Assembly: GCA_903813345.2 (NCBI GenBank)
Contig: CAIIXF020000006.1
Location: forward strand, 39,521,936-39,585,935
Direction of reading: 5' to 3'
DNA from: Owenia fusiformis
Taxonomy: Eukaryota > Annelida > Polychaeta > Sabellida > Oweniidae
DNA length: 64,000 nucleotides
A program made the translations under genes and the position numbers. Every line of letters begins with the position of its first letter. The first letter of the stretch is position 1. Below, piece after piece: positions 1 to 64,000 of the stretch. The notes beneath the pieces are model-generated. The model saw only the letters and a list, made by a program, of their open reading frames with translations, was not told where the DNA came from and searched no databases.

Positions 1-657
1 ATCGTACGAAAATCTATCACCGGAAGTCTGGCCATCTTGATGCAACAACACGGTGTTGTTGCATCACGATACCCCCCAGTGAGTTTGGACATACATTTTG
101 CGAGATCCCCATTTTCTTCTCTTGAAAAGCATATAGATATGGGTGTATGGTTTGCTGAAACTCACGCTATTGGTTGATCCATTCGTTTCTGTGTTAAAAT
201 ATTTATTCCATGTTATTGAAGGGGAAACGTGAATTTCATCATGGTCAAATGGAAGTCCAAGACCCTTCCTAAGTATAAAAAATAAAAGAGAGTAAAAATG
301 TTCTATTGTTTTTGATATTTTCAAGCTTTTTAAATAAAATAACACATATTGTATCGCATTTATATCTTTAAATTTAAAATCAATAACATATACGAAAAAT
401 GGTCAAACTAATATATATTTCTCAAAGCATATGGGTGTTCTTGTGCCTACAAAACCTAATTGAATCACCAGTAGCCTGTAATATAAACACAAATAAATCT
501 TTTAAAAGTAACCGTTACAAAATATTTGAATTTTGCGCATCTTGTCGAGTCTTTGATCACGCACTTTTAATAGTAGGTGATCACTGTATATACAGTGCAT
601 CTGTCATTTCTCTGGAATGATGTACACTTTCCTCCAAAAGATTGAAAACAATTGTAG
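1..657. other. no supported gene; two short open frames
   Basis: Two small open frames lie here, 64-345 on the minus strand (93 codons) and 399-620 on the plus strand (73 codons). Neither shows a motif I recognise, and lengths near 90 codons are expected by chance in sequence this AT-rich. The minus frame has a more protein-like composition than most and could be an exon remnant, but no splice context supports it. Nothing else stands out. Confidence 0.3.
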
Positions 658-659
658 TA

Positions 660-1115
660 CAGTAAAACCTGTATATCTGAACACTTGGCTAATCCGAACA
701 CCTCCCAATTTGAACATTTTTTGGTCCCGTTTTTTCTCCCATTGACTCAAATGTTTAAAAAACTTGAAATATGAACATCTCCCAATTTTGACAGTGAACA
801 GTCATGTTTGAAAATTAACCTATCTAATCTGAACACATAAAATATCACATGTTCCATAAATTGATCAAATATTTGAAAAAAACTTGAACGATCTCACTCA
901 TGGTGGGGCTTTCTAGGATGACTAAATTCATTTGAATCAGATTTTCATGTCACTCTAATGCCAAAGCTAAGTAGTCAAAAGAACTATAATATTTATTGAG
1001 AATTTGTTTCTATTTCTTCAAAAACCCAAATCTTGCAAATGCAAAACCTCAAAATGTGAACACCTCCTAATCCGAACGCTCTGAGCTGGTCCCTTGGATT
1101 AGACAGATTTTACTG
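660..1115. mobile_element. MITE with TA target duplication, pogo/Tigger-like ends
   Basis: The element starts CAGTAAAACCTGT and ends with the complementary ACAGATTTTACTG. TA dinucleotides flank both ends (658-659 and 1116-1117), as expected for Tc1/mariner-pogo class insertions. The 456 bp interior consists of reworked 'gaacacctcccaat'-type phrases and has no coding capacity, so it is a non-autonomous element. The family assignment rests only on the ends and the TA target. Confidence 0.75.
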
Positions 1116-1140
1116 TAGGTACAATCCCCTCTAAAAGTTA

Positions 1141-1985
1141 CTGAAATCACTGGCTGGGAATTGGTGTTCGCTTACACACAGGTGTTCAATAGAGTATACT
1201 CATATGTTCGCTGGGCACAGTATTTCACTAAAGAGATGTTCATTATGACAGTTTTACTGTACTGGGAATTGGTGTTCACTATACACAGGTGTTCAATAGA
1301 GTAGACGCATGTTTTCACTGGGCACAGATCTTCACTAAAGAGGTGTTCATTAGGATATTTTTACTGTACTGAACTCACTGGCTGGGACGGAATCGGTGTT
1401 CACTATAATATCAGGCCTGTCAACTTGGGAACACCTAACATGAGTGACTTGGAAATGTTGAACACCTCCCCTTAAAATGTGGACACCTTGGTCCAAATCT
1501 GGACACCTTGATCCAAATTTTGAACACCTTGGTTTAAATTTTATAACACCTCAAATTTTTCGCGCTCGCTACGCTCGCGTTTCAAACATCCGTCAACGGG
1601 GGGGGGGGGGGGGGGGGTTAGGTACGAAAAATTTCGAACAGAATGCGTGACATATACGTAATTCGCGTGAAAAGTCCGAACGAAATGCGTACATTTTTTT
1701 CCGACGTTCGTATTTTTGCTGTGTAGACGATCTTTTTTAGAAATTTTTTAACAGAAATATTTTTGCTTGACAATTACCAGGTAAAATGCGTATTTGCGTG
1801 ACATTTTCTGTCACGCAAAAATAACTGGCGTGACTTCAAATTCTTCAGCAAATGCGTGACAAATACGCAAATTGCGGGACAGTTGACAGGCCTGTAATAT
1901 ACACAGGTGTTCAATAGAGTAGAGGCATGTCACTGGGCACAGATCTTCACTAAAGAGGTGTTCACTATGACAGTTTTACTGTACT
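1141..1985. repeat. tandem repeat of about 115 bp, three units, third one interrupted
   Basis: Three units share the phrases 'ggtgttcactatacacagg', 'tgttcaatagagta', 'ctgggcacag' and 'cactaaagaggtgttca', ending in 'ttttactgtact'. Units run at about 1141-1260, 1261-1370 and 1371-1985. The third is split by the element at 1412-1894. Unit ends resemble the TA-target MITE end upstream, so the array may descend from tandemly inserted MITE copies. Confidence 0.65.
1412..1894. mobile_element. CAG...CTG element, 14-bp inverted termini, 6-bp target duplication
   Basis: Termini are CAGGCCTGTCAACT and its exact complement. TAATAT is duplicated at 1406-1411 and 1895-1900. The insertion splits a unit of the surrounding tandem repeat. 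The interior holds 'gaacacctt' phrases, a hairpin (GCGCTCGCTACGCTCGC near 1562), a run of 18 or so G, and many 'tgcgtgaca' phrases. It has no coding frame. A second copy starts at 57331. The superfamily is unassigned. Confidence 0.75.
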
Positions 1986-2621
1986 GAAATCAATCACTGG
2001 GAATTCACCATATACAAAATTGAAATCTGTGTATCATGCCACCCCTGCAAAATAATTGACTTGCCCACTTGGTCTCTTGGATCCACTTGCAAAATATATA
2101 TAGTAGATGTGAATATTTATGTGAATATATTCCCCAAAGATGCCCTATCATATTAGCATTGTTCGAAAACAAATTTTATAAACAGGCCTCAATTTGCCGT
2201 TGAAATGGATCTCCAAATTTTCTCTGTAGTTTTATGAGTATTCTTTACAAGTATGGATCGAGTAACTTCAATAGTATTACCGTAGGTTTGAAATGACGAT
2301 GTTGAACTGATGTAAACGCCATTCCCACGATTTCAAATTTAACTCTGCGCATGCGCAGCACTGAGAGAGCATGTGCCCATGATTGTTCATGTGATCGAAT
2401 CCTGCAATTTGATTGGAGATGAAAAAGCACTTGGTGAAAAATGTGTATACCCTCTGGGAGCCACCAGCATGCATTTTCTTGGTGTTGTATTCTCTAAACT
2501 ACCGTGCAATAGGTTTGAAATAATCTAGGTCCTGGGCTGTCACGGCCATAGGTCGTTGGGGTGTGGCTGTTAAACTGTCATAATAGTTTCTAACTAAAAT
2601 CTGAAGCAGGGTACTTATAAT
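1986..2621. other. nothing recognised
   Basis: Two overlapping short minus-strand frames (2245-2430 and 2277-2474) have no recognisable motif and look like chance. The stretch is otherwise unremarkable unique-looking AT-rich sequence. Confidence 0.3.
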
Positions 2622-3211
2622 GTAAATGAGACATTCATGATCCAGTACATAGTACTACCTCTACTGAGTGACATATTTATTACCATTTTGATTTTTAAAA
2701 AAGCAATAAATAAATTGTGAAACATTCTAAATACTTTATTTCAAATGAAAAAAAGAATTGTAGCGGCCTCTAACTGTAGCTTGTTTCAGTTTTGAAATGG
2801 TATCCTCTATGATTCCTCAGTAACAGGGGCAGATCTGGGGTAGGGGTAGTTTTAAGCCCCCTCCCCCATCTTTTGGTGAGCTTGAAAGATTGAGGCCAAA
2901 GGGACTTTAAAAGCCCAAAATCTGATTCTTTGGGCAATTTTGGTAACAACTGGCATTGTTGGGAATAATTTTTTGAATATCTGGTATTTTTCAAGAAATT
3001 GGGCCCATATTTTCAGTTTTTGACCTTGAGCCCAAAATTTCAATATTGGTCCCCAAAATGTTTTCCACTCAAGCCTAGCATAAACAGACATAAAGTTAAG
3101 TCTAAAAAATGTGAATGAGACATTCATGATCCAGTACATCATACCATATCAGTTGAGTGACATATTTATAACTATTTTGATTTTTAAAAGCAATAAATAT
3201 AATATTGAAAC
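2622..3211. repeat. pair of ~100-bp direct repeats flanking 390 bp
   Basis: 2622-2722 and 3111-3211 align directly: both carry 'gagacattcatgatccagta', 'gagtgacatatttat' and 'ttttgatttttaaa', and both end in 'aaac'. The 390 bp between them has two chance minus-strand frames. This could be a tiny LTR-like structure or an unequal duplication. No primer-binding site or polypurine tract is evident. Confidence 0.55.
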
Positions 3212-3534
3212 CTAGAATAAACAAAATCCTTCACATCTCATCTAGTTTGAAACTCTTATATATCAGCCATCAGTTTGATAAATATCAATAATAACTTGCA
3301 GTCATGGTCTGGCATGGCTTTTGTATTGACAAGAAACTAGAACACTTACTCCAACAGAGATACACAGACTTACAGAATTTGCAAATACTTCGATCTTAAC
3401 TGTTTTAGAAGTTCTGTTTACATAAAGTCACAAAAGCGAGACATAAAATGTCATGGGAATTCTGCCTACAACATGTGAAATAAGGAAAAAAGAAAAACCT
3501 TATATACCTTCGAGTAGCAGTATTATTGCACTAA

Positions 3535-4440
3535 GGCACCATTTTTTGTATAAAGTATCATTAATACATATCATTTTTGATATCTACTGAAGTGGTGTTA
3601 GTAAGTGGTCCCAGTAGATGATAACAGGCCTCCAAATTTTGCATGTTTCCATTGAGTCCTATGTTAATTTATCATTCGAAAGACATCTGCAGAACAGTTC
3701 TTAAGCAATAAAGTCAATCTTCCTAGTATGTAACTAAATCATTAATGTCTTCAAAATAAGAAGGGTTAAACAAGCTGGATTTTCTGTTGTTCCAAAAATA
3801 CTGACGTGTGAATTTTGGGATATCACCATTGACCGCCATTATAAATTACTATCAATATTGCTTTACTAAAGTGTCCTTTTCTCAAAAAGTCCAGGATGGA
3901 ATTTTCTGATGTTGCAGATTTCTATAGCCAATATATTGACTTATAAAAAAACCAAACAGGCACATTTCTAAAAAGGATGATTCTCGGTTTGGAGAACAGT
4001 CTCCTGGGCTAATATTTTTTTCATGAAAAATATAGAAATATTACCCAAATTAAACTATGAATTTTCAAAAGAGGACATTTAAATCTACAAGATGTAAAAA
4101 TAACAAATTGGTCTGAAGCAGGGGTAACTCTCAATTAGACCGATTCAATAAAATACAAGTCTCGATTTGGGGAAAGAAGTTCATCAGTGTACTGAGCTAA
4201 TATTTTTTTGCGAAAAATTTAGAAATATTACCCAAATTAAATTATGACTATTCAAAAGAAGACATTCAAATCTATATTATGTAAAAAAATAAAATTTGTC
4301 CAAAGCAGGGATAATGCTCATTTAGATTGATGAACTTCGTTCTCCAAACCCAGAATCGTCTTTTCTTAATTTTAATATATCTATAAGATGCTCACAAAAA
4401 ACTCCATTGAGTCTCATGTAAAGAGCTAGGTAAGATATGG
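3535..4440 (-). repeat. dispersed repeat family copy, inverted, split by a MITE
   Basis: 3640-3972 and 4363-4440 together are the reverse complement of the repeat at 10141-10455: the phrases around 'ctgcagaacagttc', 'accgccattataaa', 'ccaaacaggca' and 'ctccattgagtc' occur in the same order. The MITE at 3973-4362 separates the two parts. The stretch 3535-3605 also matches the reverse complement of about 16600-16665. Confidence 0.6.
3973..4362. mobile_element. MITE with ~22-bp inverted termini and an internal duplication
   Basis: The ends GATTCTCGGTTTGGAGAAC and GTTCTCCAAACCCAGAATC are inverted complements. The interior contains two diverged ~190-bp direct copies of a segment with 'gaaatattacccaaatta' and 'agaggacatttaaatctac'. 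An opposite-orientation copy lies at 53950-54341. The insertion interrupts a dispersed repeat whose uninterrupted form is seen near 10400-10445. Confidence 0.75.
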
Positions 4441-5330
4441 CAAGCATTTTTTAAAGGGCTATATCTTTTGTTTGAAGAATACTTTAACCACAAAAACAAA
4501 TGGTTATGTTAGATCCATGTATTGTCTTCAATAAATGACAGTAGGATGAAAATCAAGTTGATTGGATTTTCTCTTCAGCTGTCTCTAATCCACCCATCTT
4601 TACCAGTTTCCCCTAATTCTGACGCAATTTTCACCAAAAATGCAGCATTTTATTTCAGCTTTTATGGCAAAATTTATTGTAAGGAATGATTTACCTCTAA
4701 AAAGGAAAACTTAATTACTTTGGGATTAAGATAATCCGAAAACAATAACTTTTTCAGGCCGAATTTTCGACCTAAAAGTAGCAATTTTTTAATAAGTTTA
4801 ATGCACGAAAACATTAAGCTATGTCACATGATTGATCTCCAAAAAGAAAAAAATGATCTAAATGAGATAAGCATTATCTGATAATCTATTTGTCATTTTT
4901 ACCTCATTAGGTGTAAAGTGTATGAAAAGATGTCACTTAGAGCGACAGTTAGATGTACCCTATTTTAGACAATGATGTTTATAGATAGAGTTATATATGC
5001 TCCATAGATGGCATGATATATTCTACATGGGTGAGTGCTTAATACCCTGTGTGTTCATTGTTGCATAATTGCGTATTATAGAAATGAGCATGGATATGTC
5101 AACATGACTGTGCCGTGTAAAGTATGTACAGTAAAACATAAATGTGATTAACACCTAGTAAAACACATATGATGAAATACTTGTTTATATATTTGTACTG
5201 TATATAGTGTGAATGAATGTGTATCATTCTTTATCATCAACCATCTTGGATGCTTCGAAAATGCATTTGTAAAGGGTTAAAGGGGTTTGCTGCAAAATGA
5301 TCTTTCAAATAGTGTTATATGTAGCAGGTA
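4441..5330. other. nothing recognised
   Basis: AT-rich sequence without a frame above about 60 codons. I see no repeats shared with the rest of the window. Confidence 0.3.
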
Positions 5331-5789
5331 TTGATACAAGTACCACTGTATACAGAGTACATGCAAATAATAATTTTCTCCAATGGTTTGGCCAAACATT
5401 TGTTGTATTTTTTGTTAATTTCAAATTATATTGGAATTGTATTTGCTGATTGGGATTTTTATCGAATAAACAGTTTAAGGCTCTGGGTTTTACCCTTTGA
5501 CAATAGATATATTGCCTTGTGTAATTATGATATTCTCACTCGATCACTCTATTCCCTCAGTCAATACTTCGGGCTTTGTATAAAAAAACGTATACCTCCT
5601 ACTCACGTAGCCCATACATTCTTTGAAGGGTTCAATTGTAACGTTTCAGATTATTCAGATTATATGAATTGTAGGTGCATTAATGCACTCGTAGGTCTTT
5701 GTGTATGTCTTATAGATCTAACATTTTCTCGTCATAAAATAAGGCCAGAATTGCAAAATTGTTTATCTTTGCTATTTTATCCTCGATAA
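5331..5789 (+). CDS. hypothetical open frame, 152 codons, probably not a gene
   Basis: This is longer than most chance frames here but has no recognisable family motif. It has several hydrophobic stretches (around residues 20-40 and 120-130). Its 3' end around 5736-5760 is the inverted complement of sequence near 6046-6066, which suggests the frame runs into a repetitive element. No splice sites or polyadenylation context were identified. It could be a fragment of a decayed gene or chance. Confidence 0.12.
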   Translation: MIQVPLYTEYMQIIIFSNGLAKHLLYFLLISNYIGIVFADWDFYRINSLRLWVLPFDNRYIALCNYDILTRSLYSLSQYFGLCIKKRIPPTHVAHTFFEGFNCNVSDYSDYMNCRCINALVGLCVCLIDLTFSRHKIRPELQNCLSLLFYPR

Positions 5790-6770
5790 AGAATGCCTAA
5801 TTGAAATGCTCGTTCACTCTAGAACTAAATTACACTAAAACGTTTTTTATTTGCTGGAAAATTCCAGGAAGTCGTCTAAAAGGTGTCACCTATATTGCCA
5901 CATTTAGATTGCTCCCCCATTCAATATGGAATCATCATGCACTGTTAAGCATAACTGCACAAATTATTTAGAATGGATTTTCTCTATTGAAAAGTCCTTT
6001 GAATGGCGCCATTTTGACAATCAATAAAAACTAAAATCAACAATTCTGGCTTTATTTTATGACTCTATATCTATAGATCTTTGACTCGACGAATTTCACA
6101 TCTATGGATGCTATGAATGTATTAATACCTCACATAGCATTAAGATCAAATAATCTTTTAAAACTTTGAAGATTGAACCTTTCAAAAACAGTATCACCAC
6201 TTACACACACGAGTAGAACAAGGCATGTAGAACAAGGCATTAACATCACAGAATGTCACCACCTTGTAGTTCAAGTCAAAGCAAGTTGAAAATGCCTTTT
6301 TTGAACTTGAGAGGTCAAATGTCAAATCAAAAGTCAGTTTTGACTTTGGTAATATATGTTGGTAATATATTAATTGACTTTGGATAGACCAAACGGGCAC
6401 ACTTCTATAATCTCTTGTTTTTATTAATACTATTGATAAGCCGTTAAATTGCAGCCAGTGGGAGTTTTCATGTGCAACTTAATTGGTAGATATATTAAAA
6501 ATAGGAAAATTTTAGAAATGTACCTGTTTGGTTTTTAAAAAGTCAATATGTTGGCTATTATTCAACAACTGAAGTGTCAGGTGCCACGCCCCCTTTCTTG
6601 CAATTTTAGGGGAAGGTTAAGAGAAAAATCAGAAAAAAATAGATGCATGCACTTTTTATTGAAACTTATGCAAGAAATATTTGCTAACATCATCAGTGAA
6701 GTTTTTAATCAGGTTTTATACACCATAGGCTCTTACTGTTTTTTAAATGACTGATTAACTATCGACTGAT
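5790..6770. repeat. mixed repeat fragments
   Basis: 5736-5760 and 6046-6066 form a weak inverted pair around 'gccagaattg'. 6280-6345 is a reverse-complement fragment of the 'ttcaaatctgac...tttgacatttgacctt' satellite seen at 7550-9090. 6470-6560 is a short direct copy of the dispersed family at 10400-10455 ('tagatatattaaaaata', 'cctgtttggttttt'). The short frames at 6194-6400 and 6548-6754 fall inside these and are not genes. Confidence 0.45.
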
Positions 6771-7424
6771 TAAAGGCCCGGTCACACCGCCCGGACGTTG
6801 CTGGAGCGTTCCTTGAACGTTGAAAAAATTCATCAACGCTCGTCAACGCGCACAAAATGGGGAAAAAAACAAAAACACGGGCGTGTTTTTGTTTTTTGAC
6901 CTTTTTGACATTTGACCTTTATTGGAATTTGGAACTTTAACAAAACTCCTTCAAGGATTAAAGAAGAAATGTTTTAAATCTAAAGTGCTTCTATTAATGT
7001 AATATGACATTAAGAATGAATAAAATTACAATTTTCTTTAATAATCTCTCATATCATTTCAAACAAACATATCACAATTTAATCGTTGCATTTCCATTAC
7101 TTGGAACCGCTTTACGTTCAAATTGCTTTAACAATGTCAAATAACATTTACAGCAAAGTAATAATCATGACGCATGACAAATTTTTGCATTGCTGTGCGT
7201 GCATCAACTTTTTGTATAATACCATGACGAGTGCAACATTTTACAAGCTGCGCAGAAAATTCACAGATAATTTATTGAATTGCTTGACGTGAAAACACTA
7301 GGTATATACTATATTTGAATAAAGGTCTCAGTAAAAGTCTATTTGTATTAACATTTAATGAAAAACAAAAATCGCATAGTTCGACTTTTTAAAATCCAAA
7401 ATTACAAACTTTGAGCGCTTAATT

Positions 7425-9131
7425 ATGTCACCACCAAAAGTGGTGACATATTGTTATGGTCTCGGTTTTTTTTGCGAGGGCGGTTGGCGTCCGGCGTCTG
7501 TAACAATTTCTTACAACTTCCTATAACTTAACAAATACTGTTTAGACTGACTTCAATTTTTTTCTAAATCATCTACATGTTCTCAGAAGTTCAAATCTGA
7601 CTTTAGATTTGACATTTGACCTCCAATGACCTTCTCAAGGTCAAAAAGGTCTTTTTTCAACTTGCTTCACATTGACTAAATTTTTTTTCAAAATCATCTA
7701 CATGTTCTCAGAAATTCAAATCTGACTTTAGATTTGACATTTGACCTTCAAATCTGACTTTAGATTTGACATTTGACCTTCAATGACCTTCTCAAGGTCC
7801 AAAAAGGTCAAAACGGTCTGTTTTCAACTTGCTTCAAATTGACTAAATTTTTTTTTCAAAATCATCTACGTGTTCTCAGAAATTCAAATCTGACTTAGGA
7901 TTTGACTTAAGATTTGACATTTGACCTTCAATGACCTTCTCAAGGTCAAAAAAGGTCAAAAAGGTCTGTTTTCAACTTGCTTCAAATTGACTAAAAAAAA
8001 TTTTCAAAATCATCTACGTGTTCTCAGAAATTCAAATCTGACTTTAGATTTGACATTTGACCTTCAATGACCTTCTCAAAGTCAAAAAAGGTCAAAAAGG
8101 TCTTTTTTCAACTTGCTTCAAATTGACTAAATCTTTTTTTCAAAATCATCTACATGTTCTCAGAAATTCAAATCTGACTTTAGATTTGACATTTGACCTT
8201 CTCAATGTCAAATTTCAAAATCATCTACATGTTCTCAGAAATTCAAATATGACTCTAGATTTGACATTTGACCTTCAATGACCTTCTCAAGGTCAAAAAA
8301 GGTGAAAAAAGACCTAATTCTTTTTTTTTTCAAAATCATCTACATGTTCTCAGAAATTCAAATCTGACTTTAGATTTGACATTTGACCTTTAATGACCTT
8401 CTCAAGGTCAAAAAAGGTCAAAAAGGTCTGTTTTCAACTTGCTTCAAATTGACTAAAAAAATTTTTCAAAATCATCTACGTGTTCTCAGAAATTCAAATC
8501 TGACTTTAGATTTGACTTAAGATTTGACATTTGACCTTCAATGACCTTCTCAAAGTCAAAAAAGGTCAAAAAGGTCTTTTTTCAACTTGCTTCAAATTGA
8601 CTAAATTTTTTTTTCAAAATCATCTACATGTTCTCAGAAATTCAAATCTGACTTTAGATTTGACATTTGACCTTCAATGACCTTCTCAATGTCAAAAAAG
8701 GTCAAAAAGGTATTTTTTCATCTTGCTTCAAATTGACTAATTTTTTTTTCAAAATCATCTACATGTTCTCAGAAATTCAAATATGACTTTAGATTTGACA
8801 TTTGACCTTCAATGACCTTCTCAAGGTCAAAAAAGGTCAAAAAGGTCTGTTTTCAACTTGCTTCAAATTGACTAATTTTTTTTTCAAAATCATCTACATG
8901 TTCTCAGAAATTCAAATCTGACTTTAGATTTGACATTTGACCTTTAATGACCTTCTCAAGGTCAAAAAAGGTCAAAAAGGTCTGTTTTCAACTTGCTTCA
9001 AATTGACCAAATTTTTTTTCAAAATCATCTACATCTTTTCAGAAGTTCAAATTTGACTTTACAAGTTCTCAGAAATTCAAATCTGACTTAAGTTTGAACT
9101 CATAATATTGTGAGCAACTAGGTGGTGACAT
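7425..9131. mobile_element. nested element with ATGTCACCACC termini
   Basis: The outer ends ATGTCACCACC and GGTGGTGACAT are inverted complements, and just inside the left end 'caccaccaaaagtggtg' forms a small hairpin. The bulk between is the tandem array at about 7550-9090. No clear target duplication was seen, so the boundaries are approximate. No coding frame. Confidence 0.5.
7550..9090 (+). repeat. tandem array, ~12 units of 75-190 bp
   Basis: Each unit contains 'tcaaaatcatctacatgttc', 'cagaaattcaaatctgac', 'gatttgacatttgacctt', 'tgaccttctcaaggtc' and 'ttcaacttgcttcaaattga'. Twelve occurrences of the 'catctac' phrase are visible. Unit length varies through duplication or loss of the 'gatttgac' sub-phrase. 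Single diverged units occur outside the array at about 12660-12780 and, reversed, near 6280-6345. Confidence 0.85.
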
Positions 9132-9805
9132 TTTGTCATGTTAATGCCTTGTTTAGGAATTTACAATGCAAAAAATTGAAATGCCAGACATGAATATATA
9201 TCAAATGTAAAATGCACAAGTGTCTCCACAGTGTTCTACACAGTGGTGCATTTCTCCACGTATTTATAGCCAAATTCTGGTCCCGCTCTGACACCTCTAT
9301 ACCAACGCCAAAGCAAAGTTCATCGCCGCCATGGAACGCTGCGGCAACGTCCGACACCGTTCCAACAACCCCATGTACGCTGATAAAACGCTAACAACCG
9401 CTCCACCGACGTTTGTGCAACGTTTAATTGCCGCCCGGGCAACGCTGGCGAAGCAGCGGTGGTCCAGCGTTTAAGATTTCTGCGTTGGTCTAGCGGATTC
9501 AAGCGTCCACGAACTTGCGTCTAGCGGTGCCAAACTTTGACTGGGCGTTGGTGGAGCGGTGATAAACTTTGCCAGGGCGTAAAATTGTCCCTTTTTCAAC
9601 GCTCGCAATATTTTGAACAGCTCAAAACTTTTGGAGCGTTAGGATGGCCACAAAAGAAACATCCGCGTTGGCCGAGCGTTTACAGCGTTGCTTTAACGGA
9701 TGCCAACTTTTGTTAAACGGTGGTGAACGTTTACGAGTGTTGATGATTTTTTTCAATGTTCAAGGAACGCTCCAGCAACGTTTAGGCGGTGTGACCGGGC
9801 CTTAA

Positions 9806-10140
9806 GAAATTTTGAGAAGAAATTATGTACTTTTAGGGACAAATTATCCCATATCTCTACCACATTTTGTTGGATAAGACCCAAACTTTCAGGAATTCTT
9901 CATACATGCCTTATTGATATACTAATAATGTTTCACTACAATTGCAACATCCTGAAATGAGATATTAAATAGTTTCAAGCATATGGTCAAACTCCGACTC
10001 GAAAATGATAAAATTTGCTGACTCAGCACTTTTGAGCCTGCTTTGCAAGGTTTACATGCCTTGGGGTCCCCTACAAGAATCTAAAGTCAAATTGAATCTA
10101 GGTGTTTTGGACACAAATCGCCTTGGCCGTAGCACTATAT
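9806..10140. other. nothing recognised
   Basis: AT-rich stretch with no supported frame or repeat match. Confidence 0.3.
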
Positions 10141-10712
10141 AGAAATCTACAATATCAGAAAATTCCATAGTGAACTCTTGGAGAAAATGACACTTTAATA
10201 AAGCCATATTGAGAGTAGTTTATAATGGCGGTCAATAGGGATTTCCCAAAATCCAGCTGGTAACCCTTCTTATTTTGAAGATATTCAAGTTCTGGTTACA
10301 TACTAGGAAGATTGACTTTATTGCTTTTGGACTGTTCTGCAGGGGGTCTTTTGAAGATTGAACATGGGACTCAATGGAGTTTTTGTGAGCAACTTAATAA
10401 CTAGATATATTAAAAATAATAATTTTTTAGAAAATGCCTGTTTGGTTTTTTGAAAGTCAATATATTAGCTATAGAAGTCTGCAATATCAGAAAATTCCCT
10501 TGTGGACTTTTGGAGAAAATGACACTTTAGTAAGTCATATTGAGAGTAGTTTATAATGGCGGTCAATGGGAATTTTCCAAAATTCAAATACACTAGACAA
10601 AATCTTGCTTGTAACCCTTCTTATTTTGAAGACATTTGAGTCATTGTTACATACTAGGAAGATTGACTTTATTGCTCTTGAACTGTTCTGCAGGGGGTCT
10701 TTTGAATACTGA
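10141..10712 (+). repeat. two direct copies of a dispersed repeat
   Basis: 10141-10455 and 10456-10712 share 'atatcagaaaattcc', 'gagaaaatgacacttta', 'gagtagtttataatggcggt', 'acccttcttattttgaaga', 'tactaggaagattgacttta' and 'tgttctgcagggggtctttt'. The first unit continues into 'gggactcaatggagttttt' and 'cctgtttggtttttt'. Inverted at 3640-4440 and partial at 6470-6560. Confidence 0.7.
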
Positions 10713-10755
10713 TACAGGGTAGTCAAAAAATTAAAAACCCTGCATTTTCCTTATA

Positions 10756-11535
10756 CCGTATTCTCTGTAATTAGCGCCCAGGGCGTTTAGAAAATTGAAA
10801 ATACATTATTTAGACCATTCTAATAAGCGCCCATGTATGAAAGAAATCAGAAATCCCGAGGAATTTCATGTATGGCAATTTTTCTTGACAAGAATGCATT
10901 TTCTTCAACATATTTTTATAATAATATGACAAGTGCTGTTATTGGAGAGAATACGGTAAAAATCGCTTAGAGAATATTGACAGTGGTTGAAGACCCGTCT
11001 ATGTCTAATTTATTTCCGGCACGCCCACTTTGTCATTATCGCCGATTACCTTCAATATTTCCACTAGAGACTGCTGGATATCGATCTAAAGTTATACATT
11101 ATTTCTAATTTGATGAGTGATCATCATTATTCGTGCAAAAGTCGTGTAAAAGTCGAGAAACATTAAAAAGAAACCAGAAAGTTCACGACCTTGACATGCG
11201 CAGAACATCTGCGCAGTAGCTTTTGAAATTTCTAAATGCCGATAAAGAACAATTACTTCATTCATTATGGACTATTTGGAGACAATATTAGCATGGTATG
11301 GTGTTGGAAGCACCCATCGATAGATATGTATCGAGAGAATGCATAGAATTACAAAACGCGTCGTGTTTACAGCAGTTTTAGGGTAAGTACTCTATTATCG
11401 CCCGCTCCTGGATTTTGAGAAATATTTTTTTCCTGATATATTCTTCAATTCTTGTTGATTCCTCGATGTTTCTTGAACTTTGTGAAGCGGGGTGGGCACT
11501 TATTAGAGAGTGGGCGCTAATTACAGAGAATACGG
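10756..11535. mobile_element. 780-bp MITE with TA target duplication
   Basis: The termini CCGTATTCTCTGTAATTAG and its complement are flanked by TA (10754-10755 and 11536-11537). The left end 'attagcgccca' mirrors 'tgggcgctaat' at the right. An extra inward copy of the terminus ('ggagagaatacggta') sits near 10940-10960, so a ~205-bp shorter version is embedded. A diverged copy is at 56526-57297. The frame at 11415-11615 crosses the right terminus and is not a gene. Confidence 0.75.
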
Positions 11536-11839
11536 TATCTTTGTTATTTCAGAAACATGATATTTCACACATTTGTATATCATTCAATTTCCTACCACCC
11601 TATTACATTTCATGACCATCAGACTGATAGTCACAATTTTATAGAACTTTGAATAACATGCTTCAGGTTTGGCCCTCATTGCACTGTAGGCAAACCTGCA
11701 CAGTTGTCAATGACCTGAATACATTCCTCAGCAGGCATGGCCTGGATGACATGGATGATTTCACTTTTTGGCTCACACAGTGAGTCTATGGGATCGACCA
11801 GGTGTCAGTCCATCCGTTGGTCCGTCTGTCAACATTGGC

Positions 11840-12485
11840 AGCACAAATTAAAGCTGCTATTCCGATTGAGTCATATCCACATTCATCCTATGCATATCCA
11901 TAATGCCTATTTGACCTATCATCGCCATTTCCCAAGTTCGCTCGGTTTCCAAAAATTGCTGATTTTGATGTCAAAAAGTCAAATTTTCTGTAAATACTAG
12001 ACACTTTGTTGAAGTAGAACTTTCAAATAACTTGTACTAGTTCCTAGTAGTATGCAACTTATGTTCTCTAAAGATTTCAGAGCTCTTGAAATTACTGTTT
12101 TTGGTGTTTACTCTATAAAATTTGACAAAAAGTAGGACTTCGTCATTTTCAGGGAACTTTCTCATATATAAAGAAAATCATGGCTGCACAAATTAAAACT
12201 GCTATTCGTATTGAGTCATATTTATATTTATTTTATGCATATTCATAATGCCTGTTTGACCTATCATAGCCATTTTTTCAAGAAAATTGCTGATTTTGAC
12301 GTCAACAAGTCATATTTTCTGTAAATATCAGACACTTTGTTGAAGTAGAACTTTCAAATAAGTAGTAGTAGTTGCTGTATGTGCAACATATGTCCTCTGA
12401 AGATTTCAAATTTTTGTTGTTTATAAAATTTGACAAAAAGCAGGACTTAATGGGAGTCATTTTCAGGGAACTTTCTCATATATAT
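11840..12485 (+). repeat. two ~320-bp tandem copies
   Basis: 11840-12170 and 12182-12485 align along their length ('attgctgattttga', 'agacactttgttgaagtag', 'ataaaatttgacaaaaag', 'ttcagggaactttctcata'). The frame at 11737-12000 lies inside the first copy and is not conserved in the second, so it is not a gene. Confidence 0.7.
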
Positions 12486-12960
12486 CGTCAATGGCAGGTT
12501 TTGTGATTGACAAGTTTCTCAAAGTTTGCCTGATACTTGATCATTTCTTGCAATGAATTACATCATAACTAGATTTAAGCATTCCCTACATGTTGCTCAA
12601 TATATGTCAGCATCAAATTTTTACTGTTTTTTGAGATATTTGATGTCAAAAAGCAGTAAAATAAGTTATTTTTCAACTTGCTTCAATTTGACCAAATTTT
12701 TGGGGGAAAATCGTGGACAAGTTGCCAGGAGTTCAAATCTGACCTTAGTTTTGAGATTTGACCTTCAGTGACCTTCAAAAGTAGTTTTTTTTAAATGTTT
12801 ATTTGGATGTAAATTTTGGTCACATCAATCACAAAAGACCTACTGAGCTCTGAATAAGTAAAATGTTCAAGGTCAAAGGTCCTCAAACTAAGTCACAAAC
12901 TGTGCTATCTAAGTTTCTCAAAGTTCGAGACTACAAATCAAAATCGCTAATTTTGTTTGA
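12486..12960. repeat. satellite fragment
   Basis: 12660-12780 is a diverged single unit of the 7550-9090 array ('ttcaacttgcttcaatttga', 'gttcaaatctgacctta'). The short frame at 12553-12771 runs through it and is not supported as a gene. Confidence 0.5.
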
Positions 12961-12961
12961 A

Positions 12962-15900
12962 ATTTTTTTTATTTTTTTTTTTTTATTCTTCTTTATTCAA
13001 TTTTAGTACATACAAATTACACATGTAATGACTGCCGAAGTTGAAAAACATTGGTGGCAGTTTTTATTTAACAAACATAGTAAAATTATAAAAAACAAAA
13101 AAAACTAAAGGGTGGTGTCAGGTTTTCTGTCTGGGGTGTTTAGGCAATAAGCAGAAAACAAATTAAATAGTTATTTACAGCTGAATACAAAATTGGCAGT
13201 AATCTGCAGCACAGCTTGGTTTTCTTCAATATTTAGTTCGTCATTTCCATTTAGTAGAAATTCAATTTTGTTTCGAACATTTGAATCTAGAAAAATTTCA
13301 ATTGCATTTAGCTCTGAAAGTTTTGCAAGTAGAGTTAGTCTTTCATTGATATGTAGGTTGCAGTGAAGGAAAAAGTGTTCAGTAGTTTGTGGTTTTCCAC
13401 ATTGACAGAGGTCATCCAAAATTCCAGGAAAGTTATGAGCATATTTATGTGATTTTAAAAGAAATCCTACTCTAAGCCTGTTCAAACTAATTTCATAAAA
13501 TCTATCAATATCAATATTTTGACAGTTTGTAAATATCTTTGGTTGGGTTGAGAAGTTTCTTTTGACATGATTTTTAAAGGTGGATATTGTTGGTTGACAT
13601 CTCAATTCAAGTGGGAGTGAATTCCAAATATTTATGCATGAAAAGATACAGGAATTTCTAAATTTAGCTGATATATTAGTAGGTAAGTGAAAATCAACTG
13701 GATTTCTAAGTTGCATATGTAATCTGGTTGGTCTATATTGTTGAAAAATTTCTGATATATAAGATGGCATTTGACCTAAAGATAATTTGTACATAAACGT
13801 TGCTATGTGTGATTTACGTCGGTCAACAAGTTTGTCCCAATTTAGTAATTTCAATACCGAATTTGTATTTGAGCCATGTAAACACCCTGATACAATGCAT
13901 GCAATTCTGTACTGGAGTCTCTCAAGTCGGTCAAGAGTTAATTTGTTACCAGTATGATAAATAATGTCATGAAAGTCAAAATGTGGCCGTATAAATGATT
14001 CCGCTATCCTAGAAAGATGTTTACTTTTAAGTTTATGGCTCAATGCACGAAGTGGATTTGTCATTTTTTGAACTTTATTCAATAAGTTTTCAATGTGCAC
14101 GTCAAAATTTAGAATGTCATCCAGGTGCATACCTAGATGTTTGTGACTATTTACTTTTGGCAGAGTTTCACCATTAAGTGTCAAATCAGGGATATTATTT
14201 AAAGTACTTCTTGGTCGTCTGAAAATGAGATCAGCACTCTTTGCTGCTTTAAATGCCATTTTCCAAGTATTTGACCATTCAGAAAGTTTGTTCAAATCAT
14301 CTTGTAAAAGGTCAATGGAGTTAGGATCATTTTTGGAGTATGGATGATAAAGTGATGTATCATCAGCATAGAGAAAGCAAAGGGAATTTAAATCATCTGG
14401 CAAGTCGTTTATATAGATTAAAAATAATAACGGTCCAAGAATTGAGCCCTGAGGGACACCTGCATTTATTTGACCAGGAAGTGAGAAATTTGATTGTATT
14501 CCATTTATTGTGACTTTAATTTTTCGATTTGATAGGTACATGGTTATAAGGTTAAGTAGTGACTGTGAAAGTCCATATCGTGATAATTTATGCAAAAGTA
14601 AATAATGGGGGACGGAATCAAACGCCGCGGTAAGGTCGAGGAAAATTGTACGAACATTATTTTCATTTTCAAGTTCATTGTTTATCTTATGGATGATGGA
14701 AATCAGTTGGCCTGTAGTACTATGACCTTTTAAGAACCCAGACTGCAATTTATAAAGTAAGTTTTTAGACAAGAGAAAATTACTTAAATTGTTATATATA
14801 ACTCTTTCGTAAACTTTTGATATACAGTTGAGCAATGTTATCGGTCTATAATTAGAGCAGTCTGATCTTTTCCCTTTTTTGTAAATCACCGATACATTTC
14901 CCTCCTTCCAAGAAGATGGGAAGAAGTCATTTTGTAAAAATTTATTGAAGAGCCTAGATAGTGGTATCTTTAGAGAGTTTGCATTAATTTTGAGCATTTC
15001 ATTACTAATATTGTCAAGTCCAGGAGCTTTATTGTTTTCTAACGAATGTAAAATTTGAACGATTTCTTCACTGTTAGTTGTAAATTGATGTAAAAGTTGG
15101 TCAGTTCTATGATCAAATGGTGGAAGTTGGTCACTTTGCTCTATACTGCTTTTTCCAATGAAATATTCCAAGAAAAGATTTGCTTTTTGAAGACTTGTGA
15201 CAGCTGATCTATTTAAATTATAATTATATAAAACAGGGATGAGATTACTGAATTTTTTACCCAAAAGATCCTTGATCATTGGCCAATATTCTTTCGAATT
15301 AGCAGATTTTTCTTGAGTTTTTTCACAATATTCATTTTCATAATTTGTCTTTTTATTATTCATATGGTCAATAACTAATTTGGATTGTTCTTTAAATTGA
15401 TTAAAGTGGTCTAAACTTTGAGACTTTTTGAATTTTCTATAGAGACGGTCCCGTTTGTTAATTTCAGTTTTGATTGTATGGTCAAACCAAGGTTGATCAT
15501 TTGGTCGAATTGTTACCTCTTTATGCGGTATAAACCTGTTGAATATGGATATTAATTTGTCAATGAAGTTTTGAAGAAGCAAATCGAGATCATTTTGATC
15601 AAATAACAAATCATCCAGATTTAAATCGTTTATTTCACGCGTCATTGAGACTTTATCAGCATCTTCATAAAACCAAATGGTTTTCTTGTATGATTGATCA
15701 CGCGGAATTTTGACATTAAGTATTGTTTTGAGAGTAAAGTGGTCGGTGTTTCCTATGGGTGAACATACTTCAAAGTCAGTTACAACCCCAGGGGAATTTG
15801 TAATTAAAAGGTCTATACAGGATCTATGTAAGGAAGTAGCCCCTGTTGTCTGGTTTGTTGATGAAGCAACCCTTGTAGCACAGTCAATCAGCTGACTGAG

Positions 15901-16272
15901 ACCGTAATCACACAAAATTTCGTTTAATTCAAGACCTGCTTGATTTTGAATATCATCATTAAACCATTGTCTATTTCGAGCATTAAAATCTCCATTTATA
16001 ATTAAGTCAACTTCATTTTTCTTAAAGTTTAAAGCTTTTGAAATATTTTGATCGAGATATTTAAAATAGGTTTTTCGTTCCGCATCTGTTTGAGACGGAG
16101 ACCTGTAAAAAGTACCATAAAGTATCAATTTATGATTTGATTTGAGCAAAATCCAGTAATTATTTAAACTATCAGCATTTAAAGCATTCACAGCTTCTGT
16201 ATCATACTGTATGGATTTGTGTATGAAAATCAGGATATACATTCCTCTGAAGGTTCTACACTGTGTGAGCAC
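12962..16272 (-). mobile_element. 5'-truncated non-LTR retrotransposon (LINE)
   Basis: Read on the minus strand, the element ends in an A-rich tail (the T-run at 12962-12984 on the plus strand) after a ~190-bp 3' UTR following the stop at 13171. The single long frame starts inside the endonuclease domain: the N-terminal ~70 residues normal for this family are missing, as expected for 5' truncation. No clear target-site duplication was identified. Confidence 0.85.
13171..16272 (-). CDS. LINE ORF2-like protein: endonuclease + reverse transcriptase
   Basis: The frame encodes 1033 residues, counting from a GTG; the first ATG is residue 11. In order: an AP-endonuclease-like domain (YRSPS at 56-60, GDFNAR at 94-99, SCIDLLITN at 151-159, NTDHF at 175-179); a linker; a reverse transcriptase (YRPITLLN about 475, FLDLTAAFD 544-552 with D546, GVPQGSILGPLLF 605-617, YADD 635-638); then a C-terminal region with 'WNSLP' and a Cys/His patch (CQCG...EHFFLHC, about 945-960). 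The frame is free of stops and frameshifts, so this insertion is young despite lacking its 5' end. It would act by target-primed reverse transcription. The clade (CR1/Jockey/Rex-like) is not resolved. Confidence 0.92.
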   Translation of the reverse strand: MLTQCRTFRGMYILIFIHKSIQYDTEAVNALNADSLNNYWILLKSNHKLILYGTFYRSPSQTDAERKTYFKYLDQNISKALNFKKNEVDLIINGDFNARNRQWFNDDIQNQAGLELNEILCDYGLSQLIDCATRVASSTNQTTGATSLHRSCIDLLITNSPGVVTDFEVCSPIGNTDHFTLKTILNVKIPRDQSYKKTIWFYEDADKVSMTREINDLNLDDLLFDQNDLDLLLQNFIDKLISIFNRFIPHKEVTIRPNDQPWFDHTIKTEINKRDRLYRKFKKSQSLDHFNQFKEQSKLVIDHMNNKKTNYENEYCEKTQEKSANSKEYWPMIKDLLGKKFSNLIPVLYNYNLNRSAVTSLQKANLFLEYFIGKSSIEQSDQLPPFDHRTDQLLHQFTTNSEEIVQILHSLENNKAPGLDNISNEMLKINANSLKIPLSRLFNKFLQNDFFPSSWKEGNVSVIYKKGKRSDCSNYRPITLLNCISKVYERVIYNNLSNFLLSKNLLYKLQSGFLKGHSTTGQLISIIHKINNELENENNVRTIFLDLTAAFDSVPHYLLLHKLSRYGLSQSLLNLITMYLSNRKIKVTINGIQSNFSLPGQINAGVPQGSILGPLLFLIYINDLPDDLNSLCFLYADDTSLYHPYSKNDPNSIDLLQDDLNKLSEWSNTWKMAFKAAKSADLIFRRPRSTLNNIPDLTLNGETLPKVNSHKHLGMHLDDILNFDVHIENLLNKVQKMTNPLRALSHKLKSKHLSRIAESFIRPHFDFHDIIYHTGNKLTLDRLERLQYRIACIVSGCLHGSNTNSVLKLLNWDKLVDRRKSHIATFMYKLSLGQMPSYISEIFQQYRPTRLHMQLRNPVDFHLPTNISAKFRNSCIFSCINIWNSLPLELRCQPTISTFKNHVKRNFSTQPKIFTNCQNIDIDRFYEISLNRLRVGFLLKSHKYAHNFPGILDDLCQCGKPQTTEHFFLHCNLHINERLTLLAKLSELNAIEIFLDSNVRNKIEFLLNGNDELNIEENQAVLQITANFVFSCK

Positions 16273-16447
16273 AGGACCGTGGGTCCTTTATTAGGTTTGC
16301 AATTGTCCTAAGGTCATTCTCATACACTCTATCTCTGCCATATTCCAACAGGTAGGGACATTTTGGACGACAAGTGCATGTTTCCCGACAGCGCAATAGT
16401 GGCCACCGGGCATGTTCTTTAAAGTACTGCAGCATTTTGACTATCAA
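16256..16447 (-). CDS. short Cys-containing open frame upstream of the LINE, uncertain
   Basis: A 63-codon minus-strand frame overlaps the LINE frame start by 17 bases in another frame. It contains CRETCTCRPKCPY, a compact cysteine cluster, and reads more like protein than most chance frames. It does not look like the missing N-terminus of the LINE endonuclease. It may be a fragment of the host or another element into which the LINE inserted. Confidence 0.2.
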   Translation of the reverse strand: MIVKMLQYFKEHARWPLLRCRETCTCRPKCPYLLEYGRDRVYENDLRTIANLIKDPRSCAHTV

Positions 16448-16449
16448 TC

Positions 16450-16690
16450 AGATGATCATGAAATATAGTTGAAAATTGAATGATGAACAGATATGTAAAA
16501 TATCAGGGAGTTATTTCCTAAAATGACAAAGATATGAGGAAAACATGCAAAATTTTGGAAGCCTTTTATTATCCCATGGGACCACTTTTTGACACCACTT
16601 CGGTTGATATCAGAAATGTATGTATTAATGATACTTTGGTCAAAAAATGGTGCCTTGGTCCAAAAAGTGAATATTTTCACATGTTGTAGA
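16450..16690. repeat. dispersed repeat fragment
   Basis: 16600-16665 is the reverse complement of 3535-3605 ('gtatcattaatacata', 'gatatc...gaagtggtgt'). The minus-strand frame 16456-16680 crosses it and has no other support. Confidence 0.45.
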
Positions 16691-17058
16691 AGAAGGTCTA
16701 AAATTTATATAGGTACCATACATTTTACAATTTTCTTGTCTTGAAATTTGCAGAAATTATAAGCTCTAACCACTCGCCTAACCATCATCGTGATAAAAAG
16801 CGGAGTACAGTTTTTTGTACGGTGACGCAAATCGACTGCTTTGAAGCAAAATCCATGGCAAGTGTTCTGAAAGAATTAATTTGATGAAAACATATACGAT
16901 TTCATGTGAAATAAAAACAGCATTCTCTTAGAAATGGTTTTAACTTTCTAATTATGATAAACATTTTACGAGGACTGTTCGGATTTTTTCTGAGTGAATC
17001 GGCCCAAATAATCTACCCAAATGGAAAAGGTTGTTTCATCACATTTCTTTTGGTTATT

Positions 17059-18086
17059 AGACTCCAGATGAAATCTGGAGTCTATTGTTTTTGCCTCTTT
17101 TCTTTATTCTTTCTTATTATTTTACTGATCACGTTTTCTCAACAACTATAAGGTATCTATTCAACACAATTATATGGTCAATTACAATTATATGGTCAAT
17201 TAAGGTACAGTATCTAGTTGGTGGGAAAAGGGGTCAAATTTTTATCTAGGTCAAAGGTCAAGAACTAGGTCAAATTTTACATTTTCAACATTCTTCAAAA
17301 TATCTTCGTAAATATTCCTCGCAACTCCTTCATCTTTTTTCCTTCATGTAGCTTACAAACAGCCCATTTATAAGTGTCCCCGTTATTTTTTGATAACTCT
17401 TACCGATTTTGAGATCTGGCGTCCAGAAAGTAGGTCAAACAAAAAGTTCTCCAAATTCAACTTGTGAGTTACGAACTAAGGGTAAAATTTTCTCAGGAAT
17501 CCAAATCTGCAAACCAAATTTTGATCCGACTACTGGTTCGGAAGTTATGGCGTTTTGAAAATTTCGAAAAAATCAATTTGATGATATCCACATAGAAAGT
17601 CAAGAGTAGAGACAAAAATATTGATTAAACTTTATCTATCTAAACTTAAACTTAACTTAAACTTAAACTTAACCTAAAACTTAAACTTAATGTAAAACTT
17701 CAACTTAACCTAAAACTTAAACTTAACCTAATACTTAAACTTCAACTTAACCTAAAACTCAAACTTAAACTTAACCCAAAAATTAACCCAAAACTTAACC
17801 TAAAACTTAAACTTAACCTAAAACTTAAACTTAACCTAAAACTTAAACTTAACCTAAAACTTAAACTTAACCTAAAACTTAAACTAAAACTTAAACTTAA
17901 CCTAAAACTTAAACTTAAAGTTAACCTAAAACTTAAACTTAACCTAAAACTTAAACTTTACCTAAAACTTAAACATTTAAACCACCCATCCATCCAATCC
18001 ATCCAATCCATCCAGCCATCCATCTACTAAAAACAAATCTGTCATCTGGAGTCTGAAATTGAACTTTGTTCAATATCCAATTTCTA
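17059..18086. mobile_element. 1-kb insertion with GTTATT flanks
   Basis: GTTATT occurs at 17053-17058 and 18087-18092, consistent with a 6-bp target duplication. The insert opens with a perfect hairpin (AGACTCCAGAT, loop gaa, ATCTGGAGTCT), and 'catctggagtct' recurs near its right end, followed by a second small palindrome (ttgaactttgttcaa). The uninterrupted site is seen in the partner arm near 19150-19170 and in the copy near 61100-61115. It contains the minisatellite at 17640-17977. Confidence 0.6.
17640..17977 (+). repeat. AAACTTAACCT-type minisatellite, ~18-bp unit
   Basis: About 18 repeats of 'cctaaaacttaaacttaa', with shorter and longer variants, are followed by a 'catccatccaatc' run to about 18025. 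Superficially telomere-like, but the period is about 18 and it lies inside a transposon. Confidence 0.85.
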
Positions 18087-19811
18087 GTTATTTTCCCTGC
18101 CGTCTAAGAGTACGGATTATTTTTATGAGAATATGTATTTGTTGACTACACATTTTAGAACGGGCGAAGATTCAGCAAATAACCATTTATTGTGAATATT
18201 TAAAAAAGATCAGATTTGTACGGTGACGCATAAGCTGTATGGTGACGATTCATCATTTTTGAGAAGTAATATAAAGAACTCATTATTTACTTCAAATCGC
18301 ATAAGTTTTCGTGTGGAAGTTCTAATCAAGTATCCCTCGTATAAATGATGTCAAACTGATCAGTATCAAGCGAAAGTTTTCTTCGAATTAAACTTCTTTA
18401 TAGTTGGCGTTATGCTTTGATGAACTTAATGAGACTCATATGAAATGGAAACTCTGGAGTTTGATCATTTGTTCATATATGGTGCATAGGCGCCACAGTT
18501 CAATGATATCTTCCATCACTTAATGGAAGGTTACTGGAAATGTATGATACAGTAAGAATTACTTTTTTAAAATTACTTTTTATTAGGATGAAAGATGCAA
18601 TATCGATCTTACATGGGGTAAGAATACCATAGGCTGTCTTTGTTAGTCATATGAGAAAAGCCTGGTTTAGTTCAAATGATATCAAAGCATATCGTAAACT
18701 CTCAAATAGTTTTTTCCATGAAAACTAAAAATATCAAAATTAATACTTCCTGTCCGCCGTCTTAAATGTGAAGGTGACAGCCGTAACCTTCGCTTGATAC
18801 TTACCAGTGATAATGTACATGTAGATCTGAACAGTAAGCTTAGAGTTGAATATGTTTCAGTATTTAATCCTTGTTATCAGAAATGAATGGAAACATAAGA
18901 ATTGATCTTTTTCAATGTTGAATGGGATACAACATTTGAATTCCACACAAAAACTTAAAAGCTAATACTGATCTCATATATTACACTTCATAAATTCTAA
19001 GGAATCGTCACAGTACAGCAGATGCGTCACCGTATAGATTTGATCTTTATGAAATATATAGTGAATGATTATTTGCCAAATCTTCATCTGTTCTAAAATG
19101 TGTAGATATCAAATACACTCATAAAAATAATCCATACTCTCAGACGGCAGGGAAAATAATAACCAAACAAAAAGTGAAAAAACAACATTTTTCTCTCGAG
19201 TCGATTATTTGGGCCGATCCAGTCAGAAAAATTCTGAGCAGTGCTCGAAAAAACTTTTATCATAATTAGAAAGTTAAACCCATTTCTTAGAGAATGCTGT
19301 TTTTATAACACCCGAAATCGTATTTATTTTCATCTAATTATTAATTTTTTTAAAACCCTCATTATAGTTTTTGCTTCAACTTACTTAATTTTTGTCACCG
19401 TACAGAAAACTGTACTACTGTATTTTTTGACACTGCCCAAGTGAAAAAATCCAATGGACGTTGCATATTAAATGCTGACCTTATACCGACCTAATGTAGT
19501 TGTCTAATACCAAACTAATACCGATGAAATCCTTCTAAAATTTATCATGCAAATGAGCTAATTTAGAAGTTCTGTCAGCCAATCAGCTTTAACCAAATAC
19601 CGACCTAGTACCGATCTGATATAGCTCTTCTAACGATGCACCGGTATAGGACTATGCTATTTGATATGGCTTTAGTGAAACTCCAATACCGATCAAGTAC
19701 CGATCAAGTACCGATCAAATACTGATCAAATACCGATGCATCGGTATTGGACAGGGATATTTAAAAGCGCTCTAGTACAGCTCCAATACTGATCAAATAC
19801 AGATGAAATCC

Positions 19812-20187
19812 GGTGTCTTCCCATTTCGCCCCTTCCAACTTTGCCCCTTCCCATTTCGCCCATCATTTATTCCCATTTTGCCCTAACCCATTTCGCCCTT
19901 TCCCAAATTGCCCCTTATCCATTTTGCCCCTCTTCCATTTCGCCCCTGTCCCATTCTGCCCCCAATTCCATTTCGCCCCTCATTCCCCCTTCGCGACATG
20001 GGAAGGGTAGATAAGGGAAAGGGGCGATATGGGAAGGAGGCAACATGGGAAAGGGGTGAAATGGCAAAGGGGCAAGATGGGAATGGGCGAGATGTGAAAA
20101 GGGCGAATTGGGAAAGAGGCAAAATGGGAATAAATGAGGGGCAAAATGGGAAGGGGTGAAGTGGGAAGGGACGAAATGGGAAAAAAC
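19812..20187. mobile_element. Foldback-like element built of short tandem repeats, 9-bp target duplication
   Basis: The left half is a tandem array of ~16-bp 'cccatttcgccccttc' units. The right half (from about 19996) is the same array inverted ('gggaaggggcgaaatg'). The target ATGAAATCC is duplicated exactly at 19803-19811 and 20188-20196. An empty version of the site is present at 19521-19552 (ccgatgaaatccttc). Long inverted repeats made of tandem subunits with a 9-bp duplication match the classical Foldback structure. The overlapping open frames on both strands are by-products of the repeat. Confidence 0.85.
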
Positions 20188-20514
20188 ATGAAATCCTTCT
20201 AAAATTTATCATTTAATAATCAATATCATATTTAAATACCATTTTGGATAATTGGTCACCCTAAGAATGTTTAATATAGCAGCTAGTAACACAGATCTTA
20301 TGACGATTCTTCTGTTTCAGCCTTTTGCCTTCTGATCAAAATTAATATAATGATATGATGTATGTCAACAGACATGCAGTAGCTCTAACTATTAGTACAC
20401 CTAAAAGCTCCAAACGACTGTTTGTTATTTTGTGATGTAGTACTGAAGTGCTCAAGACCAAATCTGGTTCTGGCCTATTACATGAATTAATTCACATGCA
20501 AAGTCCAAAGTTTT

Positions 20515-20825
20515 TTCAAAATTCTCTCACAAAAACTACAGATTTTGTCAAAAATCTCCCGCAAAACTACCACTTTTTGCAGAATTTACCGCAAAAACTA
20601 TTGCTTTTATTAGAAAAAACTGGAGATAATCCGCTTTTTTTAAAAAAAAGTACTGTTTTATTTCACCATAAAAACTCGTTGTTTCAAAATTTACCTAAAA
20701 AACTCCCGATTTTTAAAAATCTACCACAAAAACTACCAATTTTTTTTAAAAACCTCCCCTAAAAACTACCAGATTTTGGAAAAATCTCCCGTAAAAGTAC
20801 CACAATTTTTGGAAATATCATGCAA
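20515..20825 (+). repeat. minisatellite, ~30-bp 'aaaaactaccacttttt' units
   Basis: About 10 degenerate units of 'aaaatctcccgcaaaaactac' with T-rich spacers. The plus-strand frame 20448-20762 is a translation of this array (repeating K-N-L-P-Q-K-L) and not a gene. Confidence 0.75.
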
Positions 20826-21149
20826 ATTGTTCATTTTAGGTTGGCCCTGGGTATGTAAGATGATATATAAGCAATTATTATGTTACATCACTGGTAATTT
20901 TACCTATTCAAGGCTCACAGTTATTGAAGGACCCTCTAGGCCTCCAACAGTATTTATCTTCATAATCTTTATAAAATACCTTATAATTTTACTGCATGGT
21001 ACAATTGGCCATACACAACACATTTATGCTTGACCACTTTGACTGTATGCCTATAATAAATAGAATTAAATGGAGGAGGGAAATTAGCGCAACAGATTTT
21101 GGACAGTCATATGTTGGATTTTGGCCATTTTCTGAGGATTTAAACAATT

Positions 21150-21626
21150 GCATATGTTAGGCCAATGCATTACCTCCAGGAAAACCACTTCTAGAGATGA
21201 TAAAATAATTTCGACTTTGAGACAGGGTAGATGCAAACAACCCACCCATGCATTTTGACACATAGTTAACCACTTTAAAGGAATAAGTGATTCCTTCAGG
21301 GGTTTTAAAGATACCCATTATGGGTGACCAAACTTAGCTGAAAGCAATGATTTTTCCTATGGGAAAATAACATGGGAAATATTGTTTCCCACTTTATCTA
21401 AAAGGAATCATTTATTCCTTTTAAGGGATTAACTGTGTGTCAAAACGCAACATATTGATGCAAGAAAAATTAAAAAAGCAAGGATGGAAGGGTATGAAAA
21501 TCAGGAAAACATTTCAGAAAAAACATGTGGGTGGGTTGTTTGCATCTACCCTGTCTCAAAGTCGAAATTATTTTATCATCTCTAGAAGTGATTTTCCTGG
21601 AGGTAATGCATTCGCCTAACATATGC
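21150..21626. mobile_element. fold-back MITE with ~150-bp inverted arms
   Basis: The left arm starts GCATATGTTAGGCCAATGC; the right arm ends with its complement (GCATTCGCCTAACATATGC). Arms pair through 'cctccaggaaaa', 'gagatgataaaataattt', 'gagacagggtagatgcaaac' and 'acccacccatg'. The centre also folds on 'aaaggaataa' and 'ttattcctttt'. No clear target duplication. No gene. Confidence 0.75.
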
Positions 21627-21916
21627 ACCAGTTAAAATTAATTTTTTATAACGTAATACCGCTCTTATACCGCTCAGTCTGTATCAACAAGATTAAATAT
21701 AAGTTTAATACACCGCTGTAATATAACTCTAGTACCGACTAGTCGGTATTAACAGATTTAACACCGATGCAATATAACTTTAGTACCGGCTAGTCGGTAT
21801 TAACAGATTTTAATACCGTTCCAAAATATGCCACCCAGTAATTTAGAAGGATATGAGCGGCATTAGAGCGGTACTAGGTCTAAAGTAGGTCTAAATTAGA
21901 ATTTTTTTTACTTGGG

Positions 21917-22545
21917 TGTACAGTGATGCCTGCATACGCGATGGTTAGGCGTGAACCAAACATTACTGAAAATGGATAAAATGTGATTTTCAATATCAGC
22001 GATTCTTCAACCCTTCAACACCCTTCCCTTGACATTTTTTTAAGCTGTGGTCTAAAGAAATAATATTTTCTGACTTTTGAATCCTGCACATTATTGCTTA
22101 AAACTAGCATCATACCTTTGTTAGTTGCAAAATTATTGTGATCCAAAGAAATGTTCTAAGCTTCCATAGACAAAAACATTTTCCAGTGAAATCGTGATTA
22201 TACCCCTATATGATCTTGGAATGTCAATATCTTCATAAATAATGGACCAATTCTAATGATCCACTTCTTGAATATTTGATGAAGGGTTTCTCAGATTCCT
22301 GGTCACAGGGGGCAACTTCCTTCCACAAGAGGCCCCCCTCTAAGTGTTTGTGTAAGTAACATACCCCATGAGCTGTTGAATGGATAAAACTGCTTCAAAA
22401 TGATCAATTAAAGTGTGAAATGTGTTTTCAGCTTAAATAATGTCCCTTTTGTCATATGGTAGAGTTTTAAAATTTGTATCTCTAACTGGAAGCTGTTTTA
22501 AGATCATCCGATGTGTTTTAACAATTTCCGTGAATCACATTGGTA
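21917..22545. other. nothing recognised
   Basis: AT-rich sequence without supported frames or matches elsewhere in the window. Confidence 0.3.
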
Positions 22546-23270
22546 AAAGGAGTGGTATCCATATGGAGAACTTTTTGAACATACGTTTCTCTTAAACCTG
22601 AGTCATAGAACAAAATCTAAAAATTTAACACATCGTCAATTTATATATGGTCATATTTTGAATGGTAACAATATAATTTGAAAAAAATATATATATATAC
22701 TTTCATCTATATTGTTTTAGAAAACACATCAAACACTTGTTTTGTTCTTTGGATCATGTTTCCAGATTAAAATGAAACATCTTTCCAAACCTCATTGGAA
22801 CAAAATGACATAAAACACATGTTTAGGTCTCTCAATATTGTTATTGTACAAATGAAATTTTGGTTGATTTTAAAAAAGTATCTTGTTAATGAAATAATGA
22901 AATAAAAGGTTTTTGTTTTAATTTTTTGAATACATTTTTAAAATCAACCAAAAATTCCTTTGTATAACTATAATATTGAGAGGTCTAAAAACATGTTGTA
23001 TATGCTATTTTGCTCCAACAAGGTTCGGAAAGACATTTTATTTCATTCTCAAGAATTGGTAGAAAGGAGCAAAAACGATTGCACTAAAAAAACAAAAAAA
23101 TTAGTTAACAAAAACAGTTATATGAAATATTTCTAAATAATTTTCGCATTAAATTGTTGTCGACATTACATAAAATACCGTGTTTTTTTACAGAATGTTT
23201 TTAATGATTGGTTTAAGAGAAAAACATTGTTAAATTCAGTTCTCCATATCGATACCAATCCTTTTGCACA
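22546..23270. mobile_element. long-inverted-repeat MITE (~365-bp arms)
   Basis: The left arm around 'ggagtggtatccatatggag' pairs with 'ctccatatcgataccaatcc' at the right end. The central parts pair too ('tttaggtctctcaatatt' with 'aatattgagaggtctaaa'). A second copy, missing its first part, follows the assembly gap at 57840-58370. No coding frame. Confidence 0.75.
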
Positions 23271-23530
23271 ATATCTTATTTTCAGGCATGTTTGTTAAAC
23301 TCTTGTTATTTCTTCAACATTTAAGACTGAGAATAAATTATGGCATCAACCAACATTTTAGACCTTTCTTTACATCATGTGATAATATGAGACTATTCAT
23401 GCAAGTATTAAGAAAAATATAGCCTGTTGCAGGAGTTCACTTTTTTTGAACCACCCTGTATAGCAAGTGCAATTTAAGGCTTTTATTGTCATAACTGACT
23501 GCAGTATTAGGCCAGATGTTGATATATTAC
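23271..23530. other. upstream flank of gene 1 with a solo mariner-like end
   Basis: 'tttttgaaccaccctgtata' at about 23443-23462 resembles the right end of the mariner-like element at 31861-32566 ('tttggcccaccctgta'). No matching left end was found nearby. It lies ~120 bp upstream of gene 1 and may contribute to its promoter. Confidence 0.35.
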
Positions 23531-23540
23531 ATATAAAGAT
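23529..23540 (+). promoter_or_regulatory. TATA-like element, gene 1
   Basis: 'acatataaag' ends 44 bp before the gene 1 ATG. Genes 2 and 3 have a TATATAT-like stretch at a comparable place (36520-36526 and 50134-50142). The conserved position suggests a TATA promoter with a very short 5' UTR. This is inference; no transcript data. Confidence 0.4.
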
Positions 23541-23581
23541 AACCAAGCACATTATTCAAACAGATCAAATAAGAATTTTAA

Positions 23582-25228
23582 ATGGGAGGAATATGTTGTA
23601 AATCAAAGGAGAAACGCTCTGTTGTAGAAAGTACAGAGAATTTACGCCAGCTCTCTGAATTAGAATCACAATCAGAATTGAGATCAATATCGGACACAAC
23701 CTCTGTTATAGAAAGTACAGAGAATTTACGCCAGCTCTCTGAATTAGAATCACAATCAGAATTGAGATCAATATCGGACACAAGCTCTGTTTTTGAACTT
23801 ACAAGGAACTTATATCAACTCACTGAATCAGAAAAAGACATAATATTAACAGACTTTGTAAATGCCGGATATGAGAAATGTAAACTAAAGCTCAGTGACT
23901 CAGAAATCAAAGAACATCAGGAGGAGATTATATCTAAAGTAAGGAGACTTTGTGATAAACTTGGAGAACTTTATCCTGTGTTTGCAGTTGGTGATATACT
24001 ACCAAATGGAAGTTATTTCAAAGGCAGCAAAATCATATACCCTGATGAATGTGATCTGCTGCTAGTTTTTAAAAAACTTTCAAAAAAATATGTAAAAATA
24101 TCAGATGCATATTGGAACAATGAAGTGGAAGTGAGAATACAATCTAAAAATCTGAAAACACGGATCAATGACATAAAACAATCATTGGGAGTAGATAAGG
24201 AAGTAATAGATGATGAGAACAATATTCTGCCTGGTATAACATATTTACGCCAGAGTGCAATCAATAAGTGTCTATCCCAACTGGAAGGTATTCACTACAA
24301 AGGGAAGAGGAGACTAGGACTAACCAGTAGTGAATGGGATTGCTTGAATAGATTGAGACTACTTCATCAGGAGGGGTCTACTTCTTTATACAAATACATT
24401 ATAGAGGAAGAATACTACTCCAATGATGAGTTGAAAGATAGAAACAGGAATGGAACATATGACCCCTACTTATCTCCGAATACAGTTAAATTAGATGAAA
24501 GGAAACATGGCCCATGTGTAAGAATAAGGGTTGGTGGTGGTAAATATACCACAGATATTGATCTTGGGTTCTGTATTAATAAGCAACAGACAGAGCATGG
24601 TAGATATGTAGTCCTGCCATATGACCCAGGACCAATAGGTTTTATTACATCATGGACTCAATCTGTCTATAACAGTAAACATAAACTTGACAAACATCAC
24701 AACAAGCTGCTGATGTTATTGAAACTCCTCATTCTGGAATGTCATCTAATCCCTCACAGCTCCACTTACAGCTCTCATGCCTTGAAGACCCTTGTGCTAC
24801 ATCATCAGGCAACATGTACATCTAGTGCGGGATCATTGGGAGGTTGCCTGTGTGATGTAGCTCATCATGTATTTGAACTCTATGAGATGAAGGAGGTGGA
24901 TGGACACCTGTGGATATATGACAGTGAGAAGGAACTTCCAGATGTTGATTTCCCAGATGTTGATGTACAACCAAGATCATTCTCAGGAATCAGGTCTGAT
25001 AATTATTGGCTGATGCCAGTAGTTCTCTATATCACAATACGTGCACTGAGATCTGGCTGCTGTACAGGAGAGGAGGTTCTACATGTGGACAGATGGTTAA
25101 TCCTATCTGAACTATGGAACAGCAAGAAGGGTGGCTATGTACGGCAATATGGTCCCATAAATGATCGAGAGTGGAAGATACCAATGAGAAAGATTGATGA
25201 ATTAATAACCAGATTTTATAGTAAATAA
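23582..25228 (+). CDS. cGAS-like receptor / Mab-21-family nucleotidyltransferase, gene 1
   Basis: 548 residues in one exon. N-terminus MGGICCKS: Gly2 fits N-myristoylation and Cys5/Cys6 fit palmitoylation, so membrane anchoring is plausible. Two 28-residue repeats follow (14-69), then a helical segment (76-130). Catalytic core: G143-S144 in PNGSYFKGSK, E156 and D158 in DECDLLLVF, and third acid D325 in TTDIDLGF. The C-lobe has W358xxS and SSHALKTLVLHH (397-408), the Mab-21/cGAS 'YHLKT' equivalent. The cGAS zinc thumb is absent. By family it should make a cyclic dinucleotide or similar signal when it senses a ligand such as nucleic acid, probably upstream of STING; ligand and product cannot be read from sequence. 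All three acids are present, so it is likely active. The start fits the conserved 'aaatgggagg' context shared with genes 2 and 3. Paralogs lie at 36558-42082 and 50187-51647. A Mab-21 protein without enzyme activity is the alternative. Confidence 0.92.
   Translation: MGGICCKSKEKRSVVESTENLRQLSELESQSELRSISDTTSVIESTENLRQLSELESQSELRSISDTSSVFELTRNLYQLTESEKDIILTDFVNAGYEKCKLKLSDSEIKEHQEEIISKVRRLCDKLGELYPVFAVGDILPNGSYFKGSKIIYPDECDLLLVFKKLSKKYVKISDAYWNNEVEVRIQSKNLKTRINDIKQSLGVDKEVIDDENNILPGITYLRQSAINKCLSQLEGIHYKGKRRLGLTSSEWDCLNRLRLLHQEGSTSLYKYIIEEEYYSNDELKDRNRNGTYDPYLSPNTVKLDERKHGPCVRIRVGGGKYTTDIDLGFCINKQQTEHGRYVVLPYDPGPIGFITSWTQSVYNSKHKLDKHHNKLLMLLKLLILECHLIPHSSTYSSHALKTLVLHHQATCTSSAGSLGGCLCDVAHHVFELYEMKEVDGHLWIYDSEKELPDVDFPDVDVQPRSFSGIRSDNYWLMPVVLYITIRALRSGCCTGEEVLHVDRWLILSELWNSKKGGYVRQYGPINDREWKIPMRKIDELITRFYSK
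23621..23788 (+). repeat. 84-bp coding tandem duplication in gene 1
   Basis: Two nearly identical 84-bp units (23621-23704 and 23705-23788) encode a 28-residue segment with ESTENLRQLSELESQSELRS. The 'ELESQSEL' core resembles the SQPELE units of gene 2, so this linker seems prone to expansion. The minus-strand frame 23578-23781 is its shadow. Confidence 0.9.
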
Positions 25229-25870
25229 CAATTCATCTCATCTTAGAGCCTAAATTGCAGTATACTCTGTTGTATCTATAATTGGGTCCAAGGTAAAACG
25301 AAATTACTTTACCAGATATATTTTTGATATCTTCAGCTAGTAACCACAGTATTTCTCCAAAATACTTGTATGATTTCACATACATGCATTGTATATGAAT
25401 ATTATTGTGAATATGACAGAATATTACAGAGTGATATAATAATAGCACTTTACTTTCAAATGCTAATGTTCTACAAAAACTGAGTTTTAATACAGGCATT
25501 ACATATTGAACACTTGTAATTCTCAATAAATATCATTTCATGTAGATGCAATGAATTATAATATAAAGATGACTGTTTTGGATTTAGTTCATTTGAATAC
25601 TAAAAAATACTACAGAGTGACCCAAAATAATATGGTGTATTTTACTTTCTAACTCTGATATTAAACAAAAAATTAATTATTATATTCTAATATATACAAC
25701 AACCTGATACAAATCTGTGTGTAACTTTAAATTCATCTGTAGACTGAGATTCATCTTGTTTATCTTGTCCAGGGTTGAGCAAGATGAACCCTTGGGAGAA
25801 GAGAAAATATTTTAAAGTTTTCAGTGGAGTAGTATATATTGAGTTGTATAAATACTAATGATATGTGAAT
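25229..25870 (+). other. gene 1 3' UTR and duplicated downstream flank
   Basis: The sequence after the stop is conserved with genes 2 and 3 ('agagcctaaatt', 'cagtatactctgttgt', 'taattgggtccaa'). An AATAAA at 25525-25530 follows the conserved 'cttgtaattctc' and matches AATAAA at 42385 and 52339, so it is the likely polyadenylation signal. Homology continues downstream ('tctgtgtgtaactttaaatt', 'gttgagcaagatgaaccct'). Confidence 0.65.
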
Positions 25871-26801
25871 TGTTACTGTAGATACACTTAATTTGGGTAC
25901 CGTTTTAATTTGACAGATTGGCGGATTGAGAAAATCTGCCAAATTAAAAATCTGCCAATTTTCAGATCTATTTCGGAATCCCTAGAGAATTTGTAATTTG
26001 TAATTATTTCACTTGTGAAAGTATTCCTATTTGGATGTCAATGCTATACCAGTACTGTCAACCCCCAAAGATTTTTCTCGCGGGACTGATTTTTTAGACC
26101 CAGTGCCCAAAATTCGCGGGATTTTGCTGGAAATCTACTAAAGTCGCGGGATTTCGCGGGGCATTTAAGGGATTAGCGTGATTGCGCTTATAGGCCAAAT
26201 TTTTTTTTATCAAATTCGCGGGATTTCGCGAGACCATTCGAGGGACAAACACCCTAATTACGGGACAGTTAACAGGTTTACCACCAAAAACTTCATAGAG
26301 GGACAGATTTTTTAGACAAAGTGCCCTAAATTTGCGGGATTTCGCGGGACATCCACCTAAATTTGCAGGATGTCCCGGGACATTCAAGGGATTTGCGTGA
26401 TTTGGACTAATGTAAAAGCGTGTAAAAGTACTTAAATCAAACTTTCAGATACTGATTAATCTAATATAATGCACCGTTACATTGTAACTTAAATAAACGT
26501 CAAGATAATTTCACAAAATACGCATAGGAATATTATTAAACTTTATTGTAATTTATCAAAAACAAAAACCATGCTTCAGGTGTGAGTATCGTAATCTAAC
26601 ACGAAATTCAAAAATTTGGAACAATACTTTGCACTTCTGGCGTCGTGACCAACTATATATGAAACGCTTACCCCCATAACGTTATATATCAAAATGTACC
26701 TATTCATATACTGTAGGCATGGACTTTCAATTGAAGGCCCATGATATAGGGGTTCGATTAATCTACATCAAATTATAGGGAATGAGGTTACTTTTCTAGA
26801 T

Positions 26802-27673
26802 AGGGTTTGTAGAAAAAACCGGGTACCGGGTAGTAAATCCTCCATGCTGGGTTCAAACCTGATACCCGGTCGAAAAAAACGAGTACCCAAAAAACGAAAT
26901 TTACGAATATACAACATAATTAGATCATTAGAAAACGTGTAAGATTTGTTTTGAATTTACAAAAATGTATGTAACTTCCTCCAAAATTGAGCTAGAAGCT
27001 TCAAATAAAAAGCATTTTAAGGCTCTTTTCTTCCTCTATCATCATGGTCATATTTCCATTGGTAATGAAGGGGGGGGGGTGCGATTGCACCATCACACCC
27101 TCTCCTGGCTACGCCAATGACATTGCAAGACGATTTGAATAACAAGACAAATCAATAGTTCGTATGTTGGTACGTGAATTGTTTTGATTATGATTTAAAT
27201 CCGTAAATAGCTATCGTTGCTTTAGCAGAGAGGTGACGTGTGTTAATTTACATGATGCAATGTGTAAAATTTTGATTATTAATCATAATTTAAGTTATCC
27301 CAATTGTCGACAAAATGTCCACTTAATTGTAAATTGTTATGTCTTACAATGTCATAGAAGTAGCCAGGAGAGGGTGCGATGGTGCGATCGCACCCCCCCC
27401 ATAACCTATGAAAATATGGCCATGACGATTGAGGAAGAAAAGAGCCTTAAAATATGCTTTTTATTTGAAGCTTCTAGCTCAATTTTGAAGGATGTTACAT
27501 ACATTTTTGTAAATTCAAAACAAATCTTACACGTTTTCTCATAATCTAATTATGTTATATATTCGTATTTTTCGTTTTTTGGGTACCCGTTTTTTTGACC
27601 GGGTACCGGGTACCAAGTTTGAACCGAGCATGGAGGATTTACTACCCGGTACCTGGTTTTTTCTACAAACCCT
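26802..27673. mobile_element. fold-back element with ~330-bp arms, 8-bp target duplication
   Basis: Ends AGGGTTTGTAGAAAAAAC and the complement pair for about 330 bp, including GGGTACCGGGTA motifs, 'atggaggattta' and C- or G-runs near the inner ends. TTCTAGAT is duplicated at 26794-26801 and 27674-27681, fitting a hAT-type insertion. The plus frame 27233-27544 lies in the right arm and is not a gene. A related GGGTACCCGG motif appears at 40060-40120. Confidence 0.75.
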
Positions 27674-27904
27674 TTCTAGATATCAGCATCCATAGATATC
27701 AGCGTTTGCTAACATTTGCTGAGTTCTGAGATGAAGGCCACACGGGTAGTAAAAGGCCAACGTTGGAACTATTTGTGACCTACATCCCTATTTTCGTAAT
27801 TAAAATGAAAGTTAAACCCTTCCTCTTTATTTTGATACCAAACAATTTAAAATAAGGTAAACTTTACTCCTCAAAAGTGCAAAAACTTAGCTTCTTATAT
27901 AAGA

Positions 27905-29151
27905 CTAGATAATGGCAACTCCGCGGAGTAGCAAATCCCAACGAACAAAATATCAATTACTGAATTCCAATCAATTATACTCATTACTTTGGTTAAAATT
28001 GAAAAATTTAGATTTGAGAATTGCTAATTCCTGCAAAGCAGCCATTTTGAACTTTCTGAGGTACAAATCTGAAAAATAATACCATAATTGTGATCTACTC
28101 CAAAATTCCTTAAATTAGAGTATTATATAGCCATACGTTGAAGGGATCGAAAAATTATTGCGAAATCGTACATTAGACGGCCATTTTGAATTTTACGAGG
28201 CTCGAATCAGAAAAAAGATATAATATTTGCAATCTACTCTTAATTGCCTTTCATTTGAGTATAATAAAGCTATACTTCAGAAAGATCTACAAATTAGCAC
28301 AAATTTCTGTTTTCCTGACCCCCCATACACGGCCCCTGGGGGTCAGGATGAAAAACACAGAATATATGTGAAATAGATAGATGTTGCGAATATACTACCA
28401 AAATTTCAAACAATAATATTAATTACTTTGGTTTAGAATGGAAAATTTATGATTTTTGCGAAAAAGTCCCGTCAGCGGCGGCCATCTTGAAAAAAATCCA
28501 TTTTGAATTTTCTGAGGTACAAATTTGAAAAATAATACCATAATATTTATCTACTCCAAAATTCCTTCAATATGAGTATTATACAGCCATACTTTGAAGG
28601 GATCGAAAAATTATTGCGAAATCATACATTAGACGGCCATTTTGAATTTTACGAGGCTCGAATCAGAAAAAAGATACAATATTTGCAATCTACTCTTAAT
28701 TGCCTTTCATTTGAGTATAATAAAGCTATACTTCAGAAAGATCTAAAAATTAGCGAAAATTTCTGTTTTCCTGACCCCCCATACACGGCCCCTGGGGGTC
28801 AGGATGAAAAACACTGAATATATGTGAAATAGATAGATGTTGCGAATATACTAACAAAATTTCAAACAATAATATTAATTCCTTTGGTTTAGAATGAAAA
28901 ATTTATGATTTTTGCGTAAGGCCCGTCATTTTTAAAGCGGCGGCCATCTTGAAATTTTTTTTTTTTTGCGTAAAACTTTTCATCAATATACATCTTTCCA
29001 CCAAATATGACGAAAATCCGTCTTCTAATATTTGAGTTATCTTCCGGACGGACGGACGGACGGACTGACTGACTGACGGACTGACGGACTGATGGACTGA
29101 CGGACGGACGGAGGGCTTCACTATATCCCTACCGAACTTCGTTTGTTGGGA
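27905..29151 (-). mobile_element. Helitron-like non-autonomous element, copy 1
   Basis: Read on the minus strand it begins TCCCAACAAACGAAG directly after an A and ends in CTAG directly before a T, with a hairpin (CTACTCCGCGGAGTTG) a few bases before the end. These are the hallmarks of Helitron insertions between A and T. A TCCG microsatellite lies just inside the 5' end (29045-29112). Internally a ~460-bp segment is tandemly duplicated (about 28030-28450 and 28508-28910). The frames at 28186, 28572 and 28903 are repeat translations. Confidence 0.65.
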
Positions 29152-29486
29152 TAATAAGATAATCACAATATAGGGGATTGCAACATTTTCGGAAATTCGC
29201 GGAGGTCAAAGCCACTTTTGCGGGACTTCGCGGGACATTGCGGGACACGCGAATTAGCCTAATTTTGATCGAATTCGCGGGATAATCCCGCCATTCGCGG
29301 GACACTTGACAGCTCTGCTATACTAAGACTTACTGTAAGTGGAACACATGAATCTGAAATGTTTATTTCCAGATCTATGCTAAAACTTCAGCTCAGTTCT
29401 GACTCCGCCAAAGTGAATAGCCGTCAATACTTGAAATTGAGCAAATCTGCCAAAATTTAGTAGCGTCAAATTAAGTGTATCTACAG

Positions 29487-29835
29487 TATATATGTTATCC
29501 AAGATGCCATATATATATATAATGGGTTTAAATGTTGCAAATTAATAAGAAAGGAATTGTGAAATGAGGCAGGCAGAATATGTATAATTACTTAAGATAA
29601 CATGCATATGCATTTTTATTTGAAATTATATAATTATATTAATTAATTTATCTTTGGTCACGTGATATGCTTTATGTTTTCTAGAGATTCAATGGCTCAT
29701 TTATATTTACATTTTATAAACAAATGAACATTTTCTAGGAAGTCCTAACACCCATTTAGCAATGATGATTAATGTAGTGCTGATCAGTTGACCAGTTAAT
29801 TTTATTTCATCTTCCCTTCTAGCAGGGATAGCAGG
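29487..29835 (+). other. continuation of the duplicated downstream flank of gene 1
   Basis: The flank resumes after the nested elements and matches gene 3's downstream sequence at about 53210-53550: 'tatatatgttatccaagat', 'aatgggtttaaatgttgcaa', 'gatatgctttatgt', 'tagcaatga'. The C-terminal part of the 127-codon minus frame at 29707-30090 lies within this duplicated non-coding flank, which argues against it being a gene. Confidence 0.6.
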
Positions 29836-31789
29836 AGTTCCAGGGTCAGCTGCCTTGAAATGGCTTGAAGAAGTATGACAGCCAAAATCAATCAGCATTT
29901 TTTTAAACTTAACCATTGAAATTGAAAGAATCATTTTGAGATTGCTTTTCTTTTCATTTTTGGGTAGTAGGGTAAAAATTGACCTACATTCTCGGAATAG
30001 TTTATGTACATAGGATTTTGCACTATTTCCCTGAATGATGTCGCTGTTTATATTTGGTAATAGGGAGTTTTCGCAACTCCCGTATAGCACTCCCTTATAA
30101 CGTATAACTTATGTAACGAAGCTGTGTTGTTATTAAGCGTTCAGTAAGGTGCTGTCCTCTTTAGTTAAAAATGTAAAGTAAAAGGATGTATGGAGAAATG
30201 AAACTAATAAATGTAGTATCAAAAGCTAGCTATGCAGTGCTGCCCCCTTTAAATGGAATTAAAAGCTAAAATAACTTATTAAACAAATGGCTCTATGAAG
30301 GAATCAGGGAACCCAGTAAAATGTGAAGATGACTGAAATGGCTTTAATCTAAGGGAGTTTTACTATGGATTTAATCTTAATCAGCTCAATTCCCACAAAC
30401 TATAACACAGCAAAATGAGTAGGTTCTTAAGATGAGTGTTTAATTGTATGTAAATCTTGTATTGTACAAAAATAAATAAAATATACTTGTTATCAAAATT
30501 ACTTTTTCACTGACTGTGAGATAATAATGAACCTGACTAGTAGCAAAAATTCCCGCTATGTAACTATAAGATTACAAATGTACACTTTTATACAAAGCTG
30601 AGATACGTGAGCCTGAAAAGTAAAAAGTACAAAAATCCAGCCTTTGAAGGTGATATCGAGGCGCCATGGGTTGAAAATGGAAATAAATGACGCAAAGTTC
30701 CAGCTCCTGAATGAACAACGGGAGCACCTGGTTACTTAATGCAAAATCTGTATAAAAGTATCCGCAGTATAAAAATGTAGAAAAATATTTGCACCAGTTC
30801 AAATAATAATCAAGTTTCGAAGGCACAAAATGTAATGGTTATGTAAGTGAATAAAATATTGCGTTTTAATCTATAATAATACTGTAATAATGCTGTGTTC
30901 AGAAAACTACCTTATATGGCCATGAATTCAAATCTCATTCCAAAATAAGTTTATAAAAAGTTTCACATTCAGCTTTATGAAATTCTAAGAAAATATGAAG
31001 CAATATAAGATCTCTGTTTAAAATGGCGCTCAACTGTTCCTGTTCAGGGAGCAGTAATAATACTATGCTCTGAGGTAGCAAATATCCTTTAACTCAAATG
31101 AGTGCTTAGCAGCAAAAATCAGAATGAAAATTGGCAGAAACTCTCAAAAGCTCAATTAAGTAGCCAAAATAGACTCAGTTTTTGAAAGGTTAGGGATCTT
31201 AGCCCAATTTGCACTAAAAATAAGTCAGACTGCAACCCTCCAGAGTATGGATAGACACAGATTTTACAAATACTAATTAAATCAGATGTCAATGGAATTC
31301 TGCCTAGAAATGTCAATAATTACTGGCCATCTCTGGCCTAAAGATGTGAAGTGAAATAAACTCAGCACATCAATTGAGTTCAAGAATATAAAAATATGGT
31401 TCCAAAGACCAGGAAAAATGATACCTGGCGCTTTGGAAATTGCCAAATCAAGGTGAAAAAGTAATTGAAAATTCGAAGGCGCCTACTCCTATCCACCTTG
31501 GTCTTAGCAAACTCAACTTAGTAATTTCCTAGCGCCAATAATGGGGGCTAAAACATACCCAGAGCCACCTGTCTTCATTCATGTTGGTATAACGTGTCTT
31601 CGCCAACAGTGAGTTGGCCTCAATCTCAATGTTTTCTGGTGATGTAAATGTAGATGTCGAAAATCGTATTGTACGAGAAGAAGATGGCTGTGTATCTTAA
31701 AACTGAGACAACTGAAACACTTGAGTCGTGAGAGCCCTCTATCAGCAGTGTTAGGTTTTAAAAGCATGAAGTCATTTTTACAAGAATAA
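29836..31789. other. no supported gene
   Basis: Only short frames without recognisable motifs are present (30572-30826 and 31579-31767 on the minus strand). The sequence appears unique within the window. Confidence 0.3.
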
Positions 31790-31860
31790 TAAACTTACAA
31801 GGAACTTATACAAGCTTGCTAAATCAGAAAAAAAGATATATTAAAGGCCCATTATGCATA

Positions 31861-32566
31861 CAGGGTGAGCCATAAAACCAATACCCAAGTTTAAAGATGA
31901 ATGATTCACATGATATATGTTAAACTATGCCATGTATTATGTATCATTTTAAAGAAAAATCATTTCCTAACAAAATGACACCATCCAATTGAAAAACTTT
32001 TAGTTTCTTGTGGAGTAAGAGACAAAAATTGACACCAGGGGTGCCATGAGCAACCAAAAATCAAAAAATTAAAATTTCAAAATTTCCCTCCATATTGCAG
32101 TCAACAGCTGCACTCAATATGCTTGAATCATCAAAAAATTATTTAAGAGTTATTACACAATTGATGATTAATTAAAAATATATGTGTATTTATATTCATA
32201 AATTGAAGTTTATTTTGATCGATTGAATAGTTTTCATCCTAGCATGACATCTATACTTACCTGTGAAATTCAATGTACTTACTTACCTGTGCACATGTAA
32301 TGTAAATGTTTCCGTCATGCGCGTTGTGCAATTTTAAAAATCAAAAGTTTTGAAAGTGCCAAAGTTTCCCTCCATTTTCCACAATTTGGAAATCTGCATT
32401 GAATAATTTTTTGGTCGCTTATGACACCCCTTGTTTCATTTGTAGCCTATAACTCCACAAGATATGATTTATCTTCAAAATGATATACAATACATAGAAT
32501 GGTTTAACATTATATCATATGATATTCATCCTTAAACTTGGGCATTCCTTTTTTTGGCCCACCCTG
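31861..32566. mobile_element. mariner-like MITE, ~110-bp inverted ends, TA duplication
   Basis: The left end CAGGGTGAGCCATAAAACC and the right end complement (GGCCCACCCTG) pair on through 'acccaagtttaaagatgaat' and 'gtatcattttgaag'-type sequence. TA is at 31859-31860 and 32567-32568. Solo-like right ends occur at about 23445 and 49093-49110. Confidence 0.8.
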
Positions 32567-32848
32567 TATTTTCAAAATTCTTTGGCAAAATGAAGTCTTA
32601 CTTTTGATCTTCATGGTATTTCCAATGGATTGATACGTACTCTATCTTTTAATAGACACCAAAAACAGCTCAAATGGGTCACATCAATTCTTACAATAAA
32701 TATCAAAATATATTTTCGATCTGTCAATCAATCAAGTCAATTCGATCAAGTTTTTACCAATATCATTGAAAGATGTCGAAGTTATTTGCATCACATTATT
32801 CATTCGTATTCATAGAAGTATTGCCATCTTTTAAATGAAGAGTTATTA
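32567..32848. other. interior of the TTAA insertion, nothing recognised
   Basis: A 61-codon plus-strand frame (32630-32815) has no recognisable motif. Confidence 0.3.
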
Positions 32849-34168
32849 TCCCACCGAACGAAGTTCGAGGGGGATATAGAAAAGCCGTCCGTCCGTCCGT
32901 CCGTTCGTCTGTCCGTTCGTGTGTCCGGGCAATAACTCAAATACCGGTTGACGGATTTCATTCAAATTTATTGGCTTATGCCTTATGGGTGTAGGACCTC
33001 TGCTCGAGAAGGAATTTTCAATATGGCCACTTAATTCAAAATGGCGGCCATTTTTCGGAAAAAATATAATCTTTAATAACTCAAGTGGATGGATTTGGTT
33101 GAAATTTTATATGCTGTTGCCTTGGTACAAAGGAGCCTTGCTCAAGAAGACATTTTCAAGATGGCCACCAAATTTCAAAATGGGGGCCATTTTTTGTAAA
33201 AAATCGTTATCTTTGATAACTCAAAGACCATTGAATAGATTTGGTTCAAATATAAGATGCTGATGCCTAGGGACATAGGAGCTCTGCTCAAGAAGGGATT
33301 TTCAAGGTGGAAGCAAGGAGGATTGGCTCCCAGAATCGAAGTCGATATTTTCCAACAATGAAAACGCCGAGATGTCGTTATTTTCTGAAATTATAACCGA
33401 TTATAATTTCAAAATAAACAGTTCAAAAGATTCGAACCAATATCTCAATCATTTCCTGTGAGTTTTGGAATTTTTCGTTAGGAAATAAGACCAAAATTTA
33501 CGATTCAAATGTTGAAGTGAACAAAATGGTGGCTGTTGGAATTCAAATTTTGTAGCACGACATGCCTATATATGGGACAGAATATCGATGTTGCACTCTG
33601 GGAGCCAATCCTCCTTGAGGTGGAAGCTAAATTTCAAAATGGCCGCCATTTTTCATAAAAGAACGTAACCTTTGATAACTCAAATACCAGTTGACGGATT
33701 TGGTTCAAATTCTATATGCTGATGCCTAGAGACAAAGAAGTTCTGCTCAAAAATAAATTTTCAAGATGGCCACTGAATTTCAAAATGGCAGCCATTTTCG
33801 TAAAAAAACGTAATTAATGATAACTCAAATACTAGTGGATGGATTTGGTTCCAATTTTATATGCTGATGTTTAGGGAAAAAGGAGATCTGCTTCAGAAGA
33901 AATTTCAAAGGCGATAGCTGAATTTCAAAATGGCTGCCATTTTTCATTAAAAAAGTAATCTTTGATAACCCAGATACCATTGGACGGACATTCTCTGCTA
34001 AAGAAGAAATTTAAAGATGACAGCTGAATTTCAAAATGGCAACCATGTTTCATAAAGACATAATCTTTGATAATTCAAATACCAGTGGATGAATTTGGCT
34101 CAATTTTTTTATCAAAACATGTTTTGTTCGGTGGGATTTGCTACTCCGTGGAGTTGCTGTTTTTCTAG
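32849..34168 (+). mobile_element. Helitron-like non-autonomous element, copy 2
   Basis: It starts TCCCACCGAACGAAG after an A and ends CTAG before a T, with a hairpin (CTACTCCGTGGAGTTG) shortly before the end, the same arrangement as copy 1 in the opposite orientation. A TCCG run follows at 32887-32910. The body is about seven ~150-bp tandem units ('gataactcaaatacc', 'ggatttggttcaaat', 'gatgcctaggga', 'atttcaaaatggc'). The plus frame 32985-33263 is a translation of these units. Confidence 0.65.
33314..33617. mobile_element. MULE-like MITE, 21-bp inverted ends, 9-bp target duplication
   Basis: Ends CAAGGAGGATTGGCTCCCAG and the complement are perfect. AGGTGGAAG is duplicated at 33305-33313 and 33618-33626. 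It interrupts one tandem unit of the Helitron-like element. A 9-bp duplication is typical of Mutator-like elements. No gene. Confidence 0.85.
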
Positions 34169-34866
34169 TTTAAAGCGACTCTATGCTTTAATAGGATAGC
34201 ACAATGAAGACCCCTTTGGACCTTTTAGCATATTGAGTTTCACCACATTATAGTCACCTATCTACTTACCAACGAAGCAGTCCCAAATCCTCCGCTTTCA
34301 ATGTTAATTTTGTGATTGTGCTGGCCGATCTAATTATTTTCACTGAAATTAATTCAATCTGAAGTTTAAATATACCGGTAAAATCCCCTTGTTATCTGAT
34401 TGGTCATTGAATTTGTTTATCATGAACCTGATTGGCTGTCTGATTCAAGGCTAGTTTGGGTGCTTGTGTGACTTAATGGGGATTCACCTTGCTAGCTGCG
34501 GAATCAATTGTGTTTTATTCTGAAGGTTTTGGTTGTTCTGTTGATTATTTCAATATATCAGCAATAATATACCCAAAAGTTATTCTCAAGATATATCCAC
34601 ACTATATATAAGGTATTATATGAGCAATAATAACGGGACACCATTGATTGTCTTGGCGAGAAGCTCTGGTATAGTGCATCTTTAAAACATGCCTTTAACA
34701 GACTGCGAATATTGATTATAAGAAACTTACGCTTATTGACTTAAAAATCAAAGAACATCAGGAGGAGATTATATCTGAAACAAGGAGACTGTGTGATAAA
34801 CTAGGAGAACTTTATCCTGTGCTTGAAGTTGGAGATATTGTTCCAAATGGAAGTTGTTTCAATTAA

Positions 34867-35207
34867 TTTCAGAGCTATCTTGGTCTTCAATAAACTAAAA
34901 TGATGGAGCCCTGTTTTAAAATTCTTATCAGTCATTTTGAATTTATATAAAATGTTTAGGTATGGTTCTTGATAATTGGTATGATAGTTTAATACTGAAT
35001 ACTTTGGCAGCCAAATTGTTTGGATTTTCCATTCTTGATATTGTCTATAAAGTCTTGTCTACATGTTTCAAGCCAAACCATTTGATGAATTAATCTGAAT
35101 TGTTGAGGAAATGGTTCATGGAATGAAAGTTTACAAAGGAACAGATTTTGGGTAATCTGTAAATCTGGTTACGTTTGATGATGAGCATTTTTGGTTTTCC
35201 ATATTAA
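34867..35207. other. nothing recognised
   Basis: No supported frame or repeat match. Confidence 0.3.
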
Positions 35208-35551
35208 AGGTGCAACAATTAGTGCAGGGGGCCATTCAACGATCATCGACCAGTGTCAAAATATATTTAAATTTGAATATTTCATCAAGACTAACATAAT
35301 TTTCATTATCTACAAAAAACACCAGGATGAACATAATTGGTGGATCTTGAAAATCTATAAGCTGGACTCCCTTTATGTTTATAGAAGCTTTGAACTGAAT
35401 TTACACTTCTTTTAAATGCTGAAATTGATAGATTATACATACATTTTAAGAAAATAGGTATGTCAAAGAAGATGTTAAGCCAATTATTGACTCTGATTGC
35501 TCAGAAAAAATCAAAATTTTCAAATTTTCTCTCTCAGTCCTTGTTGCCCCT
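35208..35551. mobile_element. TTAA-target MITE, copy 1
   Basis: AGGTGCAACAATTAGTGCAG at the left and CTTGTTGCCCCT at the right are imperfect inverted ends. TTAA is at 35204-35207 and 35552-35555. It aligns along its length with 52823-53186. The frames at 35191-35415 and 35446-35658 are incidental. Confidence 0.8.
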
Positions 35552-35555
35552 TTAA

Positions 35556-36480
35556 TATCTTTCTGTGGATTGATCTGAAATTTAAGAGATGTTTCTTGGT
35601 ATAAAAGTCCAGAACTGAATATTTTTGGGCATTCTGGGTAAATGTAAAAAGTGTCCATTTTGGAGCTACCATCTCAAATATGGTCTATTCTGTTTAAGAT
35701 TTTTTTCAAATGTGGGGTGCAAGGGACCCACTTTTTCAGACCCTAATAAAACACTGGCAACCTATTATTTACATGTATGGGTGATTTACACAGAGCTAGG
35801 CATGCTAATACTTCGAATTCAAAATCTCTTCTTGCGGCGGTGCCCATCAGGAAATTTTTTTTTATGTTTTCACCTGTTTTTGCAGTTTTGAGCATCATTG
35901 GGCATTCTAGTGAAGCAAAGATCTGCTTCCTCTGGGGACTTGAAGTCAAATATTTTTTCCGTCCCAACATCAAGATTTTGCTTGATTTTGCATCAAAACG
36001 GCATCTATGAAAACCCTGGTTGCTATTGGCCAGATATAAAAAATGGTATAAAATGTATTGTGCCCTTGCTTTTTACCAGTAAAATTCCATTGGTAGACAT
36101 TCAAAAGTAATATTATGTATAGGTATGGATCAATATGCTTTTAAAAATCCTTTTAATTTTGACGCATGGCAAACATGTTTGTTATTGTGCCTACAGTATG
36201 GATCGATATTCTTAAAAATTCTTTTGACGCATTGCAAATATGTTTGTAAGACTTCTTTTAAAAAAAATAAATATAATTCATCGTAGCTGGTATTTATCTT
36301 TTATGTGAAATTTAAATAACGCTTTGTCAAAGTAGGTTCAACCCTTCAAGAATCTACTAACATTTCACGATAAAATCAAAATTGACAAAACTGGTTAATA
36401 ATTCTACCAAAATGGGAACGAAGGATAATGATATATGTAAAAGAATAACTGCACTCACTGACAAAAACAAAATATAAAAG
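35556..36480. other. no supported gene; short direct duplication
   Basis: 36122-36185 and 36196-36255 are direct copies ('gtatggatc', 'ttttgacgcat', 'gcaaa.atgtttg'). Several overlapping 70-90 codon frames on both strands at 35625-36110 show no recognisable motif. Confidence 0.3.
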
Positions 36481-36519
36481 TTATATTTTGCAAATACTGG
36501 ATCTGAGAAATGACTTTAC

Positions 36520-36526
36520 TATATAT
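36520..36526 (+). promoter_or_regulatory. TATA-like element, gene 2
   Basis: TATATAT 31 bp before the conserved 'aaatgggagg'. The upstream 'aatactggat' and 'tgagaaa' match gene 3's upstream, so the promoter-proximal regions of the two genes are homologous. Confidence 0.35.
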
Positions 36527-36640
36527 GCAATATATTGCAATATTATAAGAATTTCAAATGGGAGGAATATGGACTTTAAATCACAGAAAAGCTCTGGTGT
36601 AGAACTTACAGGGTACTTACACCAGCCTACTGAATTTCAA

Positions 36641-37262
36641 TCTCAACCAGAATTAGAATCACAACCTGAATTAGAATCACAACCTGAATCAGAATCACAA
36701 CCAGAATTAGAATCACAACGAGAATTAGAATCACAACCTGAATTAGAATCACAACATGAATTAGAATCACAACATGAATTAGAATCACAACCTGAATTAG
36801 AATCACAACCTGAATTAGAATCACAACATGAATTAGAATCACAACCTGAATTAGAATCACAACCTGAATTACAATCACAACCAGAATTAGAATCACAACC
36901 TGAATTAGAATCACAACATGAATTAGAATCACAACATGAATTAGAATCACAACCTGAATTAGAATCACAACTTGAATTACAATCACAACCAGAATTAGAA
37001 TCACAACCTGAATTAGAATCACAACATGAATTAGAATCACAACATGAATTAGAATCACAACCTGAATTAGAATCACAACCTGAATTACAATCACAACCAG
37101 AATTAGAATCACAACCTGAATTAGAATCACAACATGAATTAGAATCACAACATGAATTAGAATCACAACCTGAATTAGAATCACAACCAGAATTAGAATC
37201 ACAACCTGAATTAGAACCAGAATCAGAATTAGAATCACAACCTGAATTAGAACCAGAATCAG
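36641..37262 (+). repeat. 18-bp coding minisatellite in gene 2 (~34 units)
   Basis: Units encode SQPELE or SQHELE, with SQPELQ, SQLELQ and SQRELE variants. A six-unit (108-bp) higher-order pattern, P-P-H-H-P-P with a Q at the end, recurs about four times, so blocks were amplified together. The long minus-strand frames at 36627-37238 and 36643-37392 are shadows. Confidence 0.95.
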
Positions 37263-37684
37263 AAGAAAGCTCTGTTGTTAAACTTACAAGAAGCTCATAC
37301 AAGCTTACTGAATCAGAAAAAGACATATTTACAGACTTTGTTAATACTGGATATGAGAAATGTAAACTAAAGCTCAGTGATTCAGAAATCAAAGAACACC
37401 AGGAGGAGATTATATCAAAAGTAAGGAGACTTTGTGATAAACTAACAGAACTTTATCCTGTGTTTGAAGTTGGTGATATACTACCAAATGGAAGTTATTT
37501 CAATGGCAGCAAAATAATACACCCTGATGAATGTGATCTGCTGCTTTTATTTAAACAACTTTCCCTGCCAAATGTAGATATATCAGATGTATATAGGAAC
37601 AATGAAGTAAAAGTGTCCATTTGTAATGAAAATCTGAACAAACAAATCAATGACATAAAACAATCATTAGGAGTTCATGAGGAA

Positions 37685-38980
37685 GTAATAGATGATGAGG
37701 ACAATCTTACGCATTATATAAGACATTCAAAAGTAATAGATGATGAGGACAATCTTACGCATTATATAAGACATTCAAAAGTAATAGATAATGAGGACAA
37801 TCTTACGCATTATATAAGACATTCAAAAGTAATAGATGATGAGGACAATCTTACGCATTATATAAGACATTCAAAAGTAATAGATAATGAGGACAATCTT
37901 ACGCATTATATAAGACATTCAAAAGTAATAGATAATGAGGACAATCTTACGCATTATATAAGACATTCAAAAGTAATAGATAATGAGGACAATCTTACGC
38001 ATTATATAAGACATTCAAAAGTAATAGATGATGAGGACAATCTTACGCATTATATAAGACATTCAAAAGTAATAGATGATGAGGACAATCTTACGCATTA
38101 TATAAGACATTCAAAAGTAATAGATGATGAGGACAATCTTACGCATTATATAAGACATTCAAAAGTAATAGATAATGAGGACAATCTTACGCATTATATA
38201 AGACATTCAAAAGTAATAGATGATGAGGACAATCTTACGCATTATATAAGACATTCAAAAGTAATAGATAATGAGGACAATCTTACGCATTATATAAGAC
38301 ATTCAAAAGTAATAGATGATGAGGACAATCTTACGCATTAAATAAGACATTCAAAAGTAATAGATAATGAGGACAATCTTACGCATTATATAAGACATTC
38401 AAAAGTAATAGATAATGAGGACAATCTTACGCATTATATAAGACATTCAAAAGTAATAGATGATGAGGACAATCTTACGCATTATATAAGACATTCAAAA
38501 GTAATAGATAATGAGGACAATCTTACGCATTATATAAGACATTCAAAAGTAATAGATAATGAGGACAATCTTACGCATTATATAAGACATTCAAAAGTAA
38601 TAGATGATGAGGACAATCTTACGCATTATATAAGACATTCAAAAGTAATAGATAATGAGGACAATCTTACGCATTATATAAGACATTCAAAAGTAATAGA
38701 TGATGAGGACAATCTTACGCATTATATAAGACATTCAAAAGTAATAGATAATGAGGACAATCTTACGCATTATATAAGACATTCAAAAGTAATAGATAAT
38801 GAGGACAATCTTACGCATTATATAAGACATTCAAAAGTAATAGATGATGAGGACAATCTTACGCATTATATAAGACATTCAAAAGTAATAGATAATGAGG
38901 ACAATCTTACGCATTATATAAGACATTCAAAAGTAATAGATAATGAGGACAATCTTACGCATTATATAAGACATTTACTC
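37685..38980 (+). repeat. 48-bp coding minisatellite in gene 2 (27 units)
   Basis: 27 near-identical units encode VIDDEDNLTHYIRHSK or VIDNEDN... variants, differing almost only at one GAT/AAT codon. The period is exactly 48 bp, so frame is kept throughout. The unit corresponds to a single segment in gene 1 (EVIDDENN, residues 207-214). The D/N order is irregular with N-D-N and N-N-D blocks. One unit carries a TAT-to-TAA change at 38339-38341. Confidence 0.97.
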
Positions 38981-39322
38981 CAGAGTGCAATCCATACCTG
39001 TCTGTCCCAACTGGAAGGTATTCACTACAAAGGGAAGAGTGATGTAGGACTAACCAGTAGTGAATGGGAATGCTTGGAAAGACTGAGGCTACTTCATCAG
39101 GAGGATTCTACTTCCTTTTATGAGTCAATTATAGAAGAAATAATACCAAGTTCATTGAGAGATAGTTGCAGGAATGGAACATATGACCCCTACTTATCTC
39201 CCAATACAGTTGAACTAGATGATAGGATACATGGACCATGTGTAAGAATAAGGGTTGGTGGTGGTAAATATACCACAGATATTGATCTTGGGTTCTCCAA
39301 AGAAAAGCAGCAGAAAGAGCAT

Positions 39323-41459
39323 TAGGGTGTTCGGAAATTTCACTTTTTTACCCGAGAGCTAAGCACATTTGGGTTCCCATTCCTTTTGCCATCAAAAATA
39401 ATCCTGCAAAGTTTCAGATTGCTAGGATAATGTCTTGGTTCTTGGAATTGCCCCTCAAATATCAGCCATTTCGGACCAAAATGGCATTTTTTATGAAATT
39501 TGTTCATTTTCAAAGGAAATTAAGATATACTATACTTTTTGCTATCCCACTAAATATTGAATTTAATGTAAGATGTTACCTTATATATTCATAATATAAC
39601 AGAATAATGTACTATGATCAAGAATTTTAATACACAGAAAAACATCAATTGGCCATAGGGCTACATGTATAGATGCAATACTGGAGTATTAGTGGTTATC
39701 ATTTCTCATGGTGCCATGATAGAAGTCCATATTAAAAATGAAATCATCCATATTGTCAATCTGTTATTTAGTTAAATTCTTGATATCTATACTAAAAGCT
39801 GTCTATGATGATTTGCCACCATTTGAACACGGTCTCTTCAGCCAGGATCCTATGCATAATTCACAAATTCTGTGATGTCCTTTATTGCTCTCAAAACATT
39901 CGTTTGTTTGTCATTTTGCAGGTCGATTTATTGGTTGATAAATTTTGTTGCCTGTTTGCTTGATTGGTTGTGTCACTGGTATGTTGATTGGGATGTCAGT
40001 TGGGCATTTTGAGGCATAATATGAAAAAATCAAATTCCTAACCCTGGTAGGAAGTTGGGGTACCCGGTCACCCGGATACCGGGATACCCAGTTACCCGGT
40101 CACCCATTTTTTTCACAAACCTAAAGATCTCCGGTGTTATAGATCCAATGGCGTAGCGTACGCATAAATGGAATACTCTCTAAATTCACACTTAGGTTAT
40201 CAAGTCCTATGACCACTTTTACATTGTGAACCAGGATGCAATAAACTTTAAGGTACTGCTTGAAAATAACATTTTGGGAAAAAATTGCTACACCTGCACA
40301 TGTTATTTTCCGAACGCATGTGTGTATTTCCTTGCTTTTTTCAGAAAAGTATAACATTGTCCACTATTAGTAAACCTGGAAACGGGTCAATGGTAGCTTC
40401 TGGAAATTGTAAAAAAAAATTGTAAAAAGAAAGCGAGAAATATTAGAACTTCCCTGTTCCTAGAATTTCCATTGACCTCTTCTTACCAGATTTCCTAAAA
40501 GACAATGTTATGATACTTTCCTTAAAAAAGCAAGGGAATACTTTACTTTGTACCAGATATAACATGTGGAGGTAGAGCAATTTTTTACCAAAATGTTATT
40601 TTCAATTCCAGCTGTACTTTAATAATACTACACGGATATTCTGTAAAAATGGTCAATAATTTACATTTTATTAGGCTAATCTATACTAGTCGGAATTTGG
40701 TAGTTAAGGCGCCCCAGAATACTTCAAATGCAATCTCATTTTCAAATTTTCTTGGGGGAGTGACCCCCAAATCCCCCTCAAAGTAGTTTGCTTCGCTCAC
40801 TTGTGGCATACTCACAACATACCCACGCTACTCCTCAGAGTTCTATCTATTATTGGGTGGGCAGGCCTTTTGCTTTGGTGGCACATCTGATCCATATGCA
40901 ATTGTCACTGACTCACCCCCCCCCCCTTGGGAAATCCTTTGGTCAGGCCTGCATTAAAGCTACCTACATTGAAGCATGGGGTGGGATGGTATACTCTTTA
41001 AAAGCTTTGGTGGCATGTAATTAAATTCTACATAACTGCAGCATTACAATCAAGAAGCTTGGTCCTAAAATCATTATATCTTAATTATTTACCATGTACT
41101 AGTTTAAGCAAACGGATGTGTTTTGTTCCTTTTTGTTTGTTATTTGTGTATTAAAACCTCTTGATCATAGCTATATTACTCTGTTATACAATGAATATAT
41201 AAGGTAATATCTTACATTAAATCCAATATTTAGTGGGATAGCAAAAAGTAAAGTATGTCTTAATTTCCTTTGAAAATGAACAAATTTCATAAAAATGCCA
41301 TTTTGGTCCGAAATGGCTGATATTTGAGGTGCAATTCCAAGAACCAAGACATTATCCTAGCAATTTGAAACTTTGCAGGATTATTTTTGATGGCAAAAGG
41401 AATGGGAACCCAAATGTGCTTAGCTCTCGGGTAAAAAAGTGAAATTTCCGAACACCCTA
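39323..41459. mobile_element. hAT-like insertion in gene 2, ~290-bp inverted ends, 8-bp duplication
   Basis: Ends TAGGGTGTTCGGAAATTTC and the exact complement pair for about 290 bp ('acccgagagctaagcaca', 'tcctgcaaagtttcag', 'ccatttcggaccaaaatgg'). AAGAGCAT is duplicated at 39315-39322 and 41460-41467, lying in the KEH codons of gene 2. An 8-bp duplication and TAGGG ends point to hAT. No transposase frame; the short frames at 40121, 40788 and 41287 are incidental. A GGGTACCCGG-type end near 40060-40120 suggests a further nested remnant. Confidence 0.9.
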
Positions 41460-42082
41460 AAGAGCATGGTAGATATATAGTCCTGCCATATAACACTGGA
41501 TTAAACGATCTTACATCATGGACTCAATCTGTCTATAACAGTAAACATGAACTAGATAAACATCACAACAAGCTGCTGATGTTATTGAAACTCCTCATTC
41601 TGGAATGTCATCTAGTCCCTTATAGCTCCACTTACAGCTCTCATGCCCTGAAGACCCTGGTGCTACATCACCAGGCAACATGTAGATCAAGTGAGAGATC
41701 ATTGGGAGGTTGCCTGTGTGATGTAGCTCACCATGTATTTGAACTCTATGAGATGAAGGAGGTGGATAGGCACTTGTGGATATATGACAGTAGGAAGAAA
41801 CTTCCAGATTTTGATTTCCCAGGTGTTGATGTACAGACAAGAAGGGCATTTGGATACAGGCCTGATAATTATTGGATGATGCCAGTAGTTCTATACATCA
41901 CAATACGTGCACTGAGATCTGGCTGCTGTACAGGAGACGAGGCTCTATATGTGGACAGATTGTTAATCATATCTGAACTATGGAACAAGAGAGAATGTGG
42001 TTATGTGTATGCTGTTCCTAAAAAGTGCATGATACCAATAGGAAAGATTGATGAATTAATAACCAGATTTTATAGCAAATAA

Positions 42083-42930
42083 CAATTCATCTCATCCTAG
42101 AGCCTAAATTACAGTATACTCTGTTGTCTCTAATAATTGGGTCCAAGGTAAAACTAAATAACTTTACCAGATATATTTTTGATATCTTCTGCTAGTAACC
42201 ACAATAAATCTCAAAAATGCTTGTTGTATGATTTCATATACATGCAATGTATGTGAATATTATTGTGAATACTACAGAATATTACAGAGTGATATAATAA
42301 TAGTACTTCTTCTTTCAAATGCTAATGTTCTACAAAAACTGAATTTTAATACAGGCATTACTTATTGAACACCTTGTAATTTTCAATAAACTATTCAATG
42401 ACTGTTTGTATTTATCTATTTGAATGCTGCAAAATATCACAGAGTGATAAAGGGACATTCTACTTACTAATTATAATGTTTTACAAAACCTGAATCTTAG
42501 TCATTACTTATTGAACACCTTGTAATCCGCAATTAATTATTCAATGACTGTTTTGTATTTATCTATTTAAATGCTACAGAATATCAAAGAGCCATAAAGG
42601 GACATTCTACTTACTAATTATAATGTTTTACAAACCTGAATTTTAGTCATTACTTATGGAACACCTTGTAATTCTCACTAAATAAGCTTCTATAATATCA
42701 TTTCATGTAGATGCAATGAATTATAAAGATGACTGATTTGGATTTAGTTCATTTGAATACTAAAAATATTACAGAGTGACCAAAAATAACATGGTGTATT
42801 TTACTTTCTAATCTATATTTAACAAAAAATTAATTTTTATATTCTAATTTACAACAACCTGATACAAATCTGTGTGTAACTTTAAATTAATCTGTAGACT
42901 GAGTTTCATATTCACCCTTGGTATACGCAG
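42083..42930 (+). other. gene 2 3' UTR with three ~135-bp tandem units
   Basis: Conserved 3' UTR as in gene 1, with AATAAA at 42385-42390. A segment with 'acagagtgataaagggac', 'ttagtcattacttattg', 'aacaccttgtaat' and 'gactgttttgtatttatc' is repeated three times (42284-42690). Gene 3 has two such units and gene 1 about one. Confidence 0.65.
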
Positions 42931-43900
42931 GTAACGGAAATTGACCGGTACGGGTCAAAAGCTGGACCGGTATATTGCGATTCGAACATGAAAACTCACC
43001 AAATTGTTTCGAATATTCATCATGGTCCGCCATTACTACGACCCACCGTTATGACGTCACACATTACACGTATTAACTGGGTGATTGATCTCAAATATAA
43101 CCCAGCTGAAGCATTGACTTTGTTTACAGTTTATAGAAGGCATGAATACAGTCATGTTCGAATTGAATTTAAAACAGCAATAGCTTGCTCAATATTGACT
43201 TCCTCGTGTCTAATTTGAAATATATGATGCCTCCCGATGCTTTTAAGTACCCCAATTTTTTACAGATTTTTAAACGGACCAAAACTCTCTAAATGCGCAT
43301 TTTCACGATAACTTTTATTTAGTACTTCTAACATATAAGATCTATTTTCCCCATCAAAGTATGATGTAAATGACATGCTATTTACATCTTGTGAGTTTTT
43401 TATGTTAGTCTCAGGTTTCAATGACGCGCGTTTGATTTTATAAAAAATGCCAAACTTTGTGACAAAGAATTTCATCCTGCTTGCAGCGAGAAGACGGACC
43501 GGTTCTATTGCCCCGAAAAAAAACCTTGAATAAAATCTTGATTTTTGTAGATACACTTAAATTGACTTGTCAGTATAAAACTACATTGTGTCTGAGCATA
43601 ATAACCTGCACTAAGCAGATCAACCATGCATAGATACTTTGTAATCCTATTGTTTCGAAAGGCACCCTATTGTGTTCTTGTTTTTAGGAATGAATGACCT
43701 TCTGCAGTCACTGACAGATTGAGGTGCTTCCGCAGGTCAGACCCCTCTGATTTCACCTTTATTGTTAAGTATTAACATAATTGCAGAGTTCAAACATGAA
43801 ATGAAAGAGGGTCCTGGCTGCAGAAGATATACAATGTGAAAGTATAGCAAAAAAATTAGTTTCAAAAAGGAGGCCATATTGGATCTGCCAGACACCAAGG
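42931..43900. other. no supported gene
   Basis: The short frames at 42988-43218 (+) and 43260-43556 (-) have no recognisable motifs. 43547-43559 matches the end of the TA-target MITE at 25876 without a partner. Confidence 0.3.
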
Positions 43901-44707
43901 CAACAAACTATCAGACAAGTATCAAATGGGTCAGTTTATTTTTGATTTATCAGTCATGCATGCCTCTGAAGAGGATACATTGCAGAGGGACTGAATTGAT
44001 ATCCATTTAGTCATTAAAGGGACACTGTTTGTAAGGCAGTTCTCATGCTAATGAACACTAAAATGTATTAAACAAAGAATCAAATGGGTCAATCTTCTTT
44101 TGATTCATCAGTCATGTCTATCTCTTGAAATGATATGTTGAAGAGACACTGAATTGATATCCATTAAGCCATTAAAGGACTCTCCATGTAGGGTAGTTCT
44201 CACCCAAAGAAACAAATAGGCCAATCTATATTTGATCGATCATTCATGCATGCCCCTGAAGATGATATATTGCAGAGGGACCGAGTCATTATCCATTCAG
44301 CCATTTAAAGGGACATTGTTTGTAAGATAGTTCTCATCCTAATGAACACTGAACTATTTTTAACAAAGAATCAAAGGGTCAATATACTTTTGATTCATCA
44401 GTGATCCCTGCCCCTGAATGTAATATATTGCTGAGGGACTGAACCAATATCCATTTACCCATTTAAAGAGACACTGCTTGTAAGGTAGTTATCAACTAAT
44501 GGGCCAATCTATTTTTGATTCTTCATTCAATTGCCTACCCTTGAAGATGATATATTGCTGAGGGACTAAATCAATATCCATGTAGCTGTTTATAGGGACA
44601 CTGCTTGCAATGTAGTTCTCACCAAAAAAACAAAAGGGTTAATTTATTTTTGAAGCTTGTCCCAAAAGATGATATATTGCTGAAAGACAGAATCAATATC
44701 CATTTAG
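43900..44707 (+). repeat. tandem array, about six units of 125-175 bp
   Basis: Units carry 'caaatgggtcaat', 'tttttgattcatcagtcatg', 'cccctgaagatgatatattg', 'agagggactgaat', 'atatccatttagccattt' and 'gggacactgtttgtaaggtag'. The array is cut by the element at 44708-48292 inside 'catttag|ccatt' and resumes briefly after it (48293-48330). Confidence 0.8.
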
Positions 44708-47700
44708 TGTATCAGATGCTGGCACAGTTTTGCCGGAAGTTTGCAAGAAGTAACTTTTGGCAATGCAGTATGTTAGAGTAACCTAGTAGGTGTAAGAAAA
44801 TATAAGGTGATGGCCTTTAAAGTGGTAAAAACAATTTTCACGGCCGAATTGGACTTCAATTCCTGCGATTTCAGGGGGTACTATAAGACTATTTCATAAC
44901 ATAAAGGATATAGGTGCTATTGTTCTGCTTTCTACAGCACACATTACTAGTCCAAAGATGAATAATATCCTAAAGTTATAGGCCGATATCTGTATTAGTC
45001 TCAGAAATATTGCAATTAATAGGAAAAAAATACGCAATTTTAGACATTTTTAAGTCTCACGTATCTTATATTTGTAGCTTCCAGCAAAAGATTGCAGCTT
45101 AAATAGCTCAAAATTGTTTTCTAAAAACTAATTCAAGCTTTGTTTGATATTGTAATACAATTATAATAATGATAATGTACTATTTATGATTTTTAATATG
45201 ACTTTATAGTACCCTACCCCTGGAAAGTGGGCGTGGTCAATGTTATCATTTTGCAGCATACAATTAAAAACTTGTATTGATAGAAAGCAAATCAATGCAT
45301 ATAAAACATCTTCACTTGTTACTTGACAATGTAATTCATTACAAAATGATCTACTATATGACCAATAGCCACAAAAAATAGCAGAACTGATCAACGTTTA
45401 AACCCCCCCCCCCCTTACCCCTATGTTTGTTTTGTATGGGATCCGCCACAATGCAACAAGTCCATTTTCAGTGCTTACTATCACATGGAATATAAGTCAC
45501 AATGTTTCCACAATATCTGGGCAATGAGATAGTGCCATTAAGAATATGTATGCCCAGATTCAAGATCATGGTGTAAATGCTTGCCGATCTATCGGCTTTC
45601 AAAAATGAGGAAAGCTGTCTTGAGTGCCGTTTCAACTAATTTTGAATTAAAACTGCTACTTATGAATTTTTTTCTCAACAACTGTGATTTGGTTAGAGTC
45701 CAAACACAGGATATCAAGACATAGTGCTACCAAATTCTGGTATTGAAAATTTCAGAGCTCTAGATCAAGTATTCATATCTGCATGGACTCTTAAAAAGAC
45801 CCAAAAGACACAAAATGCAGTTAGATATCGCGAAAAAATGTGACAAAATGCACTATTCAGAACAATTTATCTCTTAAATTTTACTTTTATTTACCATAAT
45901 TTCTGATTCTGCCTCTAGTTAGTAATACCAATAATACATATGAGTAGACTTAAGGTCATAGTAAGTGTAGTTACAGGTTTATTAGCATCTAAAAATGGGA
46001 GAAGCAGTGTAGCAAGTGCAATTTTCACCTATAATTCATAATATTAAACTGCAGCTTTCAGGATTTTCTAAATATAATTCGAGAAAAGATTTGAAAAAAT
46101 AATTGAAAAAAAATTATAAAAAAATGTTGAAATTTTTTTAAAATATTTTTGAAAATAATTGAAAAATGTAAAAAGAAATTATTTTTTGAAAAAATTCGAA
46201 GCCATGGAATATCACTTTTCAAACCACCGAATATCACTTTTTAAGACGTGATATTCGATAGTTTAAAAGTGATATTCGATGGTTTGTGAATTTTTTGCTA
46301 AAATATTATAACTTGATCCACATATCAAATATATCTTCATGTGATATTCGATCTATATCCTTGCAACCATGGGATAATCACTGATATGCTTAAGACCAAA
46401 AAACCTATAAAGAATGTTATTATTGAATACTGAGAATACATTGTTTTTACATTACGGAGCTTTATTTCTACCTGAAAGTATTTTGGAACATATCTCTTGC
46501 TTACATTTTTCCAATGTTACTTTCAAAAACTTTCTTAGAACAATTAGTCCATCATATACTTTCACATGTTATTCTCCATTTCGTTTTTAAAGATTGTGGG
46601 AGCTTTAAACTCTAGAAGAGCTTAATTACCAATTATACCATGCACCCTCTTTGCCCTCCGTCGCATTTTTCTTAGAATGGCCAGGCATATTTCAAATTGA
46701 AGAGTAAAGTCAGTTAAAGTTATATATAGCTGTATATAACAACGTATCTTTCACTTGATACTGTGATGTCAAGCTTAAGCATTCAAACAGTGTATTTTGT
46801 CCCAAGATACAATAAAGTACTGATTTCATTTATTTATCAATTCAGATGCCTTGGAATTAAAGTAAACACTTGGTATATATTACCAATATTATTTTTACCT
46901 ATTATTGGTGGTACAATGACCAGGTTTCCATTAATGTCTTTGGTCTTACTATGCAGTTTGTAAAAAGAAAATTCAGAAAGTTGCAGTCTTAGATGAAAAA
47001 CTGGTGAAAATCATACTTGCTACAGCTTTTCCCATTTTCAGAAGCCAATAGATCTGTACTTCCACTTACTATGACTTTAAGTCTTCTCATATGTATTATT
47101 GGTGGTACTAACTGGAGGCAGAATCAGAAATTATGTCAAATAAAAGTAACATTTAAGAGATAAATTGTTCTGAATAGTGCATCTTTCATATTTTATACGA
47201 TATCTGACAGTTTTTTTTGTCCTTTTGCCTCTTTTTAAAAGTACATGCAGAAGTGAATATTTGATCTAGAGCTCTGAAACTTCCAATATCAGAACTTGGT
47301 AGCATTATGTCTTGGTATCTTATGTTTGGTGTCTAAAAAAGTCACACATGTTGAGAAAAATATTCATTAAGCAGCAGTTTCAGTTCAAAGTTAGTTAAAA
47401 CTGCACTAACGACAGCTTTCTCTATTTTTGAACGCCGATAGATCGGTAAGTATTAGTATTAGGACCTTGAAACTGCTCATATTATGTAGTCTTTGTGGTA
47501 CTTTCTCATTGCAAAGGTAATTTGGAAACACTGTGACTTACATTTCATGCGTTAGTGAACACTGAAAATGAACCAGCCTATTAGATTTCATCATGATACG
47601 TTGTACACAATTGAAAACGTATATATAAAATATTTAGAGTCCTATATTTTAGTAATGAATGAATTACAATGTCAAGTAACAAGTGAAAATGTTAAAAATG

Positions 47701-48292
47701 CATTGATTTGCTTTCTATCAATATAAGTTTTTAATTGTATGCTGCAAAATGATAAAATTCACCACGCCCACTTTCCAGGGGTAGGGTACTATAAAGTCAT
47801 ATTAAAAATCATAAATAGTACATTATCATTATTATAATTGTATTACAATATCAAACAAAGCTTGAATTAGTTTTTAGAAAACAATTTTGAGCTATTTAAG
47901 CTGCCATCTTTTGCTGGAAGCTACAAATATAAGATACGTGAGACTTAAAAATGACTAAAATTGCATATTTTTTTCCTATTAATTGCAATATTTCTGAGAC
48001 CAATACAGATATCGGCCTATAACTTTATGATATTATTCATCTTTGGACTAGTAATGTGTGCTGTAGAAAACAGAACAATATAGCAACTATATCCTTTATG
48101 TTATGAAATAGTCTTATAGTACCCCCTGAAATCGCAGGAATTGAAGTCCAATTCGGCCGTGAAAATTGTTTTTACCACTTTAAAGGCCATCACCTTATAT
48201 TTTCTTACACCTACTAGGTTACTCTAACATACTGCATTGCCAAAAGTTACTTCTTGCAAACTTCCGGCAAAACTGTGCCAGCATCTGATACA
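44708..48292. mobile_element. 3.6-kb giant inverted-repeat element, TAG target duplication
   Basis: Left arm about 44708-46080, right arm about 46960-48292: roughly 1.3 kb each, pairing from TGTATCAGATGCTGGCACAG inward through 'aactttccaggggtag'-type blocks, 'tcagagctctagatcaa' and 'cataagtagac'. Arms have diverged noticeably. TAG is duplicated at 44705-44707 and 48293-48295, and neighbouring tandem units supply the empty site 'tccatttagccatttaaa'. The ~900-bp centre has an A-rich zone and a hairpin of 'tgatattcgat' phrases (46205-46290). There is no transposase frame; the frames at 45161-45394 and 46763-46963 are incidental. Confidence 0.85.
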
Positions 48293-48330
48293 TAGCCATT
48301 AACGGGACACTGTAAGACTCATCCTAAGTC

Positions 48331-49110
48331 AAACTAAAATATTTTACTTCATAATAATTATATGTTATACACGTACAATGGATAGATTAAAATACCTCCA
48401 CTTGTGACGAAAAAACTCTCCTACATGCACCTTTTCAATTCTAAAAAGCAACAATTTGACTTTATACCTTTAGCTTCAATTGAATTATTCTTTGAAAATG
48501 CCAAATAAATATATCATATATTGGAAAGTCACAACTAGAATTTTAATATTTTAGTTGAATACCTAGGTTTTGTGTTTTCAATATGTTGCCTTTTGTGTCC
48601 TACCTTTGATAATGATGTGTAATATGTCCTCTCAATTGAATATCCTAGGTTAAACCTTCTGCATAGCAACTGAGGTGATACTTTTGCCGAGATTCAAGAT
48701 TAAGATTCATAGATATATTACATTTTAGGGGTTGTTTTATGATTTGTGTTTTCAATATGTTGCCCTTTGTGTCCTACCTTAATGATATTTTGATATATCG
48801 ATTGATTGAATGGTCAATATACTAAAAACAGTCATGAGTGAAGACTAACATACCTCTAACATGATATTTAGAATAATTTGCATAGACAAACTAAATGCAC
48901 TGAATGACCTTGGTTTTAATCCCTATGACCTAATTTTGTTTTGGATGTGTTCATAATTGATAAAAGTAACTATTTTCATGTTATATTCAATGAAACCTTT
49001 GGGGGCGCCTTTAGGTACATGGGGTAATTGATCCTTTGGGGGTATGTAGGTTGGAAAATAAAAAAGTTGTAGTGTCTTGAAAAAAAGTGGCGTTTTTTTG
49101 GCCCACCCTG
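48331..49110. other. no gene; short duplication and a solo mariner-like end
   Basis: 'gtgttttcaatatgttgcc' plus 'tttgtgtcctacctt' occurs at about 48572-48606 and 48747-48781. 49093-49110 is a TTTGGCCCACCCTGTA end as in 31861-32566, abutting the 5' flank of the cGLR fragment at 49137. A left end was not found. Confidence 0.4.
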
Positions 49111-49290
49111 TATATGTGCAAATTATTGCAATATTATAAGAATTTCAAATGGGATGAATATGGACTGTAAATCAAAGAAAGGCTCTGGTATAGAACTTAC
49201 AGGGTACTTACTCTAGCCTACTGAACTAATATCACAACCAGAATTAGAATCACGACCTAAATTAGAATCACAACCTGAATTAGAATCCAT
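49111..49290 (+). pseudogene. 5' fragment of a gene-2-type cGLR copy
   Basis: The flank 'attgcaatattataagaatt' and the start region are those of gene 2. The ATG of 'atgggatga' is followed at once by a stop. The alternative start at 49153 gives MDCKSKKGSGIELTGY, then a stop. Three SQPELE-type units are readable after that, then homology ends near 49290. So this copy had few hexapeptide repeats and was lost beyond its first ~45 codons. Confidence 0.85.
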
Positions 49291-50110
49291 TGCTTTTGGT
49301 GATTGTTTTGCAAATGAAGATGTCCTTAAGGCCTATGTAACGTATTGACTATTGGTTCAGCTTTTGTTTCAAGCTACCCAGGAATTCGCAGATGCGAGTA
49401 GGTAGTTACCAGTTTCGCCACCAGGTGGCTGATTCGGGGGAATTAACATGGCAGGGCATTACAAAATTCCCTTAAACTTGAATATGCATCAGTTTTAGTG
49501 GTTCACTTTTCATATAACCAATATGTATCTGATAGTTATACAAATTAAAATATGTCCAGTAAAAGAAAATATTATCTTCCCAGCACAAGAAAGATATTTG
49601 ACTTTTTGTGGTTTTACAACATGGGGTCTATGGGGAATCTCCCCGACCTAGAAGTCACATTTTCAAAGAAAATTAAATTTTCAAAGTTGATAAACCCTTT
49701 TCAAAACCACATTTTTAAATGTAATTTTACATGTAGATTCCAAATATGACATCAATTTGACTGAATTGTGATTTTTAATGCTACTATATCATGTTTGTTT
49801 GCTGTACACTTGCCGAAAGGGATTTTTAGTACAATGAAGCATTGAATATTAATAATGACGTAAATCAATATTATTTCTACTCGCATCTGGGATATTACAT
49901 AGGAGTATAGGTTTGTTCAATGTTCATGTACTCCATTGAATTTTCGTAAAATGTAGCGAATAAATCAATATTCCCCTGACAACACCGTCTATGTTTTTGT
50001 TCCTGATATGATGGATCAATGTGCCAGAATGGTTATGACGCAACAGCTTTGATGAAAACCCTATTAAGGGTAACTCCACTATAGATACACAGATAATGGG
50101 AATACTGGAT
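49291..50110. other. no supported gene
   Basis: Intervening sequence between the 5' fragment and gene 3. 'ctatgtaac' near 49335 and 'attacatag' near 49894 hint at a diverged inverted-end element. The frames at 49552-49749 and 49924-50154 have no recognisable motif. Confidence 0.3.
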
Positions 50111-50133
50111 TGATGTGAGAAAAAATGTACTAC

Positions 50134-50142
50134 TATATATAG
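50134..50142 (+). promoter_or_regulatory. TATA-like element, gene 3
   Basis: TATATATAG 44 bp before the ATG at 50187, in a region aligning with gene 2's upstream ('aatactggat', 'gagaaa', 'gcaaat'). It is the best TATA match of the three genes. Confidence 0.45.
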
Positions 50143-50186
50143 CACATGGAGCAAATTATGACAACAGTTTGTGTTTGAAATTCAAA

Positions 50187-51647
50187 ATGGGAGGAATATT
50201 TAGCTCTGTTACAAAACTAACAAGGAACTCATACAAGCTTACTGAATCAGAAAAAGACACATTAACAGACTTTGCAAATACTGGATATGAGAAATGTAAA
50301 CTAAAGCTCAGTGACTCAGAAATCAAGGAACATCAGGAGGAGATTATATCCAAAGTAAGGACACTGTGTGATAAAATTGGAGAACTTTATCCTGTGTTTG
50401 CAGTTGGTGATATTCTACCAAATGGAAGTTATTTCAATGGCAGCAAAATAATACATCCTGATGAATGTGATCTGCTGCTATTATTTAAACAACTTTCAGT
50501 CCCAAATGTAAATATATCAGATGTAGATTGGAACAATGAAGTGGAAGTGAACATAAAAACTAAAAATCTGAAAACACAAATCAATGACATAAAACAATCA
50601 TTAGGAGTAGAAAAGGAAGTAATAAATGATAAGAACAATCTTATGAATATAACATATTTACTCGGGGGTGCAATCCATGACTGTCTATCCAAACTGGAAG
50701 GTATTCACTACATAGGGGCGAGGAGACTAGTACTAACCAGTAGTGAATGGGACTGCTTGAACAGACTGAGGCTACATGTACTTCATCAGGGGGGGTCTAC
50801 TTCTTTATACAAATACATTATAGGAGATAAATTCAGCTTCTCCAATGAGTTGAGCGATAGTTGCAGGAATGGAACATATGATCCCTACTTATCTCCCAAT
50901 ACAATTGAATTAGACGAAAGGGGGCATGGACCATGTGTAAGAATAAGGATTGGTGGTGGTAAATATACAACAGATATTGATCTTGGGTTCTGCATTGAGC
51001 AGCAACAGACAGAGCATGGTAGATATATACTCCTGCCATATAACTCAAGATCACCTTATTTTACACCATGGACTATATCTGTCTATAACAGTAAACATAA
51101 ACTAGACAAACATCACAATAAGCTGCTGATGTTATTGAAACTCCTGATTCTGGAATGTCATCTAATCCCTGATAGCCACACTTACAGCTCCCATGCCTTG
51201 AAGACCCGGGTGCTACATCACCAGGTATCATGTACATCTAGTGAGATATCATTGGGAGGTTGCCTGTGTGATGTAGCTCACCATGTATTTGAACTATATG
51301 AGATGAAGGAGGAGGATGGACAGCTGTGGATATTTAACAGTAAGAAGGAACTTCCAGATGTTGATTTCCGAGGTGTTGATGTACAACCAAGAATAGTACC
51401 AGGAGGATACAGGTCTGATAATTATTGGCTGATGCCAGTAGTTTTCTACATCACAATCCGTGCATTGAGATCTGGCTGCTGTACAGGAGAGGAGGCTCTA
51501 CATGTGGACAGATGGTTAATCATATCTGAACTATGGAACAACAAAGGAGAAGGTGGTTATAGGCAGATATCTGGGTGGCCGCCTAAAGAGTGCAAGATAC
51601 CAATACAAAAGATTGATGAATTAATAACCAGATTTTATAGCAAATAA
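50187..51647 (+). CDS. cGAS-like receptor / Mab-21-family nucleotidyltransferase, gene 3
   Basis: 486 residues from the conserved MGGIFSS start. The frame is open 24 codons upstream, but that part lies in the promoter-like flank and is not shared in frame with gene 1. Gly2 with Ser6 fits N-myristoylation; unlike gene 1 there are no cysteines, and the expandable linker is missing, so the enzyme domain begins at about residue 9. Motifs: G80-S81 (PNGSYFNGSK), E93 and D95 (DECDLLLLF), third acid D263 (TTDIDLGF), C-lobe SSHALKTRVLHH and YWLMPVVFY. No zinc thumb. All catalytic acids are present, so activity is plausible; ligand and cyclic-nucleotide product are unknown. Same strand as genes 1 and 2, about 25 kb from gene 1. 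No codon is disrupted. The 3' flank is conserved with the paralogs. The minus-strand frames inside are shadows. A non-enzymatic Mab-21 protein is the main alternative. Confidence 0.93.
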   Translation: MGGIFSSVTKLTRNSYKLTESEKDTLTDFANTGYEKCKLKLSDSEIKEHQEEIISKVRTLCDKIGELYPVFAVGDILPNGSYFNGSKIIHPDECDLLLLFKQLSVPNVNISDVDWNNEVEVNIKTKNLKTQINDIKQSLGVEKEVINDKNNLMNITYLLGGAIHDCLSKLEGIHYIGARRLVLTSSEWDCLNRLRLHVLHQGGSTSLYKYIIGDKFSFSNELSDSCRNGTYDPYLSPNTIELDERGHGPCVRIRIGGGKYTTDIDLGFCIEQQQTEHGRYILLPYNSRSPYFTPWTISVYNSKHKLDKHHNKLLMLLKLLILECHLIPDSHTYSSHALKTRVLHHQVSCTSSEISLGGCLCDVAHHVFELYEMKEEDGQLWIFNSKKELPDVDFRGVDVQPRIVPGGYRSDNYWLMPVVFYITIRALRSGCCTGEEALHVDRWLIISELWNNKGEGGYRQISGWPPKECKIPIQKIDELITRFYSK

Positions 51648-52815
51648 CAATTCTACTCATCCTAGAGCCTAAATTACAGTATACTCTGTTGTTTCTATAA
51701 TTGGGTCCAATGTAAATGACTACATGACTTTACCAGATATATTTTTGATATCTTCGGCTAGTAACCACAATAATTCTCCAAAATACTTGTATGATTTCAT
51801 ATACATGCAGTGTATATGAATATTATTGTGAATACATAAGGGTTATGTACTGGGAGGTTTTGGATATGGGGTTTATGCAGAGGGAGATATGCATATCTGT
51901 ATATTGATGTGCATATCTCACAAGGAATGAACCCCATATCCAAACCGACCGTACATAACTGCTTTAACCTATACCAAGTATAGTTTTCAGAGGCATATGG
52001 CCATTTCAATAGTACAAGTAAAAATAAACAAATCATTCATATGCAAAGTCATTTTATTGCATTTCCACTCCTTACCGGAAGCGGGAAGATATCCCGGAAG
52101 ATATGCATCGAAGCGGGATATATGGCGGGAGATATGGAGGTTCTGGATATGGAAACCTCAAAATCAGGATACGGGATATATCTTAACAACTTATCTCCCT
52201 TAAACTCTACTTGGCATAGGATAATACAGAATATTACAGAGTAATATAATGATAGCACTTCTACTTTCAAATACTTATGTTAGATACAAAAACTGAATTT
52301 TAATACAAGCATTACTTATTGAACACCTTGTAATTCTCAATAAATTATTCAATGACTGTTTTGTATTTATCTATTTGAAAGCTGCAGAATATCACAGAGT
52401 GATAAAGGGACATTCTACTTACTAATTGTAATGATTTACAAAACCTGAATTTTAGTCATTACTTATGGGACACCTTGTAATTCTCACTAAATAAGCTTCT
52501 AATATCATTTCATGTAGATGCAGTGAATTCTAAAGATGGCTGTTTTGGATTTAGTTCATTTGAATACTAAAAAATATTACAGAGTGACCCAAAATAATAT
52601 GGTGTATTTTACTTTCTAACTCTATATTTAACAAAGAATTAATTTTTATATTCTAATATACAACAACCTGATACAAATCTGTGTGTAACTTTAAATTAAT
52701 CTGTAGACTGAGATTCATCTTGTTTATCTTGTTCAGGGTTGAGCAAGATGAACCCTTGAGAGAAGAGAAAAATGTTTAAGTTTTCAGTGGAGTTGGATAT
52801 ATTGAGTTGTATAAC
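51648..52815 (+). other. gene 3 3' UTR and duplicated flank, with an insertion
   Basis: Conserved with genes 1 and 2, except that about 388 bp (51834-52221) interrupts the 'gaatactacagaatatt' stretch. This insert contains inverted phrases 'ggatatggggtt' and 'aaccccatatcc', but its ends and target duplication are unclear. The probable polyadenylation signal AATAAA is at 52339-52344, after two copies of the ~135-bp unit have begun. The frames at 51797-52270 sit in the insert and are not genes. Confidence 0.6.
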
Positions 52816-52822
52816 TACTTAA

Positions 52823-53186
52823 AGGTGCAACAAATAGTGCAGGGGGCCATTCAACGACCATAGACCAGTGTCAAAATATATTCAAGTTTGGATAGTTCAT
52901 CAAGACTAACATATATTTTTATTATCTACAAAGAAACCCCCTGGATGAACATTATTTCAGCTTATACTACTCTTGAAAGGTGATGGGTCTTAAAAATCTA
53001 TAAGTGGGACTCCTTTTATAGAAGCTTTGAACTTAATTTACACTTCTTAATGCTGAAATTGAGAGTTTATCCATTCATTTTAAAGAAAATAGGTATGTCT
53101 AAGAAGATGTTAAGCCAAATGTTACCCTGATAACACAGAAAAAGTAAAAAATTGTGAATTTTCTCTCTACAGTCCTTGTTGCCCCT
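52823..53186. mobile_element. TTAA-target MITE, copy 2
   Basis: AGGTGCAACAAATAGTGCAG to CTTGTTGCCCCT, with TTAA at 52819-52822 and 53187-53190. It interrupts the duplicated flank. Gene 1's equivalent region lacks it ('gttgtataaatactaatga'). Aligns with 35208-35551. Confidence 0.85.
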
Positions 53187-53949
53187 TTAATCATGTTAAT
53201 GACATGTGAATTGCTATATATGTTATCCAAGATACCGTATATATATTCTAGAGAATAATGGGTTTAAATGTTGCAAATTAATAAGAAAGGAATCATGAAA
53301 TAAGGCAGACAGAATAGGTATAATTACTGAATAACATGCATATGCATTGTTATTTGAAATTATATTAACTTCATATGTATTGAGTTTTATTTTTGGTCAC
53401 ATGATATGCTTTATGTATTCTAGAGGTTCAATGCTTATTTATATTTACATTGAAGAAATGAACATTTTCCCTGAATGTCCTAACACCATGTTAGCAATGA
53501 AGAATAAATATATATATATTCATCAATTGATCAGTTGATATTTTATTTCATATTCTCTATACTGTACTCCCACTTATATTTGATGCTATTGTATTTCGCG
53601 TTTTTGGCATTTTGAAATCATCCGACTATTATTTTTCGCTAATTTTCAAATCTCGCAAAAAGCGTGAAATATAATAGCATGCAAAAATTATCGGGAGTAC
53701 AGTATATATTTCATCTTTTCTGCTAGCAGGGGTACAAAATTCCCTATCTGTTGTGAACATCCACCTACACTTCAGTGAACACGTTTTGTGCCTCCATAGA
53801 TGTTCACTTCAGGATTCATTATATTTGTTTCTGGGTTCAGCATAGGAAGAAGGCACAAAATGCTAGCAATAAGGCCATAAAGGATCAATGACATTGTTAA
53901 AATGATGTCAAAATTCACTTTTCAGGCAAGGTCTCGTCATATTTTTTGA
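53187..53949 (+). other. duplicated flank continuing, with a 141-bp MITE
   Basis: Matches gene 1's flank at 29490-29835 up to about 53730. 53562-53702 is a small TA-flanked MITE (CTGTACTCCC to GGGAGTACAG, TA at 53560-53561 and 53703-53704), absent from gene 1's flank. Beyond 53740 nothing is recognised. Confidence 0.6.
53562..53702. mobile_element. 141-bp MITE, TA duplication
   Basis: Inverted ends CTGTACTCCC and GGGAGTACAG continue as pairing 'gctattgtatttcgcg' with 'cgtgaaatataatagc'. The whole element can fold into one hairpin. Non-coding. Confidence 0.75.
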
Positions 53950-54341
53950 AGGACGCAATTCTCGGTTTGGAGAACGAAGTTCATCAATCTAAATGAGCAT
54001 TATCCCTGCTTCGGACAACGTTGATTTTTTTACATAATATAGATTTGAATGTCTTCTTTTGAATAGTCATCATTTAATTTGGGTAATATTTCTAAGTTTT
54101 TCGCGAAAAAATATTAGCGCAGTACACTGATGAACTTCTTTCCCCAAATCAAGACTTGTATTTTATTGAATCGGTCTAATTGAGCGTTATCCCTGCTTCA
54201 GACCAATTTGTTATTTTTACATCTTGTAGATTTAAATGTCCTCTTTTGAATATTCATAGTTTATTTGGGTAATATTTCTATATTTTTCATGAAAAAAATT
54301 ATTAGCCAAGGAGACTGTTCTCCAAACCGAGAATCGTCCTT
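53950..54341. mobile_element. MITE, second copy of the 3973-4362 family, inverted
   Basis: Same inverted ends (TTCTCGGTTTGGAGAAC and its complement) and the same internal duplication ('gggtaatatttctaa' twice), in opposite orientation to the first copy. Confidence 0.8.
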
Positions 54342-54777
54342 TGATTTCATCAGATCCTTTCAGATTAAGATTTTGGTCAAATATTCTTTTGTTGTGTTAA
54401 TTGTGTACTTTTGATAAGTTTCCTTTAAAAGATGGCAGTGTAGCCATTGCATTGCAGATCTTCGATGAAACTGTGGTTTGGCAGATTTTTTTTCTCTCAT
54501 CTAAGCAGATCAAAGTTGTAACTGGAGTTTAGTCATTGAAGTTGTAACTACTAGTAATTGTTTTGATAACAAAATGTTTTAGATCCTAAAACGTCACCAA
54601 CAAAAGGTGAAATTGATTTGTCGAAATGAAATTTTCTAAATCATTTTGTAGTTGGGATACTTGATATAGCAGGTGACAAGCACTTGACAAATATCTTGTT
54701 ATTTGAAGATACTGAATTAAATAACATTGTAGGTCTACTTCATAAGTTTAAATGAATAAAATATATGGTTTAATGCA
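54342..54777. other. nothing recognised
   Basis: No supported frame or repeat. Confidence 0.3.
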
Positions 54778-54779
54778 TA

Positions 54780-55724
54780 CACTGTTGCTCATAAATATGG
54801 AATATGAGATTTGTCAGATCAGATTTCACGTTTTGGATGAAGACAACATTTATTTATTTGGAGTCGTTAAGCAATTTATTTTCTAGGCAAATCATAAACA
54901 GATATTTAATCTACAAATCAACATTTTTAGGGAAAAAATATTTACATTTAAGTTAAGAAATTTGCTGTCATTTAAAATAGGGTAGTCTAGAAAATTTTGC
55001 ATTTTCAAAACACCCTGATCCAAATTTTAATGTAAAGCGAATCAAACAAACTAAACGTCAGGTTATGAAAATGAATAAGTTCTCTATCCCATAACAGCAC
55101 TAATATGCGGTATGTCTTCCTAGTGCTGCAATCAGAGCATCCACCCCTGGGGCCTGCTGTCAATGAGATATCTTACCTGTATACGAGAAATAAGGTCCCA
55201 CTACTCAATCTGAGGAGTATACAATTCTGCTAAATTTTGAGATCCTTGTCACGAATTACGCTATCAGTCTCATCCCTCATGCAGGAGCCTGATCAGGTGA
55301 ATTTGGTGCCTATGGTAGCTGCTCTACATTACCTGTCCTGGGGAAATCCTGCATAATGCAGCTTACATGGGCATGAGCTTCATCATGCTGCAGTTGAAAG
55401 TTATGCCAAAACACTCTGTTTGCATATGGTACTAGATGTCCAAAGAGGTCCAAAAGGCCACTGTTTCTCTCACTGCTGACATTACAGTTCAGGCTCACCA
55501 AGGGAGTGAGACTCTCCTTGGTGAACACCACCTCAAATACAAACAGAACCACCTCCACGAGCTACTTTTAATAACAATCAGTTTTATGTCCAAATATGAA
55601 GAGGAAATCAGGAGGCATTTTTTAAACAAATTTTTAAACAAATTATTATCAATTATTATCATTTGTAAGAACTATACCAAACAATTGATAATTATAAAAT
55701 ATTCCATATTTATGACCAACAGTG
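54780..55724 (-). mobile_element. Tc1/mariner element, internally deleted, TA duplication
   Basis: The inverted ends CACTGTTGCTCATAAATATG and the complement of CATATTTATGACCAACAGTG are flanked by TA (54778-54779 and 55725-55726). 945 bp is shorter than a usual 1.3-1.6 kb autonomous element. It contains the transposase remnant at 55085-55558. Confidence 0.85.
55085..55558 (-). pseudogene. Tc1-like transposase remnant
   Basis: On the minus strand FQLQHDEAHAHVSCIMQDF followed by GNVEQLP recalls the Tc1 DDE-domain block 'QHDNA.PH...' and the following 'LPWPA.SPDLNP' region, which is present but full of stops and frameshifts. The catalytic Asp of QHD remains. Downstream, sequence near 55090-55160 corresponds to the C-terminal region in several frames. 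Only the last third is recognisable, so it cannot be active. Confidence 0.75.
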
Positions 55725-55726
55725 TA

Positions 55727-56523
55727 TGTAGTGTTGTAAACAATGAGTGATATCTAGTAGCAGCAAAATATGTCAGCTGCGGGTCTTACTTCATTCTTTA
55801 TCTGCTGATTCACATGCTTTACCCAGGCTGAATAATGATAGCTACTACTAGTATGCTGTTTTGATCAATCAAAGGACCTAATAATATAACCACACTATAA
55901 GGCATTTCAGAGCATTTTTGAATTTTACTTCAAAGTTCAAAACAATGGACTCTAATATTACTAAATGTACAATCTGTGAAGAATTGAACAAAATTAGGAT
56001 AGTAATATTAAGAAAGATCAGTACCAGGCCTTCTTAACTCAGTCTGTTGAGCATTTTAAAATTGTTGTTAATTTTCCACATTTGGATAGCAATATTCCAC
56101 TAAACCCAGCATATGGGCGTGTTTAAAATATCTAGATTTCAAATCAAGACACCATATTTTAGTGACCAAGCAGTTAGGTCAAGGTTATACTTGTAAAAAA
56201 CTTAAGAAATCCTTTCTAGGGTTTGCTGAAAAGTACAAGTCATTAATCTTGAAATTTCAAATTTTACCACTTGAGATGTTGAAGGATGTAGGAATGGTAT
56301 AATTAAATTGTCAATGAACTCACAATTTTTTCACTTGGCATCTTCTGAGGAAGATCCCGGCTATGGCATTAATGATTGAGAAATGGGGATCGAAACCAGC
56401 CATAGTTTTCTCCTGATGATCATTGTGAATTTTGACCCTCTGAATTGCCTATGGACTTCGAGACTGGATTTTATCTATCCCACATCATTTGAGACTGAAT
56501 ACTCTATCTTTTATGAGTACTAG
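55727..56523. other. nothing recognised
   Basis: No supported frame or repeat match. Confidence 0.3.
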
Positions 56524-56525
56524 TA

Positions 56526-57297
56526 CCGTATTATCTCTAATAAAGGCACACACTCCAATAAACGCACACCCGACTTTTCCAAGAAAGACTGGCAACTTGA
56601 AAAACAAAAATCAAGAAAAAATATAATTTATTCGAGCGGGCGATAATAGGGTAATATTGAATTACTCACTTACCACTATCGATAGAGCCGTTTGTGAGTA
56701 TAATGCTGTTACAGACGTGTCTAAGGAACCTTCTGAGCTATAACTACGTTCATGATAACCTTATAGTGATGAGTTAAAAGCTACAATGAACGTTAATTCG
56801 GGCCCGTCGCCATTACTCAAACTCGCAATGCATCATGGGAGTTCCGATCTATAAATATTCTTCTGTCCTTTCCCACAAACAAATATCCAATCCTCTATAA
56901 ATGTTAAGTAGCATTATATTGATATATAACAAATTTTCACCAACTATGAGGACCATTCAGATACAAGAAGCCTTTAGATTTTGACTCAGGTATCTGTGTC
57001 AATTTCCAAAATGGCGCCTGCTCGGAGCAATTGGAGTGGATGTTTATCATCAATATTGATGCGTATTCAGGTATTATAATGCCAATTAACCCACGGAAAC
57101 ACATTCAGCAGATTGATAAATGCATGAGGAAAACATTGAGGTATGATAATATGTTATCTAGTTGGAGTGAGTCTAGTTTTAAAGAGGAAAATCATGAAAC
57201 ACCCTATTTTCACAAATCCCCGGGGATTTTGTCATTTGAGACATCTCCTCCAGGAGAATTTGGTAGATGCACTGTGCATTTATTGGAGAGAATACGG
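56526..57297. mobile_element. MITE, second copy of the 10756-11535 family
   Basis: CCGTATTATCTCTAATAAAG to the complementary end (TTATTGGAGAGAATACGG), with TA at 56524-56525 and 57298-57299. Inside, 'gggcgataataggg' and 'atcgatag' match the other copy. The overlapping short frames on both strands are incidental. Confidence 0.7.
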
Positions 57298-57330
57298 TAT
57301 CTACAACTCTTTTTGATGTTATGAGTATTG

Positions 57331-57816
57331 CAGGCCTGTCAACTTGGGGACACCTAACATGAGTGACTTGCAAATGTTGAACACCTTTGTTCAAATTTTG
57401 GACACCTTGGTCCAAATCTGAACATCTAGGCCATAATTTGAGCACCTTTTTTCAATTTTATTGCATTTAATCAAATTTTGGACACCTCAATTTTTCGCAC
57501 TCGCTACGCTCGCGATCTGTCAACGGGGGGGGGGGGGGGGGGGTAGGCAGCGATTTTTAAAATAATTATGCGTGACATATTAATCAAATGCGTGACGTTG
57601 TTAAACAATCCGTGACACGCTAATTAATTGCGTCACATTGTTCAAAAATGCGTGACACGCTGATTACATGCGTGACAATTATCCAGAATATGCTTATTTT
57701 AACTACAATTATGCGTGACATATTAATCAAAGTTTGGACACCTCAATTTTTCGCTCTCGCCACGCTCGCGATCTATCAACGGGGGGGGGGGGGGGGGGGG
57801 GGGTAGGCAGCGATTT
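57331..57816. mobile_element. CAG...CTG element, second copy, truncated by the gap
   Basis: Starts CAGGCCTGTCAACTTGGGG and continues as in 1412-1894 ('gacacctaacatgagtgact', TCGCTACGCTCGCG, poly-G, 'tgcgtgaca'). The segment 'tggacacctcaatttttcgc' through the poly-G run occurs twice (57476-57560 and 57731-57816), the second abutting the gap. This may be a real tandem duplication or an assembly artefact. Confidence 0.75.
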
Positions 57817-57839
57817 NNNNNNNNNNNNNNNNNNNNNNN
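57817..57839. other. assembly gap (23 N)
   Basis: A run of N directly after a poly-G and 'taggcagcgattt'. The poly-G tract is a likely cause. True size unknown. Confidence 1.
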
Positions 57840-58370
57840 CTGTCTTCTTTTGAATGGTTACAATATTATTTGAAAAATATATATATACTTTCATCTATAT
57901 TGTTTTAGAAATCACATTGAACACATGTTTTGTTCTTGGTATCATGTTTCCAGAGTGAAATGAAACATCTAACCGAACCTCTTGGAACAAAACGAAATAA
58001 ACACAACATGTTTAGGTCGCTCAACTTTGTAATTATACAAAGGAAATTTTGGTTGATTTAAAAAGGTGTCTTGTTAATGAAATAAAAAGTTCATCTTTAT
58101 TTTTGTATATTTTGGGGGATTTTGTTTTAATTTTTTTAATACTTTTTAAATACTTTTTTAATACTTTTTTAAACAATTGCACTAAAAAAACAAAAAATGT
58201 TAACAAAAACAGTTATATAAAATATTTTTAGATAATTTTTCGCATTAAATTGTTGCCAATCAGTCAACATTACATAAAATACAGTGTTTTTTACTGAATG
58301 TTTTTAATGATTGGTTTAAGAGAATAACATTGTTGAATTCAGTTCTCCATATTGATACCAATCCTTTACA
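57840..58370. mobile_element. partial second copy of the 22546-23270 element
   Basis: Begins in the left arm ('tttgaatggttacaat') and runs through the centre to 'ccatattgataccaatcc'. The missing left part lies in or before the gap. The frame 58049-58231 is incidental. Confidence 0.7.
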
Positions 58371-58424
58371 ACAAAGCAGCACACATAAAGTTACATCTTA
58401 AAATGTACCCTTTGCATTTGTTTG

Positions 58425-60030
58425 TGTATGTGAATATTATTGTGGATACTACAGAATATTACTACAGAACTATACTATACTATACTACAGAAAATTATTC
58501 GATGACTGTTTTGTATTTATCTATTTGAATACTGCAGAATTTCACAGAGTGATAAAAGGACATTCGATATATTTGATTGTCATAAGCCAAAGTGAATTGT
58601 AAGGTTGGCAGAGAGAGTATAATTACTTAATGACATCTATGTGCCTTTTATGTTATATGCATCAAAAAACATTACACTCATTATATCAGTGTACAATGAG
58701 AATGCTTAACAGAAAATATGTATTCTTGAAAAAACAAGCTATCAAGGGAAAATCTCGCGACTGGGAATCACGGGATACTGTCTCCCAATCATTTTGATGT
58801 GCATTATGCATCTTATTCTCGTAAAATTTGCATGAGAATAAGAAAAAATTGAAAATTACATAAAATCGCAACATATTTCAAGATTTTTTGAAAAAAGTCA
58901 TTCTAAGGCCAAATTAGACGTGTAAATTGAATACTAAGCATGGATATCTATGAATAGGATCACGTTCATCAATTCAGAATCAAGTTTGAAAAATGAGCAT
59001 TATGTTTTTATTAAACAGAAATACGATGCATAATCTACCCTTATTTGATGAAAGTGGTCCAATTCATCGATTTTTATGATAAGGATGCATTTTACACTTA
59101 TCATTTTGGCATAAAGTGAGTTTTTGGTAAAAAATGTTAAGATTTTACGTATTTTTCATTTTTTTCTCATTTTCATAAATTGTAGAAGAATAAGACGCAT
59201 AACTCGAAATAGTATCCCATGATTTCAAATTGCTAGATTGTCCCTAAGTAGCTTGTGTTAAATGGAGCGAGACGATTTGTAAACTGGTTCCAACTTGGAG
59301 CCAGTTTTGAAAAATGAGCGGTGCATTATTATTAAACAGAAATGTGATGCATAATCTGTTCTAAATTGTTGAACATGATCCAATTCATTGATATTTATGG
59401 ACTTAATGATTAGAATGTATTTTACATTTTAAATTTTTTTTGCAAGATCTTGAAATATGTTAGTGTCGTATAAAGCAAGAACCGAAGGTGAGTGCATTTG
59501 TACTGCCATTCTGTGCGATGAATATTCAAAAAAGTTAAGTGAGTTTTCACTATTTCATGTTCAAATCATTATAAAGACCTCAGAGCAGGTTTAATATCCA
59601 TGAATACACCTGCTTTCGAACCCCTCACTCCCTTGTGTCGTTCAGGGTACAGAAAATGTTTGTGACTAGCTCTGCGGGGTGTATTCATCAATATAACACC
59701 TGCTCTTTAGTCTATATTGGCTATGCTGCATTCTGATTGGTTGAGAAATTCAATTAGGGCACGGTAATGTTTGAATAAGAAGTCATGCATATTGAACAAA
59801 TGTTCATATGTCAAGAAGAATTGTATTTTAGGGCAGTGTGCATTGTAATATGTTACTATATACATTAATGTTTTGGCTTATTTTTGGTAACATGACATTT
59901 TTTGTTAACATTTTAGGAAATATGTATTGTTTCCCTGAACATCCCAAAAGCCCTGTTAGTAGTGAAGATTAAATGTTCTATTGGCCATGTCATGTGACCA
60001 GTCAATAAAAGTATTTTCATCTTTTCTGCT
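58425..60030 (+). pseudogene. 3'-flank remnant of another cGLR unit, interrupted
   Basis: 58425-58570 matches the 3' UTR repeats of genes 2 and 3 ('gtgaatattattgtg', 'tactacagaatattac', 'gactgttttgtatttatc', 'cagagtgataaaaggac'). 59890-60030 matches the distal flank of genes 1 and 3 ('tttccctgaacatccc', 'gttagtagtgaagat', 'cattttcatcttttctgct'-like). No coding part remains, so a fourth unit was present and lost its gene. Sequence between contains direct repeats at about 58978-59100 and 59298-59430 ('ttgaaaaatgagc', 'attaaacagaaat', 'gatgcataatct'). Confidence 0.6.
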
Positions 60031-60879
60031 GTTAAAAGGCCGGATGCCTTTGAATACCTATGAGAAGTACATATATGTCACGTGTCAGCTAAAATTAGAT
60101 AGCAATGTGTATAATGTAATATGTTGATATCAAAAAATATATATATTTTAAGCTTGCTTCCTTTAACAGAATGCAGAGTGACTGTTACATTTTAAATAAA
60201 ATAAAAGCAAATTAAATTAAATCTGTCAAATTACCAACTGAACAGATCAAGGGAAGAGACACAAATATTTTCTCTATTGTTTCATTAACTTCTTACTTTA
60301 CTTTCAGAAAATGAAAAACAATTGCTAAATGTCATGAATCTCGAGATAACATTGTACAGTTCTTTTATTATTTGAAAAATAAAGCACTACATCAAACGTA
60401 AGATGACATAACAGGTGCTACTCAAAAACAACAATGAGATAATGACAAGATTTACATTGGTACTTAAATCATCTTTGTGTTTTTTTTTCAATTCAAAAGG
60501 CATGATATAGCAAAAGGCAAGATATAGCAGATAAAATTCTCAATACCATCCGGTAACTGAATAATACAAGCACTTGTCCTCCGTGACTTGCTGATTTGAA
60601 TCTACTTATATCAAAATAACATAAATTCCCCATTGTTTTGTCAATGCAAAATGACAAAGTGATTATGTGATGATGTTATTAATGATCAGATGCTTGACTT
60701 TATCTCTCATACTATAGCTTAGCACTAAAAACAAGGCATTGTCTTAGACAAACAAGATCAATGACATGGTACTTAAGATCATCTTTATGTCTTTTCAATT
60801 CAAAAGCACGCCTTACCATCGACAAGGTACAGTGACAAAATATACCATAGTACACTTTGGATGTACAATGTCACTATCT
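60031..60879. repeat. short diverged direct repeats, otherwise nothing
   Basis: 'ggtacttaaatcatctttgtg' near 60460 recurs as 'ggtacttaagatcatcttta' near 60770, with 'tcaattcaaaag' after each. No gene seen. Confidence 0.35.
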
Positions 60880-61230
60880 AACCGATTTGAAGCAAAGACA
60901 ATGATGTAGATTTTAAAAAAAGGATCTGAGGAATGCATTAAGGATTTCATGTTTGATTTTTTGTGTATTCGTTTAGGAAGGTATTTAACTTTCTAATAAT
61001 GTTAAAAGATTTTCGAACAGTGCTCGATTTTTTCGTAGCCAATCTACCCATATAATTGATCTGTTGGAAAATGTTGTGTTTTTACACATTTCCTTTTATC
61101 ATTTCCTCCCCTGTCGTCTAAGAGTGTCGAAGATTTTTATGAGAATATGTTTCTTTAAACAGCACAATTACGAAATGTTGAAGATTTAATAAGTATTAAC
61201 ATTTTGCCTATAATTTAAAAATTATAAGTG
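60880..61230 (+). repeat. partial copy of the 16808-19412 element (left arm)
   Basis: 'ttgaagcaaa', 'taactttctaataatg', 'cagtgctcgattttttc', 'ccaatctaccca' and 'gtcgtctaagagtgtcg' follow the left arm of the earlier element in order. The position of the 17059-18086 insert is empty here. Confidence 0.65.
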
Positions 61231-61309
61231 TATGTTGTCAACACGAATGTATGTTGTCCCATTGAACCTACTCAATTCACAGTTAACCCTAATGCTGACA
61301 ATTCATAAC

Positions 61310-63345
61310 ACTACCATGTTGAAATGGACCATGGCCAAACCATGGTATACCATGGTATGACCATGGTATACCATTGTATATTGCCATGAAATGCAATGAA
61401 ATACCATGGTAATACCATGGCCGATCAATGGCACCATTGCATTTCATGGTTAACAGCGCATTTTTAACATGGAGTTTTCCATTGAAAAAATACTGCCGTT
61501 TCGCAGTATTTCATGGTTAGAAACCATCAAATGCAATGACATCATGGTCAAGTTCTCGACCATGATATCATTGCATTTGATGGTTTCTGACCATGAAATA
61601 CTGCGAAACGGCAGTATTTTTTCAATGGAGAACTACATGTTAAAAAAGCGCTTTTGACCATGAAATGCAATGGTGCCATTTAACGATCATGATATACCAT
61701 GGTATACCATGGTCAATTAACATGTAATTTTGTATCTAAAAAATACCACCGTTTCACAGTATTTCATGGTCAAATACCATCAAATGCAGTGATATCATGG
61801 TCTAGACATTCAACCATGATATGCAATGAAGCCATTTATTTATCATGATCTACCATGGTATACCATGGTCACTATACTTCAAATTTTGCATTCCAAGATA
61901 CTGCTATTTTGCAGTATTTCATGGTTCCAAACCATCAAATGCAATGAAGTGCAGTCAAGATGTTTAATCGAAGACTGGAGGTTGGACTTACAAATTTTTG
62001 AATTGATCTCCTATTTTACCGACAACTGTCAAATAAAAGTAAAGCATATTTGTTTAACAAAAAAATTTTGTTTCTAGGGTTATTAACCTAATTATTCATA
62101 ACAGAAATTAATTTATTAAATAAAGGAACAAAAGTATATAAAGTTGTGATTTTGATGAATATCAGAATCACTAATTATAATAATTAGGTTATCTAAATAA
62201 CATTTATTAATAACGATATTTCATGTAAAAAATACTTTTTGAACATGGTCTTTCATTGTATTTCACTGCATTGCAAGAAAGACCATTGCATTTCAATGCA
62301 TATCATGATCAATCATTGTATTTCATTGCATTTCATGGTTAAACGTGGTATTTCATTGCATTTCATGATCCATTTCAACTCTGACCAATTTTAGACTTCG
62401 ACACTATTCTAGAGTTCTTTTGGCAATTAAATACCATGGTATAACCATGGTATTTGATGGTCAGGTTTGATAATGAAATGCTATGAAATACAATCAACCA
62501 CGAAATGCAATGAAATGCCATGATAAATGATAGTTATGATTATGGCAATGAAATACCATGGTATGACCATAGTATTTGATGGTCAGGTTTGACAATAAAA
62601 TGCCATGAAATACCACCAGCCATGAAATGCAATGATAAAACCATGATAAATGAGAGTTATGATTTTTGCAATGAAATGACATGGTATGACCATGGTAATT
62701 GATTGTCACACGGTACAATGAAATGCCATGAAATGTCATCAACCATGATATACCATGGTAATACCATGGTAAATGATGGTCAGGTACATAACAATAAAAT
62801 ATCATATGGTATGACCATGGCATATGATTGTCACATTGTACAATGAAATACCATCAACCATGATGTACAATGGCAATACTATGGTAAATGATGGTCAGGA
62901 ACATGGCAATGAAATACCATGGTATGACCATGGTATTTGATTGTCACATCTTATAATGAAATGCCATCAACCATGATATACCATGGTAAATTATGGTCAG
63001 GAACATGGCATTGAAATACCATGGTAATTTGATTGTCACATCTTACAATGAAATGCCATGAAATGCAATCAACCATGATATACCCTGGTAATACCATGGT
63101 AAATGATTGTCAGGAACATGGCAATGAAATACCATGATATTACCCTGGTATTTGATGGTTAACTTTGAACATGAAATACCATGAAACATCGTATAACATG
63201 ATATACCATGCTATACCATGGTCAAAAATTGACCAAAAAAACATCATTGCCACCATGGTCAGAGTTGATGGTAATTTCATTGCTGATCATGATAGACCAT
63301 GGTAAACCATGGTATACCATGGTATCATGGATTACGTTTAAACAT
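61310..63345. repeat. 2-kb palindromic CATGGTATACC-rich block
   Basis: Dense 'accatggtataccatggt' phrases, self-complementary at 10-20 bp scale, alternate with 'aatgaaatgccatgaaatgc' and 'gatggtcagg' phrases. Higher-order units of about 150 bp recur at 62400-63130. A 260-bp near-perfect palindrome occupies 61422-61684. All frames here, including 61469-61657 and 62494-62823, are repeat translations. Confidence 0.85.
61422..61684. repeat. ~260-bp near-perfect palindrome
   Basis: Arms of about 125 bp pair around a centre at about 61553 ('catggtcaagttctcgaccatg'). They include 'aatactgccgtttcgcagta', itself palindromic, and 'gaaaccatcaaatgcaatga'. The short loop makes cruciform formation plausible. 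A diverged sister lies at about 61745-61925. Confidence 0.85.
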
Positions 63346-64000
63346 GGTTATAGGGGAGTCAGATGCATTTAAAATTGAAACAGAACAATTACAGAATTAC
63401 TTCAATTTGTCTGAACTATTGAAACTTTCCAGATATATCATCAACAGGATTTTAAAAAGGCTCAATAAGTTAGCTTCCAGGAGAGAAGAACATCTCAAAA
63501 TCTTTGTCTTTAAGGCTAGATACCATTGTTTTCCCCCTTTCATTTGTGATTTAGTTAGCACATACAAGAATATCCAAAATATGCCCCTAAGGCAACCTAG
63601 ACATTATAGAATTCCCTCTCCTATTAGTAATTTATTCAAAAAATCAACTATTCTCAGGGCTCTGACCCTGTGGGATGAAATACCATTTGCTGACAGGAAA
63701 GGCCAACCAATCTCCAGATTTAAAAGGTTAGTAAGAGGAAATGGGAGCCTCGACTATCATGTTTCTACTACAAAAATGAATATGACAATGCCAAGGAAAA
63801 TTGAGATTTTGTTTAAAGTCCCCATCTAAAGTTTAAACCACTTTGGCTTATATTGTAGTCTTACCCAATGTAATCAAAGTGTGATATGTGAAACTTTTTT
63901 TTAAATTTCAAAAAGTGGTTTTTGATAGACTTTTTGTTCCAAAATTTGTGAATTTATTTAAAACTAACTTTTAGAGGTCACACATATATTTTAATTAGCC
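63346..64000 (+). pseudogene. 3' remnant of a non-LTR retrotransposon
   Basis: Residues encoded by about 63353-63829 include LASRREEHLKIFVFKARYH, then FPPFICDLV, LRQPRHYRIP, KKSTILRALTLWDEIP and ISRFKRLV. This order (two-Arg start, P-x-x-I, L-R-x-x, W-x-x-I/L-P, F-K-x-x-V) is that of the C-terminal region after the reverse transcriptase in CR1/RTE/Jockey-type LINEs, also seen in the 13171-16272 element ('FRNSCIFSCINIWNSLP', 'STFKNHV'). The stop at 63827-63829 is followed by 3' UTR-like sequence. The reverse transcriptase itself is absent, replaced upstream by the palindromic block. Different family from the LINE at 12962. Confidence 0.65.

Follow-up and report, generated by a model that had tools for sequence, protein, structure and literature searches.

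A tandem cluster of predicted cGAS-like sensor genes from a large, lineage-specific clade in Owenia fusiformis

We analysed a window of 64,000 nucleotides (C6:39521936-39585935) within the 498-Mb assembly of Owenia fusiformis. We consider it likely that this window holds part of a tandem cluster of lineage-specific sensors of the cGAS-like receptor (cGLR) type that act via STING, some of them anchored to membranes; their activity and ligand are predicted. The genes are members of a lineage-specific clade that numbers at least 66 in this genome and lies far from conventional cGLRs. New here are a His/Cys signature, a set of N-myristoylation signals, and a signal of selection that survives both gap removal and the use of per-segment trees.

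The family content of the window consists of two intact genes, one disrupted gene, and fragments, all on the plus strand, as the original prediction had it (positions are those of the window; +, plus strand). Gene 1 (23582-25228, +), identified as an open reading frame (ORF), and gene 3 (50187-51647, +) are intact and each encode a cGAS-like protein in a single ORF; the gene 1 protein has 548 amino acids (aa), and the gene 3 protein has 486 aa when counted from its first Met and 516 aa between stops. The two proteins are 77% identical over ~480 residues, far above chance, and the linker of gene 1 contains an 84-bp tandem duplication (23617-23791, +). Gene 2 (36569-42082, +), delimited by its ORF and by similarity, is a disrupted copy with an 18-bp array, a 48-bp array that includes a stop, and a transposon. 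Among the fragments, a short one resembles the stretch that encodes the N terminus in family genes (31791-31844, +; 83 to 85% identity over 54 bp). Another corresponds to residues 23 to 84 of gene 3, reaches the G-S motif, and has an internal stop (34684-34863, +; E = 5e-17), and a further one, recognized by similarity, derives from the N-terminal region of a gene-2-type copy and also contains a stop (49111-49286, +). The 3′ flanks of the family genes are likewise repeated in the window. Scans of the window for tRNAs and Rfam families gave no match.

Genome-wide, close paralogs form a cluster of ~240 kb (C6, 39.545 to 39.786 Mb) that contains both orientations. A plus-strand block of five copies, namely, gene 2 and four copies with open frames, is followed by a minus-strand block with three open-frame copies, one copy broken by stops, and fragments. 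The single orientation that had been predicted is therefore correct for the window but not for the cluster as a whole. Outside the cluster, one close paralog is located at 37.68 Mb and two are on contig C202. Contig scans found no relatives of the family in viral and prokaryote contigs. We concluded from the fragments in the window and the map of the genome cluster that the family has undergone tandem amplification accompanied by pseudogenes and fragments, in line with the original prediction.

The proposed kinship with cGAS and Mab-21 was supported, although not by the Pfam search that had been suggested: none of the window proteins matched PF03281 (Mab-21) above the curated cut-off. Certain distantly related family members do pass this cut-off. 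Searches of the PDB with single window proteins gave no usable match, and AlphaFold2, run on a three-row alignment of the window sequences alone, gave an unusable model (pLDDT, 33.9). Since there is no direct Pfam match for the window proteins, homology rests on profile comparison via intermediates. A profile built from 28 aligned relatives encoded in the same genome matched cGAS (E = 3.1e-11) and cGAS-like receptor 1 (E = 7.8e-9) in the PDB, with the second of the cGAS stretches being weak when taken alone. Using hhalign, we aligned this profile with seven Mab-21/cGLR-type proteins of the genome (E = 2.7e-15; 281 columns). The alignment with this conventional set covers residues 16 to 368 of 486 and leaves out the final 118 residues. 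For the ten closest paralogs alone, the match to the genome's Mab-21/cGLR set had an E value of 3.7e-7, and matches to cGAS were weak (E = 0.015). At the level of sequence profiles, these comparisons show that the family is homologous to cGAS and Mab-21, with the homology spanning the catalytic core and the greater part of the C-terminal helical lobe.

The G-S, E-x-D, and T-D-I-D signature that had been described is present in gene 1, gene 3, and the disrupted gene 2, but the assignment of the third acid within it had to be corrected. The catalytic motif of gene 3, GSYFNGSKIIHPDECD (50424-50471, +), contains G80, S81, E93, and D95, and profile alignment places the third catalytic acid at D265 (50979-50981, +), which is the second D of T-D-I-D. 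D occupies this position in 64 of the 66 members and in each of the six conventional relatives examined. The first D of T-D-I-D was rejected as the catalytic acid, as several members have Y, H, or S there instead and the profile alignment picks the second D.

The main rival explanation is that these proteins are Mab-21-family adaptors that function in immunity without making a nucleotide product, binding a ligand or a kinase and enhancing signalling. Three Mab21 proteins of shrimp, related to cGAS, are reported to activate IKK-epsilon although they neither bind nucleic acid nor synthesize cGAMP (PMC12928593), and hence a cGAS-like sequence is no guarantee of enzyme activity. Moreover, one open-frame member of the cluster, L005, has TDIY in place of the third acid and is therefore probably inactive. 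However, G80, S81, E93, D95, and D265 are retained in 64 to 65 of the 66 members, and we consider the adaptor explanation unlikely.

Published criteria for cGLRs (PMC9980059) comprise the active-site motif h[QT]GS [X8-20] [DE]h[DE]h [X50-90] h[DE]h, homology over both the nucleotidyltransferase (NTase) core and the helix bundle at the C terminus, and structural similarity of AlphaFold2 models to known cGLR/CD-NTase enzymes, a comparison for which our model, described above, was too poor. No member of the clade fits the printed motif, even though the clade has its elements G-S, [DE]x[DE], and third acid: N precedes G-S in 33 members, R in 22, and T in 8, and 120 to 199 residues lie between E-x-D and the third acid. 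The conventional cGLR-like genes of the genome, with a spacing of 112 to 116, are outside the printed motif too, which suggests that the published spacing may be too narrow. The homology over core and helix bundle was found, as described above for hhalign (residues 16 to 368). Because the clade has this homology and does not fit the printed motif, we withhold the strict cGLR label; on the basis of their sequences, the members are best described as cGAS-like proteins that most likely work like cGLRs.

To place the family, we constructed a tree of 72 sequences, namely, 66 family members and 6 conventional Mab-21/cGLR-type proteins. The 66 members were split from the 6 conventional proteins by a very long branch (SH-aLRT, 100), with long branches leaving the fine placement within the tree unsure. 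The split is accompanied by a His/Cys signature: H310, H345, C349, and C359 are found in 64, 65, 66, and 65 of the 66 members, respectively, with H345 and C359 missing jointly from a single member (L079). The corresponding columns of the six conventional relatives have other residues, except for one C at 359. In gene 3, the span with these residues is at 51114-51263 (+). Judging from this conservation, the four residues are probably ligands of a metal ion within the C-terminal lobe, in a role like that of the zinc ribbon of cGAS.

We also looked at the N termini, using start codons predicted from ORFs. The predicted starts of gene 1 (MGGICCKSK) and gene 3 (MGGIFSS) fit the N-myristoylation pattern, MGxxx[ST, or A/G/C/N] at the N terminus, and are candidate myristoylation signals; in gene 1, the N terminus (MGGICCKSKEKR) combines the candidate signal with two cysteines and basic residues. 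Starts of this type were found in 16 of the 66 members, 13 of which have S or T at position 6. By chance, 1.0 would be expected, the average over 2000 shuffles, in which the number never exceeded 6. The pattern was associated with 17 of 117 Met residues in the N-terminal zone, compared to 2 of 489 in the body of the proteins. On the tree, the distribution of the trait requires at least 10 to 11 changes. The start region of gene 2 (36558-36571, +) has an ATG at 36558 (MGGIW...) that is out of frame, and the main ORF begins at the ATG at 36569. An open-frame paralog, L011 (C6, 39.606 Mb), shares this arrangement with gene 2, with the corresponding ATG out of frame and the ORF starting at a second ATG 11 bases downstream. 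The out-of-frame first ATG in both copies indicates that the MGGI signal was lost in this sub-lineage. Hydrophobic segments that lie outside the core occur in a few further members. In a limited search of the open-access literature, cGLRs and myristoylation were found together only in work on human OAS2 and in a general review.

Gene 2 is broken by a stop and by an insert, and it also has two tandem arrays. Its N-terminal linker contains an 18-bp tandem array of 34.6 copies (36630-37252, +) that encodes (SQPELE)n. Its catalytic lobe contains a 48-bp array of 26.9 copies with 98% matches (37683-38975, +), which is in frame and has the unit HSKVID[D/N]EDNLTHYIR. Only three types occur among the 26 full units: one has a stop, and the other two are distinguished by a single codon. 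This small number of unit types points to a recent expansion. The stop is a TAA (38339-38341, +) in one unit; other units have TAT. L011 has ~2 extra copies of the same 48-bp unit and its frame is open, indicating that loop expansion alone does not break the frame. A 2,137-bp transposon with terminal inverted repeats is located farther downstream inside gene 2 (39323-41459, unstranded). The inverted repeats have 2 mismatches in the first 150 bp and ~95% identity over 322 bp, the element is bordered on both sides by an 8-bp target duplication (AAGAGCAT), and it is multicopy in the genome, with ~93 to 97% identity at both ends of the copies. An intron as the cause of the gap in gene 2 was ruled out by the target duplication, the inverted repeats, and the multicopy nature of the insert. 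The 8-bp duplication, inverted repeats, and multiple copies are as expected of hAT-type elements, and we provisionally class the insert, for which no transposase was identified, as a non-autonomous hAT-like element. The events disrupting gene 2 look recent, consistent with the fast turnover in the original prediction. In contrast, the dS values of intact close paralogs (~0.16 to 0.4) do not favor fast turnover.

We then estimated selection on the family. Pairwise dN/dS values were 0.35 to 0.67, and in sliding windows dN/dS was ~0.21 at the catalytic motif versus 0.9 to 1.0 at residues 98 to 179. That the catalytic region is the slowest evolving is expected under selected catalysis and is a further argument against the adaptor explanation. 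Codon site models gave 2ΔlnL values of 66.8 for M1a/M2a and 105 for M8a/M8, which are approximate, like those below, because in-house implementations with fixed relative branch lengths were used. Trees differed among gene segments, which suggests gene conversion among paralogs. Hence, we repeated the M8a/M8 comparison with gap trimming and with a separate tree for each third of the gene. When codons lying five or fewer columns from a gap were dropped, 2ΔlnL was 33.8; for the thirds, each with its own tree, it was 11.1, 8.7, and 9.5. The signal of positive selection was weaker after these gap and segment controls, yet it persisted. The arms-race interpretation put forward earlier thus gains support from the codon site models.

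These data also bear on two other explanations. One is that the proteins are nucleotidyltransferases with a non-immune role, for example in development or mitochondrial dynamics, that were amplified for unrelated reasons. The superfamily does have members with such roles, Mab-21 and MiD49/51 among them. However, the conventional Mab-21-type genes of this genome fall in a different clade, and developmental genes do not usually show tandem turnover, positive selection, and gene death; we regard a non-immune role as very unlikely. The other is that the family is largely non-functional and consists of amplified relics within repeat-rich DNA. In favor of this, the window has transposons and minisatellites spread over it, besides the disrupted gene and several fragments. 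Nevertheless, many long intact family ORFs are found genome-wide, and dN/dS is well below 1 in the core and 0.35 to 0.67 between pairs, making this the least probable of the explanations, and one to which we give hardly any weight.

The reading that we favor, that of cGLR-type sensors acting via STING, is made plausible as a pathway by the presence of STING domains: the ligand-binding domain of STING gave 14 exon matches at several places in the genome. In the cytosol, the proteins would recognize a ligand of pathogen origin, probably nucleic acid, with several members held at membranes through N-terminal myristoylation. Ligand binding would lead to synthesis of a cyclic dinucleotide, which would in turn activate STING, of which the genome encodes several copies. 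Surface and linker regions would be diversified by duplication, by minisatellite change, by selection, and probably by gene conversion, while the catalytic core stays fixed. A more specific version, which we put forward only tentatively, is that the clade of at least 66 genes may have its own H-H-C-C metal site in the C-terminal part and may have gained or lost myristoylation ~10 times, and that it may provide one animal with a large set of membrane-placed and soluble sensors producing cyclic nucleotides, which diversify under selection and partly by in-frame minisatellites within the coding sequence. The clade escapes both Pfam and the printed cGLR motif, which suggests that sequence surveys undercount such sensors.

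cGAS, the cyclic GMP-AMP synthase of vertebrates, is in humans an enzyme that senses viral DNA. The clade resembles it in the G-S...P-x-E-x-D motif, in the third acid (set for the clade by profile comparison to conventional relatives), and in the N-terminal spine and part of the C-terminal helical region, which align. In contrast, the H-CC-C zinc ribbon of cGAS is not seen in that form in the clade, where a different H-H-C-C set is invariant; the distance from E-x-D to the third acid is ~170 residues in the clade, compared to ~92 in cGAS; and the clade has members with N-myristoylation signals.

Other animal cGLRs, such as Drosophila cGLR1 and the coral Sp-cGLRs (PMC9980059), are linked to the clade by the profile match to cGAS-like receptor 1. 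The clade differs in being separate from the conventional cGLR-like genes of its own genome, in mostly having N or R rather than Q/T before G-S, in its longer spacing, and in its His/Cys signature. Most animals are reported to have 2 to 4 cGLRs, whereas the coral Stylophora pistillata has over 40, together with 7 STINGs (PMC9980059). The clade described here, with at least 66 genes in one genome, is comparable to the coral in having an expanded repertoire alongside several STINGs.

The shrimp proteins LvMab21-1/2/3, which we set beside the clade by description, likewise represent the Mab-21/cGAS family in invertebrate immunity but are reported neither to bind nucleic acid nor to synthesize cGAMP (PMC12928593). 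Human OAS1 p46 and OAS2 are related nucleotidyltransferase sensors that are placed on membranes by lipids, and N-myristoylation of OAS2 is needed for its antiviral activity (PMC13372824). They belong to the OAS family, outside cGAS/Mab-21, and the signal in the clade is predicted, making the parallel one of analogy. The predicted lipid anchoring of clade members would parallel OAS1 and OAS2, for which membrane placement decides the viruses that are sensed.

One member of the tandem cluster of cGAS-like genes, L005 (assembly G000, contig C6:39741175-39742602), retains an open frame and carries tyrosine in place of the third catalytic acid (TDIY); judged from its sequence, it is probably an inactive paralog. 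Strongly hydrophobic segments, possibly transmembrane, lie outside the core in four distant family members (L021, L030, L035, and L044).

The window also contains a non-LTR retrotransposon with a long open frame: 1,038 aa on the minus strand (positions 13171-16287), encoding an endonuclease domain (PF14529) and a reverse transcriptase domain (PF00078). Tandem repeats here include long arrays with a period of about 115-136 bp (positions 7715-9061), a duplication with a period of 456 bp and 95% matches (positions 28042-28916), and degenerate arrays with many CCATGGTAT palindromic units (positions 61328-63325).

Matches to the ligand-binding domain of STING, the proposed downstream partner of these cGLR-type sensors, occur in groups (G000 contigs C7:10960518-10982096 and C5:30326204-30330175), suggesting that STING, like the cGAS-like family, is tandemly duplicated in the O. 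fusiformis genome.
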